64,000 nucleotides of DNA, from contig OY987243.1 of assembly GCA_963920765.1 (NCBI GenBank), positions 32,673,060-32,737,059 on the forward strand. Reading direction: 5' to 3'. Below the pieces are notes generated by a model that was not told the DNA's origin, made no database searches, and saw only the letters and a list, made by a program, of their open reading frames with translations. How positions within the stretch are numbered: the stretch's first letter is position 1; each line of letters opens with the position of its first letter. Shown one piece after another: positions 1-64,000 of the stretch. A program made the translations under genes and the position numbers. This DNA comes from Ulota crispa (taxonomy: Eukaryota; Streptophyta; Bryopsida; Orthotrichales; Orthotrichaceae).

Positions 1-2
1 TT

Positions 3-195
3 GCATGCACCTCATTCACCAGTGGCTCCTTTGATCACCAAGCTCGCTTTTTGCACCGTCAAGTTACAGTCGACTTAAAATCCTTCGGCGCTCGAAAAGC
101 TGAACCCCGAAAGAGGACAGTCACCCTGCGGCGATATTCTTTTTTAATATTGGGCGCGGTCACTGAGGACCGAGCGACCGACTAGACTTGTTGCT
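3..195 (+). other. Open reading frame at window edge, possible exon
   Basis: Frame 3 is open from the first base of the window to a TAG at about 193. The 63-codon stretch is rich in R, K, T and S, reading like coding sequence (for example RKAEPRKRTVTLRR). No start codon or recognisable domain is visible, because it runs off the left edge. GC content is higher than in the repeats that follow. It could be part of a terminal exon or chance open sequence. It is not in frame with the open stretch at 572-760. Confidence 0.2.
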
Positions 196-212
196 TTTTC
201 AAGGTTTATGGT

Positions 213-555
213 AGGAGGCTCATGAATGGAGCATCTAAGGGCTGAAACTGAATTTTGGGTAGGTGAAACATATTGAAATATTTTTTCAGTAATTTTCTTC
301 GAAAGACAAGAAGAATTGACATCTAACCCAAGTTGTTTCATATTTTTTGAAATTTTGTGGATTTAGTAATGAAATTTTGAAGTGGAAAGGCCATGGGGCT
401 TGAAAATGGAAGTTACACCTCCTCAAATGTGCATCAAATGTATATCAAATGTACATCAAATATATATTGTTGAAGGCTATGAGAAACAACATGTACAATT
501 TGAGTACATTTGAGGGGTGCTCCATTTTAGAGCCTGCTCCGAATTAGAGCCTCCT
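213..555. mobile_element. TIR element, GGAGGCTC ends, inserted near possible exon
   Basis: The ends are inverted: AGGAGGCTC at the left and GAGCCTCCT at the right. ATGGT occurs immediately outside both ends (208-212 and 556-560), as a target duplication would. A TA boundary (TA before GGAGGCTC and after GAGCCTCC) fits almost as well. The first ~130 bp recur inverted at 8098-8250, and the right end recurs twice at 7706-7740 and 8020-8050. It carries no coding capacity and looks like a MITE. Confidence 0.65.
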
Positions 556-571
556 ATGGTGGTATCCAGCA

Positions 572-760
572 GATTTAGCTAGCGTTGTCTTGTATGAGTA
601 TGACCCAGCCCCCTCTACGGATGGAGAACAAGAATCCCGGCATCTATCAGGCAGCCGCCTCGATCGTGCGACATCAAGAGTTAAGGCAGCCTCTGAAAAG
701 CTGCCCAAAAGTTCACCTACAGGATCGTGTTTTAGAAGGCTGCAACCTTTTTCGCTCTAA
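572..760 (+). other. Possible 3' terminal exon of an unidentified gene
   Basis: An open frame of 62 codons ends in TAA at 758-760. Its composition is gene-like (YEYDPAPSTDGEQESRHL, then a Ser/Lys-rich tail ending LQPFSL). A plausible acceptor, CCAGCAG, lies at 565-571. No domain was recognised. The TIR element at 213-555 lies directly upstream. If that element is removed with one ATGGT copy, this frame extends upstream to about 166 without a stop. This could be the tail of a gene starting left of the window, or a relic. Confidence 0.3.
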
Positions 761-1682
761 ATAATGTTAATGAAATGATCACGGCAACTAACGACGGATG
801 ATTTTGGCATCCTCACCTCGCCGGCAACTTTCATTAGGCTATGGCATGTTGTGAAGGTTCTATGCAACTGACTAGCTTGATCTAGTAGTTAATGCCACAA
901 ATTTTGGCTTGATTGCAAGGCCGAGTTGTCCAATGACGTTCGCTGTTGACCGCTCTGTAAAGTGTTCATGCCTTCATGGCATCAGAAGCTGAAACCGGCA
1001 AGGAACAAACTAAAGAACAACGATGACAGATAATGACATCTTGAACTAAACATGATGTGCTGGTAAGCTTAGAGATTCATTTGTGTGAAAGCAAAGGATT
1101 TGCAAGAGTTGATGTACTCACTGGCACAGCTTGCAGGCCATAACAAGTGCTATCTTGCACTTCTTTTGGCTTTGAATTCTTTCATGCAGTTCCGATGCAG
1201 ATAGACTATGATCAGAATTTATGGACTTTTTAGCACAGTTGATCACAAGTAGATTATTGGGTTTACTACACTACCATTACCACATCCAAAAGTGGTAGAA
1301 TTAGTATAATTATCACTTTGGAAAAATTACAAAGTGGTGGTACGTGTATTGTTCTGACAAGCTGACGTGAAACCAGAAGTCAAAATTCACTCTCTCTCAC
1401 GCACTTTCCCAACTCTATACTTTCCAGTGATGGTGACATTTGGGTCCTATAATTTGTGACCCACATTCATAATTTCTCTCGCGACTACCACCTATTTTAA
1501 TTATCGCAAACGACTGACCCAAGCATGCCGTGGTGTGTCTCAAGTAGTCTCATGCGAGTACATTCGAGGATGCGGCAGTATTTTACATTTTCCACCAATT
1601 GACCAGCTGCACTAAAATCTGTGTTTGCGACTCTAACGTACAAAAGTCACACTGTTGGTGATTATTTGAAATTTGAGTGCAG
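761..1682. other. Intergenic, no gene seen
   Basis: This is AT-rich sequence with no open frame longer than about 50 codons. At 1262-1350 there are short inverted segments around ACTACCATTACCAC and GTGGTGGTA that may be a worn TIR pair. Nothing else is supportable. Confidence 0.4.
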
Positions 1683-1933
1683 AACACGATATTCATGAAA
1701 TTGGGAAAATGCAATTCCCAAGTTGTACTTCACCTAAATCCACAAATGTCACCTTAAACCAAATTTGAAGGTATCAGATTCAGCCTGAGCCACTAAGATT
1801 TTTTCCCTTGCAAATTTCTCCTCTCAGGTAAAGGCACGTATACAAAAAAAACGTTGAACTTGGTTTAAGGTGGCCTTAAACCTTCAGAAGTCCCAAAATG
1901 TACTGATTTTCCCAATTTAATGAATATCGTGTT
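1683..1933. mobile_element. AACAC(C/G)ATATT-family MITE, copy 1
   Basis: A 251 bp element whose ends form a near-perfect inverted repeat: AACACGATATTCAT at the left, ATGAATATCGTGTT at the right. GCAG flanks both sides. The interior carries a family signature seen in copies 2 and 4: GTACT(T/C)CACCTTAAA-like sequence, GGTATCAGATTCA, GAGCCACTAAGATTTTT, and a CTTTAATCCTTCAGAAG(T)CCC-like segment near the right end. It is non-coding. Confidence 0.85.
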
Positions 1934-3773
1934 GCAGGTTGAAACAATCATCATCTCTTGGCATATTGTAGAAATTCATTAAAAAAATAAATCTTGTAGG
2001 GAGACTAGTTTAGCACTGTCACTAGTAGGACAAATCAGTATAGTAAGTACCACCTGCAAGGTATCCATTGGCTGAATATCAAAAGGTCTAAAGCGAAAAA
2101 GTAACCGGCCAATATCTAATAGGTCAGCATTCTGCGACAACAATTAAATTTATAGTGTCAAATAATTCTGTGTTTTCTCGTTCAAAGAGACGACTTCGTT
2201 TGATGATTACAGGCTTGGTGCCAGCAAATGGTAAGTCATTCTGTGGATTACGTTGGGACATCATTGAGCGTCGATACCGGATCAGTACGTTTTTGAAATC
2301 AGAGAGAATCTTAAGTTGGCAATTAGCTATCATCTAGTGGATGCTACGTGACCCGAATTTTGAGGCTTTTCTTTTTCTTTTTCTTTTTTTCTTTTTCTCT
2401 TTCACTTTTTCATACAGAGATTAAACGACTTGAATTTGGTAAAGCGGAGGGATGAAACCACCGTCCGTACATAAGTATCCTGCAGGAATTTTAATTCGTT
2501 GGCTGCTGTTTTCTGGAGTAATTTAAGGCTGGACTATAATGCTCAAGTTTGAAAAAGCTAAAGTAATTACATTGTTGATGTCATCACCACCAGTACTACG
2601 TCACTTGTTCTCCACACAGGCACGATGCTCCCGGTGTTATGGGCCATCATCATCACGTTCTCAAATCTGGCCATGGTCCCCGAGGGCATGTCGAAAAGGA
2701 CCCTCTGGGTAGTATCTACAATGGATGAATATAGCCATACATGTGGAGCTCACTGAGATGAGACTTAGAAGAGATACGGTATAATCCAGAGAAAAAGGGC
2801 AAATTCGATCACCACATCAATCAAGACAAGAATGCAACTTTTCCTACGACATTAAATTACTCAACAAAAGTTTTTTCCAATGATGAGTTTTCCTCAAAGG
2901 TCCTGCAATCAATATTCTTTAGAAACAAAAGCTTCAGCTTTGATCCCTGGGTCTTCAAAAGGACAGCTGTGATACAAACACATTACAACAACAAAAAACT
3001 TACATTTCTAGTATACATCTGAGCCTCTTCAGCTGGACAGGCAGCTACAAAGTGCCTGTGAGTCCATTATAGCGAATATCAGAAACTTGAAAAAACGAGA
3101 TTTCCACGATTTCGGCGCTGTGAATCACGCCATGTCAATGAAGAAGACCATGACATCACAGCAGCAGTGAAGTTGAAAAAGGGCATGCATGTAGCACAGG
3201 GTATGCCTGCCACGATCAATGCAGTATATAACGGTGATCAGAGCTGCGAGAGGAGGAGCACCAGACCAGGCTAGGAACTTGACTAGACTGAGAATTCACC
3301 TCCTGAATACGCTTATGAATATGATTCAGTGTAAGCGTGCTCCCCAATGCAGTGACAACTTTACTTACAGCGGGTCTGCATGCAGGCCATGGCCAAGCTA
3401 CAAACTGATCACTTCTGAAACCAGGCACCGGATTTGGAGGACCAGCAGGAGCATTCTACCTGAACGAACTGGTGCACGATGTTGCCGGCTCTGCTCATTC
3501 CGCTTCATGGCGGGCGACAATATCTGGGCATATCGTACACACGTTCTTGCCCCGCTAGATTCCTTGGTGCCAGTGTGAATGGGCTCCACAGTCCACACTT
3601 GTTCCAGACTTCCAGACTTGCAGTATCCAAGCCCTGCAAATCCTTACCACCTCGATCAGCGCCCCTCCCGCACGAGCTGTATAGTAAGGGCTTGAATAGC
3701 TTGGGTAGATTCGACGTGTCGCTCGTCAAGTGGCCAAGACAGGAGTTGTACTCTTGGGAGCCAAGACAGGAGT
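1934..3773. other. Intergenic, no recognised gene
   Basis: The left part is AT-rich with a pyrimidine tract (CTTTTTCTTTTTC) at 2370-2405. From about 3180 to 3775 the sequence is richer in GC and has overlapping open frames of 66-119 codons on both strands. None has a recognisable domain, and they overlap in a way typical of non-coding DNA. It could be relic coding or promoter sequence. Confidence 0.35.
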
Positions 3774-4028
3774 AACACGATATTCATTAAAATGGGAAAA
3801 ACAGGGGTCCCATTTTGTACTCCACCTTAAACCCAAAAAGTTTCCTTAAGCTAGTTTTAATGGTATCAGATTCAATCTGAGCCACTAAGATTTTTTCCAT
3901 ACCAAATTCTTCCTCTCAAGTGACGGCACGTATACCAAAAAGACGTTGGAGCTCGGATTAAGGTGATTACCTTAATCTTCAGAAGTCCCAAAATGTGTTG
4001 TTTTTCCCAATTTAACTAATATGGTGTT
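3774..4028. mobile_element. AACAC(C/G)ATATT-family MITE, copy 2
   Basis: A 255 bp copy in the same orientation as copy 1, with the shared interior (GGTATCAGATTCA, GAGCCACTAAGATTTTT, GGCACGTATAC). Left end AACACGATATTCATTAAAA, right end CTAATATGGTGTT. AGGAGT is present directly outside both ends, as expected of a target duplication. It is non-coding. Confidence 0.85.
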
Positions 4029-4101
4029 AGGAGTACTCTTGTGATGATGATCAATAGTGCTAATGCAAGTATCTTCCAATTAGAGAGGCAAATATTAGGA
4101 T

Positions 4102-4336
4102 TAGGGTAAGTGTACTCAAATCCAACTGTGTATCTAATGGCATGGCGTCCGTTTGTACGAAGGGTGGTGATTTTATAACCCAAATCTAGGTATACAATAA
4201 ATAGCCTATTTTTTTGGGATACAAGAAATAAGCCATCTATGGCCTATCTAGTAGATTTGAGTTGTAAAATCACCACCCTACTCAAATACAAATGCCATTA
4301 GGTACACAATTAGATTTGGGGACACCTACCTTAGCC
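4102..4336. mobile_element. AGGTAGGTG-ended TIR element, long arms
   Basis: Two imperfect inverted arms of about 90-100 bp face each other. The left begins GGGTAAGTGTACTCAAATC and the right ends GATTTGGGGACACCTACCT. Both include an inner TGGTGATTTTA/TAAAATCACCA pair. TA stands outside each end. The end sequence matches the TA family also seen at 13352 and 51275. Confidence 0.7.
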
Positions 4337-4341
4337 CCTAA

Positions 4342-5934
4342 GTGCCCAACCCAAATTCATGCTGTGTTGGACCTCATTGCAAACAATTTGGCACCACAAG
4401 TTTAAAAACAACATCTGGAAGAGTTAGCCGTTGATATTGAATGAGATTTAAGGTCCACATCTGTATGAAAAATTTGGTAAGTTTTCATTGCATGGATCAA
4501 AAGATTAGAACGGTCAAAGACAAGAAATTGTTAAATATGGAGAGGCTAGATTTGGGGCACTGAGGAGCTCAATAGCCCTCAAGAGGTAACCCCTGAACGG
4601 CCCGAAAGCCCTTTGCAGCCGTATGCACGTCCATATATACAGACGCATTTGAGTTGCTCTTAGGGCTTTCCAAAAAAAATTATGCACCCATCATCATACA
4701 ACCCTTCAATATGTATGGTTGTAACACTTAATTTCCAACTAATTCAAACTTTTGAATATTGGTTGCGATCATATTTGGTACCGTACCGTATCTGTATAGC
4801 CCAAGGGCCCTTCAGGGGGTTAACGGGCATGAAATGCAGTCAATGCAGTGGACCACCGGTCTTGCCCGGGTACAAATTTCCAGTGCAGACACACCAGGCA
4901 GCAGGCAGGGTGCCATGTCTGGGTGCACATGATGCGCGGGATTGAGCAGCAGGATATTCCTTGCGACGTCGTGGGTGGTGGTTCTTGAAGCTGAGCTCTT
5001 CACATCATATAACTTATAAGCTTACCGGTGCACATCTTTTGCCGATTTGCCAGGGGCCTGGCCTGGGCGAACCTGTCAAAGATCCGACATTTCGGAAGCT
5101 CGTCCAAGCAATTATAGCTGTCGTACGAGTAGAGCATCACCCGGCCGGACCGCCTCCTCAAAAAATACTACTTTACCACCCCCACTTCAATCCACTGTAT
5201 TGTATTGTACTGCTGTACCGAGAAAGTGGTAATACTGTTAAAATCCAAGGTAGTAATTCGTACTGCAGCCCATGTCGCTGTCCCTGGTGCTCCGCCCAAG
5301 GCGTCCTGTAAGTGGTGCATTGGATTTGCACTAGTCTTAGCGTGGGCCCTGTCATAACTAATTGTTATTAATGGTGCTATTTCTGTATCCAGCTTGTGTG
5401 TTTTTTTTTTCATAAAAGAAAACTCCGTACGCTGTACATTGAGTAGAGTTCTGAAAGTCGCATCATAGGAAGGTGCTTCTTAGTACTTCTTATTCCATGG
5501 GACCATGGCCAGAGCTCAGAAGATGCCTTTCGATAAATTCCTCAGAGGTTTATCATTATGATTTACTTCATTTTATTTTATTTTATTGAGCAAGATAGAG
5601 TCGTTGCTCGTGTTCGATGCTGGTACTGTATAATCTCTACTTTGATCCAAAAGTGTTGAGGTGCTGGGCCTCACCATTACAACCAGAATCTGGACTTTGT
5701 GTCATTTGGTCAGAAAAGGAAACTCTAGAATGTGTACACTCAGAAGTCTTACGAGTATGACAATCAGGACAATCCAACCGTATTACTATCAATGCCTTCT
5801 AAAATGACATTCTAGAATAAAACTTGCACACTTGTTAAACTGTCATTGCATGTAGCACACATTCAAGCTCTCCGAGTTGTTTTTTGGAACCTAGGAAGGA
5901 GGTGCGGATGAGGTAAGTGATTACTATTTATTTA
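4342..5934. other. Intergenic, no recognised gene
   Basis: AT-rich to about 4800, then a GC-richer stretch (4820-5340) with overlapping open frames of 60-116 codons on both strands and no recognised domain. The GC-rich part could be a decayed gene or a CpG-type regulatory island. Confidence 0.3.
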
Positions 5935-6333
5935 GGGAATTCCTAAAGCCACACCCACAATTGCTAACGCCACACCATTTTGAGCATGAAATGTGAGAAT
6001 TCAATGCTATATTTTTTTAATTTGGATCAAAAAATTTGCTTCTTCTTCATCATTCTAAGGCTATATGTAAAAAAATTGGAGGTGCTTGAATTTGAATTTA
6101 AAAATATAGGACTTTTAAATTGCTAAATCAAAAATACATTAAGAGTTAGCAATGTTGCAATAAAAGTTGAAAAAAAAATTGCATTTGTTCTTCTTTCTTT
6201 CAAGAAGGTGGTAATGCTATAATTGAATGAATGATGGACCACTTGAATTAAAAATATATGTCATTAAACTCTTAAATTACTTGCTCACATGAGTGTGGCG
6301 TTAGCATATTTGGGTGTGGCTTTAACAATTTCC
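5935..6333. mobile_element. hAT-like MITE, GGGAATT ends, 8-bp duplication
   Basis: Inverted arms of about 40 bp: the left includes CCTAAAGCCACACCCA and GCTAACGCCACAC, the right mirrors them (GTGTGGCGTTAGCA, TGGGTGTGGCTTTAA). TTTATTTA lies directly outside both ends (5927-5934 and 6334-6341). An 8-bp duplication is the hallmark of hAT elements. There is no coding capacity. Confidence 0.75.
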
Positions 6334-6705
6334 TTTATTTATAAGAAACATGTGAAGTTTCTGGAGGGCTGTTTGGAGTTGAAGACCGATATAGCCATCT
6401 TTTGGAATTTCCTGGTTAAATGGTTCACCCTCAGATTGACTACGCCAAAAATTGGCAAAAAGTGGCGAACTGCGCTTGCCTAGATCTGGCTACTTCATAA
6501 TTACAGGCTTCCTACAAACTATTGTTTTTCCAGTGCTTCATCTCCTAAACCCAACTTTCAGTTGTTTTCGCTAGAATAGAAGCATATTTCTGCACTTAAA
6601 TGTCTCAAAATTGGCACTCTGAAGCAAGCCATTGTACCAAAGATGACCTTTTTATGCAGGTTCTTTTAGAGAAGGTGGTACTGATTGAAAAGTTATGATT
6701 ACTAA

Positions 6706-7024
6706 GAGCTTCTCCTGCCACCCGCCAATGTTCAAGCCCTGTTGTTTTCTGGATGAAAAGCAATTAATTTTAGTAGTGTTGGCTTCTACATTTATTTTCC
6801 CTCTTCAAATAAGTCATATTGAAGGGGGCCTCTAAACTTTCTACAAGCTATATTTTATGATGATCATAGCTCACTTTATTGCTTTTGGAAGTTTTTTGAC
6901 TTGTGATTGGTTGACACTATACTTAAAAAGTTGCACTGTTGGAGATACAAGTGGCCATTCCCTCTAAAATGGGTAGAGAGGATTTGAAGGGACCTGGACA
7001 TTTGGAGGGTTGCAGAAGATGCTC
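6706..7024. mobile_element. PIF/Harbinger-like MITE, TAA duplication
   Basis: Left end GAGCTTCTCCTGCCACCC and right end GGGTTGCAGAAGATGCTC are imperfect inverted repeats. TAA lies directly outside each (6703-6705 and 7025-7027). GAGCATCTCC-type ends with a TAA/TTA duplication are typical of Tourist/PIF-Harbinger MITEs. The 319 bp body is non-coding. Confidence 0.7.
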
Positions 7025-7703
7025 TAACAAGGCTCCATTAACATAATAAGCAACGCTCTGTGACCTTAAAATGGTGATGACCAAGTTCTTTGTGGCCACA
7101 TCAATACTCTAGCATTTTAAGGTTTAGATACTCGGAGGCTCAGACAAATGCATCAATGGTTGTCTCTTGTCCTCAACTTTCTAGGTTTTGCATGAGGTGA
7201 ATTGCAAAACTCAAAATCTCCGATGACATGTAGTTAGGGCTTCCTTGATATGTTATCCATAATGTCAATTTTGGTATATTGGCACGGTTCATAGGGCTAC
7301 AAATGTAAGATTCAGCTGCACAGACTACTCTGTAAACTAGCACTACTACATATTTTAACATTGAGGGCAGCAACTTGAGATGTGCCAGTGTTGTGAATGT
7401 CTGCTAGGTTAAGGAAATTGACATTCCATGTCGTGTGTGCCAAGCCATGGTGGTCACAGATTGAGCCACAAGTCGAGAATTGCGAGTCCTATTGACATTT
7501 CTTCACGAAGTACCTTGCATACAAACAGACAGAAACGGATCACCTAATATGCGGTCTCTCAAAAATATTAGTGTAGCACATGTGACTAACTATGGAGAGT
7601 TCTTGTAATTACAGATTATTTATGTTTTGAACATTGGAGATTTCCTAATATTTTACATATATTTTTTCTCCAAGTTTTACATGTCATCTGACTTGGACGC
7701 TTT

Positions 7704-8260
7704 GGGCTCTAAAACCGCCCACCTTCTCAAATGTACTCCTTTTATACATATTATTTTACATTGGTTTCAACAATATATAGGCAATGAATAGTGGGGGGAC
7801 AAAAAGATTGGGAAATCTCATCCCAACATCCAAGTATTCAACCCTCCAAAGATCCATTCATTTAATACCCCAAATGCTACAATCAAGTTTGAAAATGCAT
7901 GATATCTTCAAGTATAGCATAACATCTTCAAGTTTGACTGCAACTCTTGGAGTCTCACAAGAATGAGTTTGTGAGAAGTTGAACATTGGGCTGAAATTTC
8001 CCAATCTTTTTGTCCCCCCATTGTACATTTGAGAAGGTGGGAGGTTTTAGAGCCCTATGCCACTTCAACTTTGATATTTCATAACTAAATTACACAAAGC
8101 TTCCAAAAATACGAAACAACTTGGGTTAGAAATGCTAGATGCCAATTCCTCGTCTTTCAAGGAAAATTTACTGAAAAATACTTTCAAGAAGTTTCACCTC
8201 CCCAAAATTCAGTTTCAGCCCTTAGATGGTCGGTTCATGAGCCACCTACCTTACTACTGA
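7704..8260. mobile_element. Nested TIR remnants related to element 213-555
   Basis: Two inverted copies of a GGTTTTAGAGCCC / CTTCTCAAATGTAC end (7704-7740 and 8022-8055) enclose an inner inverted pair around GGGGGGACAAAAAGATTGGGAAAT (7794-7818 and 7995-8020). Immediately right, 8098-8250 is an inverted copy of the left third of the element at 213-555 and ends CCACCTACCT followed by TA. Boundaries of the individual insertions are not certain. Confidence 0.5.
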
Positions 8261-8261
8261 A

Positions 8262-9022
8262 CTTATTATAATCCGTATTGAGTTAAACGTGGCATTGGAG
8301 TTATTCGAAACTCTGCAGTTTTCTACAACAATGGAAGAAGGTCCTAAATATGTCCTTCCAGCTGGTTTCCTGTGCCTCTTCCATCCTTTGAAGCGTGTTC
8401 GAAAGGATGGTCAAATTATTTAAAGCATCACGTTTCATAGCGGCAAAATCATGGTATTCGGTTGCACAAACACCACAAACTAAGGTTCCAGACGGGCGCT
8501 TATAAGTGCAAAATGTATTAATCCTCGGCTACTTTAGCAAATGTAAAGAGAAGAAATCAAGGAAAAGGTGGAAATTGACCTCGCCGCATAGCTTGAATAT
8601 TTATACAAAAACTTGCGACGGCTTGATAACTCAAGCCGAGGAATGGGGTTCATGTGATGATTCTCATCAGCTTGGAGTTTAACATGCATCGAGCCTCTCC
8701 CGAGATACATGAACCCCAGTGCTCAGTGTGCAGAAAACGTGCAACATCATGTAAGTTACAAGTGGCGTCTAAAGAGCAGCGCCTTCCTGCAAAAACTGAA
8801 AAAAAAGGACTTTTCCAGCTTCGAAAGATCTTTACTTTTGAGGATACTTGTCAAATTCACTTCTACCATGATCAAAAATAAAGAAAGAGAAAAAAAAAAG
8901 CGTAACATAAGTTGATGAAAAATAAGGTAAAAATTTATACAAAAGACCATCCCATAAGACTTACTCAAAACCGCTTTAAAAAAAACAGGCACTCGTATGT
9001 TACAAAAGGATTGTGAACGTTT
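8262..9022. other. Downstream flank of minus-strand membrane-protein gene
   Basis: No gene was recognised. The stretch from about 8650 to 9022 lies just downstream of the stop codon of the minus-strand gene and probably contains its 3' UTR. A short inverted pair (GAGCCTCTCCCGAGATACATGAACCCC at 8690 and GAGGAATGGGGTTCATGTGATG at 8637) is visible. Open frames here are A-rich and unconvincing. Confidence 0.3.
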
Positions 9023-11709
9023 TTACTGAGAAATGGGAAGCGGTATCCTTTTCCGGGAGTAGAGGATAAGCAGGACGCTAACCAGCGTTGCCAAAACTGC
9101 AACAATTCGAAGCACCAGCGGCAGCACGCGCATCACATCCTGACGAGTTGGCTTTTTCCTGTAAGTCCGTTTAAGCAGCTGCTGATCTGAGAATGCAAAG
9201 TTACCCTTGGCAGGTAGCAGTTTTGTCCTCGTCACCACTTCCTCAACAGTAAGTCCTTCGTCCGTTTCCCGGACGTTGTACACGGAGGAATGCACTTCAC
9301 TCTCATCACCAGACGGAATAGGAAGAAGCGTCGACCTGCGCACAACTTCACGTACTTTAACCCCCTCCGGTGTTTCCTCGGTATCAGAGACAGACGAACT
9401 CACGGATGCTTTGATCTGCAGATACGCTTCTGATCCTTCGCTGCCTCTTCTTCGTGTCCGGACTTTGCCGTCCCATATACTTTGAGCCTTCTCAGTTTCG
9501 GCTCTCTCTCTCTCCAACTCCGTCATGATGTGTACGCTGCCGTTGGATCCATCTGCTTCGAACTTGTGCATGGCTTCTGAAATAGTTGGGATCTTTGATG
9601 TTGTTGATCTTAAGACTTTGTATCCATTCACTGACTCCCATCGCCCTGCTTCATCCACTGTGACCTGTTTGGCAGCAGCATTCCCTTCTGTGTAAGTTCT
9701 GGGCTTCCTCTTCTCCGCTTTCTCCTCCCCTCCTGCCTTGGTCTTCCGCCCCTGTTTCGAGTCTACGGACGCTGCTCGTCGATACTTCTTCTGCAATTTG
9801 TCATAATCTGAAACCGTTGGTATGACAAGCTGGTGGGGGGAGCCTTAGCATGCAAAAATTTCCAAACTTTAAGAAGACAAACGCTTAAAGAAGAATCTGA
9901 GATGAAGGTTTACAAGGCTGCAGAAGACCTGTGAACACCATATTAGGTAATTCAGGAAAAATGGAGGGACCCTTTTGTACTCCACCTTAATCTTGCATAC
10001 AGTAAATGTAGGCATAGGTATAGCTCAAAGTTGTAACTATTTGAAATTCTTGGAGGCAATCACTGAGACTTCACTATTATACAAGAAAGTGCACGCTTAT
10101 TTTGTTTCTAATATGCTAAATCGTACATAATGACAGAAATAGTGAAAGTCCCTGTTTTTCCCAATTTACCTAATATGGTGTTTGTGACAATTTCAAAGAA
10201 TTAGAGGAGCAAATGCGAGTTTACGAAAAAAAAGTAGACAAAAAGAAAGAAATACAGGAATCTCAACCTGCGTGGTAGGTAATGCCTCTGAAGAGCCGCT
10301 TGTATTCGACAGTTCCTTGTTATTGGCCGACTCCTTACTGCACAAATAGTACGTAAAATCAGTCACTTCTTTATGGTAAGCAATCAGCGAACTTGGACGA
10401 GCCCTCATCGATACTAGAAACATCTTCTAAAATCACAGAAAAAACACAAATAAGTCCAAATTAAAACACGACGTCTTGAGAAGAAAAAAGTTGACATTCT
10501 CATGCGCACGTGTAGAATGCTTTACTTAAGAGTTCATAACCAATTCAGTTAATTATATAACGAAATTCATTACTCCGATGAACCCAGATTTTCCATCAAA
10601 CAGTGAAGACTGTCACTACGCATTGGGCACAAAACAAATGAATTGGACAAAAGCAAGGTTTGTATATGACCTATTCTCAACTGTGCTAAAAAAAACAATG
10701 AAGCCCAGTTTGTGACCCTGGGTCAGTCCTTAAACATTTCTGACGGCCATGATTTCATTTTTCTCCATTTAGGCATACACGGCAAACGTGAAAATCTGTC
10801 TCACATGGACTGGAACGTATTCAAACATAACACAACATTCTTCACCTTTTACGAACAATGCCAACTAAGAGTATTGCCAGTTCATGACCAAATTCACACC
10901 AAATTAGATCATAACCATAGCTCTATCAAACTCTCACATTCAAAAACCAATGGCTCCTTGAGCTGAGGAATTCTCAAGTCGAGCTCAACTTTACAAAACA
11001 AGGTGTGTCAAGGATTCCAGGGCACTCACCTCGCGCGCTTCGGAGACGACAAGTAGTCTTCGTGATGCTCGTCTCCGTGCTCCTCCTCCTCTTCCTCTTC
11101 ATGGCGCTTGCCACGATTCTCAGTAGCATTGGAATGAGACATAACCTTGAAGTTGAATCCACCGCTTTCACTCACCGACAACTGTTTTCCCTTCCGAGAC
11201 GTCACGGAGCTCGAATCGTGGCGAGCATCATGGCGAGTGTCATGGCGAGGCTCATTGGAGTGATCCCTGTTGTGATCATTGTGCTCACTGTGTCCCACGG
11301 GGTCCTGGTTCACGTACATTTCCCCATCTTCAGTAACGTCCTCTTCGGAGATGATCTCGGAAAAAGTATCGGCGTACTTCGAACGCTGCGTGGTGCGTTT
11401 ACGATCCACCACCTCGTGATCAGGCTCGTCGTTGTCGAGGTTGGCGAGCTTGGTCCTCTGCACCTGCGCTTGCAATGGCATGCTGCTGTTCTTCCCATCC
11501 TTGACCACTGATTCCAGTGTGGCTATGTCCTTGTCTTTCTTTGGCTTCGGTTTCTTCTTCTCCCTTCGCAGCACCGACAGCAGCTTGCCTGCCAAAGCAA
11601 GCCCGGCCACTGTCGCCACACCGATGATGAAATTGCGTTGCGTCTTGTTGAGCCTCGTCTTGCTCCGGACGACTACTCTTTTTCTATCAGCAGGCTCCAT
11701 GTCTGTCAT
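9023..11709 (-). CDS. Three-exon gene for a membrane-anchored low-complexity protein (unknown function)
   Basis: Exons run 11709-11030, 10337-10268 and 9829-9023 (stop at 9025-9023). All junctions are GT-AG and in phase, giving 518 residues. I do not recognise the family. Residues ~22-45 are hydrophobic (FIIGVATVAGLALAGKLL) followed by a Lys-rich stretch. The middle is charged and disordered, with HD/RHD and poly-Glu runs around 160-215. Residues ~484-507 form a second hydrophobic helix followed by YSRKR, so a tail-anchor or two-pass topology with basic flanks is possible. Residues 394-419 and 431-456 are a duplicated unit (SSV...ET..EG..V.EVV.R..LLP). An alternative acceptor for exon 3 (9793) would shorten it by 12 residues. 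Intron 2 holds a MITE. The two exon blocks may be separate genes, but the splice phases agree. Confidence 0.65.
9934..10182. mobile_element. AACACCATATT-family MITE, copy 3 (intronic)
   Basis: The ends AACACCATATTAGGTAA and TTTACCTAATATGGTGTT match the family, with TGTG directly outside both ends. The interior differs from copies 1, 2 and 4 except for CTTTTGTACTCCACCTTAA near the left. It is therefore a subfamily with a replaced core, or an older copy. It lies within intron 2 of the minus-strand membrane-protein gene. Confidence 0.75.
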
Positions 11710-13351
11710 TCACCCCTAAAAGATGTTGGTGTTGGCTGTATTCATACGAGGACCATTTTTTAGTACTCAAAGAAATGGCTTTAAGACAAATGCCAAAACT
11801 TCCCAAAAAATCAAGGGTTGATCGGTACAGTGGTTCTTAGATAAGGTCAATGCTTTGGGAGAGAAAAAATTGTTGATCATATCCAAGAATTGATTTTAAA
11901 GAAACACTTCATTCAACTAACCTTGAACAAAAAAAGAGTGGGGACCTTGACACTATCCAAACGTTTCTCTTCCAAAGGTTGACCTTATCCAAGCATCATT
12001 GTAGTATGTTTGTCACTTGGCTTAAAATTTATAGCTCCAATAGGATTCATGTGCTACCCAAATATCCCATCTATGCAACCCAAAAATTCTTCAACTGTCA
12101 ACAAGGACTGATCACATGCAATCAATCACCTCACACAAAAACCAATAATGGAGACACGATCCAGCAAAATTGTGCAAAAACAAAAATGTGTTCATATGAC
12201 CTATTCAGCAAAGATGAGCAGGGCATAATTCTCGGTTCATTATGATAATTCCAATACAAGATTTATGCTAAACAATGAATGTATCTGCACCAGTTGCTTG
12301 CAACACCCAAGCTCGAAAGCAAAGCCATGATAGTTCTACTAAACCTCTCCCTCCTCCACAATGACGTCGACCTAAACCCCAAATTTCCAACCTTCACTCG
12401 CATCCCAAACCGAAACCTCATCTCAAAATACTCGAAGAGAGCTTTGACAACACAAAACCAACAACAGCAAAACCTCAACTTTGAAACCAAGGAAGAAAAA
12501 CTGCACAATTCTGGATATTGCTTACCGGAGGAATCTTCAAACGTTACGGAATCCCAAAAGTTCCAAAGGCCCCAAAAGTCCCAAAAGTTCCAAAAGTCCC
12601 AGAAGTGGGAACAACTGCTTGCGGCTCTCAATGGAGTTCATGGTCTGCGAGATTGGTATCGAAAGTGAAAACATTGGGTTGTCACTTGCACAGATTGGTT
12701 TGAACGAGAATTTTGCATTCCACTCAATTGAGAAACACCACTCATTGGTGTGTGGGTATTCTCGAGATACCGTGAGTGTCTGACCTAAAGCAGAGAAACC
12801 CAAGTGGGTTTTGACCCAACTGAAACCTCGGCGTGGCGGATTACGGTATTTGTGGCATTTTGGACTTCATTAGTTGAGATTACAGTGGTGAGGGAGGATT
12901 TGTTTTCATCGCATTTCAAAGCTGGGAGGATGATTGGTGAGGAATTTTGACGAAGGATTAGAGGGCGCCACGTAATGGATTTTCTGGGGTCAGAGGGTGC
13001 CATGTGGCACGTGCCAGGTGAGATTTCCGTGGGGTCCGCAAGCTGAGTGGGCTCTGGGAGAGTGAGCAACTGCGGTGAAGACAGAGGTGCCACTTGTCCT
13101 AGTCCTACTGGTGTGGGGTTTCTCCCTGCCCACTGGCAAGTGGCAACCTCCGGTGAGAGGGGGAGGGTTTGAAGCCACACGAAAAAGAGCGGATTGCAAA
13201 CACAAATCTTTATCCATGTGAAAATGTACGTTTTAGAGCATCTGCACCCTTATATTCAATATTGACTTGCCAAATCTATTTGAGAAGAGCCCTCAAAATT
13301 CTTGTCCGCCACCAGAGGGGGGTTTTTTTTTTGGCAAATAGTCGTCTGAAT
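11710..13351. other. Upstream region of membrane-protein gene; no supported gene
   Basis: This holds the promoter side of the minus-strand gene starting at 11709. At 12279-12668 an open frame contains KAMIVLLNLSLLHND, reminiscent of one armadillo-type helix pair, but a single motif is not enough to call a gene. At 12548-12606 there is a short degenerate tandem of CCAAAAGT(T/C)CC units. The GC-rich part at 12960-13190 contains GGCACGTGCC (13003-13012), a palindromic G-box core. Confidence 0.35.
11836..11993. mobile_element. CTTGGATAAGGTCAA-ended MITE, copy 1
   Basis: Left end CTTAGATAAGGTCAATGC and right end GGTTGACCTTATCCAAG are inverted. The same ends bound a second copy at 17300-17400. No clear target duplication was seen. 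About 120-155 bp upstream of the start codon of the membrane-protein gene, it may overlap that gene's promoter or 5' UTR. Confidence 0.6.
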
Positions 13352-14350
13352 TTTAAGGTAGGTACACCCAATGACGTAGATGTACCCAATGCCACTCATA
13401 TGTCAATTAAGAATTCATTTTTGACTTAAGATCTAGGCCATCCTTATATGGATTACCTTTTGAGTTTTAGAAGGGAAGCCATCTAAGGATGGTATAGATC
13501 TTAACCCCTAAGCATCTTGTTAAGAAAATTCAGCATACTTCCAACATGAAACCTTCAACACATTCCCCGAGTTTTTGGAAAGTTGAATAAGTAATCACAT
13601 AATCCAAACCAATCATTCTATACCCAATTATAAATTCAATGTTTTAAACTGATTTGATTTCAAATCCAAGTAAATCTACAAAATCCCCACCATTGAGAAT
13701 CTCATGTTTTCCAATTTGGGCAACAGTTCAAAATATGGATTTTGGACTTTCATGTAATATTTTCTCAAAAAAAAGATTTGCCTAATGGTTGATCCCATGA
13801 GATTGTGTCTTGCTATATGGAAAAAAAAAAAAAACTCCACAAATGCAAAAAAACTCCAAAAGATATGGTCACTCAAAGTAGCTAAATTCCACTAGCTCCT
13901 TACTTTAGAGTTATAAAAACCTTGCCCAAATCAAGAAAAAAAAAAAGTGACACATCACCAAACTTCTCCCTTGTACAATACGAGACATGAGAGTACCCAT
14001 CCCATTTGCTCTCTAAGTTGCTCCTTTTGTTTGCCCAAAGACATTCTTCTTGTAACTATTGAAAAATAGAATGTTTTTCATATTCCATGTAGAATCTAGA
14101 GCAAAAGAGGCACTTCAAGGAACAACAAGCCAATCAAAAAAATTCTTGAACTAACAACTCCATTTGAACTTGAGTGGCAGACCAAAATTTGAGCTAAAAA
14201 TGCCTCTTTTGTATACCTTCACACCTCCAAGCACCCCCTTTGGCCATATTGGGCTCTTTGGTCCTTTAGGGGCTGTCAAAAATGAATTCTTGACTGACAT
14301 GTGAGTGGCATTGGGCACACCCACGCCATTGGGTGTACCTATCTTACCTC
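13352..14350. mobile_element. AGGTAGGTACACCC-ended TIR element (~1 kb)
   Basis: The left end AGGTAGGTACACCCAATG and the right end CATTGGGTGTACCTATCT are inverted, with further inner inverted blocks (TTAAGAATTCATTTTTGAC against GTCAAAAATGAATTCTTGAC). TA is present at each boundary. An inner pair, TTAACCCCTAAG at 13501 and CCTTTAGGGG at 14263-14272, suggests that a TTAA-type element was inserted in it and has partly decayed. It is non-coding. Confidence 0.65.
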
Positions 14351-14369
14351 AAATTGTCTTTATTTATTG

Positions 14370-14602
14370 TTGCACTCAAAAATTAATGTGGAAAAGTGGA
14401 TGAAACTATCATATTCCTCCTTGAGCATACACATGGTTTGCTAAATTTAGGATGAAAGTAGCTTGTATTAGTAATTATTTTGGATAAATGTGCACATATT
14501 GTTAATTCTTTCCAGTATAAGCCATTTTTTCCTTACTTGCGTACATCCTGCAAGACACTCTGGGATGCTAGTTGCTCTACATTGATCCAAAAAAAAACCT
14601 TG
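14370..14602 (+). repeat. Dispersed repeat with A-rich 3' end, copy A
   Basis: This stretch (GGATGAAACTATCA ... GGATAAATGTGCACATATTGTT ... TTTTCCTTACTTGC ... GTTGCTCTACATTGATCCAAAAAAAAACC) aligns in order with 25735-25935 and, more weakly, with 42510-42660 and 42770-42945. The A-rich tail and one-sided conservation suggest a SINE-like or other retroposed element. No A/B promoter boxes were confirmed. Confidence 0.45.
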
Positions 14603-15411
14603 CATCACCCTTGCTCTTCAAGTATGCTTTATAAATAGTCAATTGGCCAATCATCAAGTGGAGTATAGGTTTAGCTCACTAAACTTAGAATGAATAATGA
14701 TTTCAAGTGTCATTGCTTGACATGCTTAGTTTGAGTGCCCAAAGAACATTTTGAAGGATCCTAAGCACTTTACCTGGGTGGATAACTTAGTGCATTTTAG
14801 TTTTGACGTGCAACTTAATATAGAGAGGGATTTATTCTTTTCAAGTAAAATTTATAATACATTTGGAACTAAGAAAGGGTAGATTAAATTCCCAAAAATC
14901 ATTATGAGTAATATAGGTAGGGTTTAAAGATGGTTAATTAGTTATTTTACAAGTAATAAAGGGTTTAGAGACGTGGGGGATTTTATTGATTTTATTGGTA
15001 CTATTGTATTTAGTGTAATTTGTGGGTATATGAGGTGCCACGTGGGGCATCCTATAAAAATTAGGAAAGATCATTCAAATTTGCATGCTTAGCTATGACT
15101 TGTATGAAGTTAATTCAAGTAGAAGGACCTTGCAGAAGCCCATGAAGATGAATTTTAAGTGCCATGTGTAAATAGTCATCTAGGGTGGGGGGTGTAGTTC
15201 TTTCTTTTTTGGAAGAAATATCAATTGTCTTGCTTAGTCCATATAAAATCTTGTCAATGCTTTGATATTCACTTCATGTACTTTGGAATACTTCAAGGTA
15301 GCAAGCAGTTCTTATTACATTGTCTTATTGCATTGTATGTTTTCATTCATGATTTTATCTTTGTTTTTACCATTTCCTATTAAAATATGGTGCATTCTAC
15401 CACTAACCTAA
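14603..15411. other. Intergenic, no gene seen
   Basis: AT-rich sequence with frequent stops in all frames and no recognisable repeat ends. It holds a palindromic GTGCCACGTGGGGCA-like G-box core at about 15034-15046. Nothing else is supportable. Confidence 0.4.
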
Positions 15412-15668
15412 AACACCATATTAGGTAAATTGGGAAAAACAGGGGTCCCATTTTGTACTCCACCTTAAACCCAAAAAGTTGCCTTAAACCAGATTCAAAG
15501 GTATCAGATTCAGTCTGAGCTACTAAGATTTTTCCCCTCGCAAATTCCTCCTTTCAGGTGAGGGCACGTGTATAAAAAAACAACGCTGAGCTTGGATTAA
15601 GGTGATCACCTTAATCCTTCAGAAGACCCAAAATGTAATGTTTTCCTCAATTTACCTAATATGGTATT
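15412..15668. mobile_element. AACACCATATT-family MITE, copy 4
   Basis: A 257 bp copy with ends AACACCATATTAGGTAAATT and AATTTACCTAATATGGTATT, flanked by CTAA on both sides. The interior matches copies 1 and 2 closely (CTCCACCTTAAACCCAAAAAGTTGCCTTAAACC, GGTATCAGATTCA). Left TIR, GGGAAAAACAGGGGTCCC and the poly-A/CAACGCTGAGC segment are intact, so it is a relatively young copy. Confidence 0.85.
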
Positions 15669-16462
15669 CTAAACCCCTAATTGTCACATTACATCAAATT
15701 ACTTGCAAATTCAAACTGCTCGATTATAAATAAAATAGCCAAGAAAAAAATAAATGACTTATTCTTTATAAGTAATTAAAGAGTGCTTTAAAATAAGTCA
15801 CTTTTCCAAAATATATAATATAGAGACCTTTTTATTCAACCCCAAAAATTAAATAGCCCCTTATAAATTACCCCCTCGTCGCACGTGGGGTACCCAACAT
15901 ACAAAGAGTGATCCACCCGAGGCACTTTATCATCTAAGTATTGTGTGTGTCAACCCCTTTGCGTGTTATGTGCAAATGCTCTTGGGGTACTCCTCCATGT
16001 GTTTGGCCAAGTTGGCTAAGATTCACAGCATTTATCAATGTTGGTAAAACATATTTTGGTGTTGGCAAATAAAATTTATTATTTCACCATTCAATATAAT
16101 TCTTCAAAAATAATATATATTTTTTAAATCTTGACAAGTGTGTTTTGAATTTTTTGCCAATCCTACATTTGGAGCATATATGGTATGTGTATTTGTGCAA
16201 CCAAATCGAAATAAATCAAGTTTTCAAAAGAAACAAGACAGTTTTTGTTTGAATAGTTCGTGTAATCCACATGAAATTAAAAAAGAAAAACGTCACAATT
16301 AATTTGATAATTGTTGGATATTAAGCAAAATCAAATTAATGTTGATGATACAACAATTAAGTATTGTATTATCATAAAGAGATTTCACAAATCTATAATT
16401 GTCAAAGCTTATCAAAAGGTCATTTTTTGTTTCAAAAAACCTTAGAAACCTTTTACCTTGCG
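15669..16462. other. Intergenic, no gene seen
   Basis: AT-rich, with stops in every frame. No terminal repeats or coding similarity could be identified. Confidence 0.4.
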
Positions 16463-16592
16463 TAATGGAATGTTCACACTTGGTGTTAGGAGGGGTATTA
16501 GCACTATGAATATAGTCTAAGAGTGTATCCAAATGCATATAATTTTCCTCTACTAATACCCCTCTTAACACCAAGTGTGAACATACCCTAAT
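16463..16592. mobile_element. CACTTGGTGTTA-ended MITE, copy 1
   Basis: Left TGTTCACACTTGGTGTTAGGAGGGGTATTAG faces right CTAATACCCCTCTTAACACCAAGTGTGAACATACCC, arms of about 30 bp with few mismatches. The same ends bound the larger element at 41485-41750. It is non-coding and would fold into a hairpin. Confidence 0.65.
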
Positions 16593-16790
16593 AGTTAGGT
16601 GTTCCCTTGGAATTTAACATCTGTTTATAATCATTTCTCAAGTAAGTAACTTCACCACATACCAAAGTACATTAAGAGTTGAGGCTGTTCTTGGAGCTCA
16701 AAAAAGCATGAATCCTTACCTCTCATTAATTGGATCTTGAAGGACCAAGGAATACTCTAGATTCTTAAAAATATGAAGATAAATTATAAA

Positions 16791-17182
16791 GGGAGCGATT
16801 AGGTGGACACCCCCCAATTGCTACGCGGACACTCCCATAGTCAAATCTATCAAAGTTAAGATTATTATTACGTTGAACTACAAAATAAAATCTAAGAATA
16901 TCCTTGTACATAAGCGCTACAAACATACAACAAATCTACCTCATTTGTGACACGGTCAAGAGTCAAACTAGTAAATGAAGGGAGCAACTAATTTAACTCC
17001 TAATCATGTCACAAATGAAACAAATTTGTTGTGTGTCTGCAACAATTGCAAACACAAATGTACGCTAAAGTATTGCTTTTGATTTTAATCCATATTTTAG
17101 AGTAATAATCATCTCAAATTTAATAGATTTGGCTATGGGGGGTGTCCGCGTAGCAATTGGGGGTGTCCACCTAGTCGCTCCC
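16791..17182. mobile_element. hAT-like MITE, GGGAGCGA ends, 8-bp duplication
   Basis: The ends GGGAGCGATTAGGTGGACACC and GGTGTCCACCTAGTCGCTCCC are inverted; the arms continue through CAATTGCTACGCGGACA for about 65 bp. ATTATAAA stands directly outside both ends (16783-16790 and 17183-17190). An 8-bp duplication indicates hAT ancestry. The interior has no coding capacity. Confidence 0.85.
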
Positions 17183-17299
17183 ATTATAAAGTACAATTTA
17201 AACAAATAATTAAACAATGGCTTTCAAACAAGTTAAAAACTAAAACCCATAGATAACATACAAATGGCTACATTCATCATTGCACTTAGTACACTAATA

Positions 17300-17400
17300 C
17301 TTGGATAAGGTCAACCTTTGTTCTAGGCTAAATGGAGTGTTTGTTTATGGGCAATGTGATTGACATTTTTTTCTTGCTTGAGGCATTGACCTTATCCAAG
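17300..17400. mobile_element. CTTGGATAAGGTCAA-ended MITE, copy 2
   Basis: A short element of about 100 bp whose ends ACTTGGATAAGGTCAAC and GCATTGACCTTATCCAAG are inverted, matching the copy at 11836-11993. Confidence 0.6.
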
Positions 17401-18315
17401 CATCACTATGTTTTGTCAATAAAAATTTAAACAAATATTTCCAAAGGTATTTCTAGAGTTGATCATAGAATGAAAATCAACAATCATAAGATTTGTTTCT
17501 CTCCTCTACATTTATAATTTTAAGTTCTAACCTTAGAGATTTGAAAGATTCTTTAACAAGATTGCTTTTTGAAATAGTTTTGAAGGTCATTATTCGAACA
17601 AATAAAGTGGTAGTTTCAAGGTGAAACAGAACTTTGTCCACTTTAAACCACAAAGTAAATGGAAAGAAAGAAAACTTGATCTTTGGGTTATAGGATCATA
17701 GCACGAAAAAGTTCTGAAGATCTACACTAAACAAACATTGAATAAACTACCTCAAGAACCAATCAACTAACTAACATGCGGCTGAATGAAAAATCAATTT
17801 CCATATGCATGGGGCATGTTTACATTCGTCATTTGTTCAAAATCTCAACTACCCTGGTCCTTCAGGAGCTAAGCCAATCAAGGCATGAAAATAATTGGCG
17901 CTTCCAGCATGCACCAAAGCAGAAAGGATGAGACAGGTGAGTGTATAAAAACGGGTAGAAATACACAATTTCTATTGCCGAAACAGCAATATAATATAAA
18001 CATCGTATTAGAGGCCATTATCATGACAGTCCGGGACAAAAGAGATGCTGCTGCACCAAAAGGTTCCCACACACGCATTATCTACAAGCATTTCCTTCAA
18101 AAAGCAAACAGATTCCACTAAGTATCCCAAACGACTTAAATAGGGAAACTAAACTCAACCGACTTACAATTATATCTTATAATGCAACCATAGTTCAAGC
18201 ATGTTTTGAGTGAGGGAAGTAAAAAAAACATCGAATCTAGCAAAAGTTGCAAACAGCTGACATTCTTCAATACAGCATGTACAACAACAGTCCACAGCAT
18301 TTCCGGTTTGGCTTC
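17401..18315. other. Downstream flank of GTPase gene, no other gene seen
   Basis: AT-rich with no convincing coding frame. The part next to 18316 probably contains the 3' UTR of the minus-strand GTPase-like gene, since the GC content rises toward it from about 17830. Confidence 0.35.
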
Positions 18316-21300
18316 TCAAGCACGCCCAGAAAGGGAAGCGTAGGCCAGAAGGAGCACCCCAAGCAGCACCACCCAACAGGATGCAAGCACAGCAAGCACC
18401 ATCTGCCGTGGGGAATCAAGGTCGTTGAACCCGTTAACCACAATCTCCCCGACCTGCAGCAACAAAAGGGGGTCAAAATCCTTAATAAACACCCATTCAA
18501 TGGTACCTGCTTTCACATAACTATATATAAAATCTCAATGGCTGTATCCTGCACAATCACGGGTTTAAAGCAAGCAAGGATGATACTAAACAAGGAAGGA
18601 TAAGAGTCTGAGAGTTAAGCATCCATGTCGTCTCTACAGAAAAGGAGCTCCATTGAGGTTATGTAAACTTTGAGATTAAGGTAGTATGCTTGAAAACCAT
18701 CACTTTAAGGGCTGTTCTGCCTTTTCAAGGGCTTCCAAGACATGAAGGTTTTTTGTCTAATTTTCAGACAAAGAGAAATGGATGCCAAATGTAACACAAT
18801 TTTTTTCATATTTTTTGAAGCATTATCGAATTGTTGATAATGTTTCAAAGCTTTCTGTAGTAGACACCTATTTGCGACTCTAGACCTTTCATACACCGTT
18901 CCCTTGCAACTTGTAAAGAGATGAGGAGAAACCGAGGAGTGTGATTGGCTCGTGCAATACAATACACCTTTTTTTCTATGGCTTGAAGAGGTCCATTCAA
19001 GGACCACTTCATATCCATTCTTGAGCTACCTATGGCACGCTTTACATGAAAGGGTTGCATTTAGAGCATACTACCTTATCACAACTTTGGACCTATCGAG
19101 TGGTGCCGTTTACCTTGACGACGTAATCCCAGACGCATGTTTTGTAGGGCAAATTTCGATCAGCTCGCTGCAGGGCGTACTCCAACATGTCTAAGAGCAA
19201 CAAGTCGTTTTCTGCGCGTTGCTCTCCGTCTTCCAAGACACGGCCTGTAAACCCTGGAACCAACAACAAAAAGAAAAAAAAGTCGGCATCAGATGTCAGA
19301 ACCACTTTAGATTGCATGATTCCAAACAAATCTCAAAACATCATGTGCAACTCGGGGTGAGATTACAAGGCTGAGAAGAACGCCCTACTGATATAGTGTG
19401 ATGCGTTTGAGGTAACAAGCATCAACCTGACTTAAAGAGGTAGAGCTTGATTCTTTGTTATCTCAGATGTTTTAGGATGCCACATCGGATTCATGTAAAG
19501 CACCACCTCTTCATGTTGCTTGGACCAGTGACATTGGTCGAGTGTTAAAGAGAAAATGAGTAAAAAGAGGATTCTCACAGTAATCAAGGTGAAGCAGTTC
19601 TTATTATAGCAGACGTGTTCCTTTGACCTCCCTTTTAGTGAGTAAAGCTCAAAATCACTAATTGCAGAGGGTTCCCAAAAGAAATTGTCCATCTTCTAGC
19701 TCTCTTGGTAATGTGAGAACGCAAACCTGCGATGTCAAAGACGTGGTCTACGGGAGAGACTCCGAGCATGGTGCCCAAGTAGATGCGTGCCTCTAGTCGA
19801 TCATCCTCGCTCAACTCATCCCCATGTGTCATCACAACCACCGGCCTATCATCTGCACTTGGCATTCACAATACATGACCCATTTGTGACAAAAACAATC
19901 AAGATCTGAAGGAAACATCAACTCCCGAGTAGTAGGAGTATCTATTGCGTCGTAGAAATCCGGAAACATATATAAAAATGCAAGAGGCCGGGAAAAAAAA
20001 TACTACTTTTTTTTGGCTAAATGTCTGACCTTTGAAGGTGATGAAAGGGAACTTGAAAATGCGCACAAAATTTGGACGACTCAATCTGTCACCGCTCTGA
20101 CGGATCTTGTGCACAGCCACCGCATTGATCACCACGATGACGAAGTTGACATGCCTTTTGATGCTCAACTTATGATGGCCGTGCCGCCCTTTCTTCTCCA
20201 CAGCCTCCTTGACACGGCTACTGTCAGAATTCCTGCAGAAAATGCATGATAATATTTTTTTGAGGAGCTGCCTCAAAGGAATCCGAGTTCTTTCTCACGA
20301 CTCCTAATTTTAAAATTTGTTAAAAAACCATACACATGGGCAAGTCAAACTACCTGATAACCATCTGACCGTGCCGGACACCGTCCACCATCCACTTTTC
20401 AAGCACTTCCAAGCCGTCAGCTAGTTTCACCTCCGGCATACCCCGGCTATCATACACGCATATGTTGTTCTTGCTTTCACAAAGCATGTATTCGTTCAGG
20501 AAGTAAGTCCCGTTCTCTCCTGGGTCCCCTGCTTCGACACAAACACACACACACAAATCTCATCTTCAGTGAGCTCCACCTACAGATTCCTTTTCATCCA
20601 AAGCAGTGATAACCCACCATACAAGTCGCAATAGATAAGTCCTTGACTACTACTGAAACCATTAGAGTAACAATAAAAGCTTAAGGCCGAGAGGAATGAC
20701 CGCAAACTTGAGCTCGATCGAAGTCTCGGGTCTTGTTGTTAAGAACGCGAATCAGGTTGTTAATAAGTGTGCTTTTTCCTGCGCCCATTGCACCCACCAG
20801 CAATAGGCTCGTTGTCTCAGGAATTTCAAAGTCACCTGCCTTCATGCCTCCTGCTTCCACCAACCACTGTCCTGGCACATACCTGGAAAATTAAAGAAAG
20901 GATATCACTCACAAATTAGTCTTCCAGCCCATTCCTTCCTATCAAAACATTCTGTGACATGGCACCTCTTGACAACAATGTCAACTAAGAGTCATTTAAA
21001 ATATGCCAAATCAGAGCAAATGAATTGAAAAATTCAGCTCTGACAATAGCGTCTCTTGTTCAAATCGAGCTCAAAAACAATTTCTTTATAAAACCAGTGC
21101 TCGATTAGGGTTTTCTAGACTCGATTGCTCTGATAACAAAAACAGCATATAGAGCGAAACTGAGCAGACAAGGTCGTAGTTGAAGCTCCAATGCACCTCT
21201 GTAGGTTTTGCCGCGTTTCTTCAATGAGAGGAACGCGCTTCTTCAGAGAAGCTCTCTGATTCACAAGGCTTGCCCTCAAATCAGCCTGCACGAGGTCCAT

Positions 21301-22489
21301 CCTTGCAAAGTCTTTGTTAAAATAGGCTGGGGCTGGGGCAGGGGCAGGGCCATCATCACGCACGCTTCGATCCTCAACCACACCATCGTCTGATTTTGAT
21401 GATTCAGCCTCGTCGTCTGTCATGCCCAACCATTGGTCATTCATGTCGGTTTTCACCCATTCTCCGTCACTTGCATCGGCTGCACAATCAAACATTCAGA
21501 ATTCTCAGCTTTGCCTGCCACACATCCAAAATAACCCTCGTTGCCTCAATACAAGAAGAAAGCTGACTTACACCTAAAACATAAACACACAGATTGATCC
21601 ATTGACCTTCAGAAAAAAACATGGCCACCCTTTCGCAATGCACACATAGAGATTACGATCGTTTAACAAACAGGCTTGAGCATGCATCCAGAATTCATGA
21701 AAAAAATGATTAATCACAAACAAGCCTACCTTGCACTCTAAAACAACCAAACCCTAAATTGCAACTCAACCAGCATAATTAGGCTAAATTAGCTACAATC
21801 CGCGCTTCGCAATCGTTGTCACACGAGCAACAACAATTCCACTCTGCGTATTGATCAACGACCATGTTGCAGAATCAAAGAGAGAAAAGCAAATGGATCT
21901 CAGAAATGCAAGGTAAAAAACATGCTCACCATTTCGCAATGCACACGTAGAGATTAGGATCGTTTAACAGGCTTGAGCATGCATCCAGAATCTATGAAAA
22001 ACTAAATTTAATCACAGACATGCCTTACCTTGTACTCTAAAACAACCAACCAAACCCTAAATTGCAACTCAACCAGCATAGTCTAATTAGGCTAAATTAG
22101 TTGCAATTCGCGCTTCACAATCGTTATCACACGAGCAACAACAATTCCACTCTGAGTTATGATCAACGGCCACGTTGCATAATCAAAGAGAGAAAAGCAA
22201 ATGGATCCAAGGTTGTCCAATTGCACACCCCGACATGCAACGCCGACCGACGAAAATTCACGACTCGACAAGAGACGTGACGCACACGCAACAACAACGC
22301 CAAATACGAAACCGTTGCAAAGACTCCCAATCAACGCCTTTCATAATAGCATGGCAAATTCCACTGACAGACACCTGAATTAACTCCGAATGCGCAACAG
22401 ATTCACAAAGCGCGTCCATGCAAAAACTTTGTGGAAATGGAAATCAGAATGTGAGGGGGGGAAGAGAAAAAGGAGGCACCTCCTCCCAT
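18316..22489 (-). CDS. P-loop GTPase-like protein with C-terminal membrane anchor
   Basis: Eight exons join in phase to 1257 nt, 418 aa: 22489-22480, 21479-21197, 20882-20701, 20528-20354, 20232-20030, 19852-19727, 19253-19114 and 18453-18316. All junctions are GT-AG. Visible motifs: Walker A / G1 GAMGAGKST (128-136), a DxxG-type G3 DSRG (185-188) and a G4-like VVVMTHGDEL (289-298). That order fits P-loop GTPases; IFI44-like and dynamin/septin-related plant proteins have similar GxGAGKSS/T and THxD motifs. The first ~95 residues are acidic and disordered, with an APAPAPA run. Residues ~391-414 form one hydrophobic helix, then SLSGRA, so the enzyme is probably tail-anchored in a membrane. Exon 1 encodes only MGG plus one base, so the start is less certain than the rest. 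Substrate specificity cannot be read from the sequence. Confidence 0.8.
18676..19078. mobile_element. AGGTAGTATGC-ended TIR element in GTPase intron 7
   Basis: Left AAGGTAGTATGCTTGAAA and right TTTAGAGCATACTACCTTA are inverted, with TA at each boundary. It resembles the element at 55768-56142 at both ends. It occupies over half of the 660 bp intron between exons 7 and 8 of the GTPase-like gene. Confidence 0.6.
21629..22210. repeat. Tandem duplication (~300 bp unit) in GTPase intron 1
   Basis: Two adjacent copies, beginning TTTCGCAATGCACAC at about 21629 and again at 21931, are ~90% identical. Shared landmarks include GGCTTGAGCATGCATCCAGAAT, CAAACCCTAAATTGCAACTC, CGAGCAACAACAATTCCACTCTG and AGAGAGAAAAGCAAATGGATC. 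Each contains AAACCCTAAA, identical to the plant telo-box core. It lies in the first intron of the GTPase-like gene. Confidence 0.75.
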
Positions 22490-24486
22490 GGCTTTGACCA
22501 ACATTGGCATCTGCAGGAAGCCTTGTGCACGCTCCGATCGCTCCCGAGCGCGACAATTCGATCGCTGTGGACAATCGAGTCGAGAAGGTTTGGTGTTTGT
22601 CGAGTGCGGCTTGGCTTGGCTTTGTCTCTCTCGTGCTTGTTGTTGTAGTCGGCAATGGCTGGGGACATGCGGTGACTAGCGGTCGGTCATTGCGAGTGAA
22701 CGGCCGTCTGGTGAGGTTTTTCCGCTACCGGTGGTCGGACGGCAATTCAAGTCGGTGACGAGTGATCAGGGTCGGGCCTTTTTTGGTGCTTCTTGAAACC
22801 CACTTCTCTTTATTTTTTTTTTGTAGACTCGGGCCCCCTTTAGAAGCAGTGAAGGAAATCCCTTATGGCCATGTTTTGTCCTTGAAAGGTTGGCCTTTGG
22901 AGGTACTATGGCTTATGGCTTTTGGTTGTAATGTAAAGTGAGAAGGGGTCATGAAATTGTTTTTTACCTTTTTAGCATATCTTTTACAAAAAAATTTAAA
23001 AAAATAAAAATGATTGGTTGTAAGGATTTTGGTCAAATGGTTCTCGAGATTATAATCAAACCCACCTTTTTAGATGGGCCTGAATATAATACTGAGGGAC
23101 CCAAAAATTGTGCACTTTCATTATCACAAAGGACAAAAGTGTTGTCCACCTTTTTTTTTTTGTTTTCTTGTCTTTTGGAAACAAAATTCCAATATAAAGC
23201 CACATTGCTTGGTCTTTTCAATTTGTATAGTTTTCATTGGCTAATTTTTTTCTCTCCATGGCTTCTCACCTCTAGTGTAAAAGGAGCCTAAGTTAGAAGT
23301 GAGAAGCCGTGAAGAATATTTCTTGTGGGCCATGGCTTGTCTTTGAAAGGACAACATCTGGAGGTAATAGCTTTTGGTTGTAATGTAAAGTAAAAATGGG
23401 TCAAAATTTTGAGTTTTATTCTCCTAACATAACTCTTAAAAAACACTTAGAAAGACAAAGATTGATTGGTTATAAGCATTTTGGCCAACTTTGGGGTCCC
23501 TCAAAATTTTAGTTAGGCCTATGTCTTTTGATGTACTTGATGCAAATTTTAGGGATCCGAGTAGGGATCCAAAATTGTGCACTTTTTTTTTGCCACAAAG
23601 AACAAAAAGTTTTTTCCACCTCATCTTTTCTTTTTCTTCAACAAATGTTAGATGACCATTCATTTTGGTGTTTTGTTTTTTGGAACTAATTTTCATGGTT
23701 TGTTGCTTATGCTTGGATACTCTTGGTAATGGCACCCCAAGGATGGCATTTAAAACTTGCATCCGTTTCAACTTGTTAAGATACATTTGAAAAACATAGA
23801 TGATGAATGGTTGCAAACTGATATAGATATTTATTTGCAAAAAGAAATATAATGCACATTGCAATTGAGGGATATATTTGTGTTGGATTATATTGTTGTA
23901 TGTGCTTTAAATATAGGGTGTAGAAAGGATTTTTCAACTCATGATGCATGGTTGTATAATATATATAAACATCTTAGTTTTTCATTGCTTCCAATTGCAA
24001 GGATAATCATATCAACAATATATCACACAATAATTGGAAACTTCATGGTGTACAACACAATTTGCAAAAAGACCCTAGTATGGATATGCCACAATTGCAT
24101 TGAATGTTGATTTTTTAATTGTATTGAAACTAACCATACATAATCAAAAGTTGTAATGTAACCAAAAACATTGTTCCACTTGCCCCCCTTTTTGCCATGT
24201 GCTTCAAATAGATAAAGTGAAAATTTGGGGCATAAATTTTGAGCAAAGGAACTAGCACTCATGAATGCTCCAAAAACACACATATACAAACTATGTGAAA
24301 GTGTGTGTTGGTTAATTTACTCTACACTACATAATAATCAAGACATTCATACTTGAAAAATGGGAGAATGTCACAATCCTAAATGCAAACTAAGATGTAT
24401 TCTCACAACAATTGAGGACCTCAAGATGGAGTGGATTGCAAAGTGAAGGTTTATGGGCCATCCTAAAACAAGGACATCATAGTGAC
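22490..24486. other. Promoter side of GTPase gene, then AT-rich intergenic DNA
   Basis: The GC-rich stretch from 22490 to 22780 lies immediately upstream of the minus-strand GTPase start and probably holds its promoter and 5' UTR. From 22780 to 24486 the DNA is AT-rich. Two segments (about 22860-23290 and 23310-23660) look like diverged copies of one repeat: each has GGCCATG(G)TTT/CTTGTC, GTTGTAATGTAAAGT, TTGGTTATAAG-type and AATTGTGCACTTT sequence in order. Confidence 0.4.
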
Positions 24487-24490
24487 TTAA

Positions 24491-24718
24491 TCCCTAAATA
24501 TCTAAAAGTGCCTTTTGCAGCCAATACAATACAAGTTCTTATTTTTAATATTTGAAATGGATCCACACCTTTACTACATTTGAGATCAACAAAGAAATTG
24601 GAAAATAAATCAATGCAATTCTAGTGAGCTATTTGAGATTCCAATTCTAAACTTTTTGTTGGTAGCAAATGCCAATGATACAACAACATACCAACTATGC
24701 CCATGGGATGTTTAAGGG
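24491..24718. mobile_element. TTAA-type MITE, CCCTTAAA family, copy A
   Basis: Bounded by TTAA at 24487-24490 and 24719-24722. The interior aligns end to end with the copy at 32535-32764 (TTTGCAGCCAATACA, CACACCTTTACTACATTTGAGATCAACAAAGAA, TTCTAGTGAGCTA, TTGGTAGCAAATGCCA). The left end has diverged (TCCCTAAATATC). TTAA duplication with CCC ends is characteristic of piggyBac-like elements. Confidence 0.75.
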
Positions 24719-24744
24719 TTAAGGTTGTCATGCTTAGTATTTAA

Positions 24745-25303
24745 CCCCTAAGTGCTCAATCAACCATTTTTTAGTTGGTGCCCTTTTTTGCGGGCTGCTT
24801 GGGATGCAAAAAAACATTTTATTAAAATGAAAAATATTTTCAAGCAAGAAAGCAAGTCTAATTTCTAACCCAATTTGAATCATGTTAACCCAAGTTAAAC
24901 TCCACCATGGAGAATTTTTCAAAGATAAACTTTGCAACATTTGCTAGTATTATAAAATTTACTATTCCAAGAAACTAATGATGTTCTCTCCTTCAAAAAT
25001 AAATAAATTTTGAATTAGAATAGAATGTCTATTTTAAACCAATCATACCAAATTTTAAAGTCTATGAATAAATTTTTTACTTTTGATGAATATTAAATGG
25101 TAAACACTACTAAATTCATTAAATGAGAATCCAAAACTTTTTTTGAATGTTTGACCATATAGATAATTACTAAACACCATGATTCTTGTTCTCTATTTTG
25201 AAATAAAATTTATCAAAATTACAAAAATGTCATTTTATAACGCATCTATGTTTTGCCCTTACTCCTTGGGCATTTAGGGGTTAACCCCTTGGGCATTTAG
25301 GGG
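24745..25303. mobile_element. TTAA-type element, CCCCTAAGTGC end, with duplicated right end
   Basis: Left boundary TTAA (24741-24744) followed by CCCCTAAGTGCTCAA; right boundary GGGCATTTAGGGG followed by TTAA. The right end occurs twice in tandem (TTAA at 25281-25284 and 25304-25307), a 23 bp duplication. It is non-coding. Confidence 0.65.
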
Positions 25304-25734
25304 TTAAGTAAAGTTGTGAAGGTCGCTATAATGCAAACTACCTTTGCAAGACAATCAGCGGTGGGTCTTGCCAAAGTCCTTCCTAAGGACCTAGAATCCT
25401 AAAACTTAGTGGGAAATTGGGAAGGGAAATCCAACAACCAAAAAATTGACACTAAATACAATATCATATATAATTGTCACTTCATATTGACATACTTCAT
25501 TTTCAAGTGCAAAAACCCTTTCATACCATTTTAAACTCACAACCAACAAGATTGCTTCATTTGATTGACAATTTAAAATCAAGACCATTTAGGTTTCATA
25601 AATAGGGTTAGTCTACTATATTTTAATTGTCTAGCACTCCAACCTAGGGTTTTTTTCTTATCACATTTTTGCCTAAATCTTACTTGAATTTGTCATTGGC
25701 AACCACAACACTAAGAAATTTGGGTGAAAAATGG

Positions 25735-25899
25735 ATGAAATTGTCACATCCCTCCCCATGTAAATACCCATACTGCTAGATGTTTGATGAAAGTGGTTAG
25801 TATTAGTACATTTGTTGGATGAACGTGCACACATTGTTCATTCTTTTCAATTTTCCATTTTTCCTTACCTGCTTGCATTCTAGGATACGGGTTGCTCTA
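25735..25899 (+). repeat. Dispersed repeat, copy B, feeding into satellite
   Basis: Homologous in order to 14370-14602 (TGGATGAAATTGTCACATCC, GATGAACGTGCACACATTGTT, TTTTTCCTTACCTGCTTGCAT, GGGTTGCTCTAC). Where the first copy ends in ATTGATCCAAAAAAAAACC, this one runs into the CCTGATCAAAACAAAAAATAAA satellite. Confidence 0.5.
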
Positions 25900-27193
25900 C
25901 CCTGATCAAAACAAAAAATAAACCCTGATCAAAACAAAAAATAAACCTTGATCAAAACAAAAAATAAACCCTGATCAAAACAAAAAATAAACCCTGATCA
26001 AAACAAAAAATAAACCCTGATCAAAACAAAAAATAAACCCTGATCAAAACAAAAAATAAACCCTGATCAAAACAAAAATTAAACCCTGATCAAAACAAAA
26101 AATAAACCCTGATCAAAACAAAAAATAAACCCTGATCAAAACAAAAAATAAACCCTGATCAAAACAAAAATTAAACCCTGATCAAAACAAAAATTAAACC
26201 CTGCTCAAAACAAAAATTAAACCCTGATCAAAGTAAACCCTGCTCAAAACAAAAAATAAACCCTGCTCAAAACAAAAAATAAACCCTGATCAAAACAAAA
26301 AATAAACCCTGATCAAAACAAAAATTAAACCCTGATCAAAACAAAAATTAAACCCTGATCAAAACAAAAATTAAACCCTGATCAAAACAAAAATTAAACC
26401 CTGATCAAAAAAAAAATTAAACCCTGCTCAAAACAAAAATTAAACCCTGATCAAAGTAAACCCTGCTCAAAACAAAAAATAAACCCTGCTCAAAACAAAA
26501 AATAAACCCTGCTCAAAACAAAAAATAAACCCTGCTCAAAACAAAAAATAAACCCCAATCGAAACAAAAACAAAAAATAAACTCTGATCAAAACAAAAAA
26601 ATAAACCCTGAATAAAACAAAAAATAAACCTTGCTCAAAACAAAAAATAAACCCTGATCAAAACAAAAAATAAACCCTGATCAAAACAAAAATTAAACCC
26701 TGATCAAAACAAAAATTAAACCCTGCTCAAAACAAAAATTAAACCCTGATCAAAGTAAACCCTGCTCAAAACAAAAAATAAACCCTGCTCAAAACAAAAA
26801 ATAAACCCTGATCAAAACAAAAAATAAACCCTGATCAAAACAAAAATTAAACCCTGATCAAAACAAAAATTAAACCCTGATCAAAACAAAAATTAAACCC
26901 TGATCAAAACAAAAATTAAACCCTGATCAAAAAAAAAATTAAACCCTGCTCAAAACAAAAATTAAACCCTGATCAAAGTAAACCCTGCTCAAAACAAAAA
27001 ATAAACCCTGCTCAAAACAAAAAATAAACCCTGCTCAAAACAAAAAATAAACCCTGCTCAAAACAAAAAATAAACCCCAATCGAAACAAAAACAAAAAAT
27101 AAACTCTGATCAAAACAAAAAAATAAACCCTGAATAAAACAAAAAATAAACCTTGCTCAAAACAAAAAATAAACCCTGCTCAAAACAAAAAAT
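25900..27193. repeat. Satellite of ~22-23 bp units, 1.3 kb
   Basis: About 55 copies of a unit close to CCCTGATCAAAACAAAAAATAAA occur head to tail. Variants are GCTC for GATC, AAATT for AAAAT, and a truncated GATCAAAGTAAACC unit. A distinctive block (CCCCAATCGAAACAAAAACAAAAAATAAACTCTG) appears at 26551 and again at 27072, 521 bp apart. So a ~520 bp higher-order segment has itself been duplicated. No open frame is meaningful here. Confidence 0.9.
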
Positions 27194-27735
27194 ATGCTTA
27201 AACCCTGCTCCGGCCTTAACAACCAACCCCGATTTGACATTTCCCGTAATCCCGCCCATCAGTCAAAATGCCCGCGCGAATTTGAAAGTCCCGCCACGAG
27301 CAGAGGAGCCAGTGCCCAATCAACTCCTCCCCTAGATTTCAGCAACGGCAACAGCCTCGAAGCTAGATGTAGCAATCTACATATTGCTGTCCTTTGCGCG
27401 CTCTTCAGTACGGCGAAGCTTGTGAATGACGTTTCAAACCGGTGCTCGATCATCGCAAACTTTCAAGCACGCAGGCGCGATCAATCTCGGCCGGACGGAG
27501 GCAACGCTAACTTACCAGATATGAGCGTCACTCAATCGCATTTGCATCATCGTTATCAACAATGCGGCAATTCATCCTGAGCTAAAGCAGGAGTCCGGGG
27601 TTTGTAAGAAATCGCAGCACGAAGATCGACCTTTTCATGGTTTTGGAAGGATTCTGGAGCACCTGGCGCAACTGGCGCGACTGGTGAGAGTGCTCACTGT
27701 TAGGGTGGAGAGTATTAGGGTTGCGAGCTACGACT
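27194..27735 (+). promoter_or_regulatory. RTEL1 promoter / 5' UTR region
   Basis: A sharp rise in GC marks the interval between the satellite and the RTEL1 start codon. CCCGCGCGAA at 27271-27280 (TTCGCGCGGG on the other strand) resembles the plant E2F consensus TTTSGCGCS, and TGGCGCAACTGGCGCGACTGG lies at 27664-27684. E2F control would suit a replication/repair helicase, but this is inference from short motifs. Open frames here are incidental. Confidence 0.35.
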
Positions 27736-30700
27736 ATGCCGACGTATCGAGTTGCCCGCATCTCTGTGCAATTCCCTTACGATGCCTACGACTGCCAGCT
27801 CGTGTACATGGAGCGCGTCATCTCGTCTCTTCAGCAGGTATGCATGTAACCCTAAACGCTGCGCCATTGCAATGAATTAGCCGTTGCTGTCTGATTCCTC
27901 CGTGCAATTTTCCTTACGATGCTTACGACTGCTTGCTTGAGTAAGGTAATCACACTTATAAGCGACACTGCAATCGCTAAGCATAGTTACTGTTATCTGT
28001 ATGAGCAAGTTTTGATTTATTCTTGTTGGAAAACTGAAGTGGATTCCAATGTACTAAGGAATGTGTTGTTTGGATACTATATACAATCGTTCTAAGGGTT
28101 TAAAATATTTTAGACAGATGACCTAAAAGGAATTAGAGTTCTCAGAATTAGTATGTATTTAGTGTGTAAGAATTTAGGGTGTTATATACGTGTCACGATT
28201 ATGTGCTTCTACCTTACGTAATACGATTCATTTCGTCTCTGCAGCAGGTATTCCGTAATCCCGAAATCTTTGAATTATGTGGAATTTAATTTAGGTCATT
28301 AGACCTAAAAGCTGACGCTTTAAGCGCTTAGTTACAATTTTTACGCTGTGTACATTTGGTATTGATGTATTTGCAAGGGGACTTTAATGCACTGTATGCA
28401 AACGCTTATAATAGTCGAACTTTTGATTGGTAGACGATCGAACAATGACACTTTCTGATGTTCTGAGGGTGTATAATCTCAGAGTTAATGTGTAATGATT
28501 GTCCAAGATTCTAGTGTTGCGCATTTAGGTGCATGTTTCAAATAGGTACCTCTACCTTAGAAGAATCAGGGCGCTTTCTGTTGTCTGATTCACCAATTGC
28601 ATGGTCTGGTGATGTCAGGGACGAAATGCTTTGCTGGAAAGTCCAACAGGAACCGGGAAAACGCTGTGCTTGTTGTGCGCTACTTTGGCATGGCGTGAGA
28701 GCCTGGCACCTCCTCAAGCAGCCAGTCAATCCTCCCGCCCATCCTCTCAACGGATTTCGGCAAATTCCTCGCATCGGGCTACTATGAATCTCAGCCAAAC
28801 TCAAACTGATGAGGTCCTCGAGAAGCCGAGGTTGCCCACAATTGTGTACGCCTCTCGTACCCATAGTCAGCTTCAGCAAGTGATCCGAGAGCTGAAGGCC
28901 AGTTTCTACAGGTTGGGGCATTTATGAGAATGTTTTTGACCTTCGTTGTATGTCATCAAGGCTCCGGCTAGTTGCTAACCCTGCATTATAGTTTATTGTG
29001 TTGTAATTTGTGACAAGAAGATGTCTATATAGTGTGAATTGAAAATCCAGTTCAATGAGCTTCAAAGGGGTAGAGATTTGGTTATTGTTAACCTATTTTT
29101 GGCATGGTTTTTGGTATCACTTCCCAGGCCGAAAATGGTGGTGCTAGGTTCAAGAGAGCAAATGTGCATCCACCGTGACGTTCAAAACCTACGTGGAAGG
29201 GCTCAAAATCATTCCTGTCGCTCTCTCACCAAGGGTCGAAACTGTTCTCACTACAATCTCGTTGCAGGTGTGTGACTTCCTTTGCTTGGGATGGTAACCT
29301 GGTCGTTGATCATGGATTCTTTGCTATCAAGATTTTGAGGATTGAGTAAGTTACCAAGCCAGGTTGCATTTCACTCAAGGTGACTACTAAACTGTTTGTA
29401 GATTACGCAAAAAGCCATCCACAACTTGGAGAGGAGCCCATAGACATTGAAGACATGGTGAAAATCGGCAGAACTGAAGGCCCGTAAGTGTATTTTTGCG
29501 ATCTTACTCTGGAGTGCAATTGTAAAGCGAACCCCGGACGTTATTTCATTTTCGATCTGATAATTTACCAACAATATTTGACAATTTGAGTGCACTTGGT
29601 GCTGGTGGTTTTAATTGACTTGCTTTCTGGTGTTGGTCTAGAGCAGATGCCCCTACTTTCTCTCTCGTGAGCTTCACAATACAGCGGACATAATTTTTGT
29701 GCCCTACAACTATCTCATTGAAAAAGAAATGAGGCGCTCTCTAACAGGGGTCGCATGGAGCAGGACGATCCTCATATTTGATGAGGCTCACAATTTGGCA
29801 AGTTATTCGTGCATATCTTTAATTTGCAATTTCCAAGTTCTCGATTTAGCTTGATTTTGATTGGGAGGGCAAAGACGAGACTTCTTGTGCCAGACTATCT
29901 AGCTCTAAGATTACGATGCTGAATGCATGACATGATTACTAAGGCGATCTGTCCTGAAGACACATTATGAGCATTCTAGAAGCTTTGACAATACATTTGA
30001 GCGTGTATATTGATGAATTTGGACTGGGTGCAGGAAGGAGTTTGTGCTGATGCAGCTTCATTCGATTTGCCTGCAGCTCATTTGGCAAATTGTATTCAGG
30101 AGGCAAAGACCTGTGTAGCTTTAGCTCTAGCTCGAAGGGGTAATGACAATGCAGCTGATACTTCTGTCGATCCCGACAACTTTGCAGTTTTGAAAGGTAC
30201 TAGTACGTCCATTGTTAGTTCCTTGATACTAGCAACAACAGTATTTGGTTGTTCATAACGATACGGACATGAACTAAATATGGATAGGAGCTGAGAAGGA
30301 TCGAAAGAGATTTTTTTTTGTAATGTATATGTAATTGCTCCTGTATTGGAACTGCAGCACTCTTGTTGGAGCTAGAGAAGAGGATCAACGAAATTCCAAT
30401 TGGATCTGAATTAGGGTTTACTCGCCCAGGGCCTTACATTTTTGAATTTTTGGCGGAGATGAAAATTACTTACGAAACTGTTTCCATGCTCATTGATACT
30501 ATCGATCAAGCTACTGCGCTTCTTGAAGATGGTTAGTTGCGAACTGCAGTCTTAATAATGCTTTTTGCAGGCTGTTATCCTTGATAAGATATCCGCTTTA
30601 TATTGTTGTAAAATTGCCGATTTCGCATCAATGTGGTTGCATTCACAACACCGAAGTTTTTAGGCTCTTACAAGCATATTCGATTTTCAAAAGTTTCCTT

Positions 30701-33700
30701 TCATGTTAGTTTCTCCATTTTTGGAAATTTACAATAACTTCAGTGCCCGTACTATTGTGTAATAGAAGCGAATGAAGGAGCGGGAGGTAGAAAATCGAAA
30801 GCAGGTGGGTCTGGGACTGTGTATCGACTCTCAACATTTCGGGACGCACTAAGGATTGTATTCAGAGACAATGATGTGTCTCATGCTGGTTCGTATAAGG
30901 TGAGTAACTTTCGGCTAATTTTTCTTAGAGAAATGATTATGCTCTTCATGAGGAGCACTTTTAAGGAAGCTTCTGTTAACATATGATTATTAGAGCACTT
31001 TGTGTGTGAAAGAGCAATAGATTTTTCTCATCCAATACTGGTTCTATTATTTATGCGCGGATTCATAATAGCGGTGACTTATTTCTAGTTCCCTTGGTAA
31101 TTGACATTGTACAAAGCAATGACTCATGACAGCGCATCATGTTGCCAGGTTCACATCCATGAGCAAAGTGGTAGGGATGGGGACAAGGGTGCTGGAAAAG
31201 GTAATTTGTATAGAAGGATAACATAGTATTGCAATTAACAGACATCACATAGATGTTCAGAAGTTGGTTAGTTTAGACGATACGCACTTGATCATTTTCC
31301 GCCTTGTCTTATTAGTTGTCTCTCTGGTTTTATGATTGTGATTCAATCATCTGAGAAGGTACCAGCATGATGAACATGTGTGCATAGCAAATTTATCGCA
31401 GCACTTATGTACCCTGGTTTGTCTTCTTCAGGTGCAAAAAAGGGGCGCATGTTGAGCTTTTGGTGTTTCAATCCTGGTTTAGCAATGCAGGAGTTTTCAA
31501 AGATGGGCGTGGGCTCTATCATTTTGACTTCAGGAACATTAGCTCCTTTGGACTCATTTGCCATTGAATTAAACTTGTAAGAGCCATTCATGGTAGTGCT
31601 TTGCCGATCAGGAATGAGTCCCTGCTAAGTTTGTCACTGTGCTGCATAACACGTTTCTGAGCTTTCTCTGATCACATTGCAGGCCATTTGATGTGAGACT
31701 AGAAAACCCTCACGTTATTGACTCAAATCAAGTGTGGGTCGGAGTTGTTTCTTGTGGTCCTTCTGGAAGGCCCTTGAATTCATCTTATCGAACTCGTGAC
31801 TCCATCGAATATAAACTGGAGCTAGGAAATACAATTGGTACGACTCGTTCGTGCAAAAACAATACAGTTGTCTCATTTTGTAGGCACCAAAGAACTCTTC
31901 AGATTTGTAAGGCTTCAGTGCTGTTTCTTTCTGAACCAATGTAAATGCATAGTATTAGGGACAGAACCAGAGACATTGCAATAACGTATTTGTCTCCGTT
32001 GCTTCGCAGTAAATTTTGCACGTATTGTGCCTGATGGTCTCCTCGTCTTTTTCCCATCCTACTATCTCCTGAACTCTTGCATCGAAGCTTGGCAAACAGT
32101 GGTAAGGAATTTGTTTTTGGGTATGTACTTTAATGTTCCAAATGGCTTTCCCTTCTCGTTTATATTTGGTATAATTTTTCAGCTTGAGGTAAAACAAAGG
32201 CTGATTGACGGAACATTTCATGCAGACGTCTGGGTCAGCAGCCACAGCAGCCACGGTTTGGGAACGTATCTGTAGGAACAAGCAACCTGTTGTTGAGCCC
32301 AGAGAATCAGCTCTTTTCAACCAAGCTAATGAGGTAAACTTTCTTACATGGCAGTATTGTTGTTCTATCAGATTATACTTGAAATTTTCTGCCGTGCTTC
32401 ACTGGCTCCAAATTATTTCGGCTTCATTTGATTCTTGTTGGCCCAGTCGAAGCCCATATGACCTTCAGTTTCTCTATGCGTCTTCCAAGATGTGGCAAAT
32501 GAAGATGAACTGAACAGGCTTGTGTTATGTTTAACCCTTAAAGGACCGAGGAGCCCTTTGCGGCCAATACAGTATTTAGTATTTTCTTGTATTTGGAATG
32601 CATTCACACCTTTACTACATTTGAGATCAACAAAGAAGTTAGAATATATCAATGCGGTTCTAGTGAGCTAGTCAAGATCCCAAATTAAAACTTTTTATTG
32701 GTAGCAAATGCCAGTTATACGGCAGCGTATTTACTATGTAATATGTAGAGCGGTCCTTTAAGGGTTAATGTCGTTGCAGGATTTTGTAGCTAAAATCAAT
32801 GACACTACCTCTAAAGGGGCTATATTCTTTGCCGTCTGTCGAGGGAAGGTACTACTACTTTCTCACTTATTTTTCCAACATAACTCAGTGAATTATGTTC
32901 TCATGCTCAAGTTTAGCTATAGTTTTTTCTAAGATAGTATACGTATTTATATTCTTTTAACTCTTGTTCACTCGTAGGTGAGCGAAGGGCTTGATTTTGC
33001 AGACCGAGCAGGACGGGCTGTTATTGTGACTGGAATACCGTTTGCCATGAAGATGGATCCCAAGGTTTTGCAATTTGGATTGCTTTTTATCTTATTTGTG
33101 GACATTGATTCGTTTTCTGTTCTTTTAAGTAGGAACGATCTCTTGTTAGGAACTAGATCGATCAACGTGGTGTTTATCAAATTAGTCTTGTTTGATGTGG
33201 CAGGTGAGATTGAAAAGAGAGTACCTTGATGAGCTGGCTCGTTTACCAGCTACGAAGCATAAGGTGAGTTTTCCTTCCATTTCCCCCTTATGTTGAAGAC
33301 AAGGGCATCGCATGTATGTAACACCTGTTGCTTCGGCAAGTGGCCAACTTGGCTGAAAAAGTCAGATCTACTGAAATGGTTTCTTTTAAGCAATTTGGGG
33401 ATGACAGGCTTGTTTCAATATCTGCATATTATATTGACATTTATACAGGTAGTTTATTTTTTTCTGTTGGTCCGGTAAATCTGAGGTTGGGAGGCTGAAT
33501 CGGAAGGGGAATCGCAGTGCATTTACAGTATGTCAAGCATGCTCTAAATTTCTTCATTGGAGTACACACTTACAGGTTATATCAGGGGAAGAGTGGTACG
33601 TCCAGCAAGCATCGCGGGCAGTCAACCAGGCAATTGGGAGAGTAATCCGTCATCGCAATGACTATGGAGCCATCATTCTCTGTGATGAAAGGTTCTTTCC

Positions 33701-36669
33701 TGTTGTCTACCTTTCTGAAAGGTGTCTTAGCTTCCACTTAGCATCTATAAAAGCGCTTTGACATTTGTAGAGCGTAAATCATCTTTCTCTAACTCCAAGT
33801 CTCAACCTGTTGTTTAGGTTTGGCAAGTCCGGACCACAAAATCAAATGTCGCTTTGGCTAAGACCCTACATCAAGGTGAGCCTGTGGTTACTTTCTCATA
33901 ACTGCTCACAACGTTCTCTTGCATCTTAATCTATTCGTCTATTGGTATCCGATGCATTGTTATAGCCCTGTTGGTTGAAAATTTGAGCTGAATCTATTTG
34001 ATAAATAATGGAGTTTGTAGTCTATTGGTCAATTGTAGAGGGGGTTTCTTTTTGGATGGTGCAGGCTTATCATAAGTTTGGAGATGCAGCTTTCAGTTTG
34101 ACACGGTTCTTCAAAGATAAAGATACTGGCGGTGGAACCTTTAAACCGCCTGCTGCAATTGGTCGTGCTACTGGTTGGTTTTTTCACTTTGATACTGATG
34201 TCTTTGAGTTCGGTCGTATTAGCAGTTCGCACCCAGCGCAAGTCCTTTTCAGTCAGACGTACTTTTAATATATTAGGTTAACCTTTGCAAACGTATTTTC
34301 TAGATGGTGTGGTGTACTCAAGGACAGTCCAACAAACATCTTCCACTACCATCAATCTCAGTGCTGTCACCAATCCTCTTCGCTTTCTACAAGCTTCTAG
34401 TCTTCAGAGTTGCAAGACCGGAGCTGTTACAGAGAAAAACGATGGAAGCACAGATGGAGTGAAGAGTTTTATGCCTTCAGTGAGTATCTTTGCATGTTGG
34501 AATTTCTCAGATTTTTCAGGAGCAATGCTGATAGTGTTCACGGTGTGTACGCTTTGGGCTAGTAACAGGGCTTTCAGTAAAATTAGACATTCTCAGATCT
34601 TTTTGACAGCACTACATAAGAGAATTTGCCATAGTTCACGGAGGGGTCTTTCCCTAAGGCCATAGTGATTATATGGAGGGGAGGCCTCTGTATGATCATT
34701 GTGACTATAGGATGACATGCTCTTGAGTCGTGGTAAAGATTCTCTTTAAGGTGCTGTCTGAAAGTTCTTGACTGAGTCTAATTTTACTGAAAACACCGTG
34801 TATTGCTTTCTAGATAATATCTTATCAATTCATTGGAAGAATTTACTCATTTCTTGAACGTTGGAGCTCTTGTAGGGATCAGTTTTTGCTCCACGTCTTC
34901 ATGAAGACGCCAGACCTTCAGCACCTCGTGAATCTTTATCAGCATTACTTGCAGCCGATCGATTATCAAAAAGCAGTCAAGCGCTGAAAGATGTGGCTAT
35001 CACTGCTGCCAATTGTGCAGTTGGTAGTACTGCTGGGTTGGTTCATTTGTCCGGCAGTGCCGGAGCCAGCAAAGGAGGAATTGCTGGACGGAGAATTCTT
35101 GGTCCAAGCCCTGCTGCAAGGCTCAGTGAACCTCAATGTAGGTTTTATTTTTTCAACTTTCTATCCTCCTAAAGTTGCCAAATCACTTTATTACAGATCC
35201 CTGAATAACTATCCGTCCCAGATTCTAACTCTCTTTTCTTAGAGACCTTATGGTGAATATACTAATATATTATTTTATTTTATGTATCGAGTTGCTACAT
35301 CCGGTCATTTTCCATGTCTGGTGCATACAATATCATTTCTCATCAACTTGTGTTGTTGGGCGTATCTAAATTTAACACGTGAATGACAATGGTAAGGGGT
35401 GTGATGTGAAGCGTCAGGTCGACCAGCAGAATGCTCTTCGAGCAGTATGACATCATATTTGAAAGATATTGGTCCATGCCCTTGTGTTTGTCCCAAATCG
35501 AACAGCCGTCAGGAAGAAGTGGAGGCTGGTGCCAAGCCAGAAGAGATCTTACCTACTAATCAGAAGGACACGGCACCCAAGGACGAAAAGAGTAAAAGAG
35601 CTGCAAATTTCTTGAAGGAGGTATGTACTGTCATGTCTTTGGTCATTCATTAGGACACTCTCTTAATAGATTGTCAATTTTTCAAATGCTAAAAGGCATC
35701 AAACTCATGGTCATCACGCAAATAGGTATAACTTATTGTTTTACAGTGATGTTAGTGTCCTTGGCTACAATATCATATTTTAATAGCAACATTTAGCTAA
35801 CTTTAAATGAACATGCACTTGACATTGATTTCAATATTTTCATAGTATTGATTTAATTTATTATTAGACTACCATTAGTTTACAGTGTATGACTTTGTGA
35901 ATTAAATGAGGAACCTTTGAGATGTCTTCCAACTTCACTTGAAAGAACCAAGTCAGATGTTCTCTTGGCTTATGTTATGGGCTCTTTCTTTGTCCTGAAC
36001 AGGTACGGGGTCGTCTCAGTTCTGGAGAGTACAAGGGATTCTTAGAATGTATGAAAGGTCTGAAGAACCAAACTATGAATATGGACAAGCTTTTACAGCT
36101 AGTTGGAAGTTACTTCTCCGCTCCAGAACGTCTCTTTCTACTGCGGAGGTTCGATGAAACTTTTGACTTCATTCTCGGTTGATGTTTGTGCTTAGCCGTC
36201 GTGCCTCACACCGCTCCCTCAGATTTAATCTCACGCGCCGTGTCCTTTACTTCTGCACCGGGTATTGTATTGCAGGTCAACTTATTACCGAAGCTGCATT
36301 ATTGCGGAAGCTAAAATATGCTACAGGAACTGAAATAGTGTCTGTTGTTCTTTTCAGTTTTGGAGAATTTGTACCAAGCCACCACCGCGCTGCTTACGAG
36401 ATTCTGTTGGCAACCAAGCATGCGGCTCGTGGAGTGTCATTAGGTTGGTGTCATTGTTTTTCTCCAGAGCTTCAGATTAGTGTTCTAAAATCCACCGTTA
36501 ACCTTTTAGTCCCCAAACTAATTTTGCAGTACATATTTCTACCATCCATATTTGCAGGGTGTTGGTTCTTCTTCCTATTGGTGCATTTATTGTATTCCTG
36601 GAACTTCCTAAATGACTCATTTCAGCTCCTGTCAAGAAAGTAGCCACTCGTGGCCAGTTGGACATTTAG
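27736..36669 (+). CDS. RTEL1: RTEL1-type DNA helicase (regulator of telomere elongation helicase 1)
   Basis: Twenty-five exons give ~1084 aa: 27736-27837, 28571-28911, 29128-29267, 29402-29483, 29647-29797, 30034-30196, 30358-30531, 30766-30899, 31149-31200, 31432-31576, 31683-31837, 32010-32101, 32226-32333, 32780-32848, 32978-33064, 33204-33263, 33576-33691, 33818-33875, 34065-34173, 34304-34479, 34876-35137, 35418-35620, 36003-36148, 36358-36443, 36626-36669. Motifs: Walker A SPTGTGKT (58-65), YASRTHSQL, four iron-sulphur cysteines (161, 178, 187, 223), DEAH (267-270), [16 protein letters not shown] (638-643), QAIGRVIRH (703-711), and a harmonin-N-like region (~985-1065). RTEL1 unwinds D-loops, T-loops and G-quadruplexes in telomere upkeep and recombination control, in the nucleus. 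Oddities: GC-AG intron 5, and exons 1 and 2 out of phase at the homologous junction (28571 restores frame by adding 16 residues). All other junctions agree in phase. The identity is certain; the exon 1/2 join and 3' end are not. Confidence 0.93.
27897..28255 (+). pseudogene. Decayed second copy of RTEL1 exon 1 in intron 1
   Basis: 27897-27936 repeats the 5' half of exon 1 (CCGTGCAATTTTCCTTACGATGCTTACGACTGC against exon CTGTGCAATTCCCTTACGATGCCTACGACTGC). 28229-28250 repeats the 3' end with its donor (TTCGTCTCTGCAGCAGGTATTCC against CTCGTCTCTTCAGCAGGTATGC). About 290 bp separate the halves. The frame is broken by an extra T and a stop. Confidence 0.6.
32535..32764. mobile_element. TTAA-type MITE in RTEL1 intron 13, copy B
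   Basis: TTAA stands at both boundaries (32531-32534 and 32765-32768). The ends CCCTTAAAGGACCG and CGGTCCTTTAAGGG are perfect 14 bp inverted repeats. The interior matches 24491-24718. The right boundary is 11 nt from the exon 14 splice junction (32780). Clean ends indicate a recent insertion relative to the other copies. Confidence 0.85.
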
Positions 36670-36765
36670 GGGTAACGTCCTGCAAATTTCAGTCTCTCAG
36701 AAACTCAAGTAGCACATTGGCGTTTGTTTAGCAATGAATAACGGCTGATATGGGATGGATTGCAG

Positions 36766-37009
36766 AAAGCCTCTCGGGTAGCAGGGCAAGTGTCTTTACT
36801 CTCCAAAACAGAAGCCGTAATCCTTCACCTCTTTCTCCTACTGAGGCCCGACCAGTAAAAGAAGCTAGAACAACATCTAATACAGGTGAGGTACTTTTCA
36901 AACTTGATTATTCGAGTGATGCCTGCTGTGTTCAATTTCAGTGGAACTTCTTGAGCTAACTGTTTGGGTTATTCATCTTTCTCCAGTTGTAGGTCGTGGA
37001 AAGCAATGA
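36766..37009 (+). other. RTEL1: Alternative RTEL1 3' exons 26 and 27
   Basis: Two further exon-like segments are in phase with exon 24 if exon 25 is skipped: 36766-36885 (acceptor TTGCAG, donor CAG before GTGAGG) and 36987-37009 (acceptor CTCCAG), ending in TGA at 37007-37009. They would add a Ser/Pro-rich tail (NRSRNPSPLSPTEAR) and finish VVGRGKQ. The exon 25 form ends ATRGQLDI instead. Which form is used cannot be told from the sequence. Confidence 0.5.
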
Positions 37010-40000
37010 CACACGTATTAAGCTATTTTGCGAAGTAGCAGCATAAAGCGCCATGCTTTGTCACAAAATGCATGGGAGGTACGCAATCCTGTACCGAAAG
37101 CATCCCGACGTCAGTGGCTGTTTGCTTGATAGGACCGAATTGTGCAGATTTTGTGATTACTTGCATGTTTCTGGTTGCCATGTGTCGTTCAGTTCCTCAC
37201 TTGCATCACCCGTTTGTTATTGAATCTTGTGTACAGCTTGGGATAATTGGTAGGTGAAATCGAACCAAGGATGGTATATGGTTAGTACTCTCCAGCTCTT
37301 TCAAAAGTTTGGTTATGCAGTCTCCAGCGCATTTGCCAGGTCACTGGCGCATTTCATCACTTTCCATGAAACCAATAACTTCTTGCAATATTCTGATGGT
37401 GTAGAATTTAACCACTTCTGAACTGTATATTTTTATTAGCACGCTGAGTGGAATCGGTGTTTATAAAACCACAATCTTTTCGGCGCGATATACGAAGGTG
37501 ACTCTCTGGGCCGTTACTGCTGAATTCGACATACCTCAATCTTTGTAATTTTTATCATCAGTTTTTAGTGACTAGGTCTAGGAAGCGTGGCAGCAAAACT
37601 TTACTTCCAATTCAAGAGGACTTCCTGGGTAATAAGAATGCAAAGGAAAGAGTTTTCAATTATCTTGAGTAGTTCGAGGTTGGAAGGGACTAAGGACGAC
37701 CCATTCCATTCCACTTTGATGTTCGCTGTCAGGCCTGGCTGTACTGGTGGCATTCTAGGCCTCAAATGTACTAACTACAGTACTCTTTGAAATTTGAATA
37801 TAGTTTGCAATCATTGAAGCTCTGATGTGTATCTTCAAACGTAATCTAGTAGAAAATTGCTTCTATTCTGTATAAACAGGGTATGAATTTGATACTTTTG
37901 TAAAATAATTGGAGGACAATGCTGAATTTTTGCTGTCAAGATGTGACTTTGTAAAACTGTGTGAGTTTCAGGCACCTTTCTAGAATGTTATGTACTCTAA
38001 CTATATATTTTTGCAATTAAAGAAATTTTTAAAAATATATAAAAATTGTCAGAATGACATTTTCTTTAAATTTTTGAGTATTGCAGGACTTTTATAACCC
38101 TATAAAGACCACGCATTTTCACAATATCTTCACAATATCCACTAGAAACTGGGGTAGTCAACTTAGATGTGCAGTTGAATCAAATGTGGACCCAATTTTA
38201 AGAACTCAACTGAGAAGAACACCTTGTTTATTAGTATAAATAATCTAAATTTGTACCAAATCTATTGTTGTAGGTGAAATAGTATAATGATTGAGTGAGT
38301 TGTATGTGGAAAATCTTTAGTTTGTCATGCTTGTGTAGTTTTGGATCTTAATACTTCATACAAGTTTTGCTTGAGAAGAGTCTTATATTTCTAAAAAGTG
38401 GGCTTTCCCACCTTTCCAATAAGATTAATCTCACTCAAAATGGATAAAAATAGCAATCACAAGGTGTAGCTAAGTGGACAAAAAGGGTAAAAAATCCCAC
38501 TTTATTTGCTACCCTAGGTTCTACAAGAAACTTGATAAATTTTACATAAAGTCCAATTGGTGAAAACAATCAAGAATTGGCCTTGAAAGTAGAATGAATT
38601 TTAAAAAAAATGATAGCACCATTTCAATAGATTTTCAAATACCACAATTATACTACTACTGTATAGATAAACATTACAAGTGTATATCTTAAGCAATTTA
38701 AAATTTTTTAGAATTGCACAATTGAAATGTGACATTCCTCTTAGATGTTTGATGTGTCGTGTTGTCGCTTTGATCCATCTTTGACCAAGTATGGATACAT
38801 ATTTCAAGGCCATGTTGTATAAACATCATTATTTATCAACTCACATACCCAATTCCATTATTGTTTTGGTTGGAGCGAAATTCTCATGATCACAAGTATT
38901 CTTCAAGACCAACTTCCAAATTGTTGTTACACTATAGGCCAAAAAATACTTTCCTGAACCAAAACATGGTTCGGTGATCTCTACAAAGTTAAAGTTTTAT
39001 TAATTGTCACAAGACACAAATTAAACCCAAATGACATTTAAATTTGTGTCAAATTTATGACTTTTAAACAAGCACAAATTTTGTTTGTCCTTTTTAAAAC
39101 TCCAAAGTCTCATTTTTTGCAAACCATACTTGTGTTTGGTTATTTATTTTTCAAGCACCATAGCATGTAATCACCCATTAGTGAAAGAAGTTTTTGTTTG
39201 TGCTTTGTGGAATCGATGTTCCCTAGATGTAAAAATTCTACATGTTATTGGAATTATTGAGTATTGGTCATATTTTGGAACATGAATAAATAGATTTGTC
39301 CTATACAGGTTACTTCAATTAATGTGAAACTTTGGATAGTGCAAGACCTCTCCACACTACTTTGGGTGGATTTTCTTAAATTATTGTGAAAATGTAGCTT
39401 GCCTCTAGCCCTTGTTCTCCAAGTAGGGTTTTGATTACAATGGTTTGCTGCCCCTCAAGTTAGAATTTGGCTATGCAACCTCCATAATGATGCATCTCAC
39501 ACATTCTAATTAAGGTACAAGCTTGCAAAACCTCCTCAAAGTTTTGGCTACTTGAGTCACACTGTTTCATATAGTACTTGAGTATTGTAGCCCACAATAA
39601 GTATTGTAACCCACAATTTATGAATAACCTAAATCATTGTGCATTTCTTTATTAGTAGGCCTTGCAAATTCCTTGATTTCTTAAATTAGTGTGAGTTGGT
39701 GTTGTTTGTGTAGGGCACAATAATTGTGTGATATTAACAAACAAAAATCAACAATATGTGTCCAATATCCCACTAGTGTTATCATTACTCAATATTAGTC
39801 ACATTTGGAAACAATGCAATGATGTTCAAAAACATAGTTGTAATCTATTAGTCTCTAGTTGTTTACTATTAAAATTTTGATATGCATAAAGCATTCTACA
39901 TCAACTCATTTTGTTGTAGCAAATGTTTTGACTTCCTTAATCTTTAACGTTCATACTTTTGGATGTACAAATGATAGCATTTCTAGGTATTTTCGGTGGA

Positions 40001-41484
40001 CAACTACAAGCCAATTCTAAGCAAATTATAAAAGTAAAATCCCAACTACACCAATGGATGCATTGAATTTGCTATTTTTGAGCATCCAAATTGGAAAATG
40101 ATTTACCATCTATTTTTTAAGTTTTTTTTTTCAAATTTGCCAAACAAAATTCGTACAAGTAAATTGTGCATATATGTACATCAATTCAAGTGTGACAATG
40201 AATAATGAAAAGGCTAATAATGTTACTTAATGCACAATATGGCTCTTAAAGTACGACTCCAAAAAGTATGTATAACAACAAATAGATCTTTACAAACCAC
40301 CATTCATATTGTAAACTTGAAGGAAAATTTCATAGTAAAAATCATTAGTTTTCCAACCCATCTTCAAATGTTCACAAAGTTTTAAACGATTTGTTTTCAA
40401 GTATAAACAAATTCTAATGTACAACAATAAAATTAATGAAGGGGATTTTATCTATAGTTTTATGAGTTATTGTGAAATTTTTTTTTGAAAGAAGTTGTTT
40501 AATTATTCTATAGATTACTTCTTTTACACTTTATAAATATGACCTTATGAAGTGCAGTTGTCTGAGGCAAAAAATGGCTTTTTGTTAATACAAACTCAAA
40601 TATCTAACAATCTATGTGGTGGGAATTTCTGAATTTTTTTCACATCTTTTGGTACTAGTGTGCTCCAAGATCTTATGATTACATGTGTCCAAAAATGATT
40701 TTTTTCTAAAAATTTGGTGTTTGTATTAGAAATGGCAATTTTGGAGCGGTGTTGGTAAAAACTTAGTCAAAAACTTTTAGGGATTAACCAAACATTGTTG
40801 TAATAGTCTCCAACCTCTTGCCCTTAAAAGGTGGAGAGATTTTTTAGTAAAACAATGCATGAAACCTTGAGCAAAATGGTTGTTCCCCAACTTTCCAAAA
40901 ATATAATTCACTTCTTCATTCATTACAAATCAATTGTTTTGACATGTGTGGTCTTGGCATTAGAAGACAAAAGCTCTATCAAGAAGATATGTCCAATGCG
41001 GCGGTGGGAATGGGCCTTTTGTGAGGACATGGGACCTACTGCGAATAGCCCCTTATTTGATTAAGTATCATGCAATGAAACATGAAGTTCCACATTCTAT
41101 TGTTCGTACATACAGACATACACACCAGAAAGCATCACAAGATTTTATCATGATGGCATAATGGTATGTCTGTACGATATCACCCAATCAGGTATAGGAC
41201 ACGTATGAGGCACGATGTTTAATTAATCAAAACCCAAAAGAAGGCAAGAGTTAGGGCCAAAGGGTCAACATTCTTTCAGAAACTTCTCGAAGGCGTCCTG
41301 TAAATGGATTACATATTCAAAGATCAGCCTTTTAGAAATGCTCAAGAACTTTTAGGGCCGCTTTACACTAGATATCAACGGCTCAAGGCCATAAAAACTT
41401 GGGGTCAAATTTTCAGCCCGAATGGCTTCAAGAACAGTCCCACGCGTTCATAATATAAGCATAACAGGGGCCAATACTTTTGTG
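37010..41484. other. Intergenic, no gene seen
   Basis: The first few hundred bases probably hold the RTEL1 3' UTR and polyadenylation signals. The rest is AT-rich with stops in all frames and no clear terminal repeats. At 41103-41178 a short inverted pair (GTACATACAGACATAC against GTATGTCTGTACGATA) spaced by ~45 nt is visible. Confidence 0.4.
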
Positions 41485-41750
41485 TGAAAGTTTTTCACAC
41501 TTGGTGTTAAGAGTGGCAATAGTTACTACGGGAAAATCATGATCAAATCTACAAAAAGTTGACAAAGATTGTGACCTAATCTACAGTATATTGTAGATTA
41601 GGTCATAATTTTTGTCAACTTTTTGTAAACTTGACCATGATTTCTTGTATTATAATAGCAAAGGAAAATTAGATGCATGTGAACATATTTTTAGACTTCA
41701 TTCATATTGTTAATACCCGTCCTAACACCAAGTGAGAACATACCCTTAGG
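41485..41750. mobile_element. CACTTGGTGTTA-ended MITE, copy 2, with long inner hairpin
   Basis: Left TTCACACTTGGTGTTAAG and right CTAACACCAAGTGAGAACATACCC are inverted and match the copy at 16463-16592. Inside, 41540-41645 is a near-continuous palindrome with ~45 bp arms (TACAAAAAGTTGACAAA ... TGTAGATTAGGTCA ...). It is non-coding. Confidence 0.65.
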
Positions 41751-42509
41751 GTAAAAAGTTAAAATTATTAAAGAAATTTTTGAAAAATTCAAAAGAAAGG
41801 GGTAAAAGAAAAGAGATCAAGAAGAGACATTGGTATTTTAATCACGTCCTACAATGTTGGTTATCTCAAAATAATGATTTGAATTCAAATGATTATATTA
41901 GTACCAAGGTCAAGAAGTGGCTTTTCATTTTTGGAGGACCCAATTTTGGAGTTGGGATTGTGTCAAGTCTAGTCTTTCAAATGTTAAATTATGTTCTAAA
42001 ATGTTGGCATTGACTCTTAGTGTAAAGGCCTTGAGGTCATTTTCAGAGAATCAAATAATGAGATGTTAGCATTGGAAGTGTCAAAAGTTGGAAACTATCT
42101 TAATTGGAAGGACCCAATGTAAGCTTACCAATCAAGAAACTTGTGTTGTTGGCTTAGGGAGCTGACAATGCAGTATCCCTAAAAGTATTGAGAATTGGGC
42201 CCACTTGTTGCCACACTGTTGCTGACCACACTTCAAGCTTCAATTAACGTGCATAGCAATCTATTGCAAGTTAATGCTTCAATACTCTCAATTGGTGTGC
42301 ATCTCAACAAATTCTATTGCATCCTTTGTTCCATGTCCTTCTCCATCTTACAATTTCTGGACCTCTATGGCATAGCCATTGAGGTTGCTCTTAGTAGAGT
42401 GAGAATGAAATATTGTTGAAAATTTTAGCAAGTTTTTGCCAGAATCTTACCTTGAAATGTGAATGGCTACCATAAGACTAGAAAAACTGGCTGAAAAAAT
42501 GGTTGAGTT

Positions 42510-42945
42510 TGCCCAATTCCTTCCCAAGCATATATCAGCCGTTTGTCAAATTTTAAATGAAAACTACTAATATTAATAATCAATTTTATGGATGCACATG
42601 CACTTGTAGCTGATTCTATCCATTTTGTCCAAATTTTTCTTACCTACTTGCATTTAGCCTTTAAAATTTTGGTAATTTTTTGCCAAAATCTTACCTTGAT
42701 TCAAAATTGGCTATAGTTACACTAGAAAAATAAGGTGAAAATAAGGTGAAAATATGGATAAAATTGCTTGATCCCTTTTGGAGGAAATACAAGGTTTGTC
42801 AAATATTGGATAAAAGCTCCTAAAATTAGTATATTTTATTGATGAATGTGCACACGTTGTGAGTTCAATCCATCTCTATCCATATTTTCCTTACTTGCAT
42901 TGTGAGGTGCATGTCATTTGACCAACAAACAAAAAAAATAGAATT
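42510..42945 (+). repeat. Dispersed repeat, copies C and D
   Basis: Two successive diverged copies (42510-42660 and 42770-42945) share the order seen at 14370 and 25735: (A/G)ATG(C/A)A(C/T)(A/G)TGCAC near the middle and TTTTC(C/T)TTAC(C/T)(T)ACTTGCATT near the end, then an A-rich tail after the second. The similarity is moderate. Confidence 0.4.
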
Positions 42946-42993
42946 CAATGGCTGCTTGCATTGTTGGGTGCCACTAAAAAAACCAAAATTTAA

Positions 42994-43623
42994 CCCCTAA
43001 ATGCTTGAGGCTTTTTTTGGGCTTTTGGAACTTGTTTCAAATTGAAGGAAAAGGTAACTTATTAGTGAGATGTATCAAGTTCTTTTGAATTGTAATTGTA
43101 CAAATTCAAACTATAGATGTTAGAAGTCACACAAGAAAAGAAAACACAACAATATCACTAATGGATTGAAAGATTATAATGTTTGATCATGAGGGTGTTA
43201 AAACTACAAAAATGACTTGAAGCCTTTGAATCCTCTTTTCACATGTTGGATCTAAAAAAATGACCATCAAAAAAAAAGGTTAAAGGAAATAACATACATA
43301 ACCCCAATCACTTTATAGCTTTTCAAAATCTTTTCTACAAAATTTTCAAATGAATTTTTTATGTATATTTTTCTCCAAGATCTAGAGTATTTGAGGCTCA
43401 TTTCCAAGAGCTCTCAACACTAGAGAAAGTAAAGAACCTTGTTTAAAAGCTTGAATAAAAAAGTCGCAATTGATCATTTTCAAAATTAGATTGTTGATCC
43501 TAAATTTAGACTTCACAAAGAATAAATCCATAATGTAAAGTACTAAAAATAATAACTTAGTTAGGTTTATTGAACTTCAGAGTATTGCAAACACCAAAAG
43601 TTGGTGCCGCATGCATTTAGGGA
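42994..43623. mobile_element. TTAA-type element, CCCCTAAATGC ends
   Basis: TTAA (42990-42993), then CCCCTAAATGCTTGAGG; right end GCATGCATTTAGGGA, then TTAA (43624-43627). The body is AT-rich and non-coding. Its right TTAA is shared with the next element. Confidence 0.7.
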
Positions 43624-43627
43624 TTAA

Positions 43628-44388
43628 CCCCTAAGCGCCCAAGCTGTATCCACCAAAATCAGAGTTTTTGGAGACTGACAACTTTGATGCATCATATCTT
43701 GGTCAATTGGATGATCCACAAAAAGTGACCATTGAAAATAGTGGAACACCTGCTTAGAAAATGACTTGCAAATTTTGGAAATAATTCACTACGGGAGATG
43801 GGAGATTATAACATTTGATCAAACAGCATGTGATCACAAAATTTCATTTTTTGGTAGGTAGTTGCTATTTGATGATTTTTACAAAATTCTATAAGCCTTG
43901 GATTCATCTCAAATTTTGTGGGCAACAAGATCAAATGTGAATGCAAACTCTTGTAAATTATTGAAGATTGTACTTTTTATGTCAAATTTTAGGGCTTCAA
44001 ATTGCTAATGCATGGAAACAATGACCGGCACAATCGATGACAATTGCCATAATAAGGGTTTAGAACATGCTTGAACCCTTGCCAACAACTTTCCGGCTAC
44101 CACAAAACTTACACAAGGAAGCTTGCATGGGATATTGACCGGTTGCAACATGTAAAACTTTGCTTGCTAAACTGGCCCCGTTGCCCCGTACGGTGTTTCA
44201 CCAAATCAAATCTCTTGTAGCGCTTATACAATAATTTGGCTTTCCTTGCCATTACTCCATTGACATGGACAACTTGAATGCCTTTATAATTATAGTTTAT
44301 AGCAAGACCAAAAAGTTAGATCCAGTGCCTCAAAACTAGGCTTTAAAATCTAGAGCAACCAGAATCTGGTGGCTGGGGCGCTCGGAGG
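43628..44388. mobile_element. TTAA-type element, CCCCTAAGCGCCC ends
   Basis: Left end CCCCTAAGCGCCC after the shared TTAA at 43624-43627; right end GGGGCGCTCGGAGG followed by TTAA at 44389-44392. The body includes GATGCATCATATCTTGG and GATCCACAAAAAGTGACC, the latter similar to the pair at 62754-63378. Confidence 0.7.
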
Positions 44389-44392
44389 TTAA

Positions 44393-46598
44393 TCCCTAAA
44401 GGACCAGATCCCTTTTTTTTGGAAACATAGCAATTTTGGATAGATACTTGTGATTGGAGCTTTCCCTTAGGGGGGTCACACCCCTTTACAATTGGATACC
44501 ACTTGCGATAATGGGGTAATTTAATGGGGGGTATTTAGATTCTTTAAGGTAAATTTTTCCTCCCTTTTTGTAGATAAAAAGCTACTTTAGTGTATCTTAG
44601 GGTACCCTATGCTTACTTCTAAATGGTCGTATGACCTAATTTTTCAAACCCTATTTTTTTTACAAACACAAAAGTATTATAAGAAAAAATTATATGTATA
44701 CAATGGGTTTATAGAAGACTTTGGCCCGCAAGAAAATAGCATAAGAATTTAACACATAGCAAGTCCCTCAAACCATACTTATGAATCAGCCTTCTTAAAC
44801 CCTAACCCACTCCTAACAATTCAAATTACCCAACCACATGCATACTCACAAAACGGCAAATGACAAGCTTTGAAGCATTGAACCCTAAAATGGAGAAGAA
44901 AAGAGGAAAGGAAGAAAACTAGGCAGATGACAACATGTAAGTCTAAGTGTGAACCCAAGCTCTTATTGTCAAGAACTGCAGAAAGAATTGAACGATAAGG
45001 CTGACGTCCACCACCGTCGTTGGTGGAAGAATATAAGAAATCCAACCCTAAATGCGCCAATGAAGAAAACAAATCCAACCTTGAATGCGAACCCCACTAA
45101 GCTCACACTCTTGCACTTGCAAGTACATCGTTGTGAAGAAAATTATGTAAAAAGGATGACAAGCTTCAATTGCACAACACCCTCACTGCCACTTTCAACG
45201 CGCTCAAAAAATTCAAGGAGAGAAAAATTGCAAACAACAAAAAAGCAATCTCAAATTTGAGAATCCAAAGTGCTAGCAAGAGCAACAATTAGCTTAGCAT
45301 AACAGCGTGTAAAGAAGTCAACGCGTAAAGAATCTAATATGCTCGCCAGCACAAACCCTACTCTCAAGATTCCACAACAATGCCAACCTTTGCCAGCACG
45401 TGTGACCTTTATTCAAATACCCTACAGCCCGTTGCTAAACCCTAAACTGTTACAACCCAAAACCCAGACAGAAAAAACCATTTTTCATCTATATTGCTCA
45501 TGAACTCTAAACCCTACACATCCTACTAAACTCTTTTAGGATAATCCTATAATTCCCACCCTATTTTTTTCTACAATATTCTAAAATGGAGGATTATACA
45601 CCACCCTATTTTACATATAATGAAGCAAGACATATATTTCCAATGCTATAGTAAATCTAAAAAGATATAGAATTTATCTCTAGTGAATAAAATTGACCCT
45701 ATTTTTTATCTCACGTAGTTTACTAAAAATTGGAGAATCACCTCCCCAAGAGCTTTGCATACTTTAGGCTGAAATTTTAATAGAATGTGGGGACAAGGTT
45801 TATCTTTCATGTGCACTAAACTTCATGACATTTGGAATTATGAGTAAAAAGTTATGGCCTAACATGTTGTTTTTTACGTTTGGCAGGCAGCTTGGGCAGG
45901 TTTTTAAAAATTACATTTAAAAAAAATATTAATTGTAAATGGGTTTAGGAAACTTATGTGAATGTAAGAAGCTTTGAATCATTCCATTTTGATCAACAAG
46001 ATGAAAGTTATGAGGATTTTTAGTTTGTGGGCAGTTATGGATTCTCTACTCCAAAATAAACTTTGAAGTCCTTTATTTTACTCAATTTTCATTATTTTGG
46101 AAAAAAACAAAACCAAAGAATGTAGATTGTTTATTATAACATTACAACCATTGGGATTGGCGTTTTTCATTTCCAAAATTAAATTCTTAACAATTTTGTG
46201 TTTTGAATCATTCTCTACTTCTTTTTACTAACTAATTTTTTTCCATATGTTATACAACTTCAAATGATTTGAAATTTTTTTGACATGTACTTTACTTAGG
46301 TGGAATAAGTAACTTAGAGAAGCACCACCCAGATGGCCTTTTTTCCTTAGGAATTTCACCTTCCAAAAGTAGTTGCTTGATTTTTCACAAGACGTATTTG
46401 AATATTCAAACCATTCTAACTTCCAATCCACATGGTGGAAAACTCTAAATTTTTTTCCACACCTTCTAAAACTATTCTTCTACAAGATCTTATGATCACA
46501 TATGCATAAAAATGTTTTTGTTTTCAAATTTGGTTGATGCTCTAAAAATGATAGTTTTGAAGAGTTTTTGGTGAAAACTTTGCTTGGTCCTTTAGGGG
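44393..46598. mobile_element. TTAA-bounded 2.2 kb region, possible compound element
   Basis: Left end TCCCTAAAGGACCAGA directly after the TTAA at 44389-44392; right end CTTGGTCCTTTAGGGG before the TTAA at 46599-46602. The ends share CCTAAAGGACCA in inverted orientation. At 2.2 kb this could be one larger element or two neighbours mispaired. The open frame at 44949-45260 has no recognised domain. Region 44750-45500 is locally richer in GC with TAAACCCTA motifs. Confidence 0.45.
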
Positions 46599-46639
46599 TT
46601 AAAGGCTGGAATGAAACTTCATAATAACGCATTTTGAAA

Positions 46640-47010
46640 AGTGCCCATGACATACAGATTCGTCAGTGCAGGGGCCAGTTTGAATGGGGGCATAAAAAAG
46701 ACGCCTCGAACGCTGTGCTGCGATTTTCCAATCTCCGTCTCGCCGCATTCTCGCTCGCACGCTCTTGCGATGCGTTCCTCGTTCCCAGGAGTAGTGCCCA
46801 ATGCCCACACCCTTCGTGCACAAGCAACAATCCCCGACCCCCCGCCCTAGCGTCTCCGGCAAGGCGCTCCCTTCTCTTCTTCAGTTCATCTTCCTCCCCA
46901 AGTTTCTGCCCTCCCCAAGTTTCTGCCCTCCCCAAGTTTCTGCCCTCCCCAAGTTTCTGCCCTCCCCAAGTTTCTGCCCTCCCCAAGTTTCTGCCCTCCC
47001 CAAATAGGTT
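46640..47010. other. Isolated GC-rich island with minisatellite
   Basis: A sharply GC-richer patch in AT-rich surroundings. From 46894 to 47003 there are about six head-to-tail copies of a 17 bp unit (CCCTCCCCAAGTTTCTG). Open frames of 62-163 codons occur on both strands but merely read through the 17-mer. It could be a promoter/5' exon of an unseen gene or a relic of inserted gene sequence. Confidence 0.45.
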
Positions 47011-47222
47011 GCAAGCTCTAGATTTGGGGGTTATAAAAAGGCTTATTTTGCTAATGACTGTATGTGTTTTGACTTGTGCTTCCATGGTAAATTGTTGTGG
47101 TAAAGTACTATGCATTGGTACATGAGCCAATACTATCCTATTCTCACCCTTGAGGCATCAAGAACTTTATTATCAATAGGACTTGTGATGTTAGATTTTG
47201 AAGCCTTGTTACATTTGCTTAA

Positions 47223-47582
47223 CCTTAAACGGCGAGGAGGACGATTTTTTTTGTCCTCCGGCTCCAAAAAAACATTATGTATGACGGGAAAAAAGTCATT
47301 TTTTCATTTGATTTTTTTCAAAAGTCTAAATACATGGTCCATCATGGAAGGCAAAAAATTACCTCATTACATGCACTCATATTTTTAGGTAACCCAAAAT
47401 GTGAGAAGATTCAGAGCCACAGTGTTAGGTCCCAAGCTATCCTTATTGCAATTTTCATTGGACACCATGCACTGTTGACTTTTGCAATTTTAGAAAAGGA
47501 TATTATAATTGTTGGGCACTTCCTGAACAGTGAATAACACTGTAGCCAAGCTGGTCATGGTGACTAGCCCGGCATTTAAGGT
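47223..47582. mobile_element. TTAA-type element, copy 1 of a three-copy cluster
   Basis: TTAA at 47219-47222 and 47583-47586. The left end is CCTTAAACGGCGAGG, the right GCCCGGCATTTAAGGT. The interior is shared with the next two elements: TTTTTTCAAAAGT, CATGG(T)(G)CATCATGGAAGGCAAAAA, TGTTAGGTCCCA, TGCACTGTTGACTTTTGCAATTTT. Confidence 0.7.
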
Positions 47583-47586
47583 TTAA

Positions 47587-47957
47587 CCCTTAATCACCAA
47601 AGTGGGTTTGTCCCTTGGTCATAAAAAAAAAACACTTTGTAGCAAAACCAAAAAAGTTGTTTTTCATCTGATTTTTTTAGAAGTGATCATAGATACATGG
47701 TGCATCATGGAAGGCAAAAACAACCTCATCAAATGCACTCATGTCTCAAGGTAACCCAAATTGTGAGAACATTCAAAGATATGGTGTTAGGTCCCATGTT
47801 ACCTTTTTTGCAATTTTCATGAGGTCAACATGCATTGTTGAGTATTGCAATTTTTAAAAACAATATTATAATGGGTAGGCACTTGTCACACCACTGTAAA
47901 GCCTTGTGGAGCATTGTAGAGGGGCTGGTCATGTGACCAGCTTGGCATTTTAGGGGT
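47587..47957. mobile_element. TTAA-type element, copy 2 of the cluster
   Basis: Abuts copy 1 and shares the TTAA at 47583-47586; right TTAA at 47958-47961. Left CCCTTAATCACCAAAG, right CTTGGCATTTTAGGGGT. The interior aligns with copy 1 throughout. Confidence 0.7.
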
Positions 47958-48074
47958 TTAACTTTGTGTAACTTGCTATAATAAAGGACACTTTGCACTT
48001 GGACTCTAGGCCATCCTATTTTAGGGCCTTTTATACCAAAAATTCAACACATGTATGGCCTTAAGAATAGTTAG

Positions 48075-48436
48075 CCCCTAAAGGTTGAAGAGGACAATTA
48101 TCATCCTTTGGGTGCAAAAAAAAATAGTCCGGGGCTGGAAAAAAGATTTTTTTATTCAATTTTTTTTTCAAAAGTGGTCATTGCAAGGTTCTTGACCATG
48201 GAGTGCCAAAATTGGATTGATTGAAAGTCCTCATGTTTTTCTAACTGAAATTTGTGAGAACATTCACAACCATGGTTGATAAGTCCCCTCTTGCCCTTCT
48301 TACAAATTTCATGTGGGCAGCATGCACTATTGACTTTTCTTGCTTTTTGCAACAATACTATAAGCTGGGCACAGACTGAGCATTGTAGCTGTACAGTACA
48401 GGGCAGGCCATGACTATGGGCCTTGGCGTTTAAGGG
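48075..48436. mobile_element. TTAG-bounded element, copy 3 of the cluster
   Basis: The same family as the previous two, but flanked by TTAG on both sides (48071-48074 and 48437-48440) instead of TTAA. Left CCCCTAAAGGTTGAAG, right CCTTGGCGTTTAAGGG. A matched variant on both sides argues that the tetranucleotide is a true target-site duplication. Confidence 0.7.
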
Positions 48437-48440
48437 TTAG

Positions 48441-49739
48441 TGTTAAAACACAATTGTAATAGGGTCATGAAAAGGGCCAAATGCTCATAGAAACTGAGGC
48501 CATAATTCCAAGCTATGAAACTTTCTGAAGAGAAGCAATGAAGTTGTGTACCAAGTAGAAGTTTTGTTATTTTAGTCCCATCTTATATCCCTATGATATT
48601 GAGTTGTTTCTAAATTATTGTTTACCTTTTTGTAATAATTCGATTGCTCTAAGTTCACAAGTTTATCTATCGTTTTTTATGAATCCTTGTTTGGGATCTT
48701 TGAAGTATGTAATATCTTATTTTTTGAGCATGAAAATAACCTCCAAGATTTCAACCTTGACTCATGCTGTAAAGGCCTTGGGGATCTGGGATTGATTTCG
48801 AAACAAACCAACATGAAGCAAGGATCAACATTTGTGAGGGCTCCAAAATGACATTGACCCACTTTCTGCTAATTGGATATCTTCAAAGAACAAGTCATGG
48901 TTTACTAAGATAGCTTGCTAATTACAAAACACAAAAGTGGTATTAGCTGGAGTTGTTAGCTTCACCAAAATTTACTAGTATGGAAAATAAGACAAAAGAC
49001 TATTCAAATATGGGCCCAAGCATGAACTGTGTACTTTTTACATCCAAAAGTTCGAAGCAGATGCTTTTGCAAATATACCTAGAGCAATGTTTGGGGAGAT
49101 TTTCTTAGCTTCACGAGCTAATATTTTACGTTTTCCATTTTTAGCCAATTTTTCACAAACTTGCATCAAATATTGGGTGTATTCACATCATAAATATACC
49201 ATTTTTTTTTTGAAGAACTACACCAATATTTTTTTGTAGTTTCAAAGTTCAACCAATTTTGTTACATTTTTAACCAACTTACAACACACCAAATGCCAAT
49301 TCTCCTTGGATGACACAAAATTGCATTTGAGGATGGGTCCAATAGGGTTTAAAATGCTAGCAAATTCTAACAGAACTTGTCCATTGCTTTCCCTTCCCTT
49401 GTGAAATTCTTCAATAACTAGTGGATAACTCAGCATCCATTCGCCAGCATTTTAAACCCGGGGTCCAAACATTAACTGCATACTTTTTGCATCCAATTAT
49501 TTGCTGACAATGCTCTTGAAATTGTGTCATGAGGTGTGGTCCGATGGTTTGCGTACAGGACACTCTATTACTGTCACAGTTGCTGTAGGCTTGTAGGCTT
49601 GATTGCTTGAAGATTCTAAGATAACGAATTTTAATTGCATGGCAGCAGCAAAATGGCGAGTGCATATTTGCAGTTATCAAGGTACCAGTTACCAAATTCG
49701 CTTACAAACCACGCCCACCCTTGCCAAACCCACTTGCGA
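48441..49739. other. Intergenic, no gene seen
   Basis: AT-rich. Two segments, 49015-49075 and 49450-49515, are diverged direct repeats (GGGCCCAAGCATGAACTGTGTACTTTTTACATCC against GGGGTCCAAACATTAACTGCATACTTTTTGCATCC). No coding similarity was recognised. Confidence 0.4.
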
Positions 49740-49743
49740 TTAA

Positions 49744-49968
49744 CCCTGAGCCCCCAGCCCATATTCATCAAAATCTTAACCCACTCACACTCAATCCAAC
49801 CAAATTGTCATCACAGACAAGATCTACAAAATCTAAGCGTATTGAATGGTAGGAGAAACAAGCTCCAAAGTATATGGAAAAGGACAAATGGTTTGCCGTA
49901 CCAATAGAAAAATTATAACAAGTCAAACAAGAACTTTTTCATTTATGAGGTCCTGGGGCGCTTAGGGG
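49744..49968. mobile_element. TTAA-type MITE, CCCTGAGC / GCGCTTAGGGG ends
   Basis: TTAA at 49740-49743 and 49969-49972. The ends CCCTGAGCCCCCAG and CTGGGGCGCTTAGGGG are inverted. The body is 225 bp and non-coding. Its right TTAA also supplies the TAA of the next (PIF-like) element. Confidence 0.65.
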
Positions 49969-50377
49969 TTAAGAGCATCTTTCACCCTTCTTACCCACAT
50001 AGAGCACACAAAGGAGGGTTTGAAGTGAGCTGATTTCCTTAACGACAATTGCTCTGATGGGTAAGCCAACCTTCTTCATCAACCACACTCACCAAGGGAT
50101 GCTAATGGGACCACCGACCTATATTGTCAAAACCTCCTCTATTTCATCAAAGCAAGCAATTAAAGAAGCATGAAGAACAAATCAACTTGTCCATGCTACA
50201 AGCCACAACAATCACGAGCCACCTTACAGAAAAGACCAACTTACAAAAATAAAAGCAACAACCAAGCACGTTGAATTTTAGAGACAACACTAGAGTTTGA
50301 TGTCTTCAAGGCAAAGTTTGGTGCGGCCTACCAATTTTCCCTAGACTTCCGCTAATCCCAATTTGCAAGCCCGTTAA

Positions 50378-50618
50378 CCCTAGAGTGCCTAGAGTTGAAA
50401 CAAAAAAAACTTGACTTGTGTGCAATCAAAGTGCCCTTGTGGATTGAAAAATACAATCCATAAGATTGGACCATATGAATTGTTAGTGGAAAGCGTCTCC
50501 ATCATGCCAGACTAGATTGGAAGTGGTTTCACCAAATGTGCAATGAGATTATATTGGTCAAAATTGAGTTGACCCAACTTTTTGAGAGACATTATAATGT
50601 CTCTTGGGCGCTCAAGGG
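50378..50618. mobile_element. TTAA-type MITE nested in PIF-like element
   Basis: TTAA at 50374-50377 and 50619-50622 (the latter shared with the next element). Ends CCCTAGAGTGCC and GGGCGCTCAAGGG are inverted, with TTGGGCGC before the right end. Confidence 0.65.
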
Positions 50619-50622
50619 TTAA

Positions 50623-51714
50623 CCCCTAAAGGACCATTGTCCCTATGGGGGACAAATGAAATTTTGGGCATGTACCTATGGCTAAACTACTTTGCGTGAT
50701 TTTTTGAAACTTTTATGGATGATGCAGAATTCAAATATTTACATGGGCAACTAATTTTTTCTTCATCTTGACATTTATTGAAGAAGTTAAAAATGAATTT
50801 CAAAAAATGGGCAAGATTGGGCTGCCCAAAAACTTCTGCATTAAATATAAATAAAAATAAGAAATATGTTCTTTAGACTTATATATAGGTGGGGAGCTTT
50901 GAATCATTCAATTTTGATTAATGAGATGAAAGTAATGAGAAATTTTTAGTTGTGGATTGGTGTGGTTTTGAGAGAAACCTTACCTACCCGCAAATGAAAG
51001 TTTCTCATAAATTTAATCTCATTAATCAAAATTGAATGATTCAAAGCTCCCCACCTAAAATAAGTCTGAAGAACCTTTTTTTTCTTTTTAAAATATTTAA
51101 TGTAATTTTTAAAGAATTTTTTGGGCTGCCCAATCTTGCCCATTTTCTAGAAATTCATTTTTAACTTCTTCAATAAATGTCAAAAAGAAGAAAAAATTAG
51201 CTGCCCACATAAATCTTTGACTTCCCCATCATCCATAAAAGTTTCAAAAAATCAAGCAAAGTAATTTAGTTGTAAGTAAGGTAGGTGCACCCATAAGCGT
51301 GGAAATAAGGGTTTTGGAGTAGGTAAAACAATTGACTAACTTTGAACAAAATACTGTAAGTTAGGAAATGGAAACCAAAAATATTGGCATCAATTTCAAG
51401 ATTCCAACTGCAAGCATTTGTTCACAAAGATTTTTCAAAGTCCAAAATCACTAAAATTGTAGGAACCATGTGTAAGAGATGCTAATCACAAGGCTTGTTG
51501 GTTCTTAAATAGTGAGATGGGTACTCAAAACCTCATGCTAGTCACACACAACCATCACTTCATCACCCATAACCATCACTCAATCACCCACAACCATTTG
51601 TATTTTTATTGATTAGCCCTGCCACTGTCAAGTGATGTGCATGGGGACGCAACGCTTATGGATGCTACTACCTTACATGCCCAAAATTGCATTTGTCCCC
51701 CGGTCCTTTAGAGG
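50623..51714. mobile_element. TTAA-type foldback element
   Basis: TTAA at 50619-50622 and 51715-51718. Ends CCCCTAAAGGACCATTGTCCC and CCCCCGGTCCTTTAGAGG are inverted. Arms of ~270 bp (50680-50960 and 50990-51275) are nearly perfect inverses, including GGGGAGCTTTGAATCATTCAATTTTGATTAATGAGAT and its complement. Expect a very long hairpin. The left arm matches 56706-57060. Confidence 0.8.
51278..51674. mobile_element. AGGTAGGTGCACCC-ended TIR element nested in foldback
   Basis: Left AGGTAGGTGCACCCATAAGCG and right CGCTTATGGATGCTACTACCT are inverted, with TA at each boundary. It carries short tandem CATCACT(C/T)(C/A)ATCACCCA repeats at 51550-51595. It sits inside the foldback element. Confidence 0.7.
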
Positions 51715-51765
51715 TTAAGGCAGGGCCCAATACTTGATCATGTGACAAGGGTGAAGATGCTCTAA

Positions 51766-53320
51766 GCAGGGATCAGCAAGGCAATCTGACGCAAGCCCCC
51801 AACTGAGTCACAAATGAATCTAAGTTACTGTTGTATCCCGGAATATTTGTCAGCTATAGGCTAATTACATTCGATTCAATCCTCCATATTCACGGGCTTC
51901 CTTCTTCCCATTTTTTTCATATTTCCCCAAGGTCAATTTTCACTAGAGATAGGACAAGACAAGGTTACTCACATTCATAAATCTGTGAATGGAACTTGCC
52001 CCTTACAATGGGATTCCTCCTTTTCAATTGCTCAAACAAAATAATAGAAAATGTGTGGTTAAAACGTCATTTGTGTGCACGTAGCCAGCTATGTCCTTAG
52101 ATATTGTTCATAGTTCCGCATTTCACATGTTTTTCTTTCAATTCCAGTTAACCAAGGTTATGTCACTTGCAATCTTCAGTAGAGTGGCGTGACAAAGGTA
52201 CGTAGGGCATCATCAACCTCGAGGCTAGGAATGGGGCTGCAAACTGGCCGCTCCTATGCCTCTCTCCATCCAATTTTTAAAAAAATCCCAGTATCAAGTT
52301 GATTTTGTTCACTCTTGTTGCAAACATGCAATTTCAAGCACTATAAGAGGTTAGTTGCAAGCTGTTGCAAAGAAGCTGCAAGCTATTGCAAATATTATAG
52401 CATTTCATTACATGTACATGGGAAATTCAAGGGCATGTGGAAACAAGGAAATTTGCAATGTAAGAAGGTCATTTTAACAAAATTATATCTTGGTTTTGAG
52501 TTGCATTAGTTCCATTGGAGTCAAAAAGTACCTCCAACTCCTACATAACTGGCCTCCATTAACAAAAAGATTGTTACAATCTCATCTACCGTCTTGGGTT
52601 AGTGATGCTCTTACATGATACATCCTTTGCCACATTTTAAGCACTGGTAGCCCCAAAATCACAAAACAAATAAGAAGCCAAAACAAAGGTCAGGTATGGA
52701 ACAGCATAGGGAAGCAATTCAAAACTTGTGCAAGAATCAAATGGTTTTTTAAACCGCTTTTGTACACATTGCAAGCACGCATGGAAGAAATTAATGTAAC
52801 AAATACGTATAGTAGATGACGTGCACTAAGTTGAATGAAAGGATCCGCCTGTGTAGGTTACCAAAACTAAGCGGTACTATGGCACAAAGATAAGTTATGT
52901 GAATACTAGGCCCATGAGAATGGATATGTTGCTTAAGACTTAAATTTTCTTTATAAGACATTCTATCCTTATTGTTCATTTGTCATTTGAGAATGGCATA
53001 TTATTGAGAAAATTTTGAAGTTGTTAAGGCGACTCCATTGAGTCAAATCAAAACTATCTTTTCATGACTATTCATTGATTTTGAGTTTTGATTGCTATAA
53101 ATGCCCATCTTAAAATATTGAAGAAACGATTGAAACAGGGTAACAAAAGAATATAGTATTGCATTTGTAATATCGAAGTATCCACAAACATGTAAACATG
53201 TGGATACTTCAAGAGTTTTCTAATCTGAATGATGATAAAGCGTGCAATTCATTTTTGAACACATATACCATTTTATTCTCCTCTAAGGTACAATATTGGG
53301 TGGAGCTAGCAACTCTAGCA
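51766..53320. other. Intergenic, no gene seen
   Basis: Mostly AT-rich unique sequence. TTGCAAGCTGTTGCAAAGAAGCTGCAAGCTATTGCAAA at 52352-52390 is a short tandem pair. No open frame is convincing. Confidence 0.4.
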
Positions 53321-53357
53321 AGATATATATATGTATATATATATATATGTATGTATG

Positions 53358-53420
<63 letters not shown>
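53321..53420. repeat. (TA)n microsatellite with ATGT interruptions
   Basis: About 100 bp of alternating TA, the left 45 bp interrupted by GTATG units. Such tracts are unstable and can extrude cruciforms. It interrupts no gene seen here. Confidence 0.95.
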
Positions 53421-53426
<6 letters not shown>

Positions 53427-54118
53427 ATTAACAAAGATACCTCAATAAATTTTGAGGAAAATTTCAATTCATTAAGTATTGATATTGGAAGTTGCACAAG
53501 CAAGATAAACAATCTACTAGTTTTTCAAATCCAACAAGAAATTTTTCAAGCTGCTTGGAGAAATGCTTTAATAACAAGTACACATTTCTAAGTACTAATA
53601 GAAATGAAGAAATTTCTTATTTGGAATACCTAAACTAGCCTTTAATGACTCTTTGGCTCCTGTAACCATCCTATTGACTTTTTGGCTCTTATATTCTTTT
53701 TTTTTGCATACTAGTATATGCACCCGTCGGTTGGACGGACGCAAAATAAGATCAAGTCCAATTACGCAAAACATTTCCTCCGCAAGAAGATATTATTACT
53801 TTTTGTCAAGCACACTCCAATTTCAAATTTTACCCATGCACTAAACAATTGTCTTTGTTTACAAAAGACTCCATTATAGCAAAGCACTTTTTGTTCAATA
53901 CCCATAGAGTTTTTTACCCACGCAATAAAAGGACCATCACAAATTTTCATACAAAAACAAATGATTTATTCTCTACTAACACAAATTTTTTACTCACATG
54001 GAATTATGTAAGCAATTTTTTAATATATTTTTGTTTTTTACCCAAGCAATTTCATCACATTTTTTATTATTTATCCACGCATTTTTTTGCCCATACATAT
54101 TTTTCTTGTGCAAGTTTT

Positions 54119-54357
54119 TACCTATGCAAGTTTCTTACCCAACCAAGTTTTTACCCATGCATGTTTATTTACCCATGCGGTAAAAATATTGCAATAAAAG
54201 GATCGCCAAATGGGTAAATCGTATTTGGTTATGTAGATAGATGCAAGTTTCTTACCCAACCAAGTTTTTATGCATGCAGGTTTGTTTACCCATGTGGTAA
54301 AAAAATTGCAGTAAAAGGATCGCCACATGGGTAAATCATATTATGTTATATAGATAG
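54119..54357. repeat. Tandem duplication, 117 bp unit
   Basis: Two adjacent copies share GCAAGTTTCTTACCCAACCAAG (54126 and 54243), TTTACCCATG(C/T)GGTAAAAA, GCA(A/G)TAAAAGGATCGCCA(A/C)ATGGG and a trailing TAGATAGAT. Upstream (53890-54120) the motif ACCCA(C/T)GCAA recurs irregularly, so the pair may be the best-kept part of an older array. Confidence 0.8.
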
Positions 54358-56701
54358 ATACTTGATTTGTGAGGGATTCTTAAATCCTATATTTGAGAAG
54401 AACAAACATTTAATCAAAAGAAAGTTGAAGAAAAATGTCAAATAACCAATTGGCTCTTAGAAATGAAGAATCGAAAATAAGTAGAAATCTTAATGGATTT
54501 GGATATCAACCCTTCTATTATTCAAATAGGTCACACCATCTATCTACAAAAGAGAATTTCAACTAGTTGAACATTTTAGGTGCTAACAAAAATCCAAAGT
54601 ATGGTGTAGAGTTGGGTGGAATTACATTATTGTTTCAAGTTTTACTTCAAACAATGGAAGGCGTTAACAATATAGGGTTTAGGAACTCTTGCCCTCGTTG
54701 TTGCAATTATTCAATGTTTTTATACTCATTTTTAAAATTTTCTCGGCCTAGAAGAATGTTTTTCCAACCCTAGTATGAATTCTCTATTTTTTGATGTTTA
54801 TGTCTAAATTATTGCAACTAAACATCAAAAAGCTTTAATTATGATGATAATTTGAATTGCATTTTATTGAATCTAATTATGTTTAATATGTTTGGTGAAG
54901 CTTTTTTGTTATCAAATTGAACTTGATTATAGAATGTTAGAAAAGTCCTTGGCCTCCATCCTAAGAAGAACTATGCCTATTTCAATTTCTCCCAAAAGTT
55001 GTAACAAGCAAACGTGTAATTGTATGATAACAAAGGATTTCAATCAATGAAATTCCAACAAGGAGGTAAATGGCTACTATGAAATATGACCAGAAGCAAA
55101 ACATAAGAACCTCAAAAGTTTGGAGGTAAGAGTAAACTTTTGTGCTTGCTCCCAATCGGATAACCCCATAAAAAGATAAACAGTTTCACGCTTGTAGTTT
55201 CAAAGTTTTACTATTCCAGGCTAGCAGAGGCAGCCCCAATGCAGCGCCATGCAATGGCCTCTCTAATTTGTGCATTCTATAAATAGATGCACAAATTAAC
55301 AAATTAACTTCCAAAAGTATGCACAAATTAAGCCCATTTTTCCTTTACTAAAAAAGATCGTATCAGCACGTGGCACAACATTAAAGTTTCCTACTCGAGT
55401 GAATTGGCTTTGATTGTATAATTAGATGGTTGCAACAACATTGTAACTTTGTTTCAAGAAGCTTGGAAGATTGTTGAAGGCCGCTTTGAGTCACTTTGCA
55501 ACTTTTGTGGTGGCATAGCCACCATGATCCCTAACATGGCCATAGTTGCATCCAACTTCTCTGTTCTTAAACTTTTGAAGGAAGAGCATTGTAAATCATT
55601 GACTGACCTCTAGCTTGAGGGGTGTTATGGTGCCAGCAATTCCATGCCTTGTCACAATTAATTTGATATCAAATATGCATTAATTTGTGACAAAACGTAA
55701 ATTAGAGAGGCCTGCGATAAATTATAAAACGGAGATGGATAGGAAAACAAGGGACCAATGGGAAGTGTAAGGTAGTACGCTCATAAACCGTTCGCACATG
55801 GTGGTTCTTACATTGGCCTCTTACAACTCATTGAATGCATGGAAGAAAAGGTGCTTTTAATTTGCAATAGCCAATCATTCTCCTTGCTTCCCCAAATCTC
55901 TTCACAACTTGCAATGAACGATTCTTGGAAGGTTTAAGGTTATTAATAGGTACCTATAACATATGCACTTTGAAAATTCATAAGTAACTCAAAAATGCTT
56001 CAAATATTATGAAACAACTTGTGTTGCATTTTGCATATATTTTTCTTTGTCTAAAGAATGAACTAAAAATCCTCTCATCCACGGAAAACCATGAAAAAGA
56101 GGGATGAGCCCTTAGATGGGCAATTTTCGAGCGTACTACCTTAACCACCGCTTTTAATTGAGGTGCACGTCCAATGAGAGCACTGTTTTAGTATTTTGCA
56201 ACTTGTTGGTGCGCATGCTAAAAGAAGCAAGAATGGTAATGTAGTCTACTCGTGAATGGACCATCTAAGCAAAAGTGCGCTTTTGTGGAAATATCAGGGC
56301 AACTTGGTAAAATGGAAATATTTTTGGTAGAAAGCCAAAAAAGAGACAATTGCGTGGCCATTTATTTTGAAATTTTTTGAATTAGTATGAATTGACTACA
56401 ATTTATCAAAGCAATAGTGCATAGGGTAGCTATTCTTGTTCATAGGTGGTAGCATTCATGATGGAAAGGCGGCTTGTAAATGGAGCACATGAGTCCTAAA
56501 AGCAACCACTATAAAGCCAAGAGTACCCCAATAAGGCTCTTAAAGCGTGCAAGCACCCATTCGATATTCTAATACTCAAATCAGGATTGAGAACAAGTTT
56601 TCATTTATTTTAGTATGACATATATCTATATTTTATTGAAAGAAAAATTTGAACACATTTATAACCAATAAGCAAACACAACAATAGCTCATGTCACTTT
56701 C
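54358..56701. other. Intergenic, no gene seen
   Basis: AT-rich. It includes short inverted pairs at 55255-55330 (TCTCTAATTTGTGCATTC and ACAAATTAAC) and 55650-55715. Nothing coding was recognised apart from the TIR element listed separately (55768-56142). Confidence 0.35.
55768..56142. mobile_element. AGGTAGTACGCTC-ended TIR element
   Basis: Left TAAGGTAGTACGCTCAT and right CGAGCGTACTACCTTAA are inverted with TA at each boundary. Ends resemble the element in the GTPase intron (18676-19078). Near the right, TATGAAACAACTTGTGTTGCA and CCCTTAGATGG echo the internal sequence of the element at 213-555, linking the families. Confidence 0.65.
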
Positions 56702-56705
56702 TTAA

Positions 56706-57669
56706 CCCCTAAAGGCCCATTGTCCCCTCAGGGGACAAATGGGATTTTGGACAGGTACCTATGGCTAAACTACTTTGCGTGATTTTTTGAAACTTTTATT
56801 GAAGATGGGGAATTATAAGATCTGCATGGGAATCTAAATTTTCCTTCATTCTGACAATTATTGAAGAAGTTATGCATGAATAACTAAAAAACAAGGGAGA
56901 ATTGGGTAACAAAAAAAAAAAAAAAAAAAAAAAAAATCGCAACTTTAAAAAAAAAAGTAATTGGTTCTTAAAATTTTTAGGTATTTGGGAAGCTTTGAAT
57001 CATTCAAATCTAATAGATGAGATGAAAGTTATGAGAAGTTTTAGTTTGCGGGTAGATATGCAAACTCCCAAACCTCCATTCCTTTTTCCCCTTGTAAATT
57101 TTGTTGCTTTACTTTTTTGAGCTCTTTGTATATTTTTTTTTTTACTTTTTTTTTGCAAGTTTTAGTAGACTAAGATTCCTTGGTTTTCACCATTTGGATC
57201 AAAGTAATTTGGGTTTTTGAATTTTACATAATTCCTCCAATTTTGCCTAGTGTATATGCAAATTTCATGGCCTTACAACATTGCAGGATTTTACAAAGTA
57301 TGATCCACACCTCTATTTCATTTGAAAATTCTCCCACATTTACCTAACTTGGTCTTCTACATGGGAAAAATAAACCTCAACTTTGCATAGAGTAATTTTT
57401 TTGATATAGGAGCTGTTAAAGGCTTTTGAAATTTTTGAGCAGCAGGGAAAAAAACGTTTGTTTTCACTTCAAATGTCAATATCTCACTCCTCTACAACAA
57501 TAATGAGCTGATTTTTTTCCCACAAGTACCTCCCATAGTCTAGGGCAAGATCTTCTAGTTGGATTTTCCAAAAAAAAAAAAAAAAAAAAAAACATTTCTC
57601 CTCACTCCCCCAAAAGTGGCAGTTTTGAGTGATTTTCACCCAAAAAAAAAGGGCTTGGGCCTTTAGGAG
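56706..57669. mobile_element. TTAA-type element, relative of foldback arm
   Basis: TTAA at 56702-56705 and 57670-57673. Ends CCCCTAAAGGCCCATTGTCCCC and GGGCTTGGGCCTTTAGGAG are inverted. The left ~350 bp matches the left arm of the foldback element (ACCTATGGCTAAACTACTTTGCGTGATTTTTTGAAACTTTTAT). Two A-runs (56910-56936 and 57569-57591) lie within. Confidence 0.75.
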
Positions 57670-58527
57670 TTAAGTTCCTAAAATGGTGCATGCACAAGTA
57701 CAATTTATGAACATAAAAAACGTGATCCATTTAAGAACCTCCTTGCAATGTTTTTGCGACCCTACATGGTCCATTCCAAATGGATGGACCGAATTCAAGC
57801 AAACTACCTTAGTCAACAACATTTTGAAAACATATGAGCCTAGTTCTTATTACTTTATGGGATATTGGACTATTAGTTGCCTAAGCCAATAGCACAAGTT
57901 CCATATTTGATGAGTTTACCATTGGGTCCCTCCTCCATGAATTGTGCACTTTAGCGCAAAAAGCTCAAAATTCCAACACTAAGAGCATCTCCACTCATGC
58001 ACTCTTCATAGAGTGCACCAAGCAACTCTTGGAGTGTGTTAATTAGCTTGAAGGGAGCGGCTACATTTTTTAGCTCCACTTGTGCTCTTCAAAGTGGCAC
58101 ACTAAGGGCAGATGGTGGGGCCAGTGCAAGGGTGCTAAAGTGTGAGCGAGGAGCGTTGAGCGGTGAGCGTTGAGTAGTGAGCAAAAATTCTTGAGAATTT
58201 GGAAGTTGAAAATGATAATTTAATGAACTTCATACAATTGTAAATATACAAAAATAGTCATTATATGAATTATTTTTTTGATGTTGTATGAAAATCATCC
58301 ATTTAAAAGAACAAATGAAGAATCATATTGAATGAATGAAAAATTATATGGATGAATGAAAAATTACAAGGATGAATGTAGATGAAAGGAAGACAACAAA
58401 TATGATGCTAATACGTTTATAATGATACATTATAATAAATAATCAAGGCAAAGTACTTGAAAACTAGAGGATACAAAATTTCATAGATTTCCACTTTTTC
58501 AAAGAAAGAAGATCAAATACAAGAATG

Positions 58528-59125
58528 TTCCACCTTCTCATGTTCTAAATAGGGCAGCACAATCCACATTGCAATTTATAATATTTCAAAAGATTGCATC
58601 AAATTCTTTAATACTGAATTTGAATATTTTTACATGTGCCTTTTTTACATTCCCAGCTTCTAAATAAAACAACTCAAGCCCACATTGAAATTTGTAGTAT
58701 TACAAAGGGCATTGTCAAATGCTTTAAAATAGAGTTTACATTTCTTCTATATTGCATATTCTACCTTTCCAAGTTCCAAATAAGACAACTCAAGCTCACA
58801 TTGCAACTTGTAATATTGCAAAGGGCATTGTCAAATGCTTTAAAATAAGGTTTACATTTTTTTTGATTGTTCATGTTCTATCTTCCTAGGTTCCAAATAG
58901 AGTAGCTAAATCCCATATCTTAATTTGTGGTATCTTGAAGAATATTGTCAAATGCTTTAAAATGAAATTTACTTTTCTTCAACTGTGAATGCTCTATTAT
59001 CCTAAGTCTTGAATAGGGTAGCTCAAGCTCACATTGCAACTTGTAATATTGCAAAATAACTGTCAAGTATTTTCAAATAAGATTTACATATTTTGACATG
59101 TGCAAGGTCTACCTTTTCAGTTTTC
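58528..59125. repeat. Degenerate tandem repeat, ~115 bp period, about 5 units
   Basis: Units share TTC(C/T)AAATA(G/A)(G/A)(A/G)CA(A/G)CTCAAGC(C/T)CACATTG(C/A)AA, TTGTAATATTGCAAA and TTGTCAAATGCTTTAAAAT(A/G). The two central units are the closest. It lies inside the 4.7 kb element. Confidence 0.7.
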
Positions 59126-59374
59126 AAATAAAATAACAAAAACACAAAAAATCATTTAAGGCAAATTTGTGTTCATTAGATTTGAATTGTTTAATTCAAC
59201 ATTATTCTCAAATCAACTTAATAGCAAAATGATAATTTTGGTAATTTTCTCTATTACAGGTCATTTTAATTGATTTTTGCCAAAAAATAACTAAGTTTTT
59301 AATTTCAAACCTTAAATTTTGTTGAAATTTCTTATATTGCAATTTTAACAAATTTTGTGTCTCTTTTACAAGAC

Positions 59375-59690
59375 ACACTTAGAGTACAACAGTGCCTCCT
59401 AGGTTCCGAGGAAGGTCTTGAAACAAAAAGAGGTAACTTGCAAAAGAAAAACAAAAAACAAAAATGAAAACAAAAATTTTGAATTTTTTTGTTTTTTTTT
59501 GTTTTTTTTTTGTTTTGTTGTAGGAGGGCACCTCGGATTCCAAGGAAGGTTTTGAAAAATAAAATAAAAAATAAAAAAAATTGTAGGAGGGTTCCTCGGA
59601 TTCCGAGGAGCACTTTACAAAACCCACAATGTACCCAAAATGACCTCCTTGGTTCCAAGGAGGGCCCTAAGACAAGAAGAGGAAACTTGT
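59375..59690. repeat. CCTCGGATTCCGAGG palindrome repeats, copy 1
   Basis: A run of short modules, each GGAGGG(C/T)(A/T)CCTCGGATTCC(G/A)AGGA, separated by A/T tracts. The segment GAGGAGCACTTT(A/G)CAAAACCCACAATG and ACCTCCTTGGTTCCAAGGAGGG recur almost exactly at 61584-61765. Confidence 0.75.
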
Positions 59691-61583
59691 AGAAATTAAA
59701 ACTTTTTTCTTGGTACACCCCAGTCAATCCTGGGCACTTAATTGTACTTTTCTAGAATCAAAATTATGCATTAGCATAACCTCCGGTGTTTTGTAATAGT
59801 CCATAAATACTTATGCTTTTTTGCTAATTCTAGTTTATGATGTGCATGGAGAACCCAATGCCGCAAACGTAAAATGCAGTAAAGAAGCTTTTTGAGAAAA
59901 AGCATGCATTGATTTTTAAGTTGAGCATAAAAGAAAGCTATGCTCAGAACATGCAACATAACGTCAGTTATCTCAAACAGCAAAGGCTAGTACAAGCGTG
60001 TTCAAAAGAGTTATATAGCCATGTTTATAAGAAAGAGTGAAACAACTTCCACATGCAAATCAAGTGTATATGCATGCATGTATTAATACTGGGGCAGAAG
60101 CCAAGAGACCAACCCTCATGTAAGAAAAGGGAAATATCTACCCCGAGAGCATAAAAGACTAATTACAAGCCAAAAATATCTGCAATTAACCAAATAAATC
60201 ATGTACAATCCTGGATGTATCTTGGATCACACTATGTATAAAATACCTCAAATCAAACCAAAAAGTGGAATGTTTTTATGTGTAAAAACAAGACCAGAGC
60301 ATCCATATCCTAATAGCACATACAAGAACAAATAAATCTCTAAAAATCAAGGTTTAGAGCTTGAAAAGGTTTTAGAAGAATGTAGTGGAAAGCTTGAATT
60401 GCCAGCTACTCCAAGAGGTTATGGACCTCACCTGTGCCCATCCCAAGAACACCAACAAGCCAATGTGAGGTTTGTGAGGATGCAATAGGTGTCAATAGCC
60501 CATAACGCGTGTTATGCTTTCACGAGGAGAAACAAACCTAAAGCAACAAAACTACATCAAAGTAAAACCTCAAAGTAATAAAACCTGTGTGGACTATGAA
60601 GAAGCCATGTGTCTAGTTGAATCGAATTGCTCAATAGCTACAGTTTCTCTACTTCGTATGTGAACAAGGTACCAAAAAGCATTGTATGCACACTCTTGCT
60701 TAAGCTGTAATGAGCGTGCTCATTGCAAAGTTTAGCATGAACCCTACTCAGCCATATGAACAGGCATAGCATGAGTATTGTATACACAAAGAATTATCTC
60801 TTCTCAAAGTTTGAGCAAAGAGGGCACAAAAAAGGAGAGAGAGAGTAAGCCTGAGGATCACCTATCATTATTACATGCAGAATCCAGCTATTACTGAGAG
60901 CTAAACTCGAGTTTAGAATATTGGAAGGCCAATAGTATTCCTGGGCCTTATCTGGGTCATCTTGGTATTAGCAAATGTGAGATGTAACTCAAGTTCATAT
61001 TGCTCTATAGATCAATGGTAATCCTAAGCCCATTAGTGGTAATCCAAGGATAAAAAATAGAGATTAACTCAAGTTCATATTAGTAGATAAGTGTAGCTTT
61101 ACATGAACTTAAGAACTCAGTAATTTTGGTAGGTGAGATCCATCCATCAATCCATAGGTTTGGATAAATGTAAAATCATGAATGAATCCATGTATGGCAA
61201 AGGATCACTTGTAGAAAGTGAAAGCACATAAGAGTGCATTACAAATCTCAAAGCAAAAGTAAAGTACTCATTTATTGAGATGGTATAATTGCCATTCAAT
61301 AGTCCACAAATGTAGCTAAATATAACCTACTAGGAGTAAGTCAAAAAAACATTATTCTGCAACTAGAGTCGGCAAGGAAAGTGGCACTATGGCTAAGCCC
61401 ACACATATAGGTATAAAGCTCTTTATTGTATAAATTACTATAGTAATCAAAGTATGTAGGCCAAATTATGAGAAAAATGAGCCCAAAGAGCTGTAATCAA
61501 AGTTCTTGTAACTATCCATATATGCAATATGGTCAAGAGGCAACCATTAGCACTGAATATTATTAAAAAAATAAAATAAAAAA

Positions 61584-61765
61584 AATTGTAGGAGGGCACC
61601 TCAAATTCTGAGGAGCAAAAAGGGGCCCCTTGCAAAACCAAAAAAATTAATTAATTAATTTGAAAAAAAAAAATTGTGGGAGGGCTCCTTGGATTCCGAG
61701 GAGCACTTTGCAAAACCCACAATGGGCCCAAGATGACCTCCTTGGTTCCAAGGAGGGTCCTAAGC
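61584..61765. repeat. CCTTGGATTCCGAGG palindrome repeats, copy 2
   Basis: The second occurrence of the same modules in the same order and strand, ~2 kb downstream, still inside the 4.7 kb element. Nearly identical to 59580-59670, suggesting a recent intra-element duplication. Confidence 0.75.
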
Positions 61766-62393
61766 CCCCCCATTTGGTCCAAAGAGGGGGTTTGTAGTGT
61801 GCAAGTGAACTTGTAAATGTTAGTATATCATAGCTTGAAGCTTTTTTGCAATGTGAGGTTTTTTTTTAATGTCCTATTTATGCACGTCTATTCATTAAAT
61901 ATTCCAAACTCACATCATAATCTCATTCATTGGATGATAATTGGATGGATGATGGATGAATGATTGGATGAATGTTTTTTGATCATGGATGAATGATATT
62001 CATTCTTCATCTGTTTCAAATTTCCTTTCATGTGCATAAACTAAAATTTCTACCATTTTGCTTTTACTACCCTTATTTGGACAATGCATGAATTTATAAG
62101 AGCTCTCTTCCTCCAAGTTACTTGATGATCTTTTCATTTCTAAGAGTTGTTCTATTACTATTTTATGGGCTAACTTCATTTTCTATTACTCAAAAATGAA
62201 TATTTTTTAATAAAATGTAAACACTCACTGCTCAAATCTAACTGCTCATTGCTCACCGCTCCCCGCTCACACTTTAGCTACGCTAGGGCCGATGGGGCTG
62301 CATGCATGAGTAAAATCCCTACCCTAGAACATGTGATTGGATAATAGCAAGTTTTATTAAAGCAATCTTCCTGCTCCTTGGAACATGAATGGG

Positions 62394-62396
<3 letters not shown>

Positions 62397-62438
<42 letters not shown>
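62397..62438. repeat. Poly-T tract
   Basis: Forty-two consecutive T residues. It could be the tail of a retroposed sequence on the minus strand or simple slippage. Confidence 0.9.
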
Positions 62439-62439
<1 letters not shown>

Positions 62440-62753
62440 TAATTTGGGAGATAGAAGATTGCTTTCCAAAGAAAGATGCAAAATTTTAGCTCCTTAAAAT
62501 TTGAAGATGACCTTGGAGCTTGATGTCTCTTGAAGGGCGCTTAGCAAGGCTGGCTATATTACATAGTTTGGTGAGTCCCTAATGGACCTTAGTTTGGAGG
62601 CTGGACTAGGCAGGACCCAATACTCTCCCATTTGGAGAGGAGTGGATATGCTCTAAGTTGCTAATTGTCTTATTTAGCACTCTCATACTAAGAGGCAAAT
62701 GGGGTTGCTTTAAATTGGCTAGCATTAGGAAGAAAATAGTGCTTATTTGTTAA

Positions 62754-62983
62754 CCCCTAAGTGCTCCAGTGACGGGATTTTGTTGTTCGGGATCCCAAGT
62801 TGATCTTGCTTTTTCTCTCGATCCGAACTGTGAAAAAAGTTGTGCCTAGTCCCCATCAGCAAAAAAGGTAGTCTTTTTTTAGATCCTACGGTCATTTTTT
62901 TTGAATGTAATTTTCCAAGCTGTGGTGGCCATCAAACCTCCCATTTTCTCCTAAACCCTAAAACAACTCTGAGCACTCAAGGG
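62754..62983. mobile_element. TTAA-type MITE, CCCCTAAGTGCTC ends (inverted partner 1)
   Basis: TTAA at 62750-62753 and 62984-62987. Ends CCCCTAAGTGCTCC and GAGCACTCAAGGG are inverted. The right half is an inverted copy of the left half of the element at 63149-63378. Confidence 0.7.
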
Positions 62984-63148
62984 TTAAAGGGAGAATAAGA
63001 GTTTGGGAATTTTTTTGGCTTCACCTACTAAAATCCAACATCTTTTGTGATCAATTGATTTTTTCCCATGCCATATCAAATATTTTTTAAATTTACACTA
63101 CAACATGATATAATTAGATCTTAAAAATAAAATCTAATTGATTTTTAA

Positions 63149-63378
63149 CCCCTGAGCGCCTAGAGTTATTTTTGGATTTTGGAGAAAATGGGGGGTTTAA
63201 TGGCCACCACATCTTGAAAAATTACATTCAGAAAAAGTGACCGTAGGATTTGAAAAGGACTACCTTCTTTGCTGATGGGGACCAACCATGACTATTTTCA
63301 CCATACAAATTAAGAAAAAAAAATGAGATGAAGTTGTGGGCCTCAATGACAGGATGCTGTTGCTAGGGCACTTAAGGG
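63149..63378. mobile_element. TTAA-type MITE, CCCCTGAGCGCC ends (inverted partner 2)
   Basis: TTAA at 63145-63148 and 63379-63382. Ends CCCCTGAGCGCCTAG and CTAGGGCACTTAAGGG are inverted. It is the same family as 62754-62983 in the opposite orientation: GGAGAAAATGGGGGGTTTAATGGCCACCAC here, its complement there. Confidence 0.75.
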
Positions 63379-63509
63379 TTAACTGGTGGTTTCAAAATGC
63401 AACCAATTTTTTTCCTAATTTCACCTGCTCACTTTGAACCAGCTGCCAAAAATTTCCACACATTGGGGGGAATTTACCAAAAGGAGCCAATACATGTTTG
63501 CCCGCATTA

Positions 63510-63751
63510 CAATAGAACTCTTCTAAACTAATATCCTTTATAATCTAATATACAACACACTTCTCAATGTCAGACCATGCGTCAATCGTAATCCAAAACA
63601 ATTAATTCAATAACAGTAACGCTCCTTGATGCTATCCCAGCACTAATCTCAAGGTCATTGCACTTACACTTCCACAAAATTAACTAATAACTCACTTAAA
63701 CTAATCTAATTCTTGGGGTCCCAACCATATCAGTTTAGAGGAGTTCTACTG
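63510..63751. mobile_element. Emigrant-like (pogo) MITE
   Basis: The ends CAATAGAACTCTTCTAAACT and AGTTTAGAGGAGTTCTACTG are inverted, with TA on each side (63508-63509 and 63752-63753). This resembles the Arabidopsis Emigrant end (CAGTAAAACCTCTATAAATTAATA, TA duplication) of the pogo branch of Tc1/mariner. The GGGGTCCCAACC sequence next to the right end fits such elements. Length is 242 bp, non-coding. Confidence 0.75.
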
Positions 63752-63753
63752 TA

Positions 63754-64000
63754 CATCCGACCATCGGTGAATGATGAAATGCTTGACAAAGGGATCAGGA
63801 ATTTACTTCTGGCGGTATAACAAAATGGGCCAATGGGTTGGTGAGGAATCTGCCCACACCGCCACCACCCCCAGCCACCACCCCCAGCCACCACCGCCCG
63901 GGTAAAAACTTTTCAGGAAGATACTCTGCATTCGCAATGCCCTCGTGGCTCCCTGCATGCATTTCCACCTTCGTCCTTTACCGCCCCGAGACTTGCTTGA
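63754..64000. other. GC-rich right edge with CCACC minisatellite
   Basis: GC content rises sharply. 63856-63898 holds a short tandem of CCACCACCCCCAG units. The GC-rich end may be the edge of a gene or promoter beyond the window. No frame can be supported. Confidence 0.4.

Follow-up and report, generated by a model that had tools for sequence, protein, structure and literature searches.

Short TTAA-flanked elements in the moss Ulota crispa are very probably MITEs of the piggyBac superfamily

Transposons of the piggyBac superfamily, of which a C-terminal cysteine-rich domain is a defining feature, are best known from animals, and MITEs found in plants are as a rule placed in Tourist, Stowaway, hAT or Mutator. 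In the excerpts of published sources on which we draw throughout, piggyBac repeats are defined as 12–19 bp long and starting CC[C/T]T (PMC2872659), animal elements span 1.23–9.51 kb, and insects, fungi and plants are named as sources of isolated members (PMC10813416). Corals provide a described system of piggyBac MITEs with TTAA duplication and repeats similar to those reported here, the CMITEs, with AmiPB elements as their piggyBac partners (PMC2872659). The superfamily is already in print for land plants, both in a survey of 257 species (PMC4438587) and in the Ceratopteris repeat table, where 1,230 piggyBac pieces amount to 0.00% of the assembly (PMC6890710); what is new here is the scale and the link between short and full-length elements. 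Among the titles and beginnings of abstracts listed (few of them from subscription papers), none described a plant with piggyBac MITEs in comparable abundance, and the one viewed of two text matches in a moss paper was the word "piggybacking" (PMC10619864).

The present elements lie in a 64,000-nucleotide stretch of contig OY987243.1, referred to as the window, and their host is a photosynthetic plant. An earlier note on this DNA had described at least 13 intervals with TTAA and CCC ends as consistent with piggyBac-like MITEs in a plant, a reading now supported by empty sites, by a PF13843 transposase inside elements of this kind and by the plant host. All 13 of its starts have TTAA immediately 5' and the observation holds, but five intervals have weaker ends; the interval starting at 63149 is not clearly an insertion of its own, 63145–63382 being one arm of a larger fold-back element. 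The features are as follows.

24487–24722, no strand: short TTAA element, ends TCCCTAAATATC / CCCTTAAACATC; relative of 32531–32768
24741–25307, no strand: short TTAA element, ends CCCCTAAGTGCTCAA / CCCCTAAATGCCCAAG; alternative right end 25284
32531–32768, no strand: 238-bp TTAA element, terminal bases inverted 18/18 (TTAA + CCCTTAAAGGACCG)
42990–43627, no strand: 638-bp TTAA MITE with many close copies
43624–44392, no strand: TTAA element, ends CCCCTAAGCGCCC / CCTCCGAGCGCCCC; left TTAA common to 42990–43627
44389–46602, no strand: TTAA-bounded stretch, ends TCCCTAAAGGACC / CCCCTAAAGGACC; TTAA common to 43624–44392
47219–47586, no strand: TTAA element, ends degenerate; 76% alike to 47583–47961, which adjoins it on the right
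47583–47961, no strand: TTAA element, TTAA common to 47219–47586; one surplus A at right end
49740–49972, no strand: TTAA element, ends CCCTGAGCCCCCAG / CCCCTAAGCGCCCCAG
50374–50622, no strand: TTAA element, ends CCCTAGAGTGCC / CCCTTGAGCGCC; TTAA at 50619 shared
50619–51718, no strand: 1100-bp TTAA MITE, partly fold-back, ends CCCCTAAAGGACC / CCTCTAAAGGACC
56702–57673, no strand: 972-bp TTAA MITE, ends CCCCTAAAGGCCC / CTCCTAAAGGCCC
62750–63382, no strand: 633-bp TTAA element of fold-back structure, whose reverse complement is 70.5% identical to it; arms 62750–62987 and 63145–63382

The best-supported intervals are 32531–32768, 42990–43627, 24741–25307, 56702–57673, 62750–63382, 50619–51718 and 43624–44392. 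The five with weaker ends (a base extra or missing, or several mismatches) are 47219–47586, 47583–47961, 49740–49972, 50374–50622 and 24487–24722, although the last is a relative of 32531–32768 (79.6% over 191 bp). For 42990–43627, which had 4140 first-look candidates, 39 of the 40 other matches listed are 89–92% alike, and among these listed matches 34 of the 39 align along all 638 bases. The stretch 44389–46602 was absent from the earlier list; it and the element to its left have the TTAA at 44389 in common. A Pfam search with 10 of the 26 window ORFs (at least 110 aa) found no transposase and gave one weak sub-threshold match, and Rfam at gathering thresholds gave no match across the whole window.

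The TTAAs at 43624, 47583 and 50619 are indeed each common to two neighbours, as had been claimed. At 43624 and 50619 the repeats of the neighbours differ, as expected for separate insertions; at 47583 the neighbours are relatives. Genome-wide, the shared-TTAA junction TTAGGGGTTAACCCCTAA occurs at 453 exact places, about 2.5 times the random-TTAA estimate, compared to none for its control.

In the window TTAACCCYTAA is found 16 times, compared to 0.18 expected (mean of 100 shuffles; largest shuffle 3). A search of the whole genome with the end motif, which the earlier note had proposed as a check, returned 34,662 occurrences of TTAACCCCTAA (17,299 + 17,363) compared to 231 of the reversed motif (115 + 116), and TTAACCCTTAA gave 5,658 + 5,635 compared to 695 + 701 for its control. 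TTAA precedes 19 of 23 long-form repeats (sample and window together); among short CCCYTAA cores it does so in only 53 of 101, and among CCCTT[TC]A[AG] cores in only 5 of 41. The elements make up 5.3–7.4% of a 200 kb sample, and the short ones are 0.2–1.4 kb in length. While the CCCTT types fit the published start exactly, the start that is commonest in this genome, CCCCTAA, has one C beyond CC[C/T]T and so, together with the plant host, departs from the usual piggyBac pattern.

The genome was searched for transposases with the piggyBac family PF13843, giving at least 120 matches (best E 1.3e-73); most of these contain stops, and 10 of the 120 listed are free of them. PDB matches at the thresholds used were confined to piggyBac and piggyBat transposases, namely 6x67 (Transposase), which we take to be the T. 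ni piggyBac, and 9c0f (piggyBat). The elements resemble this superfamily in having a sequence-homologous DDD transposase, a TTAA target and short CCC-starting repeats. Residues D268, D346 and D447 of piggyBac, presumably its catalytic residues, align with aspartates of one copy, C5 (searched as two pieces), which carries one stop within the transposase domain. A cysteine-rich tail is visible in L034:1546-2013 (minus strand), with an alignment to the piggyBat tail that is not significant.

Matching TTAA-CCC ends lie on both sides of the transposase at four of eight fetched loci, compared to 0 of 1600 shuffled locus-replicates, and delimit elements of 5.0–7.5 kb, inside the animal length range (PMC10813416, excerpt). 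With 5.5 kb inspected, two of the eight have a right end only and two have neither. The C5 element is 5.7 kb long with perfect 15-bp repeats, its left end being placed at 2390 of the joined locus (14/14) in preference to 731 (11/14). Another locus, C7, has a right end that matches a common MITE end and is 81% alike over 62 columns to the right end of 56702–57673; no left end was found at C7, which is therefore not counted as a complete element. The earlier note had looked to longer copies for a DDD piggyBac transposase, and had held that one of another superfamily in full-length relatives would tell against its reading; elements with such ends in fact carry PF13843.

Four short elements, selected for matching both ends of C5 (four of 39 other places listed per end), carry 113–135 bp of its left end and 523–587 bp of its right end. 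At least one short family appears to derive from a full-length element by internal deletion. This direct link between short and full-length copies concerns another family with the same repeat type; no element of the window was matched over both ends to a transposase-bearing copy.

The absence of any clean empty TTAA site would have counted against the earlier note's reading. Among 39 element candidates, one (L021:6170-7105) provides a clean set, with four paralogous copies in the same genome, rather than alleles or related strains, that lack the element and each have a single TTAA (4/4). TTAA is thus the target, with one TTAA in the empty copies of one host repeat. Outside this locus, 33 further element-free rows retain an aligned TTAA in only six, their repeats having diverged: 4 of 23 rows at L020:5904-6627 (including the closest, at 88.6%), 1 of 8 at L025:4072-4303 and 1 of 2 at L025:6747-7674, none of which was accepted as clean. 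Two other candidates were too weak to keep: L020:2831-3471, with four rows at about 67%, and L025:8145-9069, with a single row. As TTAA is palindromic the duplication length has no unique reading, but the symmetry of the repeats around it argues for 4 bp.

We therefore consider it very probable that the elements are piggyBac-superfamily MITEs moved by the DDD transposase of full-length elements. MITEs of the Kolobok superfamily would also duplicate TTAA and Kolobok is reported from chlorophytes, but its termini are 5'-RR / YY-3' (PMC9587614, excerpt), whereas most ends listed here are 5'-CC / GG-3', and the transposase inside such elements is PF13843 (the family searched); we regard this origin as highly improbable. 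Much the same applies to MITEs of Sola3, PIF/Harbinger (3-bp) or Tc1/mariner (TA) that prefer TTAA: a shorter duplication within a favoured TTAA would leave an identical trace, the palindrome also allowing a 3-bp TWA, but the repeats start CCC and are symmetric about TTAA, and the full-length elements contain a piggyBac transposase (PF13843 again being the family searched), making such an origin very unlikely. Chance occurrence of such ends in AT-rich DNA, to which the weak ends of some window elements might point, is refuted by the reversed-motif control, and with the shuffle, junction and locus controls and the long homologous copies also against it, its probability is negligible.

Under the piggyBac reading, the DDD transposase encoded by full-length elements (about 5–7.5 kb) would recognise short inverted repeats starting CCC, excise the element and insert it at TTAA, so that TTAA stands on each side. 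Gene-less short copies that retain the ends would be mobilised in trans, and repeated insertion at TTAA, including TTAA adjoining older elements, would build the chains seen in the window. The window's own copies were probably moved by this kind of transposase, presumably with the cut-and-paste chemistry of piggyBac.

Tens of thousands of ends, together with resident transposases and short derivatives of a full-length element, show that massive piggyBac expansion is possible in plants. It is conceivable, if rather doubtful, that this plant lineage has piggyBac as a leading MITE-forming superfamily and that this is still mobile, with intact-looking transposase frames and several diverged subfamilies each feeding MITE families of its own. 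The 0.00% in the Ceratopteris table (PMC6890710, excerpt) contrasts with the share of the 200 kb sample occupied here, accompanied by full-length elements and short derivatives. These may offer native plant elements for studies of piggyBac transposition, and the likeness of the repeats to those of coral elements would make an ancient versus a horizontal origin testable. According to excerpts of the coral study (PMC2872659), its elements are about 100 bp long, with estimates of tens to hundreds of copies for each family, well below the lengths and numbers of ends found here. In the same excerpts the CMITE III repeat also begins CCCCT, and AmiPB5 has CCCTTAGAGACCTA, compared to CCCTTAGAGACCACC in a short element adjoining the C4 transposase of the present genome.

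The TTAA-flanked elements in the window are best explained as piggyBac MITEs, which are short elements without a gene, bounded by TTAA and by inverted repeats starting with CCC. These 64 kb contain 16 copies of the motif TTAACCCYTAA; 100 shuffles averaged 0.18 copies and never exceeded 3. Given this excess, and the inverted repeats of the best intervals, we judge the elements proposed in the earlier note to be real. TTAA was found immediately 5' of all 13 starts listed there; the best of the 13 intervals have clear inverted repeats (18/18 bases in 32531–32768), but five have weaker ends, and 63145–63382 is one arm of a fold-back. One stretch can be added:

44389–46602: additional stretch, its left TTAA common to 43624–44392

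At the middle threshold, a scan for paired ends returned five pairs in the window (one nested in another), or 3.6% of its length. Among the 40 other matches listed for 42990–43627 (of 4140 first-look candidates), 39 have 89–92% identity, 34 of these spanning all 638 bases, and the remaining one is partial, at 79%.

The end motif is abundant in the genome, which comprises 274.8 Mb. In the genome-wide search that the earlier note had proposed, TTAACCCCTAA occurred 17,299+17,363 times, compared to 115+116 for the motif read backward, and TTAACCCTTAA occurred 5,658+5,635 times, compared to 695+701 for its control. A sample of 20 stretches of 10 kb, spaced 2 Mb apart on two chromosomes, contained 12 to 19 paired elements across three scan thresholds (5.3 to 7.4% of 200 kb), while five shuffled versions contained no pairs.

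In the sample and window together, TTAA directly precedes 53 of 101 short CCCYTAA cores, with no fixed base outside TTAA in those 53 flanks, and 19 of 23 instances of the longer repeat form. Empty sites, which the earlier note had proposed to look for in related strains, were sought here among paralogues within the genome. The element at 6170–7105 of fetched stretch L021 is inserted in a host repeat of which four other copies lack it (in stretches L010, L015 and L003, and at window 38498–38867), and all four have exactly one TTAA at the site. For three other elements, whose host repeats are more diverged, TTAA was present at the aligned place in 6 of 33 element-free rows. Two elements sharing a single TTAA, represented by TTAGGGGTTAACCCCTAA, were found at 453 places compared to none for the control. 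If approximately 17,300 elements with both ends exact (half the TTAACCCCTAA ends) inserted at random into TTAA, of which the genome has an estimated 1.69 million sites (extrapolated from the sample), we calculate that about 178 such junctions would result. The 453 found are about 2.5 times as many, so that the mechanism by itself predicts chains, and these are somewhat enriched.

The piggyBac transposase domain PF13843 has at least 120 matches in the genome (best E 1.3e-73; 116 of 528 candidates scored) and none in any of 14 control genomes. Ten of the 120 are free of stops, and none of the matches listed lies in the window. Eight transposase loci were fetched, and ends were scored as a TTAA-CCC pair when at least 11 of 14 bases agreed. 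Mutually matching ends enclose the gene at four of the eight, compared to no end pairs in 1600 locus-replicates of shuffled versions:

C1: 7,495 bp; also has a stop-free match (L033/L043), both TTAA ends kept, 11/14
C2: 5,102 bp
C3: 5,027 bp
C5: 5,746 bp; inverted repeats CCCCTAAATGCCTAA, 15/15

At C4 and C7 the right end alone was detected, and at two further loci no end was found within the 5.5 kb fetched. Such enclosed genes are what the earlier note had proposed to look for in longer copies, and together with the single-TTAA empty sites they support its assignment to piggyBac. Two transposases were compared to PDB sequences: that of L029, and that of the C5 copy, which has one stop within the domain and was searched as two pieces. 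The sole matches at the thresholds used were 6x67 (Transposase) and 9c0f (piggyBat transposase). The catalytic aspartates of 6x67 (D268, D346 and D447) align to aspartates of the C5 copy.

The CCCCTAAATGCCTAA-type repeat is also present on short elements, e.g. 1501–2154 of fetched stretch L007. Genome searches with the outermost 120 bp at either end of C5 gave, besides C5 itself, 39 scored matches to the left end at 77–82% (of 394 candidates) and 39 to the right end at 93–96% (of 1478 candidates). By eye, the two lists place both ends facing each other at four sites, each spanning 819–943 bp. All four, when fetched, run from TTAA to TTAA, with 113–135 bp of the C5 left end at 78–79% and 523–587 bp of the right end at 84–86%, and no part of the gene was matched in that comparison. 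The four resemble C5-like elements that have suffered an internal deletion. Since they were chosen for matching, their count shows existence and not frequency. For one of them, L045, the window and sample were compared, and none of its matches lies in the window.

The genome has 56 matches to the chlorophyll a/b-binding family, which among the 14 control genomes is matched in a cyanobacterium only. For one such gene the top PDB match is the multi-domain chain 9vfj_2; of the single-domain chains, 8htu_U and 7xqp_a score best, about 17 bits above those listed next. These two chains come from a moss, Physcomitrium patens, and the host is therefore likely a moss.

The kind of element is already known. 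Repeats of piggyBac elements are described as 12–19 bp long, starting CC[C/T]T, with TTAA duplication, and the coral piggyBac elements and MITEs in the same source have repeats similar to those found here (PMC2872659). Kolobok elements also target TTAA, but are described as having 5'-RR termini (PMC9587614). A survey of 257 species names piggyBac among the superfamilies in every group, land plants included (PMC4438587), and a Ceratopteris repeat table gives 1,230 small piggyBac pieces (PMC6890710); piggyBac is thus not new to plants. Among the papers listed in the literature searches, which covered few subscription papers, none was seen to describe piggyBac MITEs in large numbers in a plant. 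It is the host and the scale that are notable.

Nine elements were tested for fold-back structure. That at 5904–6627 of fetched stretch L020 matches its own reverse complement at 83% identity across the full 724 bp; 50619–51718 and 62750–63382 in the window also fold back, partially or less closely, and some, such as window 42990–43627, do not. Transcripts of fold-back MITEs could form long hairpins and enter small-RNA silencing. The largest strand asymmetry in the window at the step used lies at 26001–28000 (GC skew -0.338, AT skew +0.398).

Several PF13843 matches form opposite-strand pairs with equal or near-equal scores, approximately 15–109 kb apart, an arrangement suggestive of recent inverted duplications:

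C7: 18203169 and 18223004
C10: 676128 and 785346
C2: 36765124 and 36779670

Stop-free transposase matches lie in stretches L033 with L043 (C1:1.18 Mb) and L029 with L042 (C4:3.59 Mb). These could be intact elements or genes co-opted by the host, and the stretches are GC-richer than the sample (0.46 compared to 0.385).
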